Positions 1-64,000 of a stretch of DNA of 64,000 bases are shown here, one piece after another. The position numbers and the translations under genes were made by a program. This stretch comes from Methanoplanus sp. FWC-SCC4. GTDB taxonomy: Archaea > Halobacteriota > Methanomicrobia > Methanomicrobiales > Methanomicrobiaceae. Each line of letters opens with the position of its first letter. Positions within the stretch are counted from its first letter, which is position 1. Below the pieces are notes generated by a model. That model saw only the letters and a program-made list of their open reading frames with translations, searched no databases and was not told where the DNA came from. The DNA is taken from positions 1,232,370 to 1,296,369 of the forward strand of contig NZ_CP043875.1 in the NCBI RefSeq assembly GCF_032878975.1, given 5' to 3'.

Positions 1-2
1 AA

Positions 3-92
3 ACAATCTCCGGAAAAATTAAAAGAAACATCTTAAGAGACGCTGAAATTAAAAAATTCCAGAATAATGCTTTTAGGAATAATGACAACTAA
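3..92 (+). CDS. Acyl-CoA synthetase (AMP-forming), C-terminal end only
   Basis: Only the last 29 codons are inside the window; the gene enters from the left edge and stops at TAA 90-92. The visible residues begin TISGKIKRNILRDAEIKKF. This matches the C-terminal A10 region (PKTxSGKIxR) of adenylate-forming acyl-CoA/acetyl-CoA synthetases, where the lysine of SGKI contacts the acyl-adenylate. Such enzymes activate a carboxylate with ATP and transfer it to coenzyme A. The substrate cannot be told from this fragment. The assignment rests on one motif, but its position right at the C-terminus is as expected for the family. Confidence 0.6.
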   Translation, partial: TISGKIKRNILRDAEIKKFQNNAFRNNDN

Positions 93-209
93 ATTTTAAA
101 ACTAAATTTTTTTAAAAATAATAATAGACTTTTTTTAAGATTGAAGTAATTAAATGAAGTTATTTGAATATATGTTGGTTTTACATCAGTTAACAAATCA
201 AAAACAAAA

Positions 210-220
210 GCTATATTTCC
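210..220 (+). promoter_or_regulatory. Probable TATA box of the tRNA-Leu gene
   Basis: The AT-rich block CTATATTTCC lies about 30 bases upstream of the mature tRNA 5' end at 245. This is the spacing expected for an archaeal TATA box of a tRNA gene with a very short leader. It was identified by position and composition only. Confidence 0.4.
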
Positions 221-244
221 TTAAAGCTCGTATTATGTTGCAGT

Positions 245-329
245 GCGAGGGTTGCCGAGCTTGGCCAAAGGCGCTAGGTTCAGGGCCTAGTCAATTAGTT
301 GTTCGCAGGTTCGAATCCTGCCTCTCGCA
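245..329 (+). tRNA. tRNA-Leu (anticodon CAG)
   Basis: The sequence folds as a class II tRNA. The acceptor stem GCGAGGG (245-251) pairs with CTCTCGC (322-328), with one G-U pair, and the discriminator base is A at 329. The anticodon arm is CTAGG / TTCAGGG / CCTAG, giving anticodon CAG for leucine CUG codons. A long variable arm precedes the T arm, whose loop is TTCGAAT. Leucine identity agrees with the long variable arm and the A discriminator. No intron is seen and CCA is not encoded, as is common in archaea. Confidence 0.95.
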
Positions 330-439
330 TTCACTTTTTGAATTCTGATTAATCCGGATAAATAAATAGTTTTTAATCAGGGTTTTACATTAAAACGTAA
401 ATTTGTATAAAATTAATTTTTGAAGAAAATATTATAATT

Positions 440-1363
440 TTAAAAAGCTGTATCTGAACATTTACTTTTGATCTCTTCACAAATTTTCAAATCAAGAATT
501 GCCTGTTCTGCAGGGATTTCAAAATCAGTATTATTTCCGACACAGTCAATAAAACTGCAAAGCTCCATTTTTAACGGTTCAACTTTATTTACCATTACCT
601 TCTCAATAATATTTTCCTGAACATACCTGGATCTTTCATGACTGTACTTTTCCGGTTTTCTGTGGATAAAAATCTCCTGAGTCATAAAGTCCCCTTCTAT
701 TGTAAAATCTTCTTCTTCAACATAGATCATTCTTATTTTCTTTGAGGACTTTCTGCTCGTAGAAAGGTAAACCGGCAGGTCACCAAAATTAAAAAGTGCA
801 CCACAGAGATCATTGCTGCCTGAACATGACAACTGATAAGGCAAGGCGAATTTAAAGTTGTTGAATAAAATGTCTATATCATGGATCATTAAATCTTCAA
901 CAACAGAGCTGCCTGATATCCTGCCGGAAGCAGGATTATGCCGTTTTATTTCAATATATAATGGATTTTTGATTATTTTTTGAATTTCCTTTACTATCGG
1001 GTTGAATCGTTCGATATGCCCAACACCAACAACAATATCTTTTGGAATATTTTCATTTAGCAATTCTGCTTCTTTGGAATTCAGACAAATTGGCTTTTCT
1101 ATGAGCATATTTACTCCGACTTCTGCAACACTCATTGCCACGTCATAGTGATACTCGGTCGGAACACAGATACTGACTGCATCAATTTGTCCAAGCATTC
1201 TGTCAAGTGAACTGACAGCTTTTGCTCCGTTTCTTTTTGCAAGTTCTGTTGCTGCATCACTATTAATATCATACAAATACAGGTCATTCACTTTTTTTAA
1301 TTCCGAATAAACGCGTACATGATTCCTCCCCATTATACCGGTTCCAATCACACCAACATCCAT
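440..1363 (-). CDS. Gfo/Idh/MocA-family NAD-dependent sugar oxidoreductase
   Basis: The 307-residue protein opens with the Rossmann nucleotide-binding motif GVIGTGIMGRNH (residues 4-15). It carries the family signature EKPI (about 90) and, near residue 160, a HDIDI motif of the kind that supplies the catalytic histidine region in Gfo/Idh/MocA enzymes. Length is usual for the family. Archaeal relatives include UDP-N-acetylglucosamine 3-dehydrogenases and other sugar-nucleotide oxidoreductases; the exact substrate is not visible. The ATG at 1363 is preceded by GGGGTGGT seven bases upstream, so the start is well supported. The gene lies alone and is read from a promoter region with two palindromes (1514-1569). 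A surface-sugar role is plausible from the glycan genes farther right. Confidence 0.75.
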   Translation of the reverse strand: MDVGVIGTGIMGRNHVRVYSELKKVNDLYLYDINSDAATELAKRNGAKAVSSLDRMLGQIDAVSICVPTEYHYDVAMSVAEVGVNMLIEKPICLNSKEAELLNENIPKDIVVGVGHIERFNPIVKEIQKIIKNPLYIEIKRHNPASGRISGSSVVEDLMIHDIDILFNNFKFALPYQLSCSGSNDLCGALFNFGDLPVYLSTSRKSSKKIRMIYVEEEDFTIEGDFMTQEIFIHRKPEKYSHERSRYVQENIIEKVMVNKVEPLKMELCSFIDCVGNNTDFEIPAEQAILDLKICEEIKSKCSDTAF

Positions 1364-1513
1364 TTATACCACCCCATAAATCAGATTACAAATTATGCTG
1401 AAATTTTTTGAATTAAACCACTCAATGAAAGGCAAATCCATATCTGTTTTTTTTGAAAATTTAGCAGACTCTTTCTCCAATACAAATGAATTATTATCAA
1501 TTCTCTGTAAATT

Positions 1514-1569
1514 CGAACATATGTTCGTAAAATTAATCCGGAATATTTTATAGAACAAAATTCCGGATT
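1514..1569 (-). promoter_or_regulatory. Palindromic promoter region upstream of the Gfo/Idh gene
   Basis: A perfect 14-base palindrome, CGAACATATGTTCG, lies at 1514-1527. A 10-base inverted repeat, AATCCGGAAT (1535-1544) and ATTCCGGATT (1560-1569), flanks a TATA-like CTATAAAATA on the minus strand. A start site about 25 bases past this TATA would fall on the 14-base palindrome, the usual place for a repressor operator. The resulting leader before the ATG at 1363 would be about 150 bases long. Regulator unknown. Confidence 0.45.
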
Positions 1570-1868
1570 CTAAAACATTATGACAGATAAATAATTCCCC
1601 CCTCAGATTACTTCACTATTTATCGAGTATAACGCTCAAAAGGGTAAACGGGCCTTAAATAATATGCCAAGCAGTGTTGTTGTGCACACATTGGTCAAAA
1701 TCTACAGTGATTCTAAAAGGACAATTTTTCCATCAACTAAATATATCCCACACGATTTATTGAAAATATACAAAATAATAAATAGTCCTGTTGTTAATTA
1801 GATAGTAATTTTAATTCAAAACTCTGAAAATAATAAATTCTAAAAAAATGATCCTGAAATCTTTCGAT
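1570..1868. other. Intergenic stretch without a convincing gene
   Basis: Together with 1364-1513 this separates the oxidoreductase from the PAS regulator. A 45-codon reading frame (1664-1801, plus strand) has no ribosome binding site and no recognisable motif. Nothing else stands out. Confidence 0.5.
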
Positions 1869-2918
1869 TTAAAATTTATATTCAATAGTTTCAGAATTTT
1901 TTAATTTATTACATATAGAGGGTTCTTCTACAAAACAATTAATAGGATTATTTCTCTCATTTTGAAGGGGGTTTACGGAACATATGACCTGAAAACCGCC
2001 ATATACATTCAAATCAGTATATTCATTTGATATTTTTATCGATAAAAATATGAGGTCACCATTTTTATGGATGAAATCGGATTCAAACGCAATCGGTGAA
2101 TTATTATCATGTGAATTCAACATGGAGATAAATTTTTCAACTTCTTTCGTATTTAAATTAAGATATTCAAAAATTGAAGTCCCCGTCATTTCTTCAGGCA
2201 GATATCCAACCAAATACTCACTCTTTTTACTGACATAGTTCAAAATGCCCTTGTGATTAATGAACATTACAAATTCATCAATATTTTCCAATAAAGATTC
2301 ATATAATCTTTTTTTGGCCATGAGTTGATCCTTTAACAATTTTTTCTCGGTAATGTCTTTAAGGAGGATCAAAATACCAGGACATCCATCGGTAAGAACA
2401 ACCTGAAATGTCTCAAATGTAAAAAAAAGCTGAGATTCATTTTTGAGAATATTTATCTCCTCACAAACTTTTTTTCCCTCTAAAATTTCTTCTAATTTAG
2501 AAAGGATATCAAAATATGGTGAGAGACAATCGAATAAATCAGTGATATATTTTCCAGGTAAATCTTCTTTTTCAGAATCAATAAGATTGGAAAAATTTTC
2601 ATTCAGATCAACAATTCTTCGATCTTCATTTAAAATAAGAAGGTAATCTGAAGAATAATCCATTATTGTTGATATTGGGATTCTGGAGGAAAGAAAATAT
2701 ACTTTGGCCTTTCCAAAAGGCACCATATCCACCTGACCTGAACTTCGCATAACATCAAGATACCTGGCAACAGACATCCTGTTCATCCCTATTGCATTAG
2801 AGATATCTTTTACAGGCAAACCCCTCGGATGCTTTTTTAATAAGTTAAGAATTTCCGATATTGCAGAGTCATTGTTTGCCATTTCATTATTTGTTAATTT
2901 TGATAATATAAATGTCAT
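1869..2918 (-). CDS. Winged-helix and PAS-domain sensor/regulator
   Basis: The N-terminal part, from about residue 16 of this start, is a predicted helix-turn-helix (LLKKHPRGLPVKDISNAIGM, then SVARYLDVMRSSGQVDM), resembling IclR/ArsR-like winged helices. Two PAS-type segments follow: one containing ILNEDRRIVDLNENF and one containing MFINHKGILNYVSKKSEYL with the S-box-like VGYLPEEMTG. No histidine kinase or other output domain follows, so DNA binding may be the output; this architecture is common in Methanomicrobiales. The frame is open upstream to a TTG at 2981, but a TATA-like TTATAAAT lies inside that extension (2954-2961). The ATG at 2918 or 2882 is therefore the likelier start. The ligand is unknown. 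Confidence 0.7.
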   Translation of the reverse strand: MTFILSKLTNNEMANNDSAISEILNLLKKHPRGLPVKDISNAIGMNRMSVARYLDVMRSSGQVDMVPFGKAKVYFLSSRIPISTIMDYSSDYLLILNEDRRIVDLNENFSNLIDSEKEDLPGKYITDLFDCLSPYFDILSKLEEILEGKKVCEEINILKNESQLFFTFETFQVVLTDGCPGILILLKDITEKKLLKDQLMAKKRLYESLLENIDEFVMFINHKGILNYVSKKSEYLVGYLPEEMTGTSIFEYLNLNTKEVEKFISMLNSHDNNSPIAFESDFIHKNGDLIFLSIKISNEYTDLNVYGGFQVICSVNPLQNERNNPINCFVEEPSICNKLKNSETIEYKF

Positions 2919-3046
2919 ATCATTCTGCCTGACAATGACGATATATTGGTCATATTTATAATAATGATTTACCGCTCCCAAAACAATGAGCTTTTCAAAA
3001 ACTTAAGAGTGGACAATATTACAAAAATTTGCATGAATATAGATTT

Positions 3047-3826
3047 TTAGATATAACCAATTAATACAAAAACTACTGTAACTAAACCAAGAAAGATACA
3101 AAATATCCAAAAAGGAGTTTTCCTTGCAAATTTTAGCAAAAAGTCCATGGATATATAACCAAAAACAAAAGAAGAGACCGTCAATAAAAACATGGTTCCA
3201 GGAGGTATCAGCCTGATTGAGTCAATATCCACACAAAATATGCATATCGTGGCAGGTACGCTTATAAGAAATGAAATTACCAGTGCTGACTCCTGCTTCA
3301 CATTTCTTGCAAGCAGGGTTGCCACTGTCACTCCCGAACGCGAAATCCCCGGAATTATTGCAAACCCCTGAGCCATACCCAGTATAACTATATCCTTATC
3401 GGACAGATTTTGTGTATCTTTATCTCCAAAGGCACCTGTTTTTTTCATAATCAGGCCAGTGAAGATTAACATCAACCCGATTAAAAGTGTAAAAGTGGCC
3501 GCACTGTTCTCAAAGGAAACCATCTTTAATGCGAAATAAAGAGGAAGTGCAGTAAACCCAGTAAAAATTGTTGCAAAAATAAGTATCCGGGTCATTTTAT
3601 GATTAATACTGAAGTTTTTTAATACAGAATAAAATTCATTTTTAAATTTGATGACAACAGCAAACATTGTGCCAACATGAAGATAAAAAGCATAAGAAAG
3701 AGCAGTCTGAGGATCCATATTGAGCTGGTTAAGCATAAATAACATAGTCTGGGCTTCACTGCTTATCGGCAGCCACTCAATAGTCCCCTGAATAAAACCT
3801 GCAATAATTGCTTCAATACCATTCAT
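3047..3826 (-). CDS. uppP: Undecaprenyl-diphosphatase-like polyprenyl-PP phosphatase
   Basis: The 259-residue polytopic membrane protein has the two BacA/UppP signatures: QGTIEWLPISSE near residues 14-25, and IIPGISRSGVT near residue 160, which contains the catalytic arginine-serine loop. UppP removes a phosphate from polyprenyl diphosphate so the lipid carrier can be reused in envelope glycan synthesis. In archaea the carrier would be dolichyl-type. Length matches the family. No ribosome binding site is seen. A TATA-like ACTATAAATTAG about 30 bases upstream of the ATG suggests a leaderless transcript. The link to the surface-glycan genes at 12-31 kb is by role, not by operon. Confidence 0.88.
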   Translation of the reverse strand: MNGIEAIIAGFIQGTIEWLPISSEAQTMLFMLNQLNMDPQTALSYAFYLHVGTMFAVVIKFKNEFYSVLKNFSINHKMTRILIFATIFTGFTALPLYFALKMVSFENSAATFTLLIGLMLIFTGLIMKKTGAFGDKDTQNLSDKDIVILGMAQGFAIIPGISRSGVTVATLLARNVKQESALVISFLISVPATICIFCVDIDSIRLIPPGTMFLLTVSSFVFGYISMDFLLKFARKTPFWIFCIFLGLVTVVFVLIGYI

Positions 3827-4240
3827 TATTATTTTAAAAGGTGTATTAATCTAATTTATAGTTTCTCCCAAATTTGTATGATGAAATTAGGGATTATACA
3901 ATAGAGAAATTACAGAAATTCATTCTTTTGGCATTGCTGTGCACTTATATTTTATTACAATAAAAATCAATTAAAATTTCAATTATCAATAAATTCGATC
4001 ACCTGGTTTAATAAGACGTACATTATCAAAAAATTTATAACTAAAAATAACCACGGATTTTAAATTAAAATAGTGATTCTCACTATTTTTAAACTAATAT
4101 AGTTTGTCAAATCAAACATGCGAAATGTCTGGCATTCTCTTTTATTCTAAAATATTGATTGGAGATAATAATGTAAAGTAGAAAGATTTTGACATTTCAA
4201 ATGCAAAATGCTGACTTTGCAATAAAAGGGGGATATTTAA
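3827..4240. other. Divergent promoter region with a small hairpin
   Basis: This 414-base stretch separates divergent uppP and the PEF-CTERM-like gene. It contains a perfect hairpin, AATAGTGA-ttc-TCACTATT (4069-4087), followed by T residues. A shorter inverted repeat, TGCAAA/TTTGCA (4202-4221), lies just before the ribosome binding site AAAGGGGGA at 4225-4233. Since both flanking genes start here, the hairpin is more likely regulatory than a terminator of either. No gene is visible. Confidence 0.4.
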
Positions 4241-5137
4241 ATGAAAAAAAGGTTATCAATTATCATTGTCGGCCTCTTGTTTGGGTTATTCATATTTGCT
4301 ACACCCTCATTTGCATATGTAATAGACGGTGATCTAAGTGACTGGGGTTTGAACAAATTAAAAGATACTTCCTATAGCTGGAGCGATGAAGAAACATGGC
4401 TTCCAAACAGTGGTGTCAGTTTTATTGTTGAGGACAACTTTAATCCACTGCACACAGACAGCTCGTACACATATTTTGGAGTCCACATAAAAGGAGTCGG
4501 CAGTAGTTATTCTTCTTATAATGAATTAAAAAAGATAAAACTGGAAAACGGAATAGAAGTTAGCGAGCCTTACGGAGGGGAGTACTACGACCTTGAAGCA
4601 AGGTATTTTGATCAGGATGACGACTATATCTACATAGCAATTGTTACATCACTGGAACCAACTGCTGAAGGAGACAAAAGACCCGGTGATCTTGCACTAA
4701 ATATTGATCTTGACAGCAGTACAGGTGATTTAGGATATGAATATGGCGTTAAAATTCACGAGGATCCAGAACAGGGAAATATTATTTATAACCCGGTCTG
4801 GGAAAAGTTAGGGTATCTGCTTCCCGTATTACCGGACAGAATTGTCCCAGACAGTGGTAACAAAGTAGGAATCGCAGATATTGCATATACTAACCAATGG
4901 CTTTCAAGGCAGGACTGGGGAAAAGATAATTATGTGATTGAGATAGCAATCGATAAAACAGTTATTGGACTTTCAAAAGGCGACATAGTATCGGACAGAT
5001 CTATAATGTACTGTGATAACTGCATTAATGAACACATATTTGTGCCGGAATTTCCAACAATAGCAGTATCACTAGCTATAATAATCGGATTTATGTCAGT
5101 TATCTACATGGGAAGGGAAAGAATAGTTAAAAAATAA
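4241..5137 (+). CDS. Secreted DOMON/CBM9-like protein with PEF-CTERM-like sorting tail
   Basis: The 298-residue protein begins with a Sec signal peptide (residues 1-25, cleavage after SFA). The mature start VIDGDLSDWG is typical of CBM9/DOMON-type extracellular beta-sandwich domains. The C-terminus is tripartite: VPEFPT, a hydrophobic stretch (about 268-288) and the basic end GRERIVKK. This is the layout of a PEF-CTERM signal, which archaeosortase cleaves so the protein can be anchored at the cell surface. The window also encodes an archaeosortase at 29.4-30.3 kb. A pair of cysteines (CDNC) sits just before the tail. The start is fixed by the strong ribosome binding site AAAGGGGGA. The gene stands alone, and the ligand of the beta-sandwich is unknown. 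Confidence 0.72.
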   Translation: MKKRLSIIIVGLLFGLFIFATPSFAYVIDGDLSDWGLNKLKDTSYSWSDEETWLPNSGVSFIVEDNFNPLHTDSSYTYFGVHIKGVGSSYSSYNELKKIKLENGIEVSEPYGGEYYDLEARYFDQDDDYIYIAIVTSLEPTAEGDKRPGDLALNIDLDSSTGDLGYEYGVKIHEDPEQGNIIYNPVWEKLGYLLPVLPDRIVPDSGNKVGIADIAYTNQWLSRQDWGKDNYVIEIAIDKTVIGLSKGDIVSDRSIMYCDNCINEHIFVPEFPTIAVSLAIIIGFMSVIYMGRERIVKK

Positions 5138-5254
5138 TGTATATATTAAGGACATAACGTCCTCTATTTTAAAAAACGCAATTATCTCAAATATAAAGTT
5201 TATTTCCGGATTATGTTATTTATCTGCGCCATATAACATTTTTGAAGAATCAAG

Positions 5255-5351
5255 GACTGAAATTCATATCTTCTAATCATTGCTACCTGATAGTAATCAC
5301 AAATTATCCAGAAAAGATCTTTTTCTCTGTTATCTCCTTCGAATTTCAGTC
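5255..5351. ncRNA. Candidate structured RNA or miniature inverted-repeat element
   Basis: A perfect 11-base inverted repeat, GACTGAAATTC (5255-5265) and GAATTTCAGTC (5341-5351), encloses two further hairpins: TTGCTA-cctga-TAGTAA (one G-U pair) and AGAAAA-gatct-TTTTCT. Together they would fold as a three-way junction of about 97 bases. No target-site duplication is obvious around it. It could be a small RNA, a 3' processing element or a decayed miniature element; strand and function are unknown. Confidence 0.3.
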
Positions 5352-5687
5352 ACTCTGACGATATAATGTCAAATTTTAATTAATGAAATAATTCATTCAT
5401 CCATTGATCTTTTCATATTAAATTAGAAATCTCAGTTTTTTTCAAAGATTCCGGCATAATGATTTAGGTCTCTCTTTTTCAGCAGGATTGTCATTAAAAA
5501 TCAATATTGTAAATATCCCGTATATTTTTGAATGAAAATTGGATGAATTATATTATGCACACCACACTCTTCATCTTTTGTCTATTAGAAAGATAAATAT
5601 GAATATCATTACCAGACACTCCAGGAGTACGAATTCTTTTCATCATACAATTTATCTATACTCAATGATATGAAATTTCTAACCAAA

Positions 5688-5711
5688 ATGAGATTTACAT
5701 CTCATCTTTTT
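5688..5711. terminator. Hairpin followed by T-run between convergent genes
   Basis: The hairpin ATGAGAT-ttac-ATCTCAT is followed by CTTTTT on the plus strand and by TTTT on the minus strand. It could therefore end transcription in either direction between the gene ending at 5137 and the gene ending at 5913. Confidence 0.35.
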
Positions 5712-5912
5712 AGCGATTTATAGTTATTATTCAGCCAGGTTTCATCAAAATGAATTTGCATCCTGAATAAAGACTTTTTAAATCACAGGATTTTTCATTC
5801 ATACGGTTGAGGAATTTATTTCATATTTTTCTCTCTGCCTGATTTTATGAGACAAATTCTAAATTACCAAATTTTAAAAAGGTTAGGGATTTTATCTCAT
5901 GTAAAATGTGGT

Positions 5913-8900
5913 TCATTTAAAAAGATTATAAATTCTGCCATTTACTTCAATTTCTGACTCTATTGTGTTATAACCGGGTTTTTCAAATTTTATTTTATGA
6001 GCTCCTCTTCGAAGATCTATCTTAATTTCTCCGTTTTCATCAGTCTTGAAAATTCTGGAGTTGACATATACATACACATTTTCAATGGGTAAACCTTCTG
6101 AGTCACTGACAATTATTCTGCAATCTCCTTCGAATAATGAAGCATAATCCAAAATAAAATCCTGTCTTTTAATAGAGGGTTCAACAGTTATTTTCTTTCT
6201 TTCATTTCCCTCAAGATCAAAGCTTACAAACATAATGTAATTCTCATCATTAACATACTCACGTGAGATACGGCCATTATTTACATTATATGAATATTTA
6301 CCAGCACTTAAAAGAGGCATTGACAATCCATAAGTGACCCCGGTTATTTCATTATCATGTTTGTTGGTCACATCAAAAACTGCATAATCCATCCCTTTTG
6401 TTACATTCACCGAAATATTCTGCAGCATTAAATAATGAGCAGAGATCTCATCCAGACTTGTGAAAGTAACTCCTTTGTCTTTAGAACGGTTAATAAATCC
6501 AATGAAATCTTCACTGTATATCGGGTTTCCTACATCTTTTGCATCCCAAAGAAAAACTGCCATTCCTCCATCCGATATTACAGAATCAATTGTATTTTCC
6601 CAGTCTGAAAAGGTATCTTCATCCCCGCCATAATTTGATGATAAAGCAGTACTTGAAGGTAAAGCAACAGGAATTAGTACAATACCGCTTTCATCCCCAT
6701 GATAATAAGCAATTTTCGGATTTCTAAGACCTTCACGATTAAATTCTTCAAATGGAGAACCTACATAATATGCCTCAGCAAAACGCATATTTTCTTCAGA
6801 TAGTGCCCTGACAGAATCAAGATTATATTTAAAATATTCAAAGAGAACTCCATTTGCACCTGTCATATGCTTAATTTCGTTTATCTCTTTTTTCTGTGAT
6901 TCAAGATCCTGATATGACTGGTTAACATACATCCCGGCATATCCGACAGCGTTTATTTCATTAAAGGGTACATTTCCACCTTCAATTCTGGCAACCTCAT
7001 TATATTCCACATTCAACTCATCAATTGTTTTTAACCCCCCATTAGAATAATCCATTAATTCATCTTCTGATGCAAGAAATGTGATTACTCCCGGAATTTT
7101 CCCTTCTGAAAAGGGATATTCAAAAACAGAAGAATAGTGATCAATATTAATCTCAGCTGTATTTTTGTCCCCAACTGAAAAATACTGGACATGGTTAACA
7201 GATTCAGAAGGAGCCAATGTATATTCGGAGTATACTAAAATGTTACCTAAGTCATAATACAAAGAACCCCCATAATATATTCTATCAGGATATGGAACTA
7301 AATCACCGTATCTGAGAAGTATTCCGGTGTTTCCTTCATTAAAGTAAATTTGATCAAATTTTTTATCTTTCACCAAAGCACTATCATGGGAAGGATATAT
7401 CTTCTTGGTTATCGGATTCTTGTTTCCATTCTCTAAATTACGATATTCAAATTCAATCACAGGAGCAAATATTGAACTTGATAAACCAACTCCCATTCTT
7501 GAATCACTATTTAGATTAATCCAGTCATTTGCAATTATGATCTCTCTTTTAAAGGCCTTTTCATAAAACATATATTTTACAATAAGTGTAGCCCATTTTT
7601 CAGCATTATCAGTACTTTTAATGGTTGTTTTATAGATTATACTGTCATCATCTTTGGATATTACTGAATAATCCAGATTATTTAATTCATAGACTTCTTT
7701 CTTATTCTCATCACCATCACTTATTGAAATACCAATATAATCAGTATAAAATCCATCTTCCAGGAGATTAAGCGTTTTAGTACCATAATACTTTATCTCG
7801 GGTGAATTTTCACTTATTTTTACTTTATAATAGTCATTTTCAAATAAGTATGATGAACCAAAATCATAAAGATCGGGAATAACTTCATTAAATTTTAAAG
7901 AATTTTCTTCAAAGATCTTTTTCTCAACATTTTCCTTTTCTGAAATATATTTATATATTCCAAAATTATCTGAAGCTGAAAAGATTTTATCCAATTTCTT
8001 ATTGGAATCTATCGCCAGATCGTCGAAATCAACATCCAGGTATCCTTTAAGAATTCTGTTTGAAGATATTATGTACATTATATTAAAAGAATACAGATCT
8101 TTTGTAAAATCTTCAGCACCATGAGTAAAATAAGTTTTTTTCAGATCATCAAGATATCTTTTAGTTTCAGAACCGGAATGAACACTTGGTGTAACCTTAT
8201 CCGCATAGAGATCAATCCTTTCCCTATAAAGAAAATCAGGAATACCTTCAGAAGGGCTTCCAATTTCACTTAACCAGATGAGATGTTCTTTTTCAGTATC
8301 GGAACCTGTAATTATTGGTTGATAATAAAGATTTCCAATAACAGGAACAAAAATAACTGGAATTAATATAAACAAATAAAATGTCACCGATATACCTTTT
8401 TTAAGGCTTTCTTTTCTAATTCTTTTATCAAGATACTCTTTAAAAACAGGTAAAATATAAAATAGTCCCGCTACAGCTGCAATTGGAATTATCAAATAAA
8501 GATAATGGATCTCTCTAAGTGCTCCTGTCCCCACATTCTCTGCTGAACTCATTGCACCAGGTAAAAGAGCTGTAATAATTAGAGAAAGGGCTATACACTT
8601 CCCTTTTGAATCCAGCCTGAATATTCCAAAAACAGAAAGAAAAGTCTGAACAGGCCCCATCCAAAATGGGGTCATCATTATTCCATGAGAAATATGATTT
8701 ATGTTGCCAATAAAGGGTATGCCAATAAATCTTTTCTCTGAAATACCAGTTAATCGGGAATGGAAATAAAGAGAGAGCTTTATTGCCATAAATATGAAAG
8801 AAGACCAAAATATTGCGTATATATAATTGTTTGAAACAAATATACTGTCATAAAAAATTTTTCCAAAATCCTGAATAAATTCAATCCCTGAAAATGAAGA

Positions 8901-9692
8901 AATTGATTCTGTTATTGAAATTATAAACCTTCCTTTATCGATGTACTGGGGTTGTACAAAAGGGAAAATCTGAGCAATTAAAACATATAAAAATAAAAGA
9001 CTCACTATCAAAATGTACATCCCAATCTCCATTTTTTTCCATATAACCGCATATAATATAAGATAAACAGAGGTAAAAAATATTAAAAACATATATGTTC
9101 CGGTATGAGTGAAACCAAGAGTAAATACAAGAGTAATCAAAATGAACATATTTTTAATATCCGGTTTATGAAGTGCTAAAAAAATAATAGAGATTAAAAA
9201 TAGCATTGCAAATATTCCTGAAGAATAATTGAGTAGATTTAAAGTTAATAGTGGCATTGATATTAAAAATAATATCGAAAATAATGATAATTTTTCTGAC
9301 TTAAAAAATTTATCAGCATAAAGGTAATAAATCATTATAGTGACAAAAAACAAAATCAGAGGCAGCAAATATGCAAGGGTCAGCCCATCAATTCCGGTTA
9401 TTTTCATCACTATTGAACCAAAGATCCATAATCCAAAAGGATAATCAAAACCAAGATATTCTTCACTAAATGAAGTTTCATAAAACCCAAGCAGTGAATA
9501 TGATTCAGCCATATTCAATGTATTATATACATGTGTGTAAACATCTGATCCGGAAGGAGACAGGAAAATGAGGGTAGGTACTATAAACCCAATAATTAAT
9601 GTAAAGAATAAAAAACATATTAAAGAAGGAATCTCCCCACCATTACTCCACACAAATATATGTTTATTTATTTTCTCCCAGATATTTTTCAC
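5913..9692 (-). CDS. Large GT-C-like membrane protein with extracytoplasmic C-terminal modules
   Basis: The 1259-residue protein has a multi-spanning N-terminal half (about residues 20-450). Its first outside loop holds SGSDVYTH, comparable to the acidic first loop of GT-C glycosyltransferases such as PMT/STT3. The rest is extracytoplasmic: a beta-rich region (about 570-860), then a region resembling a polysaccharide-deacetylase barrel without clear metal ligands (about 860-1110). It ends with a carboxypeptidase-regulatory-like beta-sandwich (about 1190-1255, VSDSEGLPIENVYVYV then KTDENGEIKIDLRRG). The start is GTG with no ribosome binding site; a TATA-like ATATATTATG about 25 bases upstream suggests a leaderless transcript. 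I infer a role in surface polysaccharide assembly or modification; no catalytic residues can be proven. Confidence 0.5.
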   Translation of the reverse strand: MKNIWEKINKHIFVWSNGGEIPSLICFLFFTLIIGFIVPTLIFLSPSGSDVYTHVYNTLNMAESYSLLGFYETSFSEEYLGFDYPFGLWIFGSIVMKITGIDGLTLAYLLPLILFFVTIMIYYLYADKFFKSEKLSLFSILFLISMPLLTLNLLNYSSGIFAMLFLISIIFLALHKPDIKNMFILITLVFTLGFTHTGTYMFLIFFTSVYLILYAVIWKKMEIGMYILIVSLLFLYVLIAQIFPFVQPQYIDKGRFIISITESISSFSGIEFIQDFGKIFYDSIFVSNNYIYAIFWSSFIFMAIKLSLYFHSRLTGISEKRFIGIPFIGNINHISHGIMMTPFWMGPVQTFLSVFGIFRLDSKGKCIALSLIITALLPGAMSSAENVGTGALREIHYLYLIIPIAAVAGLFYILPVFKEYLDKRIRKESLKKGISVTFYLFILIPVIFVPVIGNLYYQPIITGSDTEKEHLIWLSEIGSPSEGIPDFLYRERIDLYADKVTPSVHSGSETKRYLDDLKKTYFTHGAEDFTKDLYSFNIMYIISSNRILKGYLDVDFDDLAIDSNKKLDKIFSASDNFGIYKYISEKENVEKKIFEENSLKFNEVIPDLYDFGSSYLFENDYYKVKISENSPEIKYYGTKTLNLLEDGFYTDYIGISISDGDENKKEVYELNNLDYSVISKDDDSIIYKTTIKSTDNAEKWATLIVKYMFYEKAFKREIIIANDWINLNSDSRMGVGLSSSIFAPVIEFEYRNLENGNKNPITKKIYPSHDSALVKDKKFDQIYFNEGNTGILLRYGDLVPYPDRIYYGGSLYYDLGNILVYSEYTLAPSESVNHVQYFSVGDKNTAEINIDHYSSVFEYPFSEGKIPGVITFLASEDELMDYSNGGLKTIDELNVEYNEVARIEGGNVPFNEINAVGYAGMYVNQSYQDLESQKKEINEIKHMTGANGVLFEYFKYNLDSVRALSEENMRFAEAYYVGSPFEEFNREGLRNPKIAYYHGDESGIVLIPVALPSSTALSSNYGGDEDTFSDWENTIDSVISDGGMAVFLWDAKDVGNPIYSEDFIGFINRSKDKGVTFTSLDEISAHYLMLQNISVNVTKGMDYAVFDVTNKHDNEITGVTYGLSMPLLSAGKYSYNVNNGRISREYVNDENYIMFVSFDLEGNERKKITVEPSIKRQDFILDYASLFEGDCRIIVSDSEGLPIENVYVYVNSRIFKTDENGEIKIDLRRGAHKIKFEKPGYNTIESEIEVNGRIYNLFK

Positions 9693-9861
9693 AACACTAA
9701 TAGAAACATTAACATAATATATACCTTTTCCTCAAGATAACCAAATATTTTGACGATAATAATTCAGCATAATAGGATGTGATTTTACCAGAAAGAGCCT
9801 CCAAAAATAAGAAATATAATCAGGTTTATTATTTCTCAAATCAGAAGGGAGTTAAAATAAA

Positions 9862-11886
9862 ATGCACGACATACTAACCAAAATAACGGCTACAACATTA
9901 TTTATTATATTTTTATTAATGCCCTGCTCATCATCTGCAGAAATTCAAATCGCAGGCCATATGCCAAATGGTCCATCATTTGACATCGTAGAGGATAATG
10001 GCTATCTTTACGTTGCACAGGGAAGTGAGGTCAGAGTTTATGATGTTACAAATCCTGAAAAAATTAAAGATCTTACATGGAAGAATTACATTTCAAAGAT
10101 TTATGCTGGAGAGAGTGTAAAGAGCCTGTATATTCAGCATCCATGTCTTCATATTGGATATGCAACTGGTTACATAATCGCAGACATAAGAGATCCCTTT
10201 AAACCTTTCATTATTTCTTCCCTTAAAAGTCCATATGAAAGAACTGAAATAAGAGATGTCGAGGTTTACGGCAATTATGCTTATCTTACCGTATACAATG
10301 AAGGTATACAGATAGTGGATATATCAGATGTTTCCAATCCGAAATTGGGAAAGATTGTCACGATGACCGGGTACAACAGGCCATGGAGAGCTTTTGCAGC
10401 AGACGGCTATCTTTACGTATCAAGAGAAACTGATAATATTCTTGACATTTTTGACATTTCAGATCCAAAAAATCCAAAGTTTGTCGGAAACTACACCGCA
10501 AATTCTAAAGGAGACAGTTTTTCAGGAGTTGCAGTTAAAGGAAACTATGCATATGTTGTCGAGTATCACAACGGAATCAGGGTTGTTAATATATCAGATA
10601 AATCAAATCCGGTAGAAGTCACTAAACTGATGAATATTGATGCAAATGATATTAAAATTCACGGGAATTATGCATATATATCTGTCCGCTACCAGGGATT
10701 TAATGTGATAGATATCTCAAATCCAAAAAATTCGTTTATTGCAGGGAAAGGAGCCGACATTCAGGGATATATAGAAGGAATTTTCCCAACAGGTGATTAC
10801 ACATTCCTTGCAGGAGAGTCTATGGGATTTGGAATATATGATACTTCAAATCCCAAACAACCAGTTTTACTAACAAAAGTCCCAGTTGTTGGTGGTGTTG
10901 ACTCTGTAGTTGCAAAGGACGATCATGTGTTCATCGGTGCACACAATGACGGAATGTGGGTTATAGACACTCACGACAAGGAAAATCCGATAGAATCGGC
11001 ATTTATTGAGACTCCGGGAAGATTTTCTGATTTAAGTATACAGGATAACTATCTCTTTGGTGCAGGAGAGTGGGGAGGGCTGAACATGATTGACATTACT
11101 GATCCAAAGAAACCGGTCACAGTTTTTGTAGATTATATGGACAATATAGGGGCGGTTCTTCCAGATGGCAATTATATCTATACATCTGCAGGAATCGTTG
11201 ACATCCACAATAAGTATTCACCCAGATACATTTCAAGAGACCTTCATTTCGATGGAAGGCTGGCAAAACTGAAGGATAATATCATACTCGTTGCGGCATA
11301 CAAAGGGAAATATCCGGGTCTTCACGTAATAGATGTTAGTAAAAAAACAAATCCAGTCGTTATAAAAACATATGATAGTGGAAAACCATTTTATGACGTA
11401 TCTGTTGACAATAATATTGTAGCTGTTCTTAACGAAAATAATATAATTTTTATTGATTTTACTGATGAAAAAAATCCAAAAAAGATAGATGAAATTAGCT
11501 ATAAAGGCGAATGGACAGGTCATTCAATAATTCTCAATGAAAATATTGCATATGCAGCCGGAGGCCCTTTAGAAAGCATAAAAGTTTTTGATTTTTCAAA
11601 TCCCTCTAATATAACCCAGATTGATTCAGGTTCACTTTGGGGAACATATAATTGTATAGATTATCATGAGGGGATAATATATGCAGGCAATAAGTTTGGT
11701 CTTTCACTGCTTTATCCAGAAGATATATCAAAAGAGCTGATAATCTCTAAATCAGAAAATTTCATTAATGATGATGAACGAACCGGTCAAAAATCATTAA
11801 GCATTAAAAAAGCACCCGGCATTATCACCCCCATCTCAATTATTGCCATATATTATTTTCTAGGAAAATATTATCTGAAGCATTGA
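9862..11886 (+). CDS. Secreted LVIVD-repeat beta-propeller protein with C-terminal anchor
   Basis: The 674-residue protein has a signal peptide (about 1-26, ending CSSSA). It is otherwise built of LVIVD-type repeats, each with a core like [10 protein letters not shown] or IDISNPKN, predicted to form beta-propellers. It is a close paralogue of each propeller module of the giant protein at 31.8-37.3 kb: GHMPNGPSFDIVE matches [13 protein letters not shown] and the similarity continues throughout. Unlike that protein it ends in a single hydrophobic segment preceded by KKAPG and followed by a basic end. This is either a plain membrane anchor or a variant archaeosortase signal. The ribosome binding site AGAAGGGAG precedes the ATG. 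Surface adhesion or a structural role is likely; the ligand is unknown. Confidence 0.75.
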   Translation: MHDILTKITATTLFIIFLLMPCSSSAEIQIAGHMPNGPSFDIVEDNGYLYVAQGSEVRVYDVTNPEKIKDLTWKNYISKIYAGESVKSLYIQHPCLHIGYATGYIIADIRDPFKPFIISSLKSPYERTEIRDVEVYGNYAYLTVYNEGIQIVDISDVSNPKLGKIVTMTGYNRPWRAFAADGYLYVSRETDNILDIFDISDPKNPKFVGNYTANSKGDSFSGVAVKGNYAYVVEYHNGIRVVNISDKSNPVEVTKLMNIDANDIKIHGNYAYISVRYQGFNVIDISNPKNSFIAGKGADIQGYIEGIFPTGDYTFLAGESMGFGIYDTSNPKQPVLLTKVPVVGGVDSVVAKDDHVFIGAHNDGMWVIDTHDKENPIESAFIETPGRFSDLSIQDNYLFGAGEWGGLNMIDITDPKKPVTVFVDYMDNIGAVLPDGNYIYTSAGIVDIHNKYSPRYISRDLHFDGRLAKLKDNIILVAAYKGKYPGLHVIDVSKKTNPVVIKTYDSGKPFYDVSVDNNIVAVLNENNIIFIDFTDEKNPKKIDEISYKGEWTGHSIILNENIAYAAGGPLESIKVFDFSNPSNITQIDSGSLWGTYNCIDYHEGIIYAGNKFGLSLLYPEDISKELIISKSENFINDDERTGQKSLSIKKAPGIITPISIIAIYYFLGKYYLKH

Positions 11887-12151
11887 TTTTTAGAGAATAT
11901 TTAGAACCTTGTTTTGGAAAGGAAGACTCCAAATATTAAACAGAAAATATCACAACCAATATAATTAAACATCTCTAAATATGCTTAAAAATTAATTATC
12001 GATCAATTCAAATAAAGTAATCCGGGAAAAAGAAAAGTTGCTAACAATCATTTAATAATTATTTTAAATATAATGACCTGCGATATATTATAAAAGTCCA
12101 TTACATTTTAGAGAATTTATTAAATAATATCAGATTGGGGGAAGGGCAAAT

Positions 12152-12574
12152 ATGACCATAAAACATCTTGAATCAATATTTAAGAAAAGTGAATTTGAAA
12201 AGGCAATAATTATTGCAATAATTATTGGGATTTGTATTGCAATACCTTTCATATATAATGCATTAAAAGGAGAAGACTATTCATCTCTTTATCTGCTTCC
12301 CGATTCATATACAAATTATCCTGAAGGATCAACTACCTCTTTTATTTATGGGGTGAAATCCTTTGAAAATGTAGAAACAAATTATGACCTTGAGATATTT
12401 ATTGGAGATATTTCTGTAAAAAAAACAAATATTATGATCAAACCCGGAGATACTTATGAAAAAAAAGAGACAATCAAAACAAAAAATTTAGTATATCCTA
12501 TAAAAGTCAGTATTTTTCTGAAATCACCTGATAATATATATAGTGTACATTACTGGTTAAAAAATTCTGATTAA
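12152..12574 (+). CDS. Membrane-tethered DUF1616 C-terminal-like protein
   Basis: The 140-residue protein has one N-terminal membrane segment (about 18-36) and an outside beta-sandwich. The outside part (LYLLPDSYTNYPEG, then SFIYGVKSFENVETNYDLEI and a final VHYWLKN) resembles the extracytoplasmic C-terminal half of DUF1616 proteins, which usually follows several membrane helices in one chain. Here that half stands alone, while a separate gene at 24.5-25.1 kb encodes only the membrane half of a DUF1616 protein. The ribosome binding site GGGGGAAGGG precedes the ATG. It converges with the flippase gene, with two bases between stops. The function of the family is unknown, but it occurs with archaeosortase and surface-glycan genes. 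Confidence 0.55.
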   Translation: MTIKHLESIFKKSEFEKAIIIAIIIGICIAIPFIYNALKGEDYSSLYLLPDSYTNYPEGSTTSFIYGVKSFENVETNYDLEIFIGDISVKKTNIMIKPGDTYEKKETIKTKNLVYPIKVSIFLKSPDNIYSVHYWLKNSD

Positions 12575-12576
12575 AA

Positions 12577-14001
12577 CTATTTTTTTGATTTGCCAAATAA
12601 ATCATAAATGAACTCTTTTTTAATATATCCGGTTTTCAAAGTCAATGCTGAAAATATAATTGCAGATAATAATAATCCAATTAATGCAGGGGGATTTAAG
12701 ATATACAATACTAAAGCTGTTGCTAAAGAAGAAATTATCAGCTTATCAATCATTATTAGAAGATTTTTTAAAGGTTCCAAATCTTTTGAGAATAAAATAG
12801 TAACTATCGCGAATAATATATATAATGAGGTACATGAAATATATGCCCCCAAAAATCCGTTTCCATACCCGTATTCTTTAAATAGAGCCATTAAAAATTC
12901 AGTCAGGAAGAAGAATAAAGGTAAAATCAAAAGCGGAATCAGAGTGTAAATGATATAATCCATTTTTTTATCAGCAAAAGACAGATTTAAACTGGCAAGA
13001 AAATTTTGAATGAATAAAAAGAGGTATCCTATAGCAAGGATAAAAATATAATCGGATGCTATGACATATTCAGCTGAAAAAAGAGTTTTTACAATAAATT
13101 CTGAATAAAAATAAAGTACAATTATCAAATAAAACATAAAAGAAAATAATCCCCTGCTTACATCTCCCAAACCCCCGTTTTTGTATATGTCTTCTTTTTT
13201 TGAGGTTGTTGCTTCAGGTACTGAAACATAGTTCATTGTACCCAATGAAAAAAGAAGAAGGGAAGCAAGTGTTAATGAAATATCATAATATCCCTGCCAT
13301 GTTACCCCCAGATTGTGACTTAAAACAATTTTTATTATACTTTGTCCAATTGTAGAAAATGAACTTACAACAAATAATGACAATCCAAAAGCAAATATTT
13401 TCTTAGAGGGAATTTTAATTGACTTTATCAATGCAAAAGACTTCCTGTGCTGCCTTGAAAATACTATAAATAATAAAGGAATTGCATTGGAGATGGCAAA
13501 AACAAATAATATAATCTCAAAGGAACAGATATCAGATAAAAATAATAATAAAATAACTATAAGTCTAACCATTGACGGCAGAGCCATAATAATACTTGGA
13601 ACCGAGTACATTTTTAATCCGGCAAAAAGTCCCTGAAAATCAATAATTATACTCATAAAAAACATTGAAACAACTATGACAGTATAGAAAAGCCATTTTT
13701 GTTCCAGCGGAAGATTTAGATAATCAAAAAAAACATCGCTTGAAAAAAATAATAAAACTGATATTATGATCATCAGAAAAATACTGCACACGAGTGTGAA
13801 ACCAAAATACTTTTTTCCCTCCTGGGAATGTGATAGCATATGATAAAAGTTAAGATTGGTTAATAACTGGAACATTCCGGGCAGTGATATTGCCACTAAT
13901 GTAATCAAACCATATTCATATGGTGTGATAGAATTTGCAAGAACTAATTTTGTCAGAACTCCGGCTCCTCTTTGGAGAATGAGTGAAAATATGAAGAGCA
14001 A
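12577..14001 (-). CDS. Polysaccharide flippase (Wzx/MATE-type, MOP superfamily)
   Basis: This 474-residue, almost fully hydrophobic protein has about 12-14 predicted membrane segments and the usual N-terminal pattern of Wzx-like exporters (RGAGVLTKLVLANSITPYEYG). Such proteins flip lipid-linked oligosaccharides across the membrane. The only standard start is TTG at 14001, without a ribosome binding site. The frame is open upstream and a strong GGGGGG box at 14038-14043 sits six bases before an in-frame ATC at 14034, exactly where other genes here have ATG. The real protein may start there (IRIKRTLTYYS...), either with a rare ATC start or a mutated one. It is the downstream end of the leftward glycan gene series. 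Confidence 0.8.
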   Translation of the reverse strand: MLFIFSLILQRGAGVLTKLVLANSITPYEYGLITLVAISLPGMFQLLTNLNFYHMLSHSQEGKKYFGFTLVCSIFLMIIISVLLFFSSDVFFDYLNLPLEQKWLFYTVIVVSMFFMSIIIDFQGLFAGLKMYSVPSIIMALPSMVRLIVILLLFLSDICSFEIILFVFAISNAIPLLFIVFSRQHRKSFALIKSIKIPSKKIFAFGLSLFVVSSFSTIGQSIIKIVLSHNLGVTWQGYYDISLTLASLLLFSLGTMNYVSVPEATTSKKEDIYKNGGLGDVSRGLFSFMFYLIIVLYFYSEFIVKTLFSAEYVIASDYIFILAIGYLFLFIQNFLASLNLSFADKKMDYIIYTLIPLLILPLFFFLTEFLMALFKEYGYGNGFLGAYISCTSLYILFAIVTILFSKDLEPLKNLLIMIDKLIISSLATALVLYILNPPALIGLLLSAIIFSALTLKTGYIKKEFIYDLFGKSKK

Positions 14002-14074
14002 AGAATAGTATGTAAGAGTTCTTTTGATTCTGATTGTATCCCCCCAAATATTAAGTTCAATAATTTAATAACAA

Positions 14075-14995
14075 TCATACTAATTGTTGATATATATATC
14101 TACAAATTATCTTTTTTAGAAATTGATCCACTTTTGATTCAATATTCATTAAAACCATTCCATCAACCCCATAATAAAAAAGATTATTATCTATAATTTC
14201 ATATTTTGGAAACATATTATGAGTATACAATTCGTATCTTTTTGAATCCTTTACAAAATATATTTCATCATTAAATTTAAAAATAGGACCAAGACTCTTT
14301 ACCCCTCTAATGAAATGATAGATTTGTTTTACACTGGCGGTATTGTCAATAATATAATCTGACATTTTTGGCTCAGGAGCTTCTTTTCCTTCAATATCCT
14401 GCCGGACTCTTACCACATTATCCTTAAAAATATTATTCAAAGCATCTATTGCCAAATCAGAACCAATTGTGGAAAGTGCTCTTCTTAGTTCTGAAATATC
14501 TTCTCCTTCTCTTAGAATGTGCTTTTTTTGCAGTATAATATCTCCCGTATCCGGCCTTTCATCAATATAGTGGATTGTTACACCGGTTTCATTTTCGCCA
14601 TTTTTTATAACCCAGAAATATGGATCAGCCCCCCTGTAATCAGGAAGTAAAGAGGGATGGTAATTAACTGCTCCAAAATTTGGAACATTAATCAAATTTT
14701 TTTTTAGAATCTGGTCAAAAATACAGCAGAATATAATATCCGGATTGAATGAGTTCATAAAATCAATAAAAGACAGGGAATTCACATCATTTATTTCAAT
14801 ATATGATATTGAATTCTGTCTTGAAATTTTCTTCAGATTATCTTTATTTCTTAAATGAATTCCTCTATAAAGATCTCTGAGTAAAGGTAAAAAATATCCT
14901 TTCTCTTTGCCCGATACAACAATCAGAATATTAAAATCGCTGGATATCAATTTTGATAAACATTCACAGGATGTAATGCTCCATTTTGTACCCAT
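14075..14995 (-). CDS. Formyltransferase-family protein (sugar or other N-formyltransferase)
   Basis: The 306-residue protein has the formyl_trans_N signature NYHPSLLPDYRGADPY (about residues 108-123). Farther on is GVTIHYIDERPDTGDIILQ (about 137-155), where the aspartate pairs with the earlier asparagine and histidine in the catalytic site. These enzymes transfer a formyl group from N10-formyltetrahydrofolate (or an archaeal equivalent) to an amino group. Archaea do not use formylmethionyl-tRNA, and the C-terminal half is unlike Fmt, so an amino-sugar substrate is more likely, in line with the glycan neighbourhood. The ORF begins at ATG 14995 with no clear ribosome binding site; part of the N-terminal Rossmann strand appears short, so the true start is uncertain. 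Confidence 0.7.
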   Translation of the reverse strand: MGTKWSITSCECLSKLISSDFNILIVVSGKEKGYFLPLLRDLYRGIHLRNKDNLKKISRQNSISYIEINDVNSLSFIDFMNSFNPDIIFCCIFDQILKKNLINVPNFGAVNYHPSLLPDYRGADPYFWVIKNGENETGVTIHYIDERPDTGDIILQKKHILREGEDISELRRALSTIGSDLAIDALNNIFKDNVVRVRQDIEGKEAPEPKMSDYIIDNTASVKQIYHFIRGVKSLGPIFKFNDEIYFVKDSKRYELYTHNMFPKYEIIDNNLFYYGVDGMVLMNIESKVDQFLKKIICRYIYQQLV

Positions 14996-15069
14996 GAATA
15001 TTATTGAATTATTTATTTAAATCACCCCCAACAACTAATAATTATATATTAATCCCAATAGTTTCCATT

Positions 15070-16092
15070 TTAAAAATAATGGTACATTTGATTATACATC
15101 TCATTTGCTTTTTTCATAATTTTATAATTATTTGAGGCATACTTCTCTGCATTATACCAAATGCCAATTTCCGGATTAAATTTTGATTTAAATTTTACCA
15201 ATCTTAAATCATCTCCGGAATCCATTTCTTCAAAATAATTCAGTCCTTTGCCACAGGCCCATTTTATTAATTCCCATTGAATCAAATCATTTGGGTATAT
15301 TCCTTTAAGCTCTGATTTGGGTACACCAACCCACATATAAATTAAATCCTCATAAATAATTGATATCATGCCTCCAACACTCTGATTATTATAACAGGCA
15401 ACAAAAATCTTCATATTATCCGGATAAAATTTATTATATAATTCATTAATATAATCCATATAGTCTGAAGGACGATAACCCTGTTCACGGTATCTGCGGG
15501 AAAGAGAATCAAGAATATACTCAAGATCATATCGATCACCATCTCTAACTGTTACCCCCTCTTTTATGCAATGATTTATGCTTACACGGAGTTTTCTATC
15601 AAATTCAGACCATATGCAATTAATTCCTTTTTTGAGATCCAGGCGATAAGTATAAACCGGCTCGATATCATAACCCGACCATTTGAAAGGCCTGGCATCT
15701 AATATACCGGGTGCTGAGCGAATACGGACATACTTGCATTTAATTTCAGAAAACAGGTATTTATCCACCTCATCCTGAATTTTCATTAAAACGCTTTCCT
15801 TTTTATGCTGCTTTAAATCATCATAACCGGGAATAACAGGGCCAAGGTAAAGAAGATATGAGCCGGGAGGCGGGGAAAACGCAACTTTTACAAAACCTTT
15901 TTTTTGTATGAATAAAGGATATAAAGCAGTTAGCTGGGAACCTTTGTAGATCATCAGAGGATATAATTTTCCTTTACCCTGTTCTTCAATGATTTTCAGC
16001 CAGTCCCATGTATGGAATATAGTACCATGATTTGAATCAAGAACCGCCTTGTTCCAGATTTCTTTATCATCTTTTGTTCCTATTCTAATCAT
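15070..16092 (-). CDS. FemAB-like GNAT-fold transferase, paralogue 1
   Basis: The 340-residue protein has the tandem-GNAT layout of FemAB/FemX and Acetyltransf_6 proteins. Recurrent family blocks are GTIFHTWDWLKI (23-34), AFSPPPGSYLLYLGPVIPGY (about 71-90), WSEFDRKLRVSINHCIKEGV near 160-180 and, near the end, the FKSKFNPE block. Bacterial FemAB enzymes add amino acids from aminoacyl-tRNA to peptidoglycan precursors, and related proteins occur in exosortase-linked exopolysaccharide loci. With no peptidoglycan expected here, an acyl or aminoacyl transfer to a surface glycan is the best guess. No ribosome binding site is visible. It is the last of three such genes in tandem. Confidence 0.75.
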   Translation of the reverse strand: MIRIGTKDDKEIWNKAVLDSNHGTIFHTWDWLKIIEEQGKGKLYPLMIYKGSQLTALYPLFIQKKGFVKVAFSPPPGSYLLYLGPVIPGYDDLKQHKKESVLMKIQDEVDKYLFSEIKCKYVRIRSAPGILDARPFKWSGYDIEPVYTYRLDLKKGINCIWSEFDRKLRVSINHCIKEGVTVRDGDRYDLEYILDSLSRRYREQGYRPSDYMDYINELYNKFYPDNMKIFVACYNNQSVGGMISIIYEDLIYMWVGVPKSELKGIYPNDLIQWELIKWACGKGLNYFEEMDSGDDLRLVKFKSKFNPEIGIWYNAEKYASNNYKIMKKANEMYNQMYHYF

Positions 16093-16124
16093 AACAATAT
16101 ATCTGTGGTATTTAATGACAATGC

Positions 16125-17150
16125 TTATAATATTTTTGACACCATTTCAGCAAATTTATAGATTTTTGATGAATGCTTTGATGCAGAATACCATATACAA
16201 AGCTCAGGGTTATATTTTGACTTAAAATATCTGAGCCTTTGATTCTCTCCGGAATCCATCTCTTCATAGTACTCAAAACCATTATTATATGCCCACTCAA
16301 TAGCTTCCCACTGAACTAAATCATTGGCGGATATTCCGGGAATATTGGATTTGGGTATACCCACCCAGAGATATAAAATATTTTTATAATATAATGAAAT
16401 CATACCTCCAACCCGTTCACCCTTATATTTTGCAACAAAAATTTTCATGTGATCTTTATGAAAAGTGGCATAAAGTGATTGAAGATATTTTTTGTGATCT
16501 AAAGGGCTGTACCCCTGCTGTATGAATCTTTCCGAGAGAGAATTTAATAAAAATTCAAGATCCTCCAAATCTCCATCCTCAACATAAACACCTTCTCTTT
16601 TTGCTTTATTTATGTCAACTCTCAGTTTACGATCAAATCCTTCCCAGACAGATTTGATACCTTTTGTGAGATCTATTCTATATGTATAAAGAGGATCTAC
16701 CACATAATCCTGCCATTTATATTGCCGTGAATCATAAAGACCAGGTGATGAACGTATACGAACATATTTACAGCCCATATCCGAAAAAAGATAACTGTCA
16801 ATTTTTTTCTGAACTTCATAAAAAAGACTTTCCTTCTTATTCTGCTTTAAATTCTCATAATTTATGAACACAGGGCCAAGATAGAGAAGATATGATCCGG
16901 ATGGTGGAGAAAAAGCCATCTTTAATGATTTATAATTTTTTATATAAACAGGACAAAGTGCGACAATCTGTGTACCGTTATAGACCATCAAAGGATAAAG
17001 AGTACTTTTAGAATACTTTTCTACAATCTTTAGCCATTCCCATTTATGAAATATTGTTCCATATGAAGAAGTATCTATAAGAGTATCCCACTTCATGGAT
17101 TCATCGTCACTTGAAATATTTATATTCAGATTCATCATTTTCAACAACAT
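16125..17150 (-). CDS. FemAB-like GNAT-fold transferase, paralogue 2
   Basis: This 341-residue paralogue is the closest relative of the gene just downstream. It shares GTIFHKWEWLKIVEKYSKST, the AFSPPSGSYLLYLGPVF block, YVRIRSSPGLYDSR, WEGFDRKLRVDINKAKREGV and YEEMDSGENQRLRYFKSKYN. The last block (MDSG...R...FKSKFNP) is strongly kept among copies 1, 2 and 4, suggesting an active-site role. The start is uncertain: ATG at 17150 is preceded by a weak GGATG-like box, and ATG codons at 17138 and 17135 are alternatives. Thirty-two bases separate it from paralogue 1. Substrate unknown; surface-glycan modification is inferred from the neighbours. Confidence 0.75.
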   Translation of the reverse strand: MLLKMMNLNINISSDDESMKWDTLIDTSSYGTIFHKWEWLKIVEKYSKSTLYPLMVYNGTQIVALCPVYIKNYKSLKMAFSPPSGSYLLYLGPVFINYENLKQNKKESLFYEVQKKIDSYLFSDMGCKYVRIRSSPGLYDSRQYKWQDYVVDPLYTYRIDLTKGIKSVWEGFDRKLRVDINKAKREGVYVEDGDLEDLEFLLNSLSERFIQQGYSPLDHKKYLQSLYATFHKDHMKIFVAKYKGERVGGMISLYYKNILYLWVGIPKSNIPGISANDLVQWEAIEWAYNNGFEYYEEMDSGENQRLRYFKSKYNPELCIWYSASKHSSKIYKFAEMVSKIL

Positions 17151-17210
17151 CCATTCATAACATAATAATATTTGTCAGCCAATCAAATCGAATGAATAAC
17201 TTACACACAA

Positions 17211-18260
17211 TTATTTTTTTATTTTAGAGCCGATAATTCCAGAAACAGGTTTTAGCACAGATACATATCCTTTTTCAGCAAAATTTGCTAATGCAGATGC
17301 CTTTTTTACATTAAATCTCAGTCGCAGATCAGGATCAAACTTTGAAAAGTGACTGTGAAGCCTTTGGTTTCCTGCTGTACCCATTCTTATATAGTGACAA
17401 ATATTTTTTTCAGATGCTTCTTTTATCTCTTCCCAGCTAAGTAATGAATTTGGTGAAGGAGAGAGATCAAAATAAGGTTTAGTACTGCCAATCCAGCTTA
17501 ATACTTCATCTTTATATTGCAGTTTAATACTACCAGTAACAATTTTTCCATCAAATTTAGCAACAGTAACTTTAACATTATCGCCAAATGAATCATATAT
17601 TTCATGCAAATACTCTTTTGGAAGTGATAACTGTCTATTTTGATCATCGTACCTTTTAACAAGAAGTGCATTTATTGCATCAATTTCTTCATGTTCACCT
17701 TCTTCGAGTATAACTCCCTGTTTTAAGGATTTTTTTACATCAACACGGATTTTTTTCTTAAAATTTTGCCATATCTGTTCTATACCGCAGGATAAATCAA
17801 TATGATAGTCATATGTCGGTTCTACTTCATAACCTGCCCATTTAAATGGACGTGGATCGGGAAGATTTGGTGGAAGAAAAATACTTATATAATTTGCACG
17901 CAGCTCCTGCTGAATAAATTTGTCCAGTTCATTCTGAAACTTTTCATAATAGATCTCTTTTTTATTTTGCTTCAAAGAGTCATAATCGACAAATACAGGC
18001 CCAAGATACATTATTCCTACATGAGGAGGAGGTGAAAAAACCATTCTCAATAATAATTTCTTTTTATAAAATAGTGGAAGAATAGCAATTGGTACTGTAT
18101 TATTATATCCAATAACCGGTATTAATCTGCAATCCGAATATTTCTCGGCAATTTTAAGCCATTTCATTGTATGGAATATTGAACCCTGAGGTGAAGACTC
18201 AACAATATTATCCCATAACTCAGTATCCTTCTCACTTGCAACTTTTAATATGATTTCCAT
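17211..18260 (-). CDS. FemAB-like GNAT-fold transferase, paralogue 3
   Basis: The 349-residue protein belongs to the same family (GSIFHTMKWLKIAEKYSDCR; VFSPPPHVGIMYLGPVFVDY; WQNFKKKIRVDVKKSLKQGV) but is the most diverged of the leftward three. Its C-terminal block reads MGTAGNQRLHSHFSKFDPDL instead of the MDSG form, so it may use a different acceptor or donor. The start is certain: GGGGGGATAA lies just before ATG 18260, and only two bases separate it from the stop of the polysaccharide deacetylase gene, so the two are probably co-transcribed and translationally coupled. Confidence 0.75.
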   Translation of the reverse strand: MEIILKVASEKDTELWDNIVESSPQGSIFHTMKWLKIAEKYSDCRLIPVIGYNNTVPIAILPLFYKKKLLLRMVFSPPPHVGIMYLGPVFVDYDSLKQNKKEIYYEKFQNELDKFIQQELRANYISIFLPPNLPDPRPFKWAGYEVEPTYDYHIDLSCGIEQIWQNFKKKIRVDVKKSLKQGVILEEGEHEEIDAINALLVKRYDDQNRQLSLPKEYLHEIYDSFGDNVKVTVAKFDGKIVTGSIKLQYKDEVLSWIGSTKPYFDLSPSPNSLLSWEEIKEASEKNICHYIRMGTAGNQRLHSHFSKFDPDLRLRFNVKKASALANFAEKGYVSVLKPVSGIIGSKIKK

Positions 18261-18262
18261 AT

Positions 18263-19858
18263 TTATCCCCCCAAGACTTCTAATTCAATAAATTCTCCAT
18301 GATATAATTTATCAGTTTGTATAGACACCATATTATTTTTTGACTTTAAAATCTTTGCATTGATTATATTTTTAAGACTCACATCATCAGGAAAATAAAT
18401 ATCAAAATAATGAACTTCATTTTCAGGAAATGGAAAGATTCGGATGGTATCTCCATCATATTCATAATCAAATGACGTTAATTCTCTCCATTTCCACCAT
18501 TCGTAAATCTCCTTTGCACTTGTCACCCAAGATTCCTTGTCATTGCAATATCTCACCACTCTTTTGTATTCATCGGCCCAGCCGGGAAACTCATAGTCAT
18601 TCAATACAGAATGGTGCCATAAAAGAGTGAGAACACCGCCAACTTCTTCAACTTCCTTTTCAATTTTTAAAAACTCGGACCATGGATCCTGAAATCTGAA
18701 ATAAGGCAGATCTTCAATAACAGTTGGTATCTCCAATAAATCCAGTTCACGATTTTCATCTTCATAAAAAGGTCTGAATGGGAAACATGAACCCCATCTA
18801 AAACCGAGATATTTGTTGGAACCCAGTGTGGTATCATATAATAAGCCTGCATTTTCATGAAAAATCCAGGTATTTGGAATTGTCAGATTCAAATTATGCT
18901 GTCTGCCACCAAAAATCCTGTTTCCAAGCACATTCTCAAGGGAATCCTTTTCATTTTTCAATAATTCCGGGTTATTATATGAATAAAAAGAGCCATGAAG
19001 ACCAACTTCCCAACCTTTTGAATGAATTTCACGAATCAGCTCTTTGATTTTAGGATCATTCCAGTCATAATTTCTCCCCGCATGCCTCCAGGTTGTTTTA
19101 TCCAGATATTTTATCCTGCCGGATTCATTCAGGAAATAAAAAGATGATTTTACATTGAGATTGCCCTCCATTTCCATAACCTTTTCAAACGTCCAGTAAG
19201 GTTCATAACCCTTAATCTTCTGTACGAATGAATAAAACTGATTTAAAAAACCGTTAAAATCCTTTTTTTTTACAAGTTTCAGTGGATGGGTTATCCATTG
19301 ATAGCTCTTTTTCACTTCATCAACGTCGTGTGTTAAACAGACAGCATATTTTTGCCCATTTTTCCATAAAGACTTTTTAATCAATGGCAAATTTGATTTC
19401 TGATGAGCATAAAGAAAAATATCAGATAATATTTTACAATAATAATCTACAAAAGGCAATCGGATCAGATTATTAATTTCATCTTCGTTATTTTCCCTGA
19501 ATCTTTCAAGATTTCCGGAGAGACAGAACCCTATATGCTCAAAAAGATCAAGACCTACATCAATTCTGTCTTCACCAAAAACAATACAGGGATATTGCCT
19601 GTTTTGTCCGGAATACATGAGACGATAATCACCGTCAGATAAAATTTCAGCAGGATATGAAAAAACAGGAATTTTTTTACTACGGTATATTATATGGCCT
19701 TCAATTTTATTTTTACATCCACCATCTTTATCGTCAATGAATTTATTTGCAGTAAACCATCTTTTAAGTTCATCCGGCTTAATTCCGGATTTTTCCGAGA
19801 AATATCTCTGACCATAAAGTGAATAATTACTTTCCAGAGTATCAATAAATATTTTCAC
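18263..19858 (-). CDS. Polysaccharide deacetylase (NodB-type) with N-terminal extension
   Basis: This 531-residue protein has about 170 N-terminal residues of unknown fold (DUF7033-like), then a NodB-type deacetylase domain. The metal motif is LTHDVDE (about 174-180), where the two aspartates and the histidine fit motif 1. GLHGSFYSYNN (about 293-303) and TLLWHHSVL (about 420) give later active-site blocks. A beta-sandwich tail follows. The family removes N- or O-acetyl groups from polysaccharides, and this type is common in exosortase-linked exopolysaccharide clusters. The start is GTG at 19858, supported by GGGGGGATAAGG. It is followed closely by FemAB-like paralogue 3 and preceded by the CapK-like gene, so an operon is likely. 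Confidence 0.82.
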   Translation of the reverse strand: MKIFIDTLESNYSLYGQRYFSEKSGIKPDELKRWFTANKFIDDKDGGCKNKIEGHIIYRSKKIPVFSYPAEILSDGDYRLMYSGQNRQYPCIVFGEDRIDVGLDLFEHIGFCLSGNLERFRENNEDEINNLIRLPFVDYYCKILSDIFLYAHQKSNLPLIKKSLWKNGQKYAVCLTHDVDEVKKSYQWITHPLKLVKKKDFNGFLNQFYSFVQKIKGYEPYWTFEKVMEMEGNLNVKSSFYFLNESGRIKYLDKTTWRHAGRNYDWNDPKIKELIREIHSKGWEVGLHGSFYSYNNPELLKNEKDSLENVLGNRIFGGRQHNLNLTIPNTWIFHENAGLLYDTTLGSNKYLGFRWGSCFPFRPFYEDENRELDLLEIPTVIEDLPYFRFQDPWSEFLKIEKEVEEVGGVLTLLWHHSVLNDYEFPGWADEYKRVVRYCNDKESWVTSAKEIYEWWKWRELTSFDYEYDGDTIRIFPFPENEVHYFDIYFPDDVSLKNIINAKILKSKNNMVSIQTDKLYHGEFIELEVLGG

Positions 19859-19880
19859 ACCTTATCCCCCCTGATGCTTA

Positions 19881-21212
19881 TTATAATTTTAAAGGAACCT
19901 TTGAGATTACAAACCTTCTTTTTCCAGACCTTCCGGAAAGTGGTATTTCATCCACGACATCTATAATAATTTCCATATCATCCCCCATTTTTTCCTGAAG
20001 CCTTTCTTTGATTAGATAATAATCAGAATCATTAAAGTGTTCATTTTTTTTCAATTTAATTAAGATTTTATTCTTCTCTTCCTGTATTACCTGAAACTGA
20101 TCCACACCTTCAATATATTCAAAAAATATGGTAAAGAAATGGACCACAAAAATATCACCCCGGGGTGTTATTATTATATCAGAATCCCTGCCTTCAATCT
20201 GTTCCATCATTGAAAGACATCTTCCGCAGCTGCATTTTTCATCAGAAGGTTTCCCCAGATCATTTATTTCATACCGTATGAACGGCATAGCATAATTATT
20301 CAGATTAGTAAATGTAATATTGCCGGTTTCACCTGTGGAGACTTCAGAGCCTTCACGAAGGAACTCCACAATTACATCTTCATCTGATATATGATACCCC
20401 CTGTGCTCCTCACATTCAAAAGAAACAGGTGTTCCTTCCCCGCCATATGCATCAAATACCCTGCAATTAAACTGCCTCTCTATAGCATCACGATAATGAG
20501 GAAAAAGCATATCCCCGGTTGTTGTTATGGATGCACCGGAATATTCAATATCTGACTTTTCCATCAACTTAGCTATTGCATAAAGATGAGAGGCATATCC
20601 ACGAATTATTTTGGGCCTGAATTTCCTTATTTTTTCGATTTCTTCGAGTATAGTCTCCTCATTGAGCTGAAGGGCATAAACATATTTTGTCTTTAAAAGC
20701 AGATCCTGCATTTTCTTGTGGGCACTGGTCCTTGGGTTCAGACTTATTTTGACATAATGGTCACCAATTTCATATCCTCCCCAGCCCCAGCAGCGGAATG
20801 TCTGTGCCCACCCCGCAGAATATGAATTTAAATCTAAGAAATATGAAAATGGTTCTCCGGTAGATCCACTACTATAGGTTTTCATAATTTTAGAAGAAGA
20901 GATATTTTGTGCAAGCAGATCATTTTGATTTTTTCTGATTATATCTTTTGATAAAACAGGTATTTTTTTCAGATCCAACTTGCATTTTATATCATCGGGC
21001 TGTAAATTATTCTCCCTAAACAACCGGTGATAATAAGGAACATTCTCATAAGAATGTATTATCATGGCACGCAGCTTTTTTAACTGAAGCTTTTCAAGAT
21101 CTTCTGCCGACCACCACTGCGTAGTTTTTATAAAATCCAAATGACGCTGAATACATGTATGAGAATATCTCTCCATGACAGGAAAAGTAACTTTTTTGAA
21201 AAATCTGGTCAT
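19881..21212 (-). CDS. CapK/PaaK-like adenylate-forming enzyme
   Basis: The protein of 443 residues (from the ATG at 21212) resembles phenylacetate-CoA ligase PaaK and CapK. It has the Ser/Thr/Gly-rich ATP loop YSSGSTGEPF (about 115-125) and a DAYGGEGTP motif (about 260). A C-xC-xxC-type cluster, CSCGRC, lies near residue 330 and EIPLSGRSGKRR at the end is the hinge/A10-like region. CapK-like proteins are common in capsule and exopolysaccharide loci, where they probably activate a carboxylic acid for attachment. The frame opens at 21227, but that ATG overlaps the GGGGG ribosome binding site serving 21212. The start overlaps the stop of the DUF354 gene by four bases (ATGA), showing translational coupling. 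Confidence 0.78.
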   Translation of the reverse strand: MTRFFKKVTFPVMERYSHTCIQRHLDFIKTTQWWSAEDLEKLQLKKLRAMIIHSYENVPYYHRLFRENNLQPDDIKCKLDLKKIPVLSKDIIRKNQNDLLAQNISSSKIMKTYSSGSTGEPFSYFLDLNSYSAGWAQTFRCWGWGGYEIGDHYVKISLNPRTSAHKKMQDLLLKTKYVYALQLNEETILEEIEKIRKFRPKIIRGYASHLYAIAKLMEKSDIEYSGASITTTGDMLFPHYRDAIERQFNCRVFDAYGGEGTPVSFECEEHRGYHISDEDVIVEFLREGSEVSTGETGNITFTNLNNYAMPFIRYEINDLGKPSDEKCSCGRCLSMMEQIEGRDSDIIITPRGDIFVVHFFTIFFEYIEGVDQFQVIQEEKNKILIKLKKNEHFNDSDYYLIKERLQEKMGDDMEIIIDVVDEIPLSGRSGKRRFVISKVPLKL

Positions 21213-22288
21213 ATTAATCCCCCACATTCATGAAAGCTATCCGGATAATGTTCAATAAAATACGTCATCCATTCTGCAACATTTATCTTGTCTTTTATAA
21301 GGACATCACGTTTGATCTGCCATTCATCCTTTGAATTCTCATTTTTGAGAATCTCAACACCTTTTTTTAGTGCCTCATCGGATCTTGCAAAAAAGTACAT
21401 TATATCATACCTGTTTTGCAATTCTGAAAAGTTGCCAATAAACTCTCCGGTAGGCCTGCCGGATGAAGTTGATTCAATATGAATTGACGGTGTTCCCAAA
21501 ACCGCGGCTTCAGCAGCCATTGTCCCGCCTTCACCGATATACAGTTGAGCATAATACAGGAGTGAGTGCATTTTTTCAGGAGAGATATGCAGCCTGTATT
21601 TATCCAGTTCGCTTCCAAGTTCTCTTTCAGATGTAACAAATACCTTACCAAACTCCTCAAGAGTTTTAATGAATTCCAGTTCTTTCCCTCTCTCAATCCC
21701 CTGCAATCCAATGTCATGAGAAGCCGCCCAGGAAATAAAACGAAGGACAATATATCTCTCATTTTCCAAAACCCCGATGCTTTTCAGAACATCGGGATCA
21801 GGAACGAAATTTTCAGGGTGAAGGTACGCAAGTTCCTTATATCCGTTTATTTTCACATGCTTTCCCGGGTCTACCTGCTCTTTAAAGCAGGAAGGCGTAC
21901 AGATTACTGTTGCAAACGGATATGTCAGAATTTTTGCTATTTTTACATTTTCAGTATCATTAAAAATTATTGAGGGTTTTTTCATAATTTTGGCAACATG
22001 AGCAATGTATGGATTGTGAACGCCTGCCAGAATATCCGGATCAAATTTTTTTGCAATATTATATAATTCCAAATCAATTTTTATCATACCAATTGCCTTT
22101 TTAAAAAGGCCGTTATATGCTTCACCCCTGTTTTCATATGGAATTCCATACGCATCCAAAAGGTCTTTTGTAATTTCCTTATTTCTTGCAGTTACTTTTA
22201 CAGCATGCCCCCCCTTTTCCAGATTTTTTATGACATTTTTAAAGAGGTGAATATGGGCAGGATGACCAATATCAAAAAGTACTCTCAT
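21209..22288 (-). CDS. DUF354 family protein (GT-B glycosyltransferase-like)
   Basis: The 359-residue protein starts MRVLFDIGHPAHIHLFKNVI, the typical DUF354 opening. It carries the later block YIGEGGTMAAEAAVLGTPSI (about 250-270), which resembles the donor-sugar-binding region of GT-B glycosyltransferases and UDP-GlcNAc 2-epimerases. DUF354 proteins are found mainly in archaea, in surface-glycan loci; the activity is not established. The ATG at 22288 follows GGGGG with suitable spacing. Three bases separate it from the upstream PIG-L gene and four bases overlap the next gene, so it lies in the middle of an operon. Confidence 0.78.
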   Translation of the reverse strand: MRVLFDIGHPAHIHLFKNVIKNLEKGGHAVKVTARNKEITKDLLDAYGIPYENRGEAYNGLFKKAIGMIKIDLELYNIAKKFDPDILAGVHNPYIAHVAKIMKKPSIIFNDTENVKIAKILTYPFATVICTPSCFKEQVDPGKHVKINGYKELAYLHPENFVPDPDVLKSIGVLENERYIVLRFISWAASHDIGLQGIERGKELEFIKTLEEFGKVFVTSERELGSELDKYRLHISPEKMHSLLYYAQLYIGEGGTMAAEAAVLGTPSIHIESTSSGRPTGEFIGNFSELQNRYDIMYFFARSDEALKKGVEILKNENSKDEWQIKRDVLIKDKINVAEWMTYFIEHYPDSFHECGGLI

Positions 22289-22291
22289 ATT

Positions 22292-22921
22292 TCATACCCC
22301 CAGTCTCATAACCCATTTAATTACTTCAAATGCCTCCGCATATTTTTCTTCAATCTGCGTCCCCCTTGTCAGAGCAAGCCCTCGTATGAAATTATCTGAT
22401 AAATATGACCTATCCTTTTGAGTTTCATAGCACTTTAGTGCCTCAATTTTTTTCTCCAAATGCTCTTCATTAAGAGAGATAAAAGCTAGCGTATTAAATG
22501 TAATATTGTTCCATGGCTGTTCATAGCCTAGTATGGTACATTGTTTAAATGCTCTTAAAGTCTCCTCCCGTGTTGTTTTATGATCCTGATGAGTATCATA
22601 AGTTGAAGGAGTGAATACCAGATCTGGTTTTATTTCATTTTTTAAACTGATCAGTACATCAAGAATCTCCTGCCTTAACCGTGGAAATTCCCGTACATCA
22701 AATCCATATAATATGGGTTCATCGATTCCCAGAACCTTTGTCGCTCTTTTAACCTCTGTCTTTAAAATATCCGGCGGACATTCTTTGGGAACAGACTTCT
22801 CACAACTTGATAATGCCACATAGCTGACATCATTTCCTTCTTCTACAAACCGTGCGATCGCCCCTCCGCACCCCAGTTCCCCATCATCTGTATGAGGACT
22901 TATTATCAATATTTTTTTCAT
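22292..22921 (-). CDS. PIG-L family de-N-acetylase (LmbE/BshB-like)
   Basis: The 209-residue protein has the zinc-binding opening ISPHTDDGELGCGG (residues 7-20) and the second metal block YDTHQDHKTT (about 108-117), as in LmbE/PIG-L and BshB/MshB enzymes. These remove the acetyl group from GlcNAc units of small glycosides or lipid-linked sugars. The start overlaps the stop of the upstream gene by four bases (ATGA) and follows GGGGGG. Pairing with the upstream BshC/WbqC-like protein recalls the BshB-BshC pair of bacillithiol synthesis, but the surrounding genes point as easily to deacetylation of a glycan building block. Confidence 0.85.
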   Translation of the reverse strand: MKKILIISPHTDDGELGCGGAIARFVEEGNDVSYVALSSCEKSVPKECPPDILKTEVKRATKVLGIDEPILYGFDVREFPRLRQEILDVLISLKNEIKPDLVFTPSTYDTHQDHKTTREETLRAFKQCTILGYEQPWNNITFNTLAFISLNEEHLEKKIEALKCYETQKDRSYLSDNFIRGLALTRGTQIEEKYAEAFEVIKWVMRLGV

Positions 22922-24486
22922 TCAAACCCCCCTAATGAAGATATATTGCGATGAATCAGACAGATATTCTCAGGTGAAATACCGGCCATAAAATCTGTCC
23001 CATAGCATACATCACTTATTATTGCATATGTGCCACTCTTCTCTATTGTTTCTATATCAGAAATTTCAACTGAATTCCTCCATTTTTCTTTAATACTACT
23101 CAAATCAGTACAGACCAATAAATCATAAAATGAAGGAACAGATGCAAAAGATTTCTGAATATTATATAGCATATTAATTAAATTGTTATACTTATACTCA
23201 ATTTTTTTAAAATCCTCTCCATTATTTTTTAAAAGTTGAATTTTATCACTGATATCGGAAGTAATGGAGGATATTTTATCATTTGTTGAATTGTCTAATA
23301 TATCTTTTATTTGAATTTTAAATGAATTTTTCAGAACACAAAGTGAGTAATAATGAACAGCTCCAATATAATAATCATTTGAGAACCAGGATAAAATTAC
23401 AGGGATGTTGTATTGAAAAGCTTTTAAGATTTCATGTGAGATTATTCCATATTCCAAAGAACCCCCTTTACCTGAAATATAAAGGCTTTCTCCCAATCCT
23501 TCTGAAAACACTATATCCCTCATGACAGCATTCAACCCCATTTTGTCATAATACTTTTCAACCCACTCATATTCACTTCCCAAAAAAAGATTATGTTTTT
23601 TACCACATGTTAGACACTCTCCAACAGAAGAATTATCTGCACCAGCAAATAATGGAATTTTCCTTCCACATTCACAGTGATACCAAAGTGGAATCTGAAA
23701 TTCAGCAGCTTTTTTAATATTCAACCCCCTACTTTCAATCGCATTATTATATACTCGATTATATTTCTCCAAATTTTGTAAAATCCACCTGCATTCATCA
23801 ACAAATAACTTTTCATTATGAATGTCCGAGTATCTAAAAAAATTTATATTCAAATCCAATATTTCCCTGCAAAATTTTGAATAGATAAAAGCATTAACAT
23901 CTGAGAAATTACCGGCTCGTTCATAGCTTTTCCAGAGCAATTCATCGATATCATCAATATTATTAGTCACTGTAGGAATTTTGGAATTATTTTTTTTTGC
24001 GTATTCGAGATAGTATTCCTTTATCCCATTAATTTCCTTTTCCCATAGATCGTGATCAGGTTTGTTTATTTTATTAAAACATTTCCAACTGGAATCCTTA
24101 CCAATATTAAACCCTATTTTCTTTTTCCCGGTTTTTTTAAAGCCGGGAATCTGATTCTGGTATAGAAGCGAGGCAGTTGATAAATTCTGGTCAAGAAATC
24201 CGTAAAGTGCAATAGCATCCCCTTTTTGCTCACCAATTTTTTCCCGAAACCAGTCCAAAAGAAATGCTTTTTTAAATGTACCCGGATATGGAATAAAATT
24301 TGGCTGATGGCTTGATTCAAGTACAATTGTATTTTTATCTATGACCAATGAATTATTTAGACCCAAATCTGCTTCTTCATGGAATTTATTTGAAATTTCA
24401 ACAATTTTATTAAGATTTCTCTCCTGATTTTCATTTAAACTATGATAAGTGGTCAAATCCTGAATCAAATCATTTTTTTTCATCAT
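22918..24486 (-). CDS. BshC/WbqC-like protein with zinc-ribbon insertion
   Basis: I do not firmly recognise this 522-residue protein. Near residues 57-72 it has SSHQPNFIPYPGTFKKA. This resembles the HQPxYLPWxGYFxK motif of WbqC-like O-antigen proteins and sits where BshC (bacillithiol cysteine-adding enzyme) has its GQQ motif. About residues 270-300 hold a likely zinc ribbon (CECGRK...CLTCGKK). The C-terminal third has a predicted helical, coiled-coil-like segment (about 405-445), also a feature of BshC. It is soluble, with no signal peptide. GGAGGATC precedes two adjacent ATG codons. It overlaps the upstream DUF1616 gene by 17 bases and the downstream PIG-L gene by four, so it belongs to the operon. 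Confidence 0.4.
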   Translation of the reverse strand: MMKKNDLIQDLTTYHSLNENQERNLNKIVEISNKFHEEADLGLNNSLVIDKNTIVLESSHQPNFIPYPGTFKKAFLLDWFREKIGEQKGDAIALYGFLDQNLSTASLLYQNQIPGFKKTGKKKIGFNIGKDSSWKCFNKINKPDHDLWEKEINGIKEYYLEYAKKNNSKIPTVTNNIDDIDELLWKSYERAGNFSDVNAFIYSKFCREILDLNINFFRYSDIHNEKLFVDECRWILQNLEKYNRVYNNAIESRGLNIKKAAEFQIPLWYHCECGRKIPLFAGADNSSVGECLTCGKKHNLFLGSEYEWVEKYYDKMGLNAVMRDIVFSEGLGESLYISGKGGSLEYGIISHEILKAFQYNIPVILSWFSNDYYIGAVHYYSLCVLKNSFKIQIKDILDNSTNDKISSITSDISDKIQLLKNNGEDFKKIEYKYNNLINMLYNIQKSFASVPSFYDLLVCTDLSSIKEKWRNSVEISDIETIEKSGTYAIISDVCYGTDFMAGISPENICLIHRNISSLGGFE

Positions 24487-25111
24487 GATCCTCCATTTTC
24501 AGATATTTGCCAATCCCTGATGTGGATTTTAATAAAGACCAACTTTTTAAATCTCTCTCTTTATGAGGGATATTGATGGGAATTTCATAAATTATACCCA
24601 TATTTTTTTTCCCATTTTCTTCTGAAATTTCGTTTTGACTCTTTTCATTAAATTCAGACATTTCGTCTTCATCAAGCTCAGATTTGCTGTCTTTTTGATC
24701 GGATTTTATTCCTTTCGTTATTTCAGGCTCTATTCTATCTCTGATTAATGAAATGTCAAAAGTCTCCATTCCCATTTTTCCATTTCTTTTTTGATCAAAA
24801 CGCCTTTTCAAAGAACTTTCAAGATATGATATCTCCAGTTTCCAAATTCCGGTAGCAATAGCCGTCAATAATAGAATCGTGATAAAAATATTTTCAGGAG
24901 TTGTATCTATACCAAGTATTATGTCAATAAAAAGAACTGACAAAATCACTGATACGATACTTAAAACAAAAGAAAATGCAATTCTCTCCAAAAATTCCCT
25001 TTCTTCTCTAATTGGAAATAATGCCCACGTGATAGCATAACCTGGAATGAATAATATTAATATCAGTCCAAAAATTGCCCTTAAAATACCCAATACATCC
25101 ATTTCATCCAT
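24470..25111 (-). CDS. DUF1616 family membrane protein (membrane half only)
   Basis: The 213-residue protein starts with the DUF1616 pattern: LRAIFGLILILFIPGYAITW (9-28), then ALFPIREEREFLERIAFSF. It has about four membrane segments in the first 100 residues. The remainder is a charged, low-complexity cytosolic tail rich in Asp, Glu, Lys and Ser. The usual DUF1616 outer beta-sandwich is missing; a free-standing version of that part is encoded at 12.2-12.6 kb. DUF1616 genes often accompany archaeosortase and surface-glycan loci, and the function is unknown. The start may be ATG 25111 or ATG 25102. It overlaps the next gene by 17 bases, which supports co-transcription. Confidence 0.7.
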   Translation of the reverse strand: MDEMDVLGILRAIFGLILILFIPGYAITWALFPIREEREFLERIAFSFVLSIVSVILSVLFIDIILGIDTTPENIFITILLLTAIATGIWKLEISYLESSLKRRFDQKRNGKMGMETFDISLIRDRIEPEITKGIKSDQKDSKSELDEDEMSEFNEKSQNEISEENGKKNMGIIYEIPINIPHKERDLKSWSLLKSTSGIGKYLKMEDHDEKK

Positions 25112-25152
25112 TCTCCATCTAAATATTTTTCAAATCGATAATTCACCTGATT

Positions 25153-26145
25153 TTATCCTGGAACTGCAAAACCAATAATGCAAAATATTGCAGTCAAAAC
25201 ATACATGAAAGATGTTGCCTGCTTTTCAGTTAATCGGAAATAATATGGTAAAATCCATTTTAGTGTTAAAGGATTTGGAACTTCCAAAGTACCATCATCA
25301 CGTATTTTTCCGAATTTTACGAGCGGGTATTTTTTGCTGCTTAACCGCCAGTACACATATAAAAGGAAATTAACCGTGTGCGGTATTAAAATTATAAATC
25401 CACTAATCAAATATCCTTCAACAACTATTGCTGCACCAATTGCAGCCCCTACTGATAATGCACCAACATTCCCCCAGAATATACGTGAAGGATATCTCTC
25501 AAAAAGATAATAACCTGCAAGAGCACCGGCCATACTGACAATAAAAAGTATTTTACAGACATCTCCATGATATAATGCCTTTATTATCAAGGTTATGATT
25601 ATCATCAGGGATAAACCGGGTGCCAGACCATTGAAGCCGGAGTGCATATTAACCAGATTTGCCACAACCGGAACATAAAGAGGAATTATAATCTGAAGAG
25701 CAATTATACCAACAGTAAAAGTACCTATGAATGGAATACAACAATTTATATTATGAGGTATAAATGGCATCAATGAATAGGCACAATAGTATAAAAGTAT
25801 TAATTTTGCAGGTCTTCCAATATCAATTACATCATCAAGTATTCCAAAAAAAGCAAAAAGAGAAACAACTGTTATAATTGCATAATTAACATCTTCAATA
25901 TATCTGCTGTAAAATAAAGAGATAATTGATATTGACAATAGTGAAAGTAAAAGTATAACAAGACCTCCGTTTAATGCAACATCGGGAAGGTCTTTTTTGT
26001 ACATATCTTTTGAAACACATCCCTTATCCCTCAATTTATGAATAATATTTGGCATTGAAGCTAACATCATAAAAAATGGTACAAGGAAAAAAGTCAATAC
26101 CATAAAACCGAGTGAATTTACCAGTGTAGCCAGTTCATCTATCAA
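25153..26145 (-). CDS. GlcNAc-1-phosphate transferase-like (ALG7/AglH/WecA family)
   Basis: The 330-residue polytopic protein has the family blocks in order: KKDLPDVALNGG (about 50), GILDDVIDIG (about 96) with the paired aspartates, NLVNMHSGFNGLAPG (about 163-177), and FWGNVGALSVG (about 223). The third block, with histidine-serine in place of the bacterial aspartate, is nearer to eukaryotic ALG7 and archaeal AglH than to MraY. Such enzymes start a lipid-linked oligosaccharide by moving a HexNAc-phosphate to dolichyl phosphate. The start is TTG at 26145 without a ribosome binding site. A TATATATA block about 25 bases upstream suggests a leaderless transcript, and this would be the first gene of the leftward operon. 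Confidence 0.8.
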   Translation of the reverse strand: MIDELATLVNSLGFMVLTFFLVPFFMMLASMPNIIHKLRDKGCVSKDMYKKDLPDVALNGGLVILLLSLLSISIISLFYSRYIEDVNYAIITVVSLFAFFGILDDVIDIGRPAKLILLYYCAYSLMPFIPHNINCCIPFIGTFTVGIIALQIIIPLYVPVVANLVNMHSGFNGLAPGLSLMIIITLIIKALYHGDVCKILFIVSMAGALAGYYLFERYPSRIFWGNVGALSVGAAIGAAIVVEGYLISGFIILIPHTVNFLLYVYWRLSSKKYPLVKFGKIRDDGTLEVPNPLTLKWILPYYFRLTEKQATSFMYVLTAIFCIIGFAVPG

Positions 26146-26792
26146 TGGTGTGTTTTATACACACACACATATATATAGATAATTGTTAGGAAAGTATTAT
26201 CTTTTATTTATTATTACTTACATCATTATTGACTAATATTCAGAATCCGATAAGACTTCATGAATAATTAAATTGAATATTCAGGCTGCTTCATGTAGAA
26301 CTTTAAAGGCCTCTCTATGAATTTCTATTTTGCTTCAAAACAACTGATTCCTGATTTATTTCTATTAATTTCCAGCCACAAATCTGACGGAAGAAATCTA
26401 CAACGCATTAATTTGAACATTCACAGTTCAATTTCCTGAGGATGTCTTTGGAGACGGCTATTAAATGTTATAATATTGCAATTTTGTATGATAATATAAT
26501 TTAGGAATTGATTATTCTAATGAGTCATATTGTAATAAAACTAATAAATCAACCAAAGCCAAGTACTCAATAAAACTCTGTTATTTTTACTAACATAGAT
26601 ATATCCCGGAGGATTTCACTGTTAGATCTATCTATAACCAAAAATCATTTCTGATGAAAAATGTATTATTACATCTCCGGGAAAACATTTCTCCAACCAA
26701 AACAGGAATGAAGGTTTTTAGAGAAGTGCTGTAATTATTTACCCATTAATTTATATATGAGAATGACCTCCAATAAACGAGTGGGGGTTTAA
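26146..26792. other. Divergent intergenic region with promoters and inverted repeats
   Basis: This 647-base stretch separates the divergent AglH-like and radical SAM genes. It holds a CA/TA-rich promoter for the leftward operon (TATATATA near 26165-26178). It also holds the inverted repeat TTGAAC/GTTCAA (26413-26431) and TCCCGGAG (26604-26611) with CTCCGGGA (26675-26682), which brackets a palindromic AGATCT segment. The TATA box of the radical SAM gene is at 26750-26757. No reading frame looks coding. Confidence 0.5.
26750..26757 (+). promoter_or_regulatory. TATA box of the radical SAM gene
   Basis: TTTATATA lies 36-43 bases before the ATG at 26793. A start site about 25 bases downstream would leave a short leader containing the ribosome binding site GTGGGGG. 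Confidence 0.55.
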
Positions 26793-27908
26793 ATGGCTTT
26801 TTACACAAAAGATGAAAGAGAAAAATATTATGGATATTACCTGTTATATGAAAAAATTTCAGACCTTAGCCTTAAAAAGAAGGTTTTAGTCGGATGTAAT
26901 CTGGCAACAAAAAAAATTGATGAAAAATTTAACAGGACAAACTTACTTTTTCGACCAACAGCAATTCAAATTGAGCCAACTACAAAATGTAATCTGAAAT
27001 GTAAATTTTGCTTATCACCGGTATGGGAAAGAAAAGGAAAAGATATGGATATTGGGGATTTCAAAAAAATTATTGATCAATTTCCTTTTCTTGTAAATGT
27101 ACTTCTACAAGGTGTTGGAGAACCTCTTATGTGTAAAGATTTTTTTAAGATGATTGAATATTGCCATCATAAAAAAATAAAGGTTGGTACTGTTACAAAT
27201 GGAACCCTTCTTGATAATGAAACCGTAAAAAAAATTTTGGATTCCAAAATTGAATGGCTGGCCATATCAATTGACGGATCAAAACCAGAAACTTTTGAGA
27301 ATATTCGTATTGGAGCAAATTTTAATCAGGTTATAAGCAATGTCTCAAATTTGATAAAGATGCGGGGGAACTCAAAAATACCCAGAATTCCAATACATTT
27401 TGTTGGAAATATAAATAATATGAATGAACTTCCCGGTGTTGTGCGTCTCGCAAAAAATATTGGTGCCGACGGAGTAGATATCGTTGGAATTAATTCATGG
27501 GGAGGTCAATATGAAAATGTTAAATCCATTAATCAGACTGAGAAATTAAAACAGGATGTTGCAGAAAAATATCTAAATGAGGCATCTGCACTGGCCAATG
27601 AAATTGGAATTACATTTGATGCTGTTGGAAAAGATGGGGGGTATATGTGGTACCAAAATGAAAATATTAAAAAAAATCCAATTCACTGCCAATTTATTTT
27701 TAAATCCTGTTTTATTACTGTTGAAGGTCACGTAACACCATGTACCAACTGGACAGATCGTGATAATATTGCCTTTGGAAATATTTTAAAAGAAGATTTC
27801 AATTCTATATGGAACTCTCAAAAAATTATCGAACTTAGAGATTCATATATTAGGGGAGAAATTCCTGAACCTTGTAGGGATTGCACTGAACCACATTTGG
27901 TTAGATAA
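26793..27908 (+). CDS. Radical SAM/SPASM domain protein
   Basis: The 371-residue protein carries the radical SAM cluster motif CNLKCKFC (about 67-74), which binds the 4Fe-4S cluster that cleaves S-adenosylmethionine. GVGEPL (about 108) and ISIDG (about 158) follow. The C-terminal SPASM-like region has further cysteines (CQFIFKSCF, TPCTNW, PCRDC) for auxiliary clusters. Related SPASM proteins modify peptides, proteins or sugars, so the substrate cannot be read from the sequence. No precursor peptide gene is visible next to it. GTGGGGG precedes the ATG. It is read away from the leftward glycan operon but lies inside the locus, so glycan or surface-protein modification is possible. Confidence 0.8.
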   Translation: MAFYTKDEREKYYGYYLLYEKISDLSLKKKVLVGCNLATKKIDEKFNRTNLLFRPTAIQIEPTTKCNLKCKFCLSPVWERKGKDMDIGDFKKIIDQFPFLVNVLLQGVGEPLMCKDFFKMIEYCHHKKIKVGTVTNGTLLDNETVKKILDSKIEWLAISIDGSKPETFENIRIGANFNQVISNVSNLIKMRGNSKIPRIPIHFVGNINNMNELPGVVRLAKNIGADGVDIVGINSWGGQYENVKSINQTEKLKQDVAEKYLNEASALANEIGITFDAVGKDGGYMWYQNENIKKNPIHCQFIFKSCFITVEGHVTPCTNWTDRDNIAFGNILKEDFNSIWNSQKIIELRDSYIRGEIPEPCRDCTEPHLVR

Positions 27909-28192
27909 ATTCATAATTCACTAATTTTTTTACTAAATCTGCAAAATCAGAATTATTTCAAGAATTTGTACATTTATATTGTTTACAGGCGCCGGCAATA
28001 TATTTATAATATCAGCCAAAATCACCTAAAATGTTCCAATATAACTCAGTATTGTCCCTGCATTTGGAAAAGCAGCTGAATAATATAAAATAATTCAGGG
28101 AACAAAACAAAGGTTTGCGGATTATACATGAGGATGTATACAGCGGGTATATTTGAGAAAAAGAAGAACGGATTTTTAGCAAATTGCGGAGC

Positions 28193-29212
28193 TCATTTCA
28201 TTTTTTTAGCCAGATACTTTGCAGATTTATAGATTGTTGATTTATTTTTTATCATCATATGGTATGGATATAAGTCAGGATTGAATTTGGATTTAAATCG
28301 TCTTAAACGACGATTATCCCCGCCATCCATCTGATCCAAATATAAAAAACCATTATTGTATGCCCATTTTATTGATTCCCAATAAATAATTTCATTTGCC
28401 GATATGCCTTTAAGATCTGATTTAGGCACTCCAATCCAAAAGTATACTATATTGCTAAAATAAAGCAAAACAACCCCCCCTATCAGATTCTCGTTATATT
28501 CTGCCATGAATATTTTCATATTTTTTCCATAAAATTCATCATATAGATCAGATAAATAATTCCAGTTATCCAGTTTTTTTACTTTCTTTTTCTGATCCTG
28601 AAAACGTATACTTAACAATTCGTAAATATATTTTAAATCGCTCTTGTCTCCGTCTTTTATTTTAATTCCCTTTTTATACATAGCGTTGATCATCTTTCTT
28701 ACAGGTCTGTTAAATTGATTCCATAATGAATCAAAACCATTTGACAGGTCAAGACGATATGTATATGATGGATTTACCTGATATCCAGCCCACTGATATG
28801 GTCTTGAGTCTTTCAAACCAGGAGACGAATTAATTCTGACATAATTACAACCAAGTTTTGAAAAAATATAATTATCAGTTTCTCTCTGAATTTCCAGAAG
28901 ATAAGTCTCCCTTTTACTTTGTTTTAATGATTCATAATCAGGAATTACAGGACCGAGATACAAAAGAAATGTCCTGTCAGGCGGAGATACTGCCTCCTTT
29001 AAAAAAATTGATTTTCTGTAAAAAATCGGAAAAACAGATACAAGGGTTTCACCTCTATTGATTATCAAAGGAAACAAAGTATAATTAGTATTTTTTTCAA
29101 CGATTTTCAGCCATTTCCAGGTGTGAAATATTGAGCCATGAGCAGATGAATTAACAGCATTATTCCAAAGATCAACCATATTTTCATCTGCAATCTGAAG
29201 ATTAAAACTCAT
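28193..29212 (-). CDS. FemAB-like GNAT-fold transferase, paralogue 4
   Basis: The 339-residue member of the same family as the three tandem copies has GSIFHTWKWLKIVEKNTNYT, SPPDRTFLLYLGPVIPDY, YVRINSSPGLKDSRPYQWAG and MDGGDNRRLRRFKSKFNPDL. The last block is closest to copies 1 and 2. One change from the others is PVRKMINAMYKKG in place of the KLRV...KEG block. A TATA-like ATTATAATATATT lies about 25 bases upstream of the ATG, with no ribosome binding site, suggesting a leaderless transcript. It stands alone, just downstream of the archaeosortase gene on the same strand. Confidence 0.75.
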   Translation of the reverse strand: MSFNLQIADENMVDLWNNAVNSSAHGSIFHTWKWLKIVEKNTNYTLFPLIINRGETLVSVFPIFYRKSIFLKEAVSPPDRTFLLYLGPVIPDYESLKQSKRETYLLEIQRETDNYIFSKLGCNYVRINSSPGLKDSRPYQWAGYQVNPSYTYRLDLSNGFDSLWNQFNRPVRKMINAMYKKGIKIKDGDKSDLKYIYELLSIRFQDQKKKVKKLDNWNYLSDLYDEFYGKNMKIFMAEYNENLIGGVVLLYFSNIVYFWIGVPKSDLKGISANEIIYWESIKWAYNNGFLYLDQMDGGDNRRLRRFKSKFNPDLYPYHMMIKNKSTIYKSAKYLAKKMK

Positions 29213-29409
29213 ACCAATACCAATATATTATAATTATTTTTAGGAACCTATCAATCTCAATACTACTTTACTGTATATAGCATTTTTTGAGATATAAAAA
29301 TATAAAAGAAAAAAACATTCAATATTATAAAAGTCACCAATCACAATTAAGGATGTAATATATCCAATCCAATTATATATTTATCTCCTGAATTAGGAGA
29401 TTCTTCTCT

Positions 29410-30327
29410 CTAAATATATTTATCTGAACTGGTTTCACTAATAGAATAATGAAGATGATGCCTAAAGAAATAATACCAAAAGACAATCATCCATATGGTA
29501 AAAAGAATCCACCCGATATGAACATGAACATGTTCGATTACTCCTTTAGGCCCATACAAATATCCACTCAGTGATATAAGCGTAATTCGTCCAATATTTG
29601 AGATATATGTCCCTATATATCCAATAAAAATTAGAAGTGCACTTTTCTTAGAAATTGCTTCAGGAAATGTAAAAAGTACTATTATTGCTGCAATTGTAAA
29701 TGTCCCAAGTGACCAGATCCCAGTACAGTCAGTTACTATGGCAAGATAAATATGCTCACCTGATGTAGATAAAAAAGAGATTATATTTCCATCGATTTCC
29801 GGATTAATTCCAATAATATTCAAAACCAAATTCGTGAAATATATAGTAGGTGGTATAAGAGGTTCAATTATCCACTCCTGATTCCTTAAAAATAGTTCAT
29901 ATATTTCAAATCCAAAAACAGCAAGCAAAGGAAATAATGCAGGAATAATAAGCTTTTTTAATTTAAGCAGACTGAAAATAATAATACTAATTCCTGAAAG
30001 TAAAATTGAAAATTCTCCAATAGAATAAGGAGGATTTCCAAGGCCTAAGGGTATATTCAAAAAACTGAATAGGCAGACAAATATCCCCCCCATAAGATAT
30101 AGTTTCTGTTTCCCATGATCAATTATGCTTTGTTCCTTTCTCGAAAGATATATCATCGAAACACAGGATAGTGCCCAGATAATTATTGCATCCATTTTCA
30201 AATAAGTCAGAGTTGTAAATATAAAATAAAGCGTTAAACTAGTTAATACGGAAATTACCCATATCCATGCAGCCTTTTCTGGTGATATTTCCCTCAAGTG
30301 CATAATTTTCATATTTTCAGATTCCAA
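29410..30327 (-). CDS. artC: Archaeosortase/exosortase family transpeptidase (probably class C)
   Basis: The roughly 300-residue polytopic membrane protein has about seven to eight predicted helices. The exosortase triad appears in the expected order in the last third: cysteine in VTDCTGIWSLGTF (about 199-211), arginine in ISNIGRITLI (about 244-253), and histidine in the VHIGWILF segment (about 270). Archaeosortases cut C-terminal sorting signals and are thought to join the protein to a membrane anchor. The class C assignment is inferred from the PEF-CTERM-like protein at 4.2-5.1 kb. The frame opens at a TTG (30327), but ATG at 30312 or 30303 is the likelier start. It shares a divergent promoter region with FemAB-like copy 5. 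Confidence 0.75.
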   Translation of the reverse strand: MESENMKIMHLREISPEKAAWIWVISVLTSLTLYFIFTTLTYLKMDAIIIWALSCVSMIYLSRKEQSIIDHGKQKLYLMGGIFVCLFSFLNIPLGLGNPPYSIGEFSILLSGISIIIFSLLKLKKLIIPALFPLLAVFGFEIYELFLRNQEWIIEPLIPPTIYFTNLVLNIIGINPEIDGNIISFLSTSGEHIYLAIVTDCTGIWSLGTFTIAAIIVLFTFPEAISKKSALLIFIGYIGTYISNIGRITLISLSGYLYGPKGVIEHVHVHIGWILFTIWMIVFWYYFFRHHLHYSISETSSDKYI

Positions 30328-30698
30328 AAATATTAACCTTATTAAATGAACACTTTCTTAAATCATTTTTGAATGCTACAAATACAACACCGCACTATAA
30401 AAAATTATTTATACATATGGGGCAATTAGAAACCAGGGTTGTGTTATCTAAAAAAGGTCTAACTAGCTATTCAATTTTAAAATGTTTAATTCAAAATCTT
30501 ATAATTCTTATTTCATGAGTATAAAACTCATTTAAAGTATAACATTTTCCAAATCTAAAAAAAATTGTTTAAAATTTAATCTTTTTCATATATTTAAGAC
30601 TCTTTGATAATTATGAACTAAATATATATATTATAAATTTTCATATCCTAGTGCATTCAAAATATATTTTTTATCATTAATACAGAGGGGGATTTATA
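30328..30698. other. Divergent promoter region of archaeosortase and FemAB-like copy 5
   Basis: The 371 bases hold a TATA-rich block (30621-30637) serving the rightward gene and a hairpin ATGAGT-ataaa-ACTCAT (30515-30531). The ribosome binding site GAGGGGG lies just before the ATG at 30699. No gene is visible. Confidence 0.5.
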
Positions 30699-31724
30699 AT
30701 GGAAATTAAAATAGCAAATGAGGAGGATAAGACAAAATGGGACGATTTGATTTTATTTTCAGAAAACGGGACACTCTACCATACGTGGGACTGGCTTAAG
30801 TTAATGGAAAAACATTCAACTAAAAAAATTTTTTCGCATCGCCTTAAAGCAACTTTGTATCCCATTATGGTTTTTGACGGATCTTCGTTATATGGTGTAA
30901 TTCCATTATATCTATACAAAATTCTGTCAGTCAAATTCGTAGCTTCGCCCCCCCCTGGTGTTGAAAACAAATATCTGGGACCTGTCATTCAAAATAATGA
31001 TAAAATAAAACTTCACAATAAATATTCAAAATTTATTAAATTTCAAAATCAAATTGATTATTTTATAAAAAATACATTAAAATCAAATATTGTAAATATC
31101 GATCTACCACCTTACCCTCAGGATCCAAGATCTTTTATCTGGAGCGGATACAGTGTTGAACCCCGCCATACAAACATAATCGATTTAAAAAAGAGGGAAA
31201 CTGAGATCTGGAACAATTTTAACAAAAAATTACGCAATGAGATAAAAAAAGCTCATAATGAAGGAATCATAGTTGAAGAGGGAACAAAAGAACACATTGA
31301 TTTTATTTATACTACTATGTCTGAAAATCAAAGAATATATTCTTCTAAAGAATTTATTCAAGAAATATATGATGTTTTTTACCCTGAAAATTTAAAAATA
31401 TTTGTTGCCAAGAAGGACAACAAAGTTCTAAGTGGACTTATAATAACAAACTATAAAAATAAAGTTGATGCCTGGATAGGAACACCAAAAGTATCGTACA
31501 AAGGCATAAGTCCAAACCCTTTAATTCACTGGGCATGTATTCAGTGGGCATGCACAAATAAATATAATTTTTATGAAATTATCGATGCTGACAATCCTAA
31601 TTTTTTTAGATTTAAAAATAAATTTAATTCTGAACTAATACACTATTATTCAATGAGATGGTACTCACCAAAAATCAGAATCAGTAAAGGTATATATAGG
31701 GCAATTAAACCCAGGTATAAATGA
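30699..31724 (+). CDS. FemAB-like GNAT-fold transferase, paralogue 5
   Basis: The 341-residue, most diverged family member is the only one on the plus strand. It keeps GTLYHTWDWLKLMEKHSTKK, ASPPPGVENKYLGPVI, DPRSFIWSGYSVEPRHT, WNNFNKKLRNEIKKAHNEG and FKNKFNSEL. It has a short insertion after the WLKL block and shows IDADNPNFFRFKNKF where others have MDSG...R. The loss of the arginine and glycine residues there suggests a changed substrate or reduced activity. The start at 30699 is certain from GAGGGGG. It is read away from the archaeosortase gene and converges with the giant propeller gene. Confidence 0.72.
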   Translation: MEIKIANEEDKTKWDDLILFSENGTLYHTWDWLKLMEKHSTKKIFSHRLKATLYPIMVFDGSSLYGVIPLYLYKILSVKFVASPPPGVENKYLGPVIQNNDKIKLHNKYSKFIKFQNQIDYFIKNTLKSNIVNIDLPPYPQDPRSFIWSGYSVEPRHTNIIDLKKRETEIWNNFNKKLRNEIKKAHNEGIIVEEGTKEHIDFIYTTMSENQRIYSSKEFIQEIYDVFYPENLKIFVAKKDNKVLSGLIITNYKNKVDAWIGTPKVSYKGISPNPLIHWACIQWACTNKYNFYEIIDADNPNFFRFKNKFNSELIHYYSMRWYSPKIRISKGIYRAIKPRYK

Positions 31725-31771
31725 GATCATAATTTTTAAATTACGGAAAAATAGGGGAAATTTTAATATTT

Positions 31772-34700
31772 TCAGAGAATCCCTGCACCCCATAATACTG
31801 CTGCATCAAAGATTTCCCATCCTTCAGATGTAAGTTCTGTTGCAGAGTTATCTGAAAGGAATAATCCTACACGACGTTCAGGTGCTGTTATTCCTACCAT
31901 TTCAGCTCCTTTCTCATATCCAAATACTGCATAAAGCTCAGGATAATCCGAAGATGCTGCAATCTTTAAACCTCCATCTGATGGAAGTCCGAGGTTTTCT
32001 TTATTTATATCACCTAAAACCGCAACTGTTCCGGAAAGTCCTCCGGAAAGCGGGTGTTCGCTGTCAGTGATTATAATTTCCGTCTGTTTGGGAATTACTC
32101 TGTAGTCTGCCCTCCCTTTTGTACCTGTCATCTTCATATCATCGTAGATATATGACTCCCAGGTCACAACAGGGACATTTACAGTCATGAATTTTTTACT
32201 TACGAAGGTAGGGCTTGAAGTTGATGAGATGATTACTAGCTCTTTTCCTTCTGCATCCTCTGCCTTTGAAACCGTGTCATCGATTATGGTTACTGTGTAA
32301 CCCATCTCCTCAAGGTGTATCTTTACTGCACTGTCGCCTGAATTCAGGTTGGTATTTCCTACAATCATAACAATTTCACCCTTCACATCAGGTACCGGTG
32401 TTGGCTCAGGAGTCGGAACTAATGTTGGCTCCGGTGTAGGAGGTACCGGTGTTGGCTCAGGAGTCGGAACTAATGTTGACTCCGGTGTAGGAGGTACCGG
32501 TGTTGGCTCAGGAGTCGGAACTAATGTTGGCTCCGGTGTAGGAGGTACCTGTATATCTCCTCCGATTGCCCATATTACAGCCGCATCAAATAATTTCCAT
32601 CCATCTGCCGTGAGTTGTGCTGCGGAGTCATCTGAGAGGAATAATCCCACACGACGTTCAGGTGCTGTCATTCCTGCCATCTCTACCCCTTTCTCATATC
32701 CAAATACTGTGTAGAGTTGCGGGTAATTCGGACTGTTTGCAATCATTATGCTGTTGTCTGATGGAATTCCTGTGTTTTCAGCCATCCGGGCTCCAAAAAC
32801 TTTTACAGTTCCTTTTAGTCCTGCAGAAAGTTCATGTCCTTCACCAATGATTGAAACTTCAGTCTGGTCGCGAATAATTTTGTAATCCGTACCTCCCATT
32901 GTACCTGTCATTTTCATATCATCGTAGATATATGACTCCCAGGTCACAACGGGGACATTTACATCCTTGAATTTTTTGCTTACAAAAGTCGGGCTTGAAG
33001 TTGATGAGATAATTACAAGCTCTTTACCTTCTGCATCCTCTGATTTTGAAATCGAGTCATCAATTATGGCTACTGTGTAACCCATATTCTCAAGGTGTAT
33101 TTTTACTGCTTTATCTCCACTGTTTAAGTTGACATTTCCGACAATCATTACAATGTTGCCATGCTCTTCAGGACCCGGTGTCGGTTCAGGGGTTGGAACT
33201 AATGTTGGCTCCGGTGTAGGAGGTACCGGTGTTGGCTCTGGTGTAGGAACTAGTGTCGGCTCGGGGGTTGGAACAGGAGTCGGAACTGGTGTTGGCTCCG
33301 GTGTAGGAACTAGTGTCGGTTCAGGGGTTGGAACTGGCGTTGGTATGGGCGTTGGTTCAATTGGCGGAATATATTCCGATCCAATTGCTGAGATTACATA
33401 TGCACCGAATTTTTCGCCTGTGTATATGTACCCGTTGTATCCAAAGACATCCATATACATTGTTCCGGGGATTTCAAGAGATTTAATCAACTTAATATCC
33501 GCCGGATTTGATATGTCAAATGCCCTGATATCCCCGATCGGACCCCCTGATGCGTACACGACATTGTCAAGCACACTTAATCCGTAACCTACCCACTGAC
33601 CCGGATAGCTCACTTTTCCTATCGTTTTTGGAGCCTGGATGTTTCTTAAATCAATTGTAACAACATCATTTCCTGTAAGGGCCACTGCTGTGTCACCCAG
33701 CACTTCAACATCATAGAAAGGTTTTCCTGCCTCATATGTTGCTATAACAACTGGATTTTGCTTGTTGCTGACATCGATCACATGAACTCCTGTATAGCTG
33801 CCGAGATATGATGCAACCAGCAGGTAATTGTCCTTATATTTTGCAAGGTTTCCATTGAAGTGCGGGTCTCTTGCAATGTATGCAGGATTATACGGGCTTG
33901 AAATATCAACAATTCCTGCGGATGTGTATACATAATTGCCGTCAGGCAGTACTGAGGCAATATTGTCCTTGTAATCAACAAATACCTTCACCGGCTGTTC
34001 CGGATTGGAAATGTCGATCATATTCAGGCCGCCCCACTCTCCTGCGCCAAAGAGGTAATTGCCCTGTATGCTGACATCGTTAAATCTTCCGGGAGTCTCA
34101 ATGAATGCAGATTCAAACGGATTTTCCTTATCCTTTGTATCAACCACCCACATTCCGTCGTTGTGTGCACCGATGAAGAGATAATCGTCCTTTGCCACTA
34201 CAGAGTCAACGCCGCCCACCACAGGGACATTTACAATCAGAGATGGCTGCTTTGGATCTGAAGTATCATAGATCCCGAATCCCATTGATTCGCCTGCAAG
34301 GAATGTGTAGTAATCTGTTGGGAAGATTCCCTCAATATATCCTGCAATTTCTGTACCCTTTCCTGCAACGAATGCCTGGTTGGGATTTGAAATGTCAATT
34401 ACACTAAATCCCTGGTAACGGACAGAGACATATGCATAATCACCGAGAATTTTAACGTCATTTGCATCGATTCCCATTATATTTTTAACCTCAACCGGAT
34501 GTGATTTGTCGGATATGTCAATGACCCTCACACCGTTGTGGTATTCTGTAACATATGCATAGTTGCCCTTAACCGCAACTCCGGAGAAACTGTCAAGTGC
34601 TGATGTACTTGCGGTGTAGCTTCCAACAATCCTCGGGCTTTTTGGATCTGAAAGGTTAAATATGTCCAGCGTTTTGTCGGTTGCCCTTGCAACGTAAAGA

Positions 34701-37276
34701 TAACCGTCTGCTATGGAAATCCTCCACGGTCTGTTGTAGCCGTTCAACTTTACAACATTTCCAAATTTCGGATTGGAAACATCGGATATGTCCACTATCT
34801 GTATACCGATATTGTATACTGAAAGATAAGCGGTGTTTCCGTAGACCTCAACATCCCTTATCTCAGTTCCGGGAGGATGCGGGCTTTTAAGCGAAGAGAT
34901 TTTGACCGGGTTATTTGGATCTCTTATGTCGACGATGATGTACCCTGTCGTATACCCTATGTGAAGGTAAGGATACTCCATATACATGCTTTTGACATTC
35001 TCGCCTACATAGATCTTTGAGATGTAATCCTTCCATGTAAGATCTTTTACAGTGGCAGGGTTTGTAACATCATAAACCCTTACCTCGCCGCCCTGTGCAA
35101 CGTAAAGATATCCTCCCTCCTCGACAACATCAAAGGAAGGACCGTTTGCCAGGTGACCTACTGTGTCCAGCGTCGGATGAGTCGGATCCGGTGTCGGCTC
35201 AGGAGTTGGAACTGGTGTTGGTTCCGGTGTAGGAACTAATGTAGGCTCAGGGGTTGGAACTGGTGTTGGTTCCGGTGTAGGAACTAATGTAGGCTCAGGG
35301 GTTGGAACTGGTGTTGGTTCTGGTGTAGGAACTAATGTAGGTTCAGGGGTTGGAACTGGTGTTGGCGGGATGTATTCCGATCCAATTGCTGAGATTACAT
35401 ATGCACCAAATTTTTCCCCTGTGTATATGTAGCCGTTGTATCCGAAGACGTCCATATATGTTGTTCCGGGGAGTTCAAGGGTTTTAATCAGCTTAATACT
35501 CGCCGGATTTGATATGTCAAATGCCCTGATTGCACCTATGGGTCCTCCGGATGCGTACACGACATTGTCAAGCACATTTAATCCGTTACCTATCCACTGG
35601 CCCGGATAGCTTACCTTTCCTATCGTTTTTGGAGCCTGGATGTTTCTTAAATCAATTGTAACAACATCATTTCCTGTAAGGGCCACTGCTGTGTCACCCA
35701 GCACTTCAACATCATAGAAAGGTTTTCCTGCCTCATATGTTGCTATAACAACTGGATTTTGCTTGTTGCTGACATCGATCACATGAACTCCTGTATAGCT
35801 GCCGAGATATGATGCAACCAGCAGGTAATTGTCCTTATATTTTGCAAGGTTTCCATTGAAGTGCGGGTCTCTTGCAATGTATGCAGGATTATACGGGCTT
35901 GAAATATCAACGATTCCTACGGATGTGTATACATAATTGCCGTCAGGCAGTACTGAGGCAATATTGTCCTTGTAATCGACAAATACCTTCACCGGCTGTT
36001 CCGGATTGGAAATGTCGATCATATTCAGGCCGCCCCACTCTCCTGCGCCAAAGAGGTAATTGCCCTGTATGCTGACATCGTTAAATCTTCCGGGAGTCTC
36101 AATGAATGCAGATTCAAACGGATTTTCCTTATCCTTTGTATCAACCACCCACATTCCGTCGTTGTGTGCACCGATGAAGAGATAATCGTCCTTTGCCACT
36201 ACAGAGTCAACGCCGCCCACCACAGGGACATTTACAATCAGAGATGGCTGCTTTGGATCTGAAGTATCATAGATCCCGAATCCCATTGATTCGCCTGCAA
36301 GGAATGTGTAGTAATCTGTTGGGAAGATTCCCTCAATATATCCTGCAATTTCTGTCCCCTTCCCTGCAACGAATGCCTGGGTGGGATTTGAAATGTCAAT
36401 TACGCTGAATCCCTGGTAACGGACAGAGACATATGCATAATCGCCGAGAATTTTGACGTCATTTGCATCGATTCCCATTATATTAGTGACCTCAAACGGA
36501 CGTGATTTGTCGGATATGTCAATGACCCTCACACCGTTGTGGTATTCTGTAACATATGCATAGTTGCCCTTAACCGCAACTCCGGAGAAACTGTCAAGTG
36601 CTGATGTACTTGCGGTGTAGCTTCCAACAATCCTCGGGCTTTTTGGATCTGAAAGGTTAAATATGTCCAGCGTTTTGTCGGTTGCCCTTGCAACGTAAAG
36701 ATAACCGTCTGCTATGGAAATCCTCCACGGTCTGTTGTAGCCGTTCAACTTTACAACATTTCCAAATTTCGGATTGGAAACATCGGATATGTCCACTATC
36801 TGTATACCGATATTGTATACTGAAAGATAAGCGGTGTTTCCGTAGACCTCAACATCCCTTATCTCAGTTCCGGGAGGATGCGGGCTTTTAAGCGAAGAGA
36901 TTTTGACCGGGTTATTTGGATCTCTTATGTCGACGATGATGTACCCTGTCGTATACCCTATGTGAAGGTAAGGATACTCCATATACATGCTTTTGACATT
37001 CTCGCCTACATAGATCTTTGAGATGTAATCCTTCCATGTAAGATCTTTTACAGTGGCAGGGTTTGTAACATCATAAACCCTTACCTCGCCGCCCTGTGCA
37101 ACGTAAAGATATCCTCCCTCCTCGACAACATCAAAGGAAGGACCGTTTGCCAGGTGGCCTACTGTGTCCAGCCCCGCAGACGCGACGGCCGGCACTGCAA
37201 TCATTATCAAAATAAGACCGATCAGGAATTTTACCGATCCTGTCTTCTTTCGAGAAATACTGGTTGGTGTATTCAT
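31772..37276 (-). CDS. Giant secreted protein: two LVIVD propellers and two GATase/ThuA-like domains
   Basis: The 1834-residue protein (from ATG 37276, after GGGGGG; the frame extends to 37312) has a signal peptide of 1-34. Residues about 35-637 and 702-1304 are two LVIVD-repeat beta-propeller modules of about 600 residues, nearly identical to each other. Residues about 1371-1569 and 1630-1834 are two related Rossmann-like domains ([51 protein letters not shown]) resembling ThuA/class I glutamine amidotransferase-like extracellular modules. The four parts are joined by Pro/Thr/Glu linkers of repeating TPEPTPVP type. There is no C-terminal anchor or sorting tail. It is probably a surface-layer-associated or adhesive protein. 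Confidence 0.75.
31790..33164 (-). repeat. Diverged tandem repeat of the GATase/ThuA-like domain
   Basis: Two copies of about 595 bases, 32569-33164 and 31790-32385, are offset by 779 bases and separated by Pro/Thr-linker DNA. They are clearly similar but less so than the propeller repeats, so this duplication is older. Confidence 0.7.
33363..37171 (-). repeat. Near-identical 1.8-kb direct repeat encoding the two propellers
   Basis: The segments 33363-35170 and 35364-37171 are direct repeats with a constant offset of 2001 bases (667 codons). They run without gaps and differ at few positions; long stretches are identical. The 193 bases between them encode a Pro/Thr linker. Such identity implies a recent duplication or continuing gene conversion. 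It also makes the region prone to recombination and to assembly error. Confidence 0.9.
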
Positions 37277-37381
37277 TTTTTGAAAACCCCCCACGGGTTC
37301 CCTTAGCAGCATAAACTGTTCGAGGGCATCCCCGTGTGATAGATGTATATGAGGAGAGATAGTATTTAAGGATAAACTCTA

Positions 37382-37731
37382 ATGATAATCACTGAAAATA
37401 TCGCCAACGACAATCATAAGCCGAGTGAAATTATTTTCCATATAGTCTGAAAAAAAGAATATTATTCACTACAAAGCAAATCACATCTCATACAGAAAAA
37501 TGAAATTGAAATTTCAGATTTTTCAGACAGAATCCATCTCCCTCCTGCCAGAATATTTGTTTTAACTGAACAGACAGCCATTTTACAAGGGAATATTGAG
37601 AGTGATTTAAATCTCCTGAAAAGTATTGAAACCTCCAGGTAAAGGATCTTAGTGGTCCGGAGATAATAGTTTTTGAGTCTGCCGGATCACAAAGGAAAAT
37701 TCAGAAAATAACCACTCACAATTCTGTATAG
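37382..37731 (+). pseudogene. Small decayed gene with in-frame TGA and a frameshift
   Basis: ATG 37382 begins a coding-like frame of 22 codons (MIITENIANDNHKPSEIIFHIV) that meets TGA at 37448. The same frame then continues for 63 codons (...DRIHLPPARIFVLTEQ..., ...NIESDLNLLKS...) to TAA 37640. The next frame carries on from about 37639 (VKDLSGPEIIVFESAGSQRK...) to TAG 37729. Joined, they give one plausible protein of about 115 residues. I do not recognise the family. One nonsense change plus one frameshift best explain it; sequencing error is possible. It lies between divergent neighbours, just upstream of the giant propeller gene and convergent with the end of the mbh operon. Confidence 0.45.
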
Positions 37732-37767
37732 AGAAAATTAATCCAAATTAAAAAAAATCTGATGTAA

Positions 37768-38172
37768 TTATTCAACAATCAGGCTTTCATCGTACCTGTT
37801 TTCATTCGCAAGTGTAAATTCACTGCTCATGTGAAGACAATTTGCAGGGCAGACATCATTGCACTGTGAACAGAAAATACACTGGGTAACATAAATTCTG
37901 ACTGTTTTTGTCTCTTTAATAAACTCAATTGCATTTGCCGGACACATGCGTGTACATATCTTACAGCCTATACAGGCATCCCTGTCATATACAATTTTAC
38001 CCCTGAAATTTTCCGGTATAGAAATTGTCGGATTTATTTCAGCTTTACCCTCAGACACCTGTCCCAAAAATCCTGTGACGGACCGTGGGAGGTACTTTGA
38101 CGGAAAAAGATTTGTGGCAGGCTTCTTTAAAAACTGCTTTAATACCTCACCCATCGTAGGAAGAAAACTCAT
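37768..38172 (-). CDS. mbhN: Membrane-bound hydrogenase, ferredoxin-like subunit
   Basis: The 134-residue NuoI/EchF-type subunit has two 4Fe-4S motifs, CIGCKICTRMCP (about 68-79) and CIFCSQCNDVCP (about 97-108). They form the electron path from ferredoxin to the small subunit. It is the last gene of the 14-gene leftward operon and overlaps mbhM by four bases. Its length and place match MbhN of Thermococcales-type Mbh complexes. Confidence 0.88.
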   Translation of the reverse strand: MSFLPTMGEVLKQFLKKPATNLFPSKYLPRSVTGFLGQVSEGKAEINPTISIPENFRGKIVYDRDACIGCKICTRMCPANAIEFIKETKTVRIYVTQCIFCSQCNDVCPANCLHMSSEFTLANENRYDESLIVE

Positions 38173-39197
38173 ACAAAAATACCTCCTGTCAAAATCGCAT
38201 CAGCACCTATCAGAATCAGAGCCAGAACACCAATTAACGCCAGATAGCCCCAGTAGATTGTAACTACATGATTAATCCTGAAACGTGCCATACTTACCCT
38301 GATGAGACTGACCGATACAAAAAGAACAGCAACCATCTTCAAAACGAAGAAGGCAAGATCTGCAATTAAGCCAGCTTCAGGGCTCATTGCAACAAACCAT
38401 GAAAGATTCCAGGGAAGGAATACTGCAACTGAAAGGGCAAGCATTGCAACCGTTTTGACACCCCCTGCAATATAGAACATAGCAAGATTTCTGCCGGAGT
38501 ACTCAACAACAAGACCACCGCAAAGTTCGGTTTCAGCTTCGGGTGTATCACAAGGGACTCTTGAAAGCTCTGCCGGCGTGACCCATGCAAGCACAATTAA
38601 AAGAAGTATACATCCGATAATCCCGAGAGGACCTGCAACACTCCAAATTGTAACACCGGTTGCAACGCCGGAAATTGTTGCCAGCGAAAAAGGATCAGAA
38701 ATTCCTGCAACAGAAAGCCTCCATGCAACTGCAATTATTACAACTGCAAGCGGAAACTCGTAGGCAATCATAGTTACCATTTCACGCTGTGCACCAACAG
38801 ATGCATAAGGCGAACCGGATGCAAAACCTCCCGCAACCATAGCAAGCGCCGGAACAGTTAATAGATACATTACAAGAATTATGTCGCCGTAGTTTCCAAA
38901 TACGGGCGCAATACTGCCGATAGGGATATACAAAAGAACCGTTATTGCTGATGCCAGCGCTATCACCGGTGCTGCATTGAATACGGACTTTATTGCATTC
39001 TCAGGCACAACACTGTCTTTTGCAAGAAGCTTTAGGACATCAATAAAAGGCTGCCTTATTGGAGGACCCACCCTTGCCTGCATATGGGCTGCAAATTTTC
39101 TGTCGATTCCAAGAAGAAGAAGACCCAAAACCATTCCAAATACAGCAACGGCAACCGTACCTGCGATCACCCCGGCTCCGGCAGATATGATTGTCAT
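38169..39197 (-). CDS. mbhM: Membrane-bound hydrogenase, NuoH-like membrane subunit
   Basis: The 342-residue polytopic protein is of the NuoH/EchB/MbhM family. RVGPPIRQPFIDVLKLLAKD (about 42-61) and DTPEAETELCGGLVVEYSG (about 215-233) are the conserved loops that form the junction between the hydrophilic arm and the membrane arm. It anchors the hydrogenase module and probably takes part in ion translocation. Start ATG 39197 is one base downstream of the mbhL stop; its own stop overlaps mbhN. Confidence 0.88.
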   Translation of the reverse strand: MTIISAGAGVIAGTVAVAVFGMVLGLLLLGIDRKFAAHMQARVGPPIRQPFIDVLKLLAKDSVVPENAIKSVFNAAPVIALASAITVLLYIPIGSIAPVFGNYGDIILVMYLLTVPALAMVAGGFASGSPYASVGAQREMVTMIAYEFPLAVVIIAVAWRLSVAGISDPFSLATISGVATGVTIWSVAGPLGIIGCILLLIVLAWVTPAELSRVPCDTPEAETELCGGLVVEYSGRNLAMFYIAGGVKTVAMLALSVAVFLPWNLSWFVAMSPEAGLIADLAFFVLKMVAVLFVSVSLIRVSMARFRINHVVTIYWGYLALIGVLALILIGADAILTGGIFV

Positions 39198-40430
39198 TTA
39201 ATTAAGCCCCCTTGTTTTTTCAACAGACATCCTGTGAAGCTGTTCTTTTGTGAAAATTTCAGAACTGTTCTTTCTGATAACTGAAACCCTGTCAGTACAG
39301 GACATGCACGGATCAATTGATGCGACAATAATCGGAATGTCTGCTATCTGCTCACCCTTAAGAATTTCAAGCCATGCAAGCTGATTGGAGTATGTCGAAG
39401 CCTTTACCTTCCACATATATGGAGCATCGGCTTTTTTCATACGTACATAGTGAATGCACTCACCGCGTGGTGCCTCAACCCTTCCAACAGCCTCTCCCCC
39501 GGCTTTTTTGCATGCTGAAAGAAGTTTTGGCATTTTCGGCTCCCACAGGATATCACCTTCTTCCCCGGGCATATTCTTCAGGCACTGACGTATGATTGAA
39601 ACAGACTGGGGAATTTCAAGGATTCTTACAACTATCCTGTCATATACATCCCCGTTGGTTTCACTCAAATAACATTCGGGAAGAACCATGTCAAAATCAA
39701 TATCCCCATATGCCCCATAAGGAGAATCAATCCTTACGTCAAATTTTAGTCCGGATGCACGTGCTGTAGGACCAACAGTACATAATTCAAGGGCCGCTTT
39801 TTTTGTAAGAATACCCGAACCCCTGCACCTCATGTTGATGGTCTTGTCATGCAAAAAGAGTTTCAGCATCTTGTCAACAAGCCCTTCATAATATGAAAGA
39901 GCCTCTTCAATACGCGGGATCTGCTCCTTTACAATATCACGTCTTACACCGCCGATCTGAATAATGCCATAATTAATCCTGTTTCCGGTGATGTATTCTA
40001 TTACATCCAGAGACTCCTCACGTACCCGCCATGCAAGATTAAAGAGTGTGTCAAACCCAAGCTCATGGGCTGCGACACCTGCCCAGAGCAGATGTGACTG
40101 AATACGTTCAAGTTCTGCCATAATAGTCCTGATATACTGGGCTCTTTCAGGCACTCTTATTCCGGCAACCTGTTCAACCGCTCTTGAAAATGCAAAAGTG
40201 TGCGTTACACCACAGATTCCGCAGATCCTGTCGGTCAGGTGAACTATCTGAACAGGATTTCTGCGCATACCCATCCACTCTATGCCTCTGTGGACTTTTC
40301 CCGGAGAAAAATCGACCTCTTCTATGACTTCACCGTTCATTTTAAAGGTGAAAAGGATAGGCTCTTTTAATGCCGGATGGATAGGCCCGATGGGGATTTT
40401 GTATGGTGCATTCTTTTTATTATCACTCAT
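39198..40430 (-). CDS. mbhL: [NiFe] hydrogenase large subunit, group 4
   Basis: The 410-residue protein (from ATG 40430) keeps both nickel-ligand motifs: RICGICGVTH near the N-terminus (about 62-71) and DPCMSCTDR near the C-terminus (about 380-388). It should therefore be an active hydrogenase rather than a NuoD-like relative. It reduces protons with electrons from ferredoxin (or the reverse), coupled to ion movement by the membrane subunits. The ORF opens at 40457, but GGAGGTGAAAGGGG directly before ATG 40430, and the four-base ATGA overlap with mbhK, fix the start. Confidence 0.92.
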   Translation of the reverse strand: MSDNKKNAPYKIPIGPIHPALKEPILFTFKMNGEVIEEVDFSPGKVHRGIEWMGMRRNPVQIVHLTDRICGICGVTHTFAFSRAVEQVAGIRVPERAQYIRTIMAELERIQSHLLWAGVAAHELGFDTLFNLAWRVREESLDVIEYITGNRINYGIIQIGGVRRDIVKEQIPRIEEALSYYEGLVDKMLKLFLHDKTINMRCRGSGILTKKAALELCTVGPTARASGLKFDVRIDSPYGAYGDIDFDMVLPECYLSETNGDVYDRIVVRILEIPQSVSIIRQCLKNMPGEEGDILWEPKMPKLLSACKKAGGEAVGRVEAPRGECIHYVRMKKADAPYMWKVKASTYSNQLAWLEILKGEQIADIPIIVASIDPCMSCTDRVSVIRKNSSEIFTKEQLHRMSVEKTRGLN

Positions 40431-41146
40431 TCCCCTTTCACCTCCGCCAACTCGCAAGGCTTTATTTCAGCCTTATTTTCTTCATCGGATTTTTCAGGGG
40501 GCCAAACATCATTTTTTGGAGCAGAATTTTTTGTCTCATCTCCTCCGGATTTTGCCTCCTTCTTTGGTTTTGGCTTCACAGGCGGATTTGGTCTGTCTTC
40601 AGGTCTTCCGACAGCCCAGAGATCCTTTACCATCCCCTCCTTTATTCCTGCATCATCCTTTCTCCAGGGATAAATCCCCTTAGGGAAATCATCAGGCAGG
40701 AATAATCCTCTTTTATCAGGAATGTCTGCCACTTCAACTCCCATCAGCTCTCGTTTCTCCCTTTCGGAATAAACGGCACCGGGTATCAAATCTGAAATTG
40801 TCGGAATAATTAAATCTTCTTTTGGAAGAGCAACTTTCAGAGTAATCTCCACTCCTTTTCCCGGACAGCCAAAATAGACATACATGTGATACAGGAGTTC
40901 AACAAAATCCACCTCATCAACTGCTGATATAACACCAAAATGAGGATAATCAATTGATATAACTTCCTTCACTGCATCATGAAGGATGCTTCTTTCAATA
41001 GTAATCCATACAGAATTAACAGGAGTGCTTTTTGCCCCTTCTGTCCACTGCCTTATAGAAATATCACTGATTTTTCCTGCAAATTTATCAGAGAAACGAT
41101 CAGCAATTTCATTTGCAGTCAGCGGAGTTCTCTTAATATCACTCAT
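40427..41146 (-). CDS. mbhK: Membrane-bound hydrogenase, NuoC-like subunit
   Basis: The 239-residue protein's first 180 residues match the NuoC/EchD/MbhK 30-kDa subunit. ISDLIPGAVYSEREKRELMG (about 116-135) and FLPDDFPKGIYPWRKDD (about 150-165) are the family's C-terminal signature. The last 55 residues are an added Lys/Pro/Glu-rich tail, longer than usual for MbhK, of unknown role. It is structural, linking the large and small subunits. Start and stop overlap the neighbours by four bases. Confidence 0.85.
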   Translation of the reverse strand: MSDIKRTPLTANEIADRFSDKFAGKISDISIRQWTEGAKSTPVNSVWITIERSILHDAVKEVISIDYPHFGVISAVDEVDFVELLYHMYVYFGCPGKGVEITLKVALPKEDLIIPTISDLIPGAVYSEREKRELMGVEVADIPDKRGLFLPDDFPKGIYPWRKDDAGIKEGMVKDLWAVGRPEDRPNPPVKPKPKKEAKSGGDETKNSAPKNDVWPPEKSDEENKAEIKPCELAEVKGE

Positions 41147-41577
41147 CTCTTATCCCCCATAAGACGCTCGAGTTTCGCAATCGCTTTTACAACTCCGTAA
41201 ATTATTGCCTCAGGCCTTGGTGCACATCCGGGAACATAAACATCAACAGGAATTACTTCACCGACAGGCCCGTCAAGATTATAGGAATCAAAGAAGGCAC
41301 CTCCCGACTGACCGCATGCACCCACACATATGACAACCTTTGGATCAGGCGTCTGCTCATAAACACGCCTAAGGCGGTCTGCCATTGCATGAACAACAGG
41401 CCCTGTAACAAGCAGTACATCAGCATGCCTTGGAGAGCCTACAAGTTTTATTCCAAATCTCTCAGGATCATATCTTGGCATTAACGATGCGACAATTTCA
41501 ATATCGCACCCGTTGCATGAACCAGAATTAAAATGAAAGACCCAAAGAGATCTTTTTAGTGAATTTGTAAGCTTCAT
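41143..41577 (-). CDS. mbhJ: [NiFe] hydrogenase small subunit, NuoB-like
   Basis: The 144-residue protein (from ATG 41577) has the proximal 4Fe-4S cysteines in SGSCNGCDIEI (about 19-29), VGACGQSGG (about 90) and VPGCAPRPE (about 122). This is the NuoB/EchC/MbhJ pattern. It hands electrons to the nickel-iron site of MbhL. The ORF extends upstream to 41625, but GGAGGCGGT and the ATGA overlap with mbhI support 41577. GGAGG boxes recur through this operon. Confidence 0.9.
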   Translation of the reverse strand: MKLTNSLKRSLWVFHFNSGSCNGCDIEIVASLMPRYDPERFGIKLVGSPRHADVLLVTGPVVHAMADRLRRVYEQTPDPKVVICVGACGQSGGAFFDSYNLDGPVGEVIPVDVYVPGCAPRPEAIIYGVVKAIAKLERLMGDKR

Positions 41578-41927
41578 ATCATACCGCCTCCGATAACAAT
41601 AACCATCACAATTGCAATGACACAAAGGAACCAGATCATATAGTCAGTTAAAATTCCAGTATGCAGGGGTATTAAAATATCATAATAACCTTTAAGGGCC
41701 TCTGTAAATCCCCAATACATGTTTCCGGCACGAACATGAACATCTCCTTTTTCAGGCTCCGCATTCCCTGAAAGATATGGTTTTATCTGTTCCGTATCTT
41801 TGTGATAGTCAGATTCACCCAGTTTCCAGATCAGCCAGGCTATCAGCAATGATATTATGAATGCAACAATCCAGGCGAGAGGGTTCCATGAACCAAACCC
41901 TGTGTAAAGGCTTTCAGTAAGTGCCAT
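41574..41927 (-). CDS. mbhI: Membrane-bound hydrogenase subunit I
   Basis: The 117-residue protein (from ATG 41927, after GGAGGTGCC) has two membrane segments (about 16-34 and 90-112) and a hydrophilic middle. Its length and place between mbhH and mbhJ fit MbhI, the subunit that links the antiporter-like and hydrogenase modules. The frame opens at 41975, inside mbhH, but that extension lacks a ribosome binding site. Confidence 0.75.
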   Translation of the reverse strand: MALTESLYTGFGSWNPLAWIVAFIISLLIAWLIWKLGESDYHKDTEQIKPYLSGNAEPEKGDVHVRAGNMYWGFTEALKGYYDILIPLHTGILTDYMIWFLCVIAIVMVIVIGGGMI

Positions 41928-41928
41928 T

Positions 41929-43503
41929 TCAGGCACCTCCGAGTACAGCAGCAATATAACCGCTCTGATCAACAAGTGCCGATGCCGCAGGCGTTACTAT
42001 GAAATCCACAACCGGCTGCGGGAATACTCCGAAAAGCACTACAAGAAGGGCTAAAATACCCATTGCAATCAGCATTGGTTTTGGCACTTCACGGACTTCA
42101 CTATATTCGGGAAGCCTCGGGCCCGTGAACATTGAGTGGAAAACTTTCACGAACGATGCAAGGGTGAGAATTGACACAACCATTGCAATTACTGACAATG
42201 CAGGATTAAACATGAATACAGATTCATATATCATCAGCTTTGATTCAAATCCGTTGAAAGGCGGAATACCTGCAATCGCAAGTGCACCAATTACGAAAAA
42301 GAGCATGGTCCATTTCATATCATGCCCGAGACCGCCCAGTTTATTCAGATTCCTTGTGTCTGTCTGATAGAATATTGCTCCTGCGGTCAGGAACAAAAGG
42401 CCCTTGTACATTGCATGGTTGATGATATGGAAAAGACCTCCCTGCATTGCTGTCATTCCAAATGCATTCATCATGGTTTCATCTCCCAAAACAGCAAGTC
42501 CCACACCAACACCCAAAAGCATGTATCCGGTCTGTGAAACCGCATGGTAAGACATCAGGCGTTTTACATCCTTTTGCGGAATTGCCATCGTTACTCCGAT
42601 GAACATTGATAAAACACCAAGAATTATGATGACCCATCCTGTTGTAACGTAATCAAGAGTTACATTATAAAGTGTAAATAAAACCCTGAAAAGACCGTAA
42701 AGGCTGGCCTGACTTGCAACAACCAAAAATGCGGTTATTCCTGATGGTGCCATTGAATATGCATCAGGTGTCCAGAAATGCATAGGAACAGCACCTGATT
42801 TCATTGCAAGTGCAACCAAAAGAAGCACAAGTGCGACTTTATCAAGCATCCCAAACTGCATGTTCTGAGCTATTACGGCAATATTGAGTGCATCATACTG
42901 GCCGTAGAAGAGACCTACGGAAAAAAGAACTAAAAGTCCGCCGAGTGTGGATAAGACTGCATATTTAAGACCGGCTTCGACTGCAACACCCATGTCAATT
43001 CTTGATGCGACAAGTGCCGCACCTGCAAGCGAGTTTATCTCCAGGAATACGAAGAAATTGAACATATCGCCGGTGCAGACCATACCAAGTATTCCAACCT
43101 GCATCAGCAAAAGAAGTGCAAAGAACGAGTCTTTGCCGGACATTTTCTTAGAGGCGGTTATTGAATAGAGGGATACTGCAAAACCGACAATACAGGCGGA
43201 AATCGCCATGAAAACCGACATTGCATCGACTGTAAATATAATCCTGAACGGAATACCTGCTGAATCAGCGGGAATGGCAAGTGATGGCTGTGCCGCTCCA
43301 AATGTATATACAAGTGTGCCGTTAATCAAAACCTCGTTGGTAAGAAGTCCTGCGATTACTAGTGTTGCAAGGCTCACCAGCATAACCCATGTGTTCCTTG
43401 CAGAATCACTGACATGTCCGAAGAGAGGGGTTGCAAACGCTCCAAGCATCGGGACTGCCAGCAGCAGTGCAGGCAGGTTTTGTAAAATCCAGTCAGAAAT
43501 CAT
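41929..43503 (-). CDS. mbhH: Membrane-bound hydrogenase, MrpD/NuoL-M-N-like antiporter subunit
   Basis: The 524-residue protein has about 14 predicted helices and the proton-conducting antiporter fold. Visible key sites are the glutamate in FFVFLEINSLAG (about 149-160), the lysine in MKSGAVPMHFWTPDAYSMAP (about 235-254) and a later lysine in HAMYKGLLFLTAGAI (about 364-378). It carries out ion transport driven by hydrogen production. It overlaps mbhG by four bases. Confidence 0.9.
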   Translation of the reverse strand: MISDWILQNLPALLLAVPMLGAFATPLFGHVSDSARNTWVMLVSLATLVIAGLLTNEVLINGTLVYTFGAAQPSLAIPADSAGIPFRIIFTVDAMSVFMAISACIVGFAVSLYSITASKKMSGKDSFFALLLLMQVGILGMVCTGDMFNFFVFLEINSLAGAALVASRIDMGVAVEAGLKYAVLSTLGGLLVLFSVGLFYGQYDALNIAVIAQNMQFGMLDKVALVLLLVALAMKSGAVPMHFWTPDAYSMAPSGITAFLVVASQASLYGLFRVLFTLYNVTLDYVTTGWVIIILGVLSMFIGVTMAIPQKDVKRLMSYHAVSQTGYMLLGVGVGLAVLGDETMMNAFGMTAMQGGLFHIINHAMYKGLLFLTAGAIFYQTDTRNLNKLGGLGHDMKWTMLFFVIGALAIAGIPPFNGFESKLMIYESVFMFNPALSVIAMVVSILTLASFVKVFHSMFTGPRLPEYSEVREVPKPMLIAMGILALLVVLFGVFPQPVVDFIVTPAASALVDQSGYIAAVLGGA

Positions 43504-43844
43504 CCCTTAAGCCTCCCTAAATCAGTTACACTGGCTGATTTGTATTTTTTATAGATTACCATGACAAATGAAAGGAGCATTGCAGTGGTTGCAATACCGA
43601 TAACAATGTTTGTTAAAGTCATTGCCTGAACTGTGGGAAAAACCATTTTTAAAGAGGCTGCATTCGTAAAGATCGGTGCAGAACCTCCGCTGACATAGCC
43701 TGTTGCAACAAGGAAGAGATTTACTCCTGCTTCGACAAGAGAAAGGCCCATAATTATTTTTATCAGGTTTTTCTTTGTTACCATCGTGATTATGCCCAAA
43801 ATTATGATAATCACGGCGGCAATGTATGGCAGATTGTATATCAT
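43500..43844 (-). CDS. mbhG: Membrane-bound hydrogenase, MrpC/NuoK-like subunit
   Basis: The 114-residue protein has three membrane helices and the MrpC/NuoK pattern (GIITMVTKKNLIKIIMGLSLVEAGVNL... with a conserved glutamate in helix 2). It continues with the conserved hydrophilic loop, then ALTNIVIGIATTAM in helix 3. It is part of the Mrp-type ion-transport module. Two bases separate it from mbhF. Confidence 0.87.
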   Translation of the reverse strand: MIYNLPYIAAVIIIILGIITMVTKKNLIKIIMGLSLVEAGVNLFLVATGYVSGGSAPIFTNAASLKMVFPTVQAMTLTNIVIGIATTAMLLSFVMVIYKKYKSASVTDLGRLKG

Positions 43845-43846
43845 GT

Positions 43847-44323
43847 TCAGGCGTCCTCCCTTGAAATTCCTGAAAGCATGTAAAGAATAATTAGGCCCAT
43901 TGCTCCGAGAACCTCAATTCCCACTGCAATATTCATTATAGGGATCGTTCCTGCGGTATTCAAAAATCCGGGATTGGAACCGTATGTTACAGAGTCGCCA
44001 AAGATGAATCCTCCGTTTGCAAGCCAGTTATAGAAGAATGTCGAACCTGCGATTATCGCGGCTAAAGCCATTATTATAAAAAGCAAAAGTCCTAATGTCT
44101 CGGTATTTTTTAAAGCTGATGAAGTAAACCGGCTTTTGATATCCGAATATCTGTTTGCCGCAAACATCAGGACAATTCCTGTTGCAATCACGGCCCCTCC
44201 CTGAAAACCTCCACCAGGGGTCAGATGTCCGTGTATGACTATGTAAAAGCCGAATACAAGAATAAATGGAAGCATTATATTTGCTGTTGCACGGACGATT
44301 TTACTCATAGTCATAGTCTTCAT
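43847..44323 (-). CDS. mbhF: Membrane-bound hydrogenase, MrpB-like subunit
   Basis: The 158-residue MnhB/MrpB domain protein has four helices. The family motif [20 protein letters not shown] (about 29-48) is clear. It is part of the sodium/proton antiporter-like module. The start lies inside the mbhE end (overlap 44301-44323). Confidence 0.88.
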
Positions 44324-44594
44324 CCTCCTCTTTCCTTTTCCGAAACATCATCGAAATCGCCAGAACTGCGGTGAATAAAACTGTGGCTTCCCCGAGTGTA
44401 TCAAATCCACGGAAATCAAAGACAACACCTGTTACAATATTGTTTACAGCCGCCATTTCCTGTCCGTTCTGAATCATGTAATCATCCATCCCGGTATTTT
44501 TCGGACTTCCAAATTCAAGGTCAACGGCAGTCATAAGGAAGGATGCTGCAAGAATGGCAACAATAAGTGCGGTTGCAATATCCTTTGTTCTCAT
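44301..44594 (-). CDS. mbhE: Membrane-bound hydrogenase subunit E
   Basis: The 97-residue protein has two membrane segments and the motif [20 protein letters not shown] (about 52-71), which is conserved in MbhE and in the C-terminal part of MrpA. The C-terminal end is acidic ([10 protein letters not shown]). It overlaps mbhD by four bases. Confidence 0.83.
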
Positions 44595-44863
44595 TGTTCA
44601 TCCTCCGTATCAGAAACTTCATTCTGCTCTGTCCCGCGAATAGCAATCATGAAGATGGCTGTTGTAAGCCCTGCACCGATTGCTGCCTCTGCAATTGCAA
44701 CATCGGGCGCCTGAAGCAGATAAAACTCCAAAGAGAGAAGGAAACTAAAAACACCGAATGCAATTGCCGCAGAAATCAGATCCTTTTGAAGATAGACCAT
44801 AATTCCGGATAAAATAAGACCGGCCAGTAATATTACCTGCATTATAAGAAACAGATCCATCAT
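44591..44863 (-). CDS. mbhD: Membrane-bound hydrogenase subunit D (DUF4040)
   Basis: The 90-residue protein has three helices. Its DUF4040/MrpA-C-like motif [20 protein letters not shown] (about 51-70) includes the conserved acidic residues of this subunit. It ends in a charged tail. Overlaps of four bases occur at both ends with mbhC and mbhE. Confidence 0.85.
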
Positions 44864-45213
44864 TTTTTTGCCTCCAGTCTGTCAACAACCGCATTTTCCG
44901 GTTTCTGGCCGGATTTGTAGGCAGCCCTTGCAATGGCATGTGAACCTGTTGCATTTGTAAATGCCAGTGCAACAAGGACAACAGCCGTGCTTATTCCAAG
45001 GTCTATATACTGGCCGTCTCCTGATGACAGATAATTCAAAAGGCAGTACAAAAAGACAGCCAGACACAGGAATATTGTCCCGAATGTTGTCATCTTTGTT
45101 TCTGCATGGAGCCTTGTATATACATCGGGGAATCTCAATATTCCAACAATTCCAAGTGCGTTGAAGATTACCCCTATTGCTATAAGAATAAATATCAGGG
45201 TATCAGACAGCAT
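44860..45213 (-). CDS. mbhC: Membrane-bound hydrogenase, MrpG-like subunit
   Basis: The 117-residue MnhG/MrpG protein contains the family motif GILRFPDVYTRLHAETKMTT (about 24-43) and three membrane segments. It is a structural part of the ion-transport module. It begins on the last base of mbhB. Confidence 0.88.
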   Translation of the reverse strand: MLSDTLIFILIAIGVIFNALGIVGILRFPDVYTRLHAETKMTTFGTIFLCLAVFLYCLLNYLSSGDGQYIDLGISTAVVLVALAFTNATGSHAIARAAYKSGQKPENAVVDRLEAKK

Positions 45214-45491
45214 TAAAGCTCACCTCCCAGATATTTAGCCACAAACAAAGTGCCAACAAAGGAAAGTAATGCATAAACAATTGCCACGTCCACAAAGAAA
45301 ACCTCTTCAAAGGCAATTGCAAGCATAATCATTATTGCAACAGTAAGAGTGTTTATAGAGTCAAATGCAACTACCCGGTCAGGTGCAGAGGGGCCTGTAA
45401 ACAATCTGACAAGTGCAAGAAGAATCAGTGCACAAAGAATTACCGCAACTAACATCCAGATTGTTATCACTCTGCAATCCTCCTGATCCAT
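45213..45491 (-). CDS. mbhB: Membrane-bound hydrogenase, MrpF-like subunit
   Basis: The 92-residue protein has three helices and the MrpF/MnhF motif RLFTGPSAPDRVVAFDSINT (about 27-46). The ORF may start a few codons later (M13) than the ATG at 45491. It overlaps the end of mbhA, in agreement with tight translational coupling throughout the operon. Confidence 0.87.
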   Translation of the reverse strand: MDQEDCRVITIWMLVAVILCALILLALVRLFTGPSAPDRVVAFDSINTLTVAIMIMLAIAFEEVFFVDVAIVYALLSFVGTLFVAKYLGGEL

Positions 45492-46000
45492 TTTTTGAGA
45501 TTGAATAGGGAGAATATATCCTTTTCATCAGCGATATCCTTCTCTTCAACACCGGTTCTTAAATTCAGCACATGAATGAAAAGGTCACCTGATTTTTCAT
45601 CTACATCAACTGTCAGGGTTCCGGGAGTAAGCGTGATGGAATTTGCCATCAGAAGAATTCCCAGGTCTGTTTTGAGATCAGGAGATATCCTGATAATTCC
45701 CGGGCGGATTTTCCCTGTAATAACCCTGTATGCAACATCAAGATTGGCCTTTGTCATTTCAATAAAAAATGGAAAAATGCAGTAAAATACCAAAAGAAGC
45801 CATCGGAATGGATTTAACATTCTTAAGCTTCCTTCTTTTATAAAAAATTTCTCTGAAATTGCTCCGACAACCAATGCAACAATAAAACCCGCATATAACT
45901 CAAAAAAAGACCACAGACCAAGAACTTCAATACCGGAACCTGCAGTCAAAATGAGATATATAATTAATGCACAAACCGCTGTCAGAATAAAAGGTAGCAT
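45467..46000 (-). CDS. mbhA: Membrane-bound hydrogenase, MrpE-like subunit
   Basis: The 177-residue MnhE/MrpE-type protein has N-terminal helices followed by a soluble domain. That domain bears the family motif GILLMANSITLTPGTLTVDV (about 114-133). It is the first gene of the operon. The ATG at 46000 follows a weak GGGTGA box that overlaps the end of a nine-codon leader frame (46005-46031). Promoter elements lie upstream at 46055-46092. Confidence 0.87.
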   Translation of the reverse strand: MLPFILTAVCALIIYLILTAGSGIEVLGLWSFFELYAGFIVALVVGAISEKFFIKEGSLRMLNPFRWLLLVFYCIFPFFIEMTKANLDVAYRVITGKIRPGIIRISPDLKTDLGILLMANSITLTPGTLTVDVDEKSGDLFIHVLNLRTGVEEKDIADEKDIFSLFNLKKWIRRIAE

Positions 46001-46004
46001 TCAT

Positions 46005-46031
46005 TCACCCGTAAGAAGACAAAAAAATCAT
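46005..46031 (-). CDS. Candidate leader mini-ORF of the mbh operon
   Basis: ATG 46031 follows GGGGG with seven bases between and encodes MIFLSSYG before TGA (46005-46007). It ends just before the mbhA start. The ribosome binding site is stronger than that of mbhA itself, so ribosomes finishing the leader may start mbhA by coupling. This could also be chance. Confidence 0.3.
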   Translation of the reverse strand: MIFLSSYG

Positions 46032-46054
46032 ATGTGGGCCCCCTTCATCAAAAA

Positions 46055-46092
46055 ATACAAAATTTTTTGTATATTGATTTTTATATATTCCA
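46055..46092 (-). promoter_or_regulatory. Promoter and palindrome upstream of the mbh operon
   Basis: Reading leftward, the TATA-like ATATATAA (about 46081-46090) is followed by an 18-base near-perfect palindrome, ATACAAAATTTTTTGTAT (46055-46072; only the two centre bases do not pair). The palindrome sits about 20-30 bases after the TATA box, over the expected start site, a typical repressor position. Confidence 0.45.
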
Positions 46093-46234
46093 ATATATCA
46101 GAATTCATCACGAACATTAATACACAATAGATTAATATAATTGTTTTGAACGAAAAAACCAATAAAAACAAAATACCCGGTATTATGAGACTTTGAAAAA
46201 TAGAATAATATTATAAATTTGAATTTTTCAGGGA

Positions 46235-48127
46235 TTAATTACTATCAGCATTTAAAATTACGAGGTCTGAATATTCAAGATTTCCATTGAAATCTTCTGC
46301 AGAAATGCCAAAAGAATACGTAATTCCCGGTATTTTTCCATATGAAATACGGGTAGTTTCATCAACAGTTAAAGTTCCCAATAAAACCTCCAAATAATCA
46401 TCGGATTCCTCATCATAAACATAAGTGTATGTCTTCACAACATCTCCGGATTTTAGGTCATCAGTATCCCAAAAAGCGGATCTTTTGAAAAGTTCGGAAT
46501 CCGGTTCATAAGGATCAACAGACATCATGGTTTCATGGGTTTTTGGATTTGCTATAACTGTAATCATAGCAGATTCAGTACTTTCACCTCTTGTAACCTC
46601 TATTGACGACTGATATTTTTCAAAGCCTTCCGCAGCATTGCCAATGTGTTCAAGATAGAGGTTTGCATAATCACCGTTTTCATTCTCCAGATAATACAGC
46701 TTTCCATCCCATACGGAAATATAATATCTGCCGTTTGTATCCGGAATAATATATTTATCGCCGACAGGGAGGGATTCAGAATCACTTTCAATGAAATACT
46801 CAGCCTTAACTTCTGCCACACCCAGATTATCGGACACTGTGAAAGTATCGTCTTCATTGTATGTTACCTCAGGTTTGACATTATCAGAAGATTTTATCTC
46901 CACATAATTTTCAAAAAAATCATACCATTCATCAGATATTTTTATATTATCTTCAATTGAGGAAAGCTTTTGAGAATCAATATATCTTGGGGAACAGATT
47001 GATACACCTCTAGCATTATCAAAAAAATCGTCATGTGCAGAGTATAATACAAAAGAATTTATGCCTGCAAGCACCAGATCGCATTCATCTGAAGCTGATG
47101 GAACCCTTGCTTTAATTCCAGATATAAAATCATAGAGATCGACTGAAGTCTGCTCTTCCTCCTGGGGAAAATAGCCAAATTTTTCTGCATATCTGTAAGG
47201 CTGCCCTACTTTCTCAAAATTACCGGCAACAATTTCATTTTTTAACTTATCTGAGAGACAATCCAAATTTGATATTAAATTATCGGTTTCTTTCAGATTT
47301 ACAATTGAAAGTGTCTTTTTATCATCCTCACTTTTCATATAAGTGTCAACTGCAACCTTTCCAAAACCCTCAGGTGATGTTTTCGGATTTTTTGCCTGAT
47401 AATCAAATAATAAATCATACATCCAGCCGGAACCCGGCTCAAGTTCTTCTGATGCAATTAAATAATCAGCATGGGATTCAAAGACACAAGCAACTTCAAT
47501 CATACCCATAAGGCATGCATCAAAACCTACAATATTAAAACTACTCTCTGAATTAATCATAGCCTGCTTTATTTCAGAAAAATTAAGCTCGTCCTCATAA
47601 ATTTCATCAAATCCGTAGCCGTTGTATCCATTGCCATGATCCCAGAATATAAGATATTTCTGATCGTATCCCTTCTGCAGCATTATATAATCAAGGAATT
47701 TTTCGAGGGTTTTTTCATCACCCATGCTGGCACCGGAATCACGTTCAGTATAAAAGTTCTCATTTCCAAAAATACCATCTTGCGAATCCTCTTTAAGCTG
47801 ACTCATTGTTGCAATTGAGATTCCTTCCCAGCCTGTGACATTTGCACCTCCGTAACCGACTATAACATTGAATTTTTCAGGATCTGAATCGCCATAACCC
47901 TCAATCATTGTGTTAAGATCATAGGTGCCGGCTTTATGCTCACTTTCGAGATCACTGCCAACCATGTAAACTGCAATTAATGTTGATTTTTCCAGAGGGT
48001 TGTCTGAAAATAAATTAATATTATCATTATTCAACTCATTTGATTCAGAACACCCTGACACAAAAATAAAAAAAGCCATTAAAAACAGACAAAAAATTAA
48101 AAAATAATTAGCAGATCTCTTTATCAT
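46235..48127 (-). CDS. Clostripain-family (C11) cysteine peptidase-like lipoprotein
   Basis: The 630-residue protein (from ATG 48127, after GAGAGTG; the frame opens at a TTG at 48142) has a signal peptide with a lipobox-like VSGC (about 22-25), so it is probably an exported, membrane-anchored lipoprotein. The peptidase C11 catalytic residues are in FWDHGNGYNGYGFDEI (histidine, about 160) and IVGFDACLMGMIEVA (cysteine, about 200). C11 enzymes cut after arginine or lysine. The last 230 residues form a separate beta-rich region. It stands alone, with no immediate partner gene in the same direction. Confidence 0.82.
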   Translation of the reverse strand: MIKRSANYFLIFCLFLMAFFIFVSGCSESNELNNDNINLFSDNPLEKSTLIAVYMVGSDLESEHKAGTYDLNTMIEGYGDSDPEKFNVIVGYGGANVTGWEGISIATMSQLKEDSQDGIFGNENFYTERDSGASMGDEKTLEKFLDYIMLQKGYDQKYLIFWDHGNGYNGYGFDEIYEDELNFSEIKQAMINSESSFNIVGFDACLMGMIEVACVFESHADYLIASEELEPGSGWMYDLLFDYQAKNPKTSPEGFGKVAVDTYMKSEDDKKTLSIVNLKETDNLISNLDCLSDKLKNEIVAGNFEKVGQPYRYAEKFGYFPQEEEQTSVDLYDFISGIKARVPSASDECDLVLAGINSFVLYSAHDDFFDNARGVSICSPRYIDSQKLSSIEDNIKISDEWYDFFENYVEIKSSDNVKPEVTYNEDDTFTVSDNLGVAEVKAEYFIESDSESLPVGDKYIIPDTNGRYYISVWDGKLYYLENENGDYANLYLEHIGNAAEGFEKYQSSIEVTRGESTESAMITVIANPKTHETMMSVDPYEPDSELFKRSAFWDTDDLKSGDVVKTYTYVYDEESDDYLEVLLGTLTVDETTRISYGKIPGITYSFGISAEDFNGNLEYSDLVILNADSN

Positions 48128-48265
48128 ATAATACACTCTCAAAATTTTCTAAAGATACTATACAAAAAGCTAAATTAAATAATAAATAACCTGTTATTTT
48201 GAACCGGTTTTTTCAAAAAATATCTTTACCAAAAAAAAGACCAGATATTCTCCAAATCTCTAAAT

Positions 48266-48313
48266 CATAAATTAATTCATAAATTAATTCATAAATTAAT
48301 TCATAAATTAATT
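48266..48313. repeat. Tandem repeat, four copies of a 12-base unit
   Basis: CATAAATTAATT is repeated four times without interruption between 48266 and 48313, in the spacer between two leftward genes. It is AT-rich, and each unit is partly palindromic (AATTAATT). It may be a slippage-prone microsatellite upstream of the clostripain-like gene. Confidence 0.9.
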
Positions 48314-48370
48314 TAATTTTTTCAGGTGGATTTTAAAAAATATAAACTAAATCATTCCATTATCGGTTTT

Positions 48371-49915
48371 TCAGACAAAATGATCCAGTGGTCTTCTGGG
48401 ATGCTTAATATATCGATATTTTATTTCTTTTTGGTTTTTTATATCATCAAGAACTCTTTTTACCTCATTGAAAAATGTAAGCTCATCATAAAACGGAGTA
48501 CCTGTTATGGTAAGCCAACCCTTGGAACGTGTCATTCCGATGTAAAGTTTGTTCCTTAATTCAATTCTGGAATCATATTTTGCCACCACTTCAAGATCAG
48601 TCAGATATACAACCATACCCTCGTTCCCTTTAGCTGATTCCACATCAGAAATAGTAATCCCGGAGGGTTTTACACTATGATCATCTTCTGAATCATCATT
48701 ATCCGGACAACAGGTAAAAACTCTGCAATCGGTTATATTTTTTGCATTTAATGCTGATCTGATACTTTTAATTGCTTCATCCCCTTTAAGTGAAACGATT
48801 AAAATATCCTCGGGCCTTACATTATCCTCTTCAATATTTCTTATTACAGATTCACAGAGGAATGCATATTCCATTTGTTTTGAATTAAATTTTCTAAAAT
48901 TAATCAGTGATTCGTCACAGAAATCAATTATATCATTTGGGGTCTTATCCACCTTTCTCGAAAGTGTAATCTCATTTCCCGGAGAAAATTCACCTTTTAC
49001 CGAATATCCCATCTTCTTCCAGGCTTTCTTACATGTCGGGCCTGAGAGCATTCCTTCATAATGGTACAATCCCATCCCGAGTGCATGTGCCGCCATTAAA
49101 ATATTTCCAGGCGTACGGAATGAAATATCCATTATTGACAATTCTGAAAAACCGTTGACTTCATCCTTGAGCAGATCATCCTGTCCATAAATCTGACTGA
49201 CGGTCGGAACTTTTTGGGAAAAGACTGACTGATATTCATCAAAAGACCAGACAAGTCTCTTTCTCTCAGGATTTTCAGAATCAAATGAACTAAGAGACTC
49301 ATGCAAAAGCCAGAAAACAGGCTGTTTTCCCTCATATAATAGTTCATTTTTAGAAACAAGTATGTCTTCCGCACCATCAATGAAAATTACGTCATATAAA
49401 GGATCTATGATCTCATTTTCAAGTATTTTTTTACATGCATAACCGAAACAATCCGCAGGATCGTTTTCAAAACGCCTGCATTCAGAGACTGTCATCGGCT
49501 TAATTCCGGAATAATCACATACTTCAGAATAAAAACCGAAATTATCATTATCTCCCCATAGCTCAGCTGCAACAAGATTACCATCCGGATCTTCAGAATC
49601 CCACTCAACACCGCAAACTGAAGTATATTTTTTCAATAGTGAAACCATGCGACCTTTAAGTGAGGGATTTGAGAAAAAAACACCAATTCTCCACTCAGGC
49701 TCAATGGAATGAAGATATGCAGCCCGCTGACAAATAGATTCAGTTTTCCCGGAACCTGCAATCCCGCGAATTATCTCCGGTCCGTTTGGTAATTCCATTA
49801 CTTTTGCATTGTCACCAAAACCAGGGTTTATTGATTCAAGTCTTGATGAAATCAAATCTCCAATCAACTGCCCACCACATTTATCCTGATTTGTACATAT
49901 TTTTGAATCGATCAT
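48371..49915 (-). CDS. Superfamily 1 (UvrD/Rep-like) helicase or ATPase
   Basis: The 514-residue protein (ATG 49915 after GGAAGGT; the frame opens at 49927) has Walker A GIAGSGKTES (about 51-60) and Walker B VIFIDGAEDI (about 178-187). A late motif, LRNKLYIGMTRSKGWLTI (about 460-477), corresponds to helicase motifs V-VI. The protein is shorter than UvrD and lacks an evident nuclease or other extra domain; the central region is poorly conserved. It may unwind DNA or RNA, but the role is unknown. A possible small membrane protein gene lies just upstream on the same strand. Confidence 0.65.
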   Translation of the reverse strand: MIDSKICTNQDKCGGQLIGDLISSRLESINPGFGDNAKVMELPNGPEIIRGIAGSGKTESICQRAAYLHSIEPEWRIGVFFSNPSLKGRMVSLLKKYTSVCGVEWDSEDPDGNLVAAELWGDNDNFGFYSEVCDYSGIKPMTVSECRRFENDPADCFGYACKKILENEIIDPLYDVIFIDGAEDILVSKNELLYEGKQPVFWLLHESLSSFDSENPERKRLVWSFDEYQSVFSQKVPTVSQIYGQDDLLKDEVNGFSELSIMDISFRTPGNILMAAHALGMGLYHYEGMLSGPTCKKAWKKMGYSVKGEFSPGNEITLSRKVDKTPNDIIDFCDESLINFRKFNSKQMEYAFLCESVIRNIEEDNVRPEDILIVSLKGDEAIKSIRSALNAKNITDCRVFTCCPDNDDSEDDHSVKPSGITISDVESAKGNEGMVVYLTDLEVVAKYDSRIELRNKLYIGMTRSKGWLTITGTPFYDELTFFNEVKRVLDDIKNQKEIKYRYIKHPRRPLDHFV

Positions 49916-49927
49916 GTTACCTTCCAA

Positions 49928-50337
49928 ACAAAGCCTTAAACAAAATAATTCTTATTTTAAATTAGAAATTCATTCATAATTTTTAACAGAATCCGGCTTT
50001 AGATGTTTAAAAGAAATCAAATTAAATCTTATCGGTTCTCACAGATCAATAGTCCAAAACTCTTAAATATTGTTTTTGAACAGGATTTTTATTCAGATTT
50101 TATTTTTAATAATTCCCGCATATGATCTGTTCTTGTTCTTGCTTTTTCCATTTTCAAAAACAAAATTATCAGACAAATTATAAAAAATCCAAAAGAAGAT
50201 GAACAGTAAGTTAAAAAATCTCAAATATCCAAATCCCGCAATTTTAAAGGAGTTAGATTTATATTTTTTATAATTTTAAAATTAAATTTTGAAATGAGAA
50301 TCTGAAAAAATAAAATATTAAAGGCCCGTTTAGGACT
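49928..50337. other. 410-base spacer with a possible small gene
   Basis: The spacer lies between the helicase-like gene and the UDP-glucose dehydrogenase gene, both leftward. It holds a TATA-like ATATAAAT around 50260-50270 and the possible small membrane-protein frame at 50089-50241, described separately. No other coding signal is visible. Confidence 0.45.
50089..50241 (-). pseudogene. Possible small single-pass membrane protein, interrupted by TGA
   Basis: From TTG 50241 the frame reads MRDLDI, meets TGA at 50223-50221, then continues DFLTYCSSS, a hydrophobic run FGFFIICLIILFL and a basic tail (KMEKARTRTDHMRELLKIKSE) to TAA 50089. The shape is that of a small membrane protein with a positive-inside tail. 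A TATA-like box lies about 25 bases upstream of the TTG. Either one codon has mutated to stop, or translation starts after it at a non-standard codon, or the resemblance is chance. Confidence 0.28.
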
Positions 50338-51612
50338 TTACCAGCAGATTCCTTCACTATCTGTTATATCAAGAATTCTTCTGCCCTCGATAATTACCCT
50401 GTCTTTCATTAGATCAAACTCTGATGACAACCGGGAAAACTCAGGCCATTCTGTCATGACAAGACAGCCGTCTGCATCGGTTAATGCATCCCCTGCTGTA
50501 TTAGAGTAATTTATTGCAGGATATATTTTCCTCATTTCAGATGAAGCCAGTGGATCATATGCCGATACAAGGGCTCCTCTTAAAATAAGTTCTTTTATTA
50601 CCGGAATTGATCTTGACTCCCTTATATCATCAGTATTATCCTTAAAGGCAAGTCCCAGAACCGCAATTTTTTTTCCTTTCAAAGAGCCGGTTTGCTTCTC
50701 AAGAATTTCAACCATTTTTAAAGGCTGTGTTTCATTTACATCAAGTACCGACTTTAATAAAACAGGCTTTTCTCCTATTTTTTCTGCAAGGGATACAAGA
50801 GCCATAACATCCTTTGGAAAACAGCTTCCGCCAAACCCTGCACCTGCATTGAGAAACATGGGAGAAATTCTTTTATCCATCCCGACGCCCCCCATGACTT
50901 CATATACATCAATTCCAAGTTTTTTGCAGATATTCCCAATCTCATTTGAAAATGAGATTTTAGTCGCCAGAAATGCATTAGAGGTATATTTTATCATCTC
51001 CGCCGCAGACAAACCTGTTCTAAGAATCCTCGCACAGAGATTTTCATACATTTTTTCTGCAACATCCCCTGCTTTTTCATCACTACTTCCAATAACAACC
51101 CTGTCAGGATTCATGAAATCCTCAACAGCAAGACCTTCCCTTAAGAATTCAGGATTCATTACAAACCCTACATCTTCCTGATTACCGCCGGTTTTTTCCA
51201 AAACTGCCTTTGCAACAATATTTTCAGTTGTACCCGGTGGAACGGTGCTTTTTACCGCAACAACATGGTAGTGTCCCGGATTTTTTTTAATTTCGCCCCC
51301 TATTGATCCCGCTGCTGATTTAATATAAGATAAATTTGCAGACCCGTCTTTTAGGGGAGGTGTTCCTACACAGATTACTGATATATCTGACAGGGAAATG
51401 TCATTATAGTCTGATTTTGCAACCAGATTTTTGCCGGAATGCTTCTTTAACAATTCTTCAAGTCCTTTTTCGTATATCGGAGGAACTCCGGCATTTATCA
51501 TATCAACCTTTTTTGAATCAATCTCTATTACTGTAACATGATTGCCCAGTTCCGCAAAACATGCCGCAGACACAAGCCCCACATAACCTCCGCCAATGAC
51601 TGTAATTTTCAT
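50338..51612 (-). CDS. ugd: UDP-glucose 6-dehydrogenase
   Basis: The 424-residue protein opens with the NAD-binding motif VIGGGYVGLVSAACFAELGN (residues 4-23). It has the UDP-glucose/GDP-mannose dehydrogenase blocks VGTPPLKDGSANLSYI (about 82-97) and MNPEFLREGLAVEDFMNPDR (about 152-171). The catalytic cysteine is in AGFGGSCFPKDV (about 253-264). It oxidises UDP-glucose twice to UDP-glucuronate, a donor for surface glycans; UDP-N-acetylmannosamine is a less likely substrate. It stands alone, with a standard length. Uronic acids are common in archaeal N-glycans, linking it to the glycan genes at 12-31 kb by role. Confidence 0.88.
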   Translation of the reverse strand: MKITVIGGGYVGLVSAACFAELGNHVTVIEIDSKKVDMINAGVPPIYEKGLEELLKKHSGKNLVAKSDYNDISLSDISVICVGTPPLKDGSANLSYIKSAAGSIGGEIKKNPGHYHVVAVKSTVPPGTTENIVAKAVLEKTGGNQEDVGFVMNPEFLREGLAVEDFMNPDRVVIGSSDEKAGDVAEKMYENLCARILRTGLSAAEMIKYTSNAFLATKISFSNEIGNICKKLGIDVYEVMGGVGMDKRISPMFLNAGAGFGGSCFPKDVMALVSLAEKIGEKPVLLKSVLDVNETQPLKMVEILEKQTGSLKGKKIAVLGLAFKDNTDDIRESRSIPVIKELILRGALVSAYDPLASSEMRKIYPAINYSNTAGDALTDADGCLVMTEWPEFSRLSSEFDLMKDRVIIEGRRILDITDSEGICW

Positions 51613-51780
51613 TTTTATCCCTTGTTGTCTGAATATAATTTATGTTGATGAGGATTAAATAAATGATTCATAGATATTCACAATTTAAAAATGCACATAA
51701 AATCAATTATCTATTTATACCATTCCCCCTAATATCAAAGCATTAGGATTAAATTAAAGCCAATAATGAGAGGATTCTAA

Positions 51781-52479
51781 ATGACACTTGAAGAAATGGT
51801 TGAAATTGCATATCCACAGCAGCCGCATTGTCCTACAATACTTCTCCTTGACATATCAGGATCAATGACAATTTCTGAAAAGATTGTGCAGCTGAATGAA
51901 GGGATTAAAACATTCAAAGAAGAGATTGAATCAGACGAACTTGCAAGAAAAAGGGTTGATCTTGCAGTAGTGACATTCGGACAAAAAGTGGAAGTTGTTC
52001 AGGATTTTACCTCAATAGATGATTTTGAACCAAAAGAACTTGTTGCTGACGGTCTGACTCCGATGGGAGAAGCAATTAAAAAATCAATAGAGATCCTTGA
52101 GAACAGAAAAGAGTGCTATAAAACAGAAGGAATAGACTATTACAGACCATGGATTTTCATGATCACGGATGGTGAACCAACCGACATGCGTGAAGGAGAT
52201 CCCATGTGGGAAGAGGTCATCTCTATGGTTCATCAGGGAGAAAAGGACGGAAAATTCCTGTTCTTTGCTGTGGGCATGGACTCTGCCGACCTTGAAACAT
52301 TAAAAAAGATATCTCCCCAGGGAAGAGCTCCGATAAAGCTTAAAGAGAATCACTTTAATGAGATGTTCCTCTGGCTTTCACGTAGTCAGGCAAAAGTATC
52401 GGCATCCAATGTCGGTGATCAGGTTGTTTTGGAAGATCCCTTTGGCTTAAACGGATGGGGTGAAATACCAACCATCTGA
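51781..52479 (+). CDS. vWA domain protein, TerY-like
   Basis: The 232-residue protein is essentially one von Willebrand A domain. The metal-ion site is LLLDISGSM (about 21-29), with the later threonine/aspartate positions in DGLTPMGEAI (about 96-105) and FMITDGEPTD (about 126-135). It ends with a short tail. TerY-type vWA proteins form a triad with a PP2C phosphatase and a protein kinase (TerY-P), a stress-response or signalling module described mainly in bacteria. The next two genes encode just those partners. There is no clear ribosome binding site besides GAGAGG near 51768. Confidence 0.82.
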   Translation: MTLEEMVEIAYPQQPHCPTILLLDISGSMTISEKIVQLNEGIKTFKEEIESDELARKRVDLAVVTFGQKVEVVQDFTSIDDFEPKELVADGLTPMGEAIKKSIEILENRKECYKTEGIDYYRPWIFMITDGEPTDMREGDPMWEEVISMVHQGEKDGKFLFFAVGMDSADLETLKKISPQGRAPIKLKENHFNEMFLWLSRSQAKVSASNVGDQVVLEDPFGLNGWGEIPTI

Positions 52480-52618
52480 TTTTATTGAAAAACCACATAA
52501 TTTGTTATTGAGAATCATTTAGCAAAAGACCCCAGTGTCAATATTGCCGGTTTAAATTAACTCTCTCTATTTACAGGATCATTAAGAACCGGAACTTAAA
52601 CCAGGAAGTGATTATCGA

Positions 52619-53425
52619 ATGATTAAACCTGATGAAAAAAACAGGCACAATAAAATATTTGTTTTTGGATCAAAAGTCACCGGACCATCCCATCTTGTAA
52701 AAAATACTCCCTGTCAGGATGCCTGGAATTTTAAAATACCAGTAGATAACACAGCAATCATTGCGGTATCAGACGGTCTTGGAAGTGCATTGCATTCAGA
52801 TACCGGATCAAAACTCGCAGTTAATACAGCAATAGAATCAATATCAAATCATTTCCTGATCCGTTACGAAGACGGAATATTTTCAGCTGACATTACAAAA
52901 AACAATTGCCTTATAAAAGATGCATTTCAGGATGCAGTCTCAAAATTAAAAGATTATTCAGGTGAGAATAATATTCCCATAAGAGATCTTGCATGCACAC
53001 TCATTGTAATATTTATTGATAAAAATGAGATCTGCATAGGGCAGATTGGAGACGGGGGAGTTGTCGGAATGTGTGATGCTAAAAGCATAATCCTCTCTGA
53101 ACCTGCACAGTCGGAATATATAAACGAGGTAACTCCGATAACATCAGCAAACTGGAATGAAAAACTAAAGATCAGTTCACATAATAAAGATATAAGAGCA
53201 TTAGCAGCGTTCACTGACGGATGCCAGAGAGCAGTGCTTGTAAAAAAGAACGAGATATATGAACCGTTTGAACCGTTTTTCAAACCACTTTTAAAATACA
53301 GCCTTTCAGCAGAAAACGCAGAAGACGCATCAGAGGATGTCAAAAATCTTCTTTCCTCCGGAAAAATGACTGAAAACTCAGATGATGACAAAACACTTGT
53401 TATCGCAGCAATTGACAATATTTGA
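52619..53425 (+). CDS. PP2C-type serine/threonine phosphatase (TerY-P triad)
   Basis: The 268-residue protein has the PP2C metal-binding blocks AVSDGLGSALHSDTGSKLAV (about 44-63), IGQIGDGGVVG (about 140-150), AAFTDGCQRA (about 199-208) and a terminal DDKTLVIA (about 256-263). The early conserved segment GPSHLVKNTPCQDAW resembles the N-terminal substrate loop of this class. It should dephosphorylate a partner protein, probably one acted on by the downstream kinase. The stop overlaps the kinase start, and CAGGAAG precedes the ATG. Confidence 0.85.
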   Translation: MIKPDEKNRHNKIFVFGSKVTGPSHLVKNTPCQDAWNFKIPVDNTAIIAVSDGLGSALHSDTGSKLAVNTAIESISNHFLIRYEDGIFSADITKNNCLIKDAFQDAVSKLKDYSGENNIPIRDLACTLIVIFIDKNEICIGQIGDGGVVGMCDAKSIILSEPAQSEYINEVTPITSANWNEKLKISSHNKDIRALAAFTDGCQRAVLVKKNEIYEPFEPFFKPLLKYSLSAENAEDASEDVKNLLSSGKMTENSDDDKTLVIAAIDNI

Positions 53426-55224
53426 GCAATATGTGTCCCGTGCATGAATTAACCGTATTTGATCAGGATAATAACAAAATAATACTTAAAGGTCCGGGCA
53501 GAAAAGGTGGCGAGGGAGAAGTACTAAAGATAAAAAATAATGACTTCCTGTGTGCCAAAATATATTATAAAGAAAAATTAAGCAGCACTCTTGAACAAAA
53601 AATCAGGGCTATGGTAAAAAATCCCCCTGGTGAAAACTTAACAGAAAAAAAACAGGGAATACGGGCAAGTTCAATTGCATGGCCGGTTTCATTACTATAT
53701 TCCTCTGAAGAGAGCAAACGTGAATTTCTCGGCTTTACAATGCCTCTTATAGACACAGGACTTTTCAGGGAGGCACATTTGTATTATGACCCCGAAGACA
53801 GACTGAAAACATTTGGCGGGTCTTTTTCATGGCTTTATCTTTTAACAACTGCTTTTAACATATCATTTGTTGTTTCATCAATACACAATAAAGGACACTG
53901 CATTGGTGATATGAGCGGTTCAAATATACTGGTTGCAAGAACTTCTGCAATCTCAATTATAGACTGTGATTCATTTCAGATATCTGACAAAATAACAAAT
54001 AAAAAATACTATACAAAAGTGGCAACAGGAGATTATCTTTCCCCTGAAATGATGGGCAGAAATTTCAGGACAGAGGATATAGACAGGTATTATTCTGATT
54101 TATTTGCACTTGGAATACTGATTTTTAAATTTCTTATGAACGGGGTTCATCCGTTTCAGGCAACCGGAAAGGCAGTCTGGGAACTGCCGACAACCGAACA
54201 AAAAATCAAAGAGGGCCTGTTTCCCTATTCAGGAACTTTTAAAGATGTAAGTCCTCCAAAATATGCACCACCATACAGGATCATCCCGCCGGACATTCAG
54301 GAATTATTTTACAGATGTTTTGTAAAAGGGCATAAAAATCCCAAACAAAGGCCTGAAGCATCAGAATGGGCAAATGCACTTCAGCATGAAATTTCACATA
54401 TTAAAAAATGTAGTTCAAATGAAAATCACCTCTATGCCGGAAACCTGGAATCATGCCCCTGGTGTGAATTAAAAATTACCGGTAAAACAAATTCTGATTT
54501 ATTCCCTCCTCCGGAAAAAACAAAAAAAGAAAAAATAAGATCCGGCGATATATCAGGAATTAATTTTCCATTAAATTTTCACAAAGAAAAAAAACCTGCA
54601 AAAATTCCAAAACCCCAGTTAATTGTAAATCCCGGAAAACTCTCATTCGATATAGAAAACAATGATGATGAGACTTTAAAAATATTAATTCAAAACTCCG
54701 GTGACGGAACACTTTCAGGGACCATTACATCAGAGCAGTCATGGATTAAAATAAATGAAAAATCCTTTACGATTCAGAATAAATCTGAGAATACAATAAC
54801 TATAAAAAAACAAAAGTTACCATCTAAAATTCACGGTATTAAACATACAGGAAGCCTCCTGATAAGATCAAACGGCGGGACTCAAAAAATTCCGGTTAAT
54901 GCCGGTCAATCTTCTTTACCGTTACTTGAAGTATCGGAGAGCCGGATTGCCATAACAAATATTGAGCCGGGCAAAACGGTGATATCAAAAATCGAAGTGA
55001 AAAATAAAGGTAACGCCATACTTACCGGCACTATAAAGACTGACAGGGAATGGCTTTTATTATCAACAGGCATCATCAGTGCATCAGATACACAATCTGT
55101 TGACATAATTGCAGATACTTCTAAAATGGATTTGAAACCGCTTCATTCAGGCCATATAATTATCAAAACAAACGGCGGAGAGGCTTTTGTCCTTTTGGCA
55201 CTGTCAATAAAAAAACCGATATAA
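53422..55224 (+). CDS. Protein kinase with C-terminal BACON/Ig-like repeats (TerY-P triad)
   Basis: The 600-residue protein has a kinase-like domain in about residues 15-320. It has a glycine-rich start (KGPGRKGGEGEV), the catalytic loop GHCIGDMSGSNILV (about 155-168), the DFG-equivalent SIIDCDSF and the activation-segment end GDYLSPEMM. A zinc-binding-like HLYAG...CPWC patch follows (about 335-346). Two beta-sandwich repeats then resemble BACON or other Ig-like modules (LSFDIENNDDETLKI; ...GDGTLSGTI...; ...KGNAILTGTI). No membrane segment is seen, so the repeats may be intracellular binding domains. The start is TTG 53422 or ATG 53431; it overlaps the phosphatase gene. Confidence 0.78.
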   Translation: MSNMCPVHELTVFDQDNNKIILKGPGRKGGEGEVLKIKNNDFLCAKIYYKEKLSSTLEQKIRAMVKNPPGENLTEKKQGIRASSIAWPVSLLYSSEESKREFLGFTMPLIDTGLFREAHLYYDPEDRLKTFGGSFSWLYLLTTAFNISFVVSSIHNKGHCIGDMSGSNILVARTSAISIIDCDSFQISDKITNKKYYTKVATGDYLSPEMMGRNFRTEDIDRYYSDLFALGILIFKFLMNGVHPFQATGKAVWELPTTEQKIKEGLFPYSGTFKDVSPPKYAPPYRIIPPDIQELFYRCFVKGHKNPKQRPEASEWANALQHEISHIKKCSSNENHLYAGNLESCPWCELKITGKTNSDLFPPPEKTKKEKIRSGDISGINFPLNFHKEKKPAKIPKPQLIVNPGKLSFDIENNDDETLKILIQNSGDGTLSGTITSEQSWIKINEKSFTIQNKSENTITIKKQKLPSKIHGIKHTGSLLIRSNGGTQKIPVNAGQSSLPLLEVSESRIAITNIEPGKTVISKIEVKNKGNAILTGTIKTDREWLLLSTGIISASDTQSVDIIADTSKMDLKPLHSGHIIIKTNGGEAFVLLALSIKKPI

Positions 55225-55291
55225 AAACGATCCATACTCAGCATACCGATATATACATTCAGCATAATATTGAAAAACAAAGGTGTTCATA

Positions 55292-55786
55292 ATGTTAAAT
55301 CTAAAAAAGGCCTCTATTATTTTAATATCTGTTTTAGCCCTGGTTTCTGCTGCATCCGCCCTTGAGTTCAGCACTCTTGAAATCTCTGTTGAAGAAAACG
55401 GGGACAGCACAATTTATTTATCATATAAACTGTCTCTGCCCGAATTAATCGGATACTACACAAAAATTGCAGACCCGACAACAGAGATAAAAAAACAGTT
55501 TGAGAAATATTCTGAAAATCCCGTAGATATAATTAGTGTTTCAGATACTCATTTGAATTTTTATGTATATAATTTCGCAGAAGTAAAATCTGATAACGGC
55601 AGCATAACATATATCACCCCGTCAATGGATTTCAGCAATGCGGAAAAAATACTAAAAGAACACTGGATCTCAGCTATTATCAGCTTCGACCTCTCACCTG
55701 AAAAAAGCAGGGTCGTATTCCCTGACAGTTACTTTGAAGATTTTAGAGGACAAATCAAACTACCTTCAATAACTCATAATACCTGA
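55292..55786 (+). CDS. Exported protein of unknown function
   Basis: The 164-residue protein (from ATG 55292 after GGTG; the frame opens at a GTG at 55283) has a signal peptide ending SAASA (about 22). The mature part is predicted alpha/beta, with no cysteines and no membrane anchor. I do not recognise the family. It follows the TerY-P kinase by about 70 bases on the same strand and may belong to that transcript. It converges with the RsbW-like gene. Confidence 0.6.
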   Translation: MLNLKKASIILISVLALVSAASALEFSTLEISVEENGDSTIYLSYKLSLPELIGYYTKIADPTTEIKKQFEKYSENPVDIISVSDTHLNFYVYNFAEVKSDNGSITYITPSMDFSNAEKILKEHWISAIISFDLSPEKSRVVFPDSYFEDFRGQIKLPSITHNT

Positions 55787-55872
55787 ATAATACCCGTTTT
55801 TTTTAACGAATGCAAAAAATGTATTAAAATAATTCTCCCCATAAACAAAAAAAGATCAGGGTTAATAATTGT

Positions 55873-56319
55873 TTATAGCTTTTTTTCTCCTGTGCTTTTT
55901 ATGAGAGTTAAAATGTTTTTTCCATCACTGTATTCATATATTATTTTGTCAGTCAGCTCTTTAATCAGGTGAACACCAAGACCACCTATTTCCCTCTCTT
56001 CTGGAGGGCAGCTCATGTCAGGTTTGGGAGCACTCAGTAAATTGAATGGTTTTGCCTTGTCTTCGAGAGTGATTTTAACAATTTCATTCTCATAATCAAA
56101 TCCGATCTCTAAAAATCCGGGTTTTCTGCCGTATCCGTGTATGAGGATATTGGAAACGGCCTCTTCAAGCACAAGCTGAAGTTCATAAGAGATCTTTGCA
56201 GGTATATTCAAATCCTCAAAATGTTTTGCCATCGACTCAATAAGATCAGATATTCTGTTAATATCTGCAAACCTCATATGAAATTTAAAGCCTGTTTTTT
56301 TCTCATCCATAAAGATCAC
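55873..56319 (-). CDS. RsbW-like anti-sigma-type serine kinase (HATPase_c_2)
   Basis: The 148-residue GHKL-fold ATPase has an N box QLVLEEAVSNILIHGYG (about 47-63) and a G-box-like GGLGVHLIKELTDKI (about 112-126). In bacteria such proteins phosphorylate an STAS partner and sequester a sigma factor. Archaea lack sigma factors, so the output partner must differ. The start overlaps the stop of the SpoIIE-type phosphatase gene by four bases, so the two are translated together. Confidence 0.85.
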   Translation of the reverse strand: MIFMDEKKTGFKFHMRFADINRISDLIESMAKHFEDLNIPAKISYELQLVLEEAVSNILIHGYGRKPGFLEIGFDYENEIVKITLEDKAKPFNLLSAPKPDMSCPPEEREIGGLGVHLIKELTDKIIYEYSDGKNILTLIKSTGEKKL

Positions 56320-57674
56320 ACTCCTTTTAGCACCATTACTGTAATATCATCAAACTGGGGTTCACTGCCGCAGAATAAATTCACATCCCAAAGGATTGCA
56401 TCCGATATTTCTTCTGCACTTTTACTGTGATTATTCAGGATTGTCCTTTTTAATCTTTCCTCCCCGTAAGCCTCTTCCGTACTGTTTATTGCCTCTGTCA
56501 CCCCATCGGTGTAAAATACCACACAATCCCCTGTCATTAGTCGTATTTCACCAGACTTGTAGGTCATATCCTCCATCACACCAAGTGCGATTCCGGTAGG
56601 AGGCAGTGTTTCAAATCTGCCGTCACTGTTAAGGAAAACAAAAGGAGGGTTGTGTCCTGCGTTTGTATATGAAAGAACACGCGATTTTTCATCAATTATT
56701 GAATAAAAGAGAGTAACAAACATTCCGGAATCGGATTCGGAGGATATCAGACTGTTTGCCTCCTCAATTGCTTTTGTTACCGTTGTGTGCCATCCGGCAC
56801 TTGCACGGACAATTGTTCTTGAAAGAGCCATAAAAAGAGCTGCCGGAACACTTTTCCCTGACACATCAGCTATTACCAGACCGGTTTTTCCCAATCCCAG
56901 TGGAATTACATCATAAAAATCGCCACCTACTTCTTTTGCAGGATGGGTCTTTGCAAAAAGATCAAAGCCATTAATTTCCGGGATATTTTTTGGGAGAAAA
57001 TCTCGCTGGATTTCAGCGGCAATTTCAAGCTCCGCTTTTTTACGGTTTAGTTCAGACTCGTAGGCATCTCTTTCCCTCCGGGTCTTCCTCTCATTAATTA
57101 CATTTGACAAAAGATATGCAAAAATAAACATCCCGATTACATTTGCAAGAATTAACGGAGCTGATGTTATGGATACAATTTCATATGCAAGTTCACGCGG
57201 CTCTACCATCAAATATGCAAGAACCATATGAAAGCTCTCCATTAAGAAAGCAAAAAGAACCGCAATTTTTATCCCGACAAATTTCCGGCCCATAAACAAA
57301 TAGACTGCACTTCCAAATATACCACTCAGAACAGTTGCAATTGTGCAGGGAATTGCCGTAACTCCTCCCTGCATTAATCTGAATGCACCGCCGATAAGAC
57401 CCGAGCCAATCCCTACAACAGGGCCGCAGAAAATACCGCCTGCCATAGGTCCCAGATCACGGACATTTATTATGGCACCCATAAATTCAATTCCACCTGC
57501 AGTTCCGTATATTGAAAGGATTCCAAATGCCAACGCCAAAACTGTCTGATTTTTTAATGTCAGTCTGCCGTCAAGCACTTCCTTAAAGTATGAAGATCTG
57601 GTGATAAATATTGAAAAAATAATAATTACACAGATCAATCCGAAAAGAGAGAAAAATATTTCAAATTCAATCAT
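56316..57674 (-). CDS. Membrane-bound RsbU/SpoIIE-type phosphatase with 5TM-LYT sensor
   Basis: The 452-residue protein has an N-terminal 5TM-5TMR_LYT-like membrane sensor of about six helices (residues 1-195; GTAGGIEFMGAIINVRDLGP, then GFVVG-like glycine-rich loops). A short coiled coil (about 196-218) leads to a SpoIIE/PP2C phosphatase. Its metal blocks are GGDFYDVIPLG (about 250), VIADVSGKSVPAALFMALSR, TNAGHNPPF and FYTDGVTEAIN. It should dephosphorylate the STAS protein encoded upstream in response to a signal at the membrane, reversing the RsbW-like kinase. Confidence 0.87.
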   Translation of the reverse strand: MIEFEIFFSLFGLICVIIIFSIFITRSSYFKEVLDGRLTLKNQTVLALAFGILSIYGTAGGIEFMGAIINVRDLGPMAGGIFCGPVVGIGSGLIGGAFRLMQGGVTAIPCTIATVLSGIFGSAVYLFMGRKFVGIKIAVLFAFLMESFHMVLAYLMVEPRELAYEIVSITSAPLILANVIGMFIFAYLLSNVINERKTRRERDAYESELNRKKAELEIAAEIQRDFLPKNIPEINGFDLFAKTHPAKEVGGDFYDVIPLGLGKTGLVIADVSGKSVPAALFMALSRTIVRASAGWHTTVTKAIEEANSLISSESDSGMFVTLFYSIIDEKSRVLSYTNAGHNPPFVFLNSDGRFETLPPTGIALGVMEDMTYKSGEIRLMTGDCVVFYTDGVTEAINSTEEAYGEERLKRTILNNHSKSAEEISDAILWDVNLFCGSEPQFDDITVMVLKGV

Positions 57675-57701
57675 TACGCCGGCAATCCAAATGCTTTTAT
57701 T

Positions 57702-58040
57702 TTATCCTGAAAAACTTTCTACAGCCTTTTTTTCATCATCATATATCTCAAAGATATCATCAAAACCGGATATTCTGAAAACATCCATTACAAATGGTTT
57801 CAGACATGCAATTTTAAGTCCTCCTTTGGATACTTTGAGTTTTTTAAGAGTTGATAAAAGAACCCTCAGACCTGAACTGCTGATATAGTCAACTCCGTCC
57901 ATATTAATCAGCAGATTTGTTTTTCCGTTGTTAATTATCTCTTTAATCCCTGTTTCAAGTTCAATTGAACTTTTTGCATCAATTCTCCCCGAAACACGAA
58001 TTACACAAACCGAATTTTCATCAAAGCAGTCTATCCGCAT
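57702..58040 (-). CDS. STAS-domain anti-anti-sigma-like protein (RsbV-like)
   Basis: The 112-residue single STAS domain has the phospho-acceptor region GVDYISSSGLRVLLSTLKKL (about 49-68), with serines at the position phosphorylated in RsbV/SpoIIAA. It is the first gene of the three-gene partner-switching set, 27 bases before the phosphatase gene. It is probably the switch protein that binds the RsbW-like kinase when unphosphorylated. Confidence 0.88.
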   Translation of the reverse strand: MRIDCFDENSVCVIRVSGRIDAKSSIELETGIKEIINNGKTNLLINMDGVDYISSSGLRVLLSTLKKLKVSKGGLKIACLKPFVMDVFRISGFDDIFEIYDDEKKAVESFSG

Positions 58041-58251
58041 AAATACTTTTTAGAAATATGTTGCTGATGGGGGTTATAGATTATTGTCAGAATAAATATT
58101 TAAAATCTCAAATTTTCGGGCAAATTGTGTCCCAAAACAAAATTGTACTACTTTTATATTCTTTTTTTGTTTCTTTGGACTCCTTAATATTATATCACAT
58201 TAATAATGAATAATATCAGACAAAAGGTGAGATAATATTTCCATAAATTCA

Positions 58252-58962
58252 ATGAAAGCAGTCGGTTTGGCATTAGAAGATCTTGAAAAAGAATTTATCG
58301 GGCTTAGCAGCTACCCTGAAGAAGAGCTTGAAAAAATAATAAAAGAAGTTGGCTTTAAATGCACAATGTGTGGCAAATGCTGCACAAAGGAGTTCAACGA
58401 TCACGTATTCCTTCTCCAAAAAGATCTCCGGCTGATAAAGGAGAAAAATCAAGAGGCAATTGTTCCGGCACCATATTTTGAAATCTGTGATCAAAACGGT
58501 ATTTTTTATGTTTCAGGATATGCTCTCAGATGCAAAGAAAACGGAGACTGCATATTTTTAAAAGATAACCGCTGCACAAGATATGACTTAAGATTCTCAA
58601 TATGCAGAATTTATCCTTATATGCTTCACCGCGAAACCGATGAAAATGGAAAAACTGACTGGAGACAAATATCGGGCCTCAATCAGCACGGAGAATACAA
58701 TGACGAAATTTCCGGTGAAGAATGCAAAACAATTGCAAAAGAAACAATAGAATATGAAAAAGAATTTCTTTTGCAGGAACTAAATTTTCTAAAAATTTTA
58801 AAAGAACACTTTTTGGAAAATAATTTAAAACCTTTAAGAAAAGTCTATGATGAAAAAATGAGGGATTTTCAAAAAGGCAAAAAAATTAGAGTAATGGTTT
58901 TTAACGGCGAAGATTTTGAAAAATGCGAGATAAAAAAAGAAGATTACTTCATGAAATTTTAA
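58252..58962 (+). CDS. YkgJ-type cysteine-cluster protein
   Basis: The 236-residue protein has the CxCC-type cluster of the YkgJ family: CTMCGKCC (about 38-45), then C...C in ALRCKENGDCIFLKDNRCTRY and FSICRIYP (about 120-127). Its pattern suggests an iron-sulfur or zinc site. The C-terminal third is predicted helical and charged. The function of the family is unknown. The ATG at 58252 lacks a ribosome binding site; GGTGA at 58226-58230 is better placed for an in-frame ATT at 58237. It stands alone. Confidence 0.75.
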   Translation: MKAVGLALEDLEKEFIGLSSYPEEELEKIIKEVGFKCTMCGKCCTKEFNDHVFLLQKDLRLIKEKNQEAIVPAPYFEICDQNGIFYVSGYALRCKENGDCIFLKDNRCTRYDLRFSICRIYPYMLHRETDENGKTDWRQISGLNQHGEYNDEISGEECKTIAKETIEYEKEFLLQELNFLKILKEHFLENNLKPLRKVYDEKMRDFQKGKKIRVMVFNGEDFEKCEIKKEDYFMKF

Positions 58963-59060
58963 AACAAACCAATATTTTACAAATCAAAATAAAATTTATC
59001 AGGGATTTTTTTTAATATTGATATTCCTGAAATAATAATTTAATTAATGTTAGACAATCG

Positions 59061-60008
59061 TCAGGATTTTTTTAGTAAATATATCTCCTGCTTTCCTGAG
59101 ATCTCCATATTTTCACTTCCAATACTATATTTATCAGAACTGAATATTTTTTCTGCCAGAATTCTGTTCAGCCTGTCGTACTGGATTCGCCTGTTTTTGG
59201 CATCAGTTACATACCTGAGTCTTAATTCAATCCAGTTGTCAGTAATTTTTACATATACAAAAGGTTCGGTTACTTTTTTTGGAAGATAATATTTTTCTCC
59301 AAGTCTTTCTATCTCCTTTTCAGCACTAAGGGAGATATCCCCGGTTTCACTTCTAACAATGTTCAGAAAATCACTTATAGCCTCTTTCCAATCGCTGTCA
59401 TAGGTTAAGGGAATGGTAATTTCATCCCAGATAAAATTGTGATCCTTTGTGTAGTTGTATACCACTTCACTGATCACAAATGAATTTGGCATTACCGATA
59501 TCCTCCCCGTTGGCTGTTCACCTGAATCCCAGTCGGACAATTCCATCATTGTCGTACTCATAAGACCGATGTCCATTACATCGCCGAATGTTCCTCCAAT
59601 CTCAACACGATCTCCTACCCTGTATACGCTCATTGCTGCAATTATTATCCCTCCAACAAAATTTCGGAATACATCCTGAATAGCTATAGCAATTCCGGCG
59701 GCAAGAATCCCATATGAAACTATAAGTGATTCAGTGTCTTCAACCCATATTCTAAACAAAACAAATAATCCGACAACAAATGAAACAATCATGATTCCTT
59801 TGTTAAAAGAGTACCTGGTACGTTCATCTTTTATGAATCCGGGTGAAAAATTTTTTGTTATAATGATATATCCAATAAATATCAGTGCAAACAAAAGAAA
59901 TGTCCACGATAACTGATAGAATTCATTTATGAAATAATTAACACCAATAAACCATGAAAATGAACTGCATAACAGCAAAATTGCAGGAATAATATAATCA
60001 CGGAGCAT
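59061..60008 (-). CDS. MscS-family mechanosensitive channel
   Basis: The 315-residue protein has about four N-terminal helices. The MscS pore and beta domain follow: AIQDVFRNFVGGIIIAAMSV (about 107-126), then YRVGDRVEIGGTFGDVMDIG and SVMPNSFVISEVVYNYT. The C-terminal domain is shorter than in Escherichia coli MscS. It probably opens on membrane tension to release solutes after osmotic downshift. It is separate from the second MscS gene by 110 bases in the same direction. Confidence 0.88.
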   Translation of the reverse strand: MLRDYIIPAILLLCSSFSWFIGVNYFINEFYQLSWTFLLFALIFIGYIIITKNFSPGFIKDERTRYSFNKGIMIVSFVVGLFVLFRIWVEDTESLIVSYGILAAGIAIAIQDVFRNFVGGIIIAAMSVYRVGDRVEIGGTFGDVMDIGLMSTTMMELSDWDSGEQPTGRISVMPNSFVISEVVYNYTKDHNFIWDEITIPLTYDSDWKEAISDFLNIVRSETGDISLSAEKEIERLGEKYYLPKKVTEPFVYVKITDNWIELRLRYVTDAKNRRIQYDRLNRILAEKIFSSDKYSIGSENMEISGKQEIYLLKKS

Positions 60009-60118
60009 GAAGACAGATAATTTTGGAAATATATAATTTTATGCTCCCTTAAAAAAATCTGATCAGAGGATTTTATTAAGAAATATTGGTATTTTAAAAA
60101 ACATTATCAGAATAATAT

Positions 60119-60964
60119 TTAATCTGTGTTTTTTATTTGGATCTTGTCTTTTTCTTCCGGAAACCAGACTGTTCTTTGAGGGAATGGTATCTCAATTCCG
60201 TTTTCTTCAAGAGCAACCTTGATTTTCCAGAGCATTTCTGTACGAACATCCCACCACACAGAAGACGGAGCCCAGATTCTTACGCTTATATTAACACCGT
60301 TTTCACCAAGATCATCTACAAAAACAGACGGCTCGGGACTTTTAAGGGCAAAAGGATGAGAATATATCATCTCTTTTATTACAGATATTGCTTTTTCAGC
60401 ATCATCCTGATATCTTATTCCTACGATATACTCAAATCTCCGGGCAATATGGGCTACAAAATTTGTGATATTTGAAGTAAAAAGTGTCTGGTTCGGAACT
60501 CTTGTGTATATTCCGTCATATGTTTTTATGATGGTTGAAAGGATTCTGATATCCTGAACAGTTCCAAGAATATCTCCGATTCCGATATTATCCCCGATTT
60601 TTATCGGTTGTTCTATAAATATAATTATACCGGAAAAAAAGTTTGAAATGACAGTCTGACCTGCCAGACCCAGAACAATACCAATAATTCCTCCTGCAAC
60701 AAGAAGACCGGAAAGATCAAGATTCAGATATGGAAGTGCAATTAAAAAACCTGAGACTACAATTACAAAATAAATAATTTTTACAATAAGTTCCCTGTCA
60801 TTGACAGGCATTTTGTCATTTATCTCTTTTCTTATCTTTTTTGAAAGTAAAGTCCCGATTATAAAAGAGATGAAGAGAATTGTTAAAAAAAACAGGACAT
60901 CCCTTAATACTACTTCATCACTTCCAACAGGAATTTCAAGAAGATATGTAAAAATTTCATTCAT
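60119..60964 (-). CDS. MscS-family mechanosensitive channel, second copy
   Basis: The 281-residue protein (from ATG 60964; the frame opens at a GTG at 60979) has three to four helices and a clear MscS domain: GIVLGLAGQTVISNFFSGII (about 97-116), IKIGDNIGIGDILGTVQDIR and YTRVPNQTLFTSNITNF. It is closer to canonical MscS than the neighbouring copy. GGAGTGGGG lies inside the end of the DUF432 gene and supports the start. Two bases separate it from the DUF432 stop, so the pair is an operon. Confidence 0.9.
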   Translation of the reverse strand: MNEIFTYLLEIPVGSDEVVLRDVLFFLTILFISFIIGTLLSKKIRKEINDKMPVNDRELIVKIIYFVIVVSGFLIALPYLNLDLSGLLVAGGIIGIVLGLAGQTVISNFFSGIIIFIEQPIKIGDNIGIGDILGTVQDIRILSTIIKTYDGIYTRVPNQTLFTSNITNFVAHIARRFEYIVGIRYQDDAEKAISVIKEMIYSHPFALKSPEPSVFVDDLGENGVNISVRIWAPSSVWWDVRTEMLWKIKVALEENGIEIPFPQRTVWFPEEKDKIQIKNTD

Positions 60965-60966
60965 TG

Positions 60967-61671
60967 TCAGTATCCCCACTCCATCCTGAATGAATTGCGC
61001 ACCACAGGGATCTTTTTTGAAAGATAAAATTCATATGATTTTGCCGAACCTGCAATTATCGGTACATCGTGAAATATGGTTTCGGCTTCATTTTTGGGAA
61101 ATATTTTCATCTCCGCAGACATTGTGACATAAAAATCATTGTAATATATTTTCATGGCATAGCTGTCAAAAACAACTCTTGATATTTCAGCAATTTCTTT
61201 TTCGGGATTTATAATCAGCAGACTTATTACACCCTCTCTTAAGGGATCTGTTTCAGGAACTTTGGTATATAAGCAACTATTGTACCACCGTACAATAACA
61301 CCACCAACAGGACTACCATATAATGAATATTTTTGGGGGACAAGTGAAAATATATCAATTATCGAGAGAGTTTTACCTGCTCTTAAAAATGACCCGATTT
61401 CTACAGGATATTTTAAAAAAAACTGTTTTTCGGATTCCGGAGAAATATAGATTGTGTCAAACTCAATCTCAAGATATCTTGTAATTGTTTTTGGAAGGTT
61501 TACAGGTTCAACCGGATTTACAATAACTTCGCCATCAGGTGATGATAGTTTTACTATTCTTTGGTCATTGCAACAGTTACGCCTGTATAAGTAAACGCCA
61601 TCATCATCAGATACACTAACTCTCAATGATTCGCTGACTATCTCAAAAGGATACCTGTAAACCCCATACAT
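60967..61671 (-). CDS. DUF432 family protein
   Basis: The 234-residue soluble protein is of the archaeal DUF432 type (YGVYRYPFEI at the start; VNLPKTITRYLEIEFD at about 57-72; GVISLLIINPEKEIAEISRV at about 149-168). No catalytic motif is visible. It is encoded immediately before an MscS channel, a pairing known for this family in archaea, so a role with the channel in osmotic response is inferred. Confidence 0.75.
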   Translation of the reverse strand: MYGVYRYPFEIVSESLRVSVSDDDGVYLYRRNCCNDQRIVKLSSPDGEVIVNPVEPVNLPKTITRYLEIEFDTIYISPESEKQFFLKYPVEIGSFLRAGKTLSIIDIFSLVPQKYSLYGSPVGGVIVRWYNSCLYTKVPETDPLREGVISLLIINPEKEIAEISRVVFDSYAMKIYYNDFYVTMSAEMKIFPKNEAETIFHDVPIIAGSAKSYEFYLSKKIPVVRNSFRMEWGY

Positions 61672-61744
61672 GACTAAAAATAAATTATACAGTATATATT
61701 ACTATCCTGCCACATAAAAAAATCATATTTTTCCGATATTCAGT

Positions 61745-62305
61745 CTACAGACCAAAATATTCGAGACCTGCTAACACAGACAAAATGAATACCAAAAATA
61801 CAATTACAACTATCCGGCTGTTAAGATGTAATGCCTCAGGAATAGTCTCAGTCTTAAATTCTCCCCTGGCGAGTATTTTTTCATAAATTGACGGGTAAAT
61901 CCATGCAAATATACCGGCACCGATGAGAATTCCAAAAACTCCTCCAAAAAGTGCATCAAGTGATCCTCCCCCCACAGCACCTGCAACTGTCCCCGGACAA
62001 TAGCCCAATACCGCAAACCCTGCTCCAAAGATTATACCTCCCAAAACCGTTGAACCAAAGGATCCGGGTTTTGGATGAAGTTCAACCACTCCTTTGCTTT
62101 TCATTGCATACACTCCAATCATCCCCACAACAACTGCTGTCAGCATTATTTTAATTACGGTAAAATCAGTCAGCAATAGCTGTCCGATAATAACATCATA
62201 TTTTGTCACACCTCCGATGAACAATAATGAGCCAAAAGCCATTCCTATAAAAAAACCGATTATAAGCTGAGCCTTTTTGTTTTCATGAAGTTCTGAGAAT
62301 ATCAT
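61745..62305 (-). CDS. Half-size YeeE/YedE protein (C-terminal half type)
   Basis: The 186-residue membrane protein has about five helices. Its YeeE/YedE core LGYCPGTVAGAVGGGSLDAL (about 101-120) contains the cysteine that binds the sulfur substrate in thiosulfate transporters of this family. GGGGG precedes ATG 62305. It pairs with the gene just upstream, together making up a full-length YeeE-like unit. Probable role: import of thiosulfate or another sulfane-sulfur compound. Confidence 0.85.
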   Translation of the reverse strand: MIFSELHENKKAQLIIGFFIGMAFGSLLFIGGVTKYDVIIGQLLLTDFTVIKIMLTAVVVGMIGVYAMKSKGVVELHPKPGSFGSTVLGGIIFGAGFAVLGYCPGTVAGAVGGGSLDALFGGVFGILIGAGIFAWIYPSIYEKILARGEFKTETIPEALHLNSRIVVIVFLVFILSVLAGLEYFGL

Positions 62306-62318
62306 TTCAAACCCCCGG

Positions 62319-62819
62319 TTACCAGATTACCCCGTATAATAACATTGCCGCTGTTATACCGGAAATAAAAAAGACGATTACAGCAATCCAGCCTGATACC
62401 GCAAGCTGAAGTGTTCCGCTTATCCCGTGACCGCTTGTGCAGCCCCCGGCCCATCTGGAACCAATACCCATTAAAATTCCCCCGACCAAAGCAAATATCA
62501 GACGAAGTATAGGATCATATCCAAATTTTTCCTCAAATAACCCGGGCACCCAGCTTAGAGCAAAACCGCCGGTGATAATTGCGGTTGCAAATGAACCAAA
62601 AAATATCCCGAGAACCAACATCCATTCCCAGTCAATTTCAGGTTTGAACTTTTGATAATAAGGATTTTCTTCGACATGATTTCCTGAAATCAGGCTTTCG
62701 AGCATCCCAAAAGTCCTTGTATATGCAGTAGAACATCCAATGGCTTTGTTTGAAACTAAAAATGCAAACCAGCTTAAGACTCCTATCCCTGCTCCTGCAA
62801 TATATGGAATCCAGTTCAT
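62319..62819 (-). CDS. Half-size YeeE/YedE protein (N-terminal half type)
   Basis: The 166-residue membrane protein has the YeeE/YedE motif RWAGGCTSGHGISGTLQLAV (about 121-140) with the conserved cysteine. A second cysteine lies in KAIGCSTAYTRTFG (about 25-38). It is followed after 13 bases by the partner half. The upstream neighbour is a metallo-beta-lactamase/rhodanese gene, supporting a role in sulfane-sulfur uptake and handling. Confidence 0.85.
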   Translation of the reverse strand: MNWIPYIAGAGIGVLSWFAFLVSNKAIGCSTAYTRTFGMLESLISGNHVEENPYYQKFKPEIDWEWMLVLGIFFGSFATAIITGGFALSWVPGLFEEKFGYDPILRLIFALVGGILMGIGSRWAGGCTSGHGISGTLQLAVSGWIAVIVFFISGITAAMLLYGVIW

Positions 62820-62843
62820 TATACCCCCGACATAATAACCAGA

Positions 62844-64000
62844 TCATCCTGTTTTCAAAAAACCTGCGGCTATATAACCTGTAATTCCACCTGCCGCATT
62901 ATAAACTTCACGAAATCCCTTCTGCTTTAAAATGCTGCATGCAAGGCTTGAACGGTGCCCCGTTCTGCACATGGCAATTACAGGCCTTTTCGGATCAATT
63001 TCCGTGTACCTTGTCCGCAGATCCATTGCCATTATATTTAACGAGCCTTTGACATGGAAAGCATCATATTCATCCTTTCCACGAACATCAAGAAGAAGAA
63101 CATTTCTGTCTTTGATCTTTTCATACACTTCGTATGGAGAGAGCTGGTGGACATGCTCTGTTTTATAGCCCTGTGATACCCATGCATGAGTCCCGCCTGA
63201 AAGGTAGCCATAAGTTCTGTCCAGACCGACTCTTCTAAGCAACAACACCGCCTCATCCACCTGCACAGGATTATCACTAACAAGAAGAATGTCCTTATCA
63301 GGCGGAAGCACCCACCCTGCAAATGTTGAGAAATTACCATTTATATCAATGTGATAACTCCCTGGGATATGCTGGCCCCCGAAAGTTGCATAATCCCTGA
63401 TACTGACAACTATTGTATTTCCGTCATTCATCTTTTTGTAAAACTCATCAGGAGTTAGTTCCAGAGGAGAGGGGAGGTTGCTGATCTTCCCGGGTCCTTC
63501 CCTGTTGATCTGACTACACCTGCCAAAATGATCTGGTGCAGGCGGCATATCTGTCGTAAGTGAAGCGATAAACTCATCCTTTTCTTTTATCAAAAGTGCA
63601 CCATTGTATTTTTTTTCGTATCCGATTGTTGAAATTTTCATGGCACCCATAGACTTTCCGCAAAGGGAACCCGCACCATGTGCCGGAAATACGAGGCATT
63701 CGTCCGGAAGTTTTTCCACTTTCAGGTGAATGCTTGAAAATAATTTATCTGCAAGCTCCTCTGCCATACCGGGGAAAAGATCTGGTCTCCCGACATCCCC
63801 GACAAACAGGGTGTCACCTGTAAAGACTGCAACAGGCTCATCACCCCTCGATTTATCTATGACAGAATAAATAACGCTCTCAGGGGTATGCCCTGGTGTT
63901 TCCGATACATGAAATTCAATGTCCTCAAGAGAAAAAACAGAATTATCACTCACAGGAATGTGGTCAAATTCACATTTACCGGCAGAGGGGGCATAGATAT
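62844..64000 (-). CDS. Metallo-beta-lactamase/rhodanese fusion protein (N-terminus outside window)
   Basis: The reading frame stays open to the right edge, so the true start and the HxHxDH motif are outside the window; GTG 63953 is only an internal codon. Visible beta-lactamase-fold blocks are VSETPGHTPESVIYSV and FTGDTLFVGDVGRPDLFPG, typical of persulfide dioxygenase (ETHE1/BlrB-like) enzymes. Two rhodanese domains follow. The first lacks a cysteine at its active loop (LLVSDN); the second has the catalytic cysteine in AMCRTGHRSS. It probably oxidises or transfers sulfane sulfur and is co-oriented with the YeeE/YedE pair 24 bases downstream. Confidence 0.85.
   Translation of the reverse strand, partial: IYAPSAGKCEFDHIPVSDNSVFSLEDIEFHVSETPGHTPESVIYSVIDKSRGDEPVAVFTGDTLFVGDVGRPDLFPGMAEELADKLFSSIHLKVEKLPDECLVFPAHGAGSLCGKSMGAMKISTIGYEKKYNGALLIKEKDEFIASLTTDMPPAPDHFGRCSQINREGPGKISNLPSPLELTPDEFYKKMNDGNTIVVSIRDYATFGGQHIPGSYHIDINGNFSTFAGWVLPPDKDILLVSDNPVQVDEAVLLLRRVGLDRTYGYLSGGTHAWVSQGYKTEHVHQLSPYEVYEKIKDRNVLLLDVRGKDEYDAFHVKGSLNIMAMDLRTRYTEIDPKRPVIAMCRTGHRSSLACSILKQKGFREVYNAAGGITGYIAAGFLKTG

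Follow-up and report, generated by a model that had tools for sequence, protein, structure and literature searches.

To our knowledge, the acceptor of the client proteins has not been established for exosortases or for most archaeosortases. The first proposal for the bacterial PEP-CTERM systems was an association with polysaccharide in which the polymer is not the acceptor. In Porphyromonas, VimE and the FemAB-like VimA make an aminoacylated sugar that is amide-bonded to sorted proteins; for bacterial exosortase loci, the discoverers of this acceptor offered a similar arrangement only as speculation (PMC7468200). Archaeosortase A (ArtA) has been proposed to use archaetidylethanolamine as the amine acceptor, and in Methanosarcina artA adjoins pssA and pssD (PMC7157517).

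The locus described here lies in a stretch of 64,000 nucleotides from Methanoplanus sp. FWC-SCC4, the whole of which is called the window. We see roughly even chances that an archaeosortase related to archaeosortase C (ArtC) operates from this locus and that the accompanying genes make the acceptor of its clients. With ArtC and PEF-CTERM (TIGR03762, TIGR03024), the locus shares the sortase fold and residues and PEF-type clients, and the same deacetylase, FemAB and DUF354 genes adjoin the sortase in ArtC genomes of families f8 and f9; the window's sortase differs in scoring below the ArtC cut-off and forming its own clade. The Wbp/Vim system of Porphyromonas gingivalis (PMC7468200) has in common a VimE-like deacetylase adjoining a TIGR03019-like transferase, Wbp homologues in the genome and sorted surface proteins, whereas the sorting enzyme is PorU rather than an archaeosortase, the archaeal membrane is without LPS, the window has an extra PIG-L/BshC-like pair and its scores are below the cut-offs. 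In bacterial exosortase A/PEP-CTERM exopolysaccharide loci, genes for FemAB-like, deacetylase and CapK-like proteins likewise surround an enzyme of the exosortase family, but no scanned protein of the window reaches a bacterial equivalog cut-off. Bacillithiol synthesis by BshB and BshC resembles it in a PIG-L protein with BshB1 as best model and in the fold of a 522-aa protein; that protein differs in having no sequence-level family match, a four-Cys motif and a place in a membrane glycan locus. The ArtA system with PssA and PssD (PMC7157517) also sets a sortase gene beside amine-acceptor genes in Methanosarcina, although the acceptor proposed there is a lipid head group and that proposed for the window is an amino-acid-bearing sugar.

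Gene content of the locus

The genes are listed below with their best profile matches; nearly all family assignments lie under the curated cut-offs (VimE, TIGR03019, ArtC, BshB1).

440..1363, minus: Gfo/Idh/MocA oxidoreductase, UDP-GlcNAc 3-dehydrogenase homologue, WbpB-like (NF040723, 161 bits, cut-off 450)
3047..3826, minus: UppP/BacA-like polyprenyl-diphosphate phosphatase (NF001398, 139 bits)
4241..5137, plus: probable client, secreted; PEF motif, hydrophobic stretch, basic tail
5913..9692, minus: 1259-aa multi-membrane protein, half of it extracellular; GT-C-like on visual inspection
12152..12574, plus: 140-aa protein, weak match to DUF1616 C-terminal half (PF07760, E 0.0047, profile 157-238)
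12577..14001, minus: flippase, Polysacc_synt (PF01943, 38 bits)
14075..14995, minus: sugar-amine formyltransferase family (PF00551, 98 bits; motifs NYHPS, PDYRG)
15070..16092, minus: FemAB-like transferase 1 (TIGR03019, 54.5 bits)
16125..17150, minus: FemAB-like transferase 2 (TIGR03019, 56.8 bits)
17211..18260, minus: FemAB-like transferase 3 (TIGR03019, 51.5 bits)
18263..19858, minus: NodB/CE4-type deacetylase, VimE-like (VimE NF053580, 80.6 bits, E 8.7e-23, cut-off 440)
19881..21227, minus: CapK/PaaK-like AMP-forming ligase (NF045666, 147 bits, cut-off 300)
21209..22288, minus: DUF354, glycosyltransferase-like (PF04007, 71 bits)
22292..22921, minus: PIG-L deacetylase (best model BshB1 TIGR04001, 72 bits, cut-off 182.5; motifs PHTDD, HQDH)
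22918..24486, minus: predicted 522-aa BshC-like amino-acid ligase (AlphaFold2 and Foldseek match to BshC)
24470..25111, minus: DUF1616 N-terminal half (PF07760, 47 bits, profile 21-114)
25153..26145, minus: GT4/ALG7/MraY-type polyprenyl-phosphate sugar-1-phosphate transferase (PF00953, 85 bits)
26793..27908, plus: Radical SAM/SPASM protein (PF04055, 76 bits; PF13186, 51 bits)
28193..29212, minus: FemAB-like transferase 4 (TIGR03019, 52.8 bits)
29410..30327, minus: archaeosortase, unnamed subfamily (PF09721, 73 bits; TIGR04178, 43.7 bits)
30699..31724, plus: FemAB-like transferase 5 (TIGR03019, 57 bits)

Profile searches recovered every gene named in the initial annotation at its position. Several four-base overlaps had also been described; as called, only PIG-L and the 522-aa gene overlap by exactly four bases (22918-22921). 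CapK and DUF354 overlap by four too if the second Met is the CapK start, and the 522-aa and DUF1616 genes overlap by 17 bases. The conserved neighbourhood extends past the span first delineated and takes in the PEF-CTERM protein, UppP, the GT-C-like protein and the UDP-GlcNAc 3-dehydrogenase homologue. The GT-C-like protein is kept near the sortase in six genomes (G108, G124, G025, G031, G041 and G093); the structure model of its first 700 residues (pLDDT 44) is unusable. UppP is kept in G108, G124, G025 and two ArtC loci, the 140-aa protein in class A (the window's subfamily) and ArtC loci, and the flippase in the relatives' loci. CapK/PaaK-like homologues occur in Altiarchaeota and ArtC loci, and the Radical SAM/SPASM protein is absent from the relatives' loci examined.

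The archaeosortase, its client and the conserved gene set

The sortase scores above the cut-offs of TIGR04178 (23) and PF09721 (25.7), which places it in the exosortase/archaeosortase superfamily, and Cys201, Arg247, His268 and His270 are invariant across nine aligned sortase sequences. ArtC is the nearest of the named NCBI models (TIGR03762, 52.9 bits, short of the cut-off of 100). TIGR04125 (ArtA) gives no match to the window's sortase, and two ArtA relatives from the same order score 282-292 on it. In the sortase tree class A forms its own clade with an Altiarchaeota pair as sister. Judged by sequence, the enzyme is a member of an unnamed subfamily distinct from ArtA. The locus had been read as an archaeal counterpart of a bacterial exosortase/exopolysaccharide locus; this fits in function and gene content, but the bacterial PEP-CTERM equivalog cut-offs are not reached (XrtA model, 33.9 bits vs cut-off 208). 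Two further candidates were set aside. Archaeosortases at 40-65 bits on the ArtC model (families f7, f8, f10 and f32) were considered as members, and none carries the gene set; the window's ArtA was considered as a neighbour of PssA, but the best model for the adjacent protein is archaetidylinositol phosphate synthase.

The secreted PEF protein is the sortase's probable client, to go by its sequence and setting. In both class A and ArtC loci its homologues adjoin the sortase, with P-E-F invariant in 10 of 10 aligned. Because TIGR03024 detects the window's client weakly (14.9 bits), a local PEF profile, A3, seeded partly from the class A and ArtC loci studied here, was used. The genome holds one protein above the TIGR03024 cut-off and four A3 matches. 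Among 149 Methanomicrobiales genomes, PEF-CTERM matches occur in 9 of the 10 with a class A sortase and in 6 of the other 139, so that several PEF-positive genomes have no detected class A sortase.

A locus was scored as carrying the gene set when it had three or more of FemAB, deacetylase, DUF354, PIG-L, BshC-like protein and CapK. The set was found at 8/9 loci of the window's subfamily or Altiarchaeota whose contigs measured 12 kb or more; it was found at 9/17 ArtC loci (1/8 in families f10, f18 and f28) and at 0/14 ArtA loci. Class A plus ArtC compared with ArtA plus other lineages gives a Fisher value of 5e-7, uncorrected for kinship. The association of the gene set with the sortase is well supported. 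The co-occurrence expected in the initial annotation was borne out for the window's subfamily (Methanomicrobiaceae), the related Altiarchaeota archaeosortases and many ArtC loci; the set is missing from ArtA and the other archaeosortase lineages. Of the same 149 genomes, 8 of the 10 with a class A sortase have a NodB orthologue scoring 270 bits or more and none of the other 139 does, which argues that the association is not due to chance; within Methanomicrobiaceae alone the figures are 7/7 and 0/18. NodB and FemAB relatives are present in about 50 genomes without a class A sortase, and these families are therefore not exclusive to sorting. A literature search, outside which lay the archaeosortase paper of Haft et al. 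(2012), found no account of archaeosortase and FemAB together.

Two deacetylase/aminoacyl-ligase pairs

VimE is the sole NCBIfam match of the NodB-like deacetylase. The five FemAB-like proteins (51-57 bits vs the TIGR03019 cut-off of 260) also match PF13480 and PF02388, and VimA is itself TIGR03019-like. In every complete locus the NodB-like deacetylase has FemAB-like 3 as its partner. The genome contains homologues of WbpA, B, D and E. Those of WbpD-E-A form one operon without a 3-dehydrogenase, and a second 3-dehydrogenase homologue lies elsewhere. The closest orthologues of the window's 3-dehydrogenase (64-69% identity) are all in class A genomes beside the locus; the complete Wbp/Vim-like operon of G025 contains a homologue. 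NodB/FemAB pairs also occur in many genomes without a class A sortase, some inside full Wbp operons, and may therefore serve general glycan decoration.

The 522-aa protein matches nothing in Pfam up to E 10 and nothing in NCBIfam, and a PDB sequence search with its family gave no meaningful match. Its AlphaFold2 model (pLDDT 83, pTM 0.85) has BshC (4wbd) as best Foldseek match (E 6.5e-13, TM 0.57-0.59), and the protein carries a four-Cys motif. The neighbouring PIG-L falls short of the BshB1 cut-off. There seem to be two pairs that deacetylate and then aminoacylate, since a VimE-like protein stands with FemAB and a BshB-like PIG-L with a BshC-like fold. The two pairs plausibly make the amine that accepts PEF-CTERM proteins.

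Candidate acceptor and alternatives

The initial annotation proposed a substituted surface polymer with proteins anchored in it. Profile matches and the fold model narrow this, and an amino-acid-bearing sugar from the two pairs is the likely acceptor. The GT4 enzyme would put a GlcNAc-type sugar phosphate on a polyprenyl carrier for extension by DUF354 and further enzymes, and UppP would recycle the carrier. A Wbp-type pathway, with its 3-dehydrogenase encoded at 440-1363 and its remaining steps at other places in the genome, would yield a 2,3-diamino uronic acid. The VimE-like deacetylase would free an amine, to which a FemAB-like protein would add an amino acid; PIG-L and the BshC-like ligase would treat another amino sugar likewise. 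After the flippase has turned the product outward, the archaeosortase would cut PEF-CTERM proteins at the PEF motif and hand them to the free amine, leaving the client amide-linked to a glycolipid or surface glycan. We tentatively propose, at somewhat under even confidence, that throughout the ArtC clade two unrelated deacetylase/aminoacyl-ligase pairs make the acceptor, an amino sugar that bears an amino acid and sits on a polyprenyl or glycolipid carrier, and that archaea and Bacteroidetes converged on this handle with unrelated sortases. The locus has the same kind of enzyme pair as Porphyromonas and a second, BshB/BshC-like pair beside a sortase and its dedicated client, which turns the acceptor question into specific predictions on client C-termini, both their mass and their chemistry. 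These could be testable in genetically tractable methanogens if family f8 is Methanosarcinaceae, as ArtC reports suggest.

Alternatively, the genes could build an aminoacylated surface polysaccharide with which PEF-CTERM proteins associate, the polymer not being the sortase's acceptor. The gene classes match bacterial exopolysaccharide-associated sorting loci (PMC1569441), and FemAB/NodB modules without a class A sortase show that this chemistry has other uses. However, the scanned window proteins include neither Wzz nor a bacterial initiating sugar transferase, and specific orthologues are linked to the sortase and one client more tightly than loose association needs; we consider this rather unlikely.

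Archaeal N-glycans are known to contain diamino uronic acids that bear amino acids (Methanococcus), and the GT4/ALG7-like initiator, flippase and large GT-C-like protein would also suit an N-glycan or S-layer glycan cluster with the archaeosortase as bystander. This is improbable, as the association is limited to the class A lineage and ArtC and missing at ArtA loci of the same order, and the scanned proteins gave no oligosaccharyltransferase match.

The GC content (about 0.31 across the locus vs 0.43-0.45 to its right) and the patchy distribution across families would fit a low-GC island of surface genes moving together by transfer without functional coupling, but relatives keep the core gene order and the set follows one sortase lineage and client motif, not other sortases, which makes this very improbable. 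Least probable of all is a role of PIG-L and the BshC-like protein outside sorting, in making a soluble thiol like bacillithiol. The BshB1-type model and the BshC fold speak for it, but a BshA-type malate glycosyltransferase was not identified, and in ArtC and class A loci alike the pair accompanies the sortase, GT4 and deacetylase.

Gene content of the locus

Profile searches of the window proteins bear out the initial annotation's gene calls around the archaeosortase (29410-30327, minus strand). The span 12577-31724 holds a flippase, a formyltransferase, five FemAB-like proteins, a NodB-type deacetylase, a CapK/PaaK-like ligase, DUF354, PIG-L, a 522-aa protein, half of DUF1616, a GT4/ALG7-like transferase, a radical SAM protein and the archaeosortase. 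The conserved neighbourhood reaches farther left and there includes:

440-1363, UDP-GlcNAc 3-dehydrogenase homologue
3047-3826, UppP
4241-5137, secreted PEF-motif protein
5913-9692, large membrane protein
12152-12574, 140-aa protein, weak match to the other half of DUF1616

At 31772-37312, an 1846-aa LVIVD-repeat protein has two nearly identical halves; its gene is about 45% GC, against 31% in the sorting locus, and a shorter relative lies at 9862-11886. A C11 (clostripain-family) protease with a lipoprotein-like N-terminus is encoded at 46235-48142. Just left of the window are two AMP-binding enzymes (L063:15447-17321 and 17591-19462), whose N-termini carry a fused domain of DNA-binding type: one is HTH_17, the other a weak ribbon-helix-helix match.

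Archaeosortase class and neighbourhood

The genome has two PF09721 matches. The protein at 29410-30327 passed superfamily models and no named subfamily model, the nearest being ArtC (archaeosortase C; 52.9 bits, cut-off 100), and the second protein falls with ArtA in the tree. The ArtA model gives 282-292 bits for two ArtA-like sequences of the order. In a tree of 66 sequences, the window's sortase belongs to a single clade, class A (support 99/91), which is sister to two Altiarchaeota sequences (99/95) and separate from ArtC (92/60) and from ArtA. Cys201, Arg247, His268 and His270 show no variation in the alignment. Class A is present in 10 of 149 Methanomicrobiales genomes, from four families; the other PF09721 matches in these genomes are mostly weaker, and the tested ones are ArtA. 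A class A locus on a contig labelled Deltaproteobacteria (L053, DSDU01000217.1) nests within methanogen sequences in the tree, and the contig is probably misbinned.

Four class A genomes (G031, G041, G108 and G025) retain the order GT4, DUF1616, 522-aa, PIG-L, DUF354, NodB, FemAB, flippase, sortase, with extra ATP-grasp and hexapeptide genes in most; the PEF protein precedes the sortase in G031, G025 and G108. G046 has the same arrangement on a 12.6 kb contig. The window differs in that the sortase is relocated upstream of GT4. The Altiarchaeota locus L062 runs GT4, sortase, UDP-sugar dehydrogenase, deacetylase, FemAB, DUF354, CapK. In a phylum survey, ArtC is above cut-off in 41 of 296 genomes; most of the set is found in all five examined ArtC loci of family f9, and deacetylase, FemAB and DUF354 in three of four from family f8.

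Loci were scored positive with at least three of six families (FemAB, deacetylase, DUF354, PIG-L, BshC-like, CapK). The co-occurrence with archaeosortase in related genomes that the initial annotation had proposed as a check holds for class A together with Altiarchaeota (8/9, counting contigs ≥12 kb); ArtC loci give 9/17, other archaeosortases 0/13 and ArtA loci 0/14 (Fisher overall 5e-7, a value that does not allow for relatedness). This association of genes is observed directly. Within the taxonomic family to which the window belongs, NodB orthologues occur in 7/7 class A genomes versus 0/18 others. A secreted protein of about 900 aa with weak DUF4962 and heparinase-like matches (L066:9419-12112, with relatives in L067 and L068) keeps a conserved place beside UppP in relatives; a similarity search found none in the window.

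A probable PEF client

The secreted protein encoded at 4241-5137 combines a signal peptide with a conserved domain and ends in VPEFPTIAVSLAIIIGFMSVIYMGRERIVKK. P-E-F is present without exception in 10 homologues that belong to class A or ArtC loci, the remaining tail being variable. At E 1e-6, a PEF-tail profile finds hits in 9 of the 10 class A genomes and in 6 of 139 others, with 20 hits in G093 alone; because the profile was seeded in part from class A loci, the negative genomes count for more than the positives. Other PEF proteins are encoded elsewhere in the window's genome, for example L095:3279-4208. Other-lineage archaeosortases of family f10 (L140, L142, L143 and L147, also L141 and L146) lie near proteins with P-E-L or P-E-F, a hydrophobic stretch and basic C-terminal residues (example tail, VPELSTIILFSLGLLALYICVGMRRKS), possibly a further sortase/signal pair.

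Deacetylase pairs and a putative sugar acceptor

Pfam and NCBIfam searches gave no family match for the 522-aa protein, whose N-terminal motif hinted at BshC ahead of modelling. Its AlphaFold2 model (pLDDT 83) has BshC 4wbd as top Foldseek match (E 6.5e-13), followed by class I lysyl-tRNA synthetase. The overlapping PIG-L gene has BshB1 as best model. VimE is the sole NCBIfam match of the NodB-type protein, and its counterparts in ArtC loci likewise match VimE alone. All five FemAB-like proteins of the window match TIGR03019, as does VimA of Porphyromonas. One of the closest known systems is the Porphyromonas Wbp/Vim pathway. There, VimE and VimA are proposed to make the 2-N-seryl or glycyl sugar to which sorted proteins are joined by an amide bond, and the authors speculated that exosortases might work likewise and tested none (PMC7468200). 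The locus would therefore appear to hold two deacetylate-and-aminoacylate pairs, NodB-type/FemAB and PIG-L/BshC-like.

The genome's WbpD-E-A operon has no 3-dehydrogenase. The 440-1363 gene is homologous to WbpB in the complete operon of G025, and its closest orthologues adjoin class A loci; it likely pairs with WbpD-E-A, not exclusively, because the genome encodes a second 3-dehydrogenase homologue at another site.

FemAB matches (E ≤1e-10) occur in 67 and NodB matches in 60 of 149 genomes, mostly as remoter paralogues that are frequently neighbours of each other. Apparently complete Wbp/Vim-like operons lie away from any class A archaeosortase in the methanogens G025 (L070, 1782-10453; WbpD, E, B, A and I, followed by VimE-like and FemAB) and G077 (L074, 3098-10806; the same or similar genes). 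As such paralogues are often adjacent, some in Wbp operons elsewhere, deacetylase and FemAB together form a general module, of which the sortase loci employ particular orthologues.

In the most economical reading, to which we give roughly even chances, the locus would make a lipid-linked sugar bearing an amine, onto which the archaeosortase would transfer PEF proteins; the substrates, step order and acceptor role are those we infer. The literature searched, to which the 2012 archaeosortase paper did not belong, yielded no description of the conserved locus of the ArtC clade, of its pairs with VimE-like and BshC-like proteins or of the companion client. As archaeal precedent, archaetidylethanolamine has been proposed for use by ArtA, and pssA and pssD lie near artA in Methanosarcina (PMC7157517). 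At L048:9030-9671, the genome's own ArtA-type gene adjoins a CDP-alcohol phosphotransferase, with archaetidylinositol phosphate synthase as best model.
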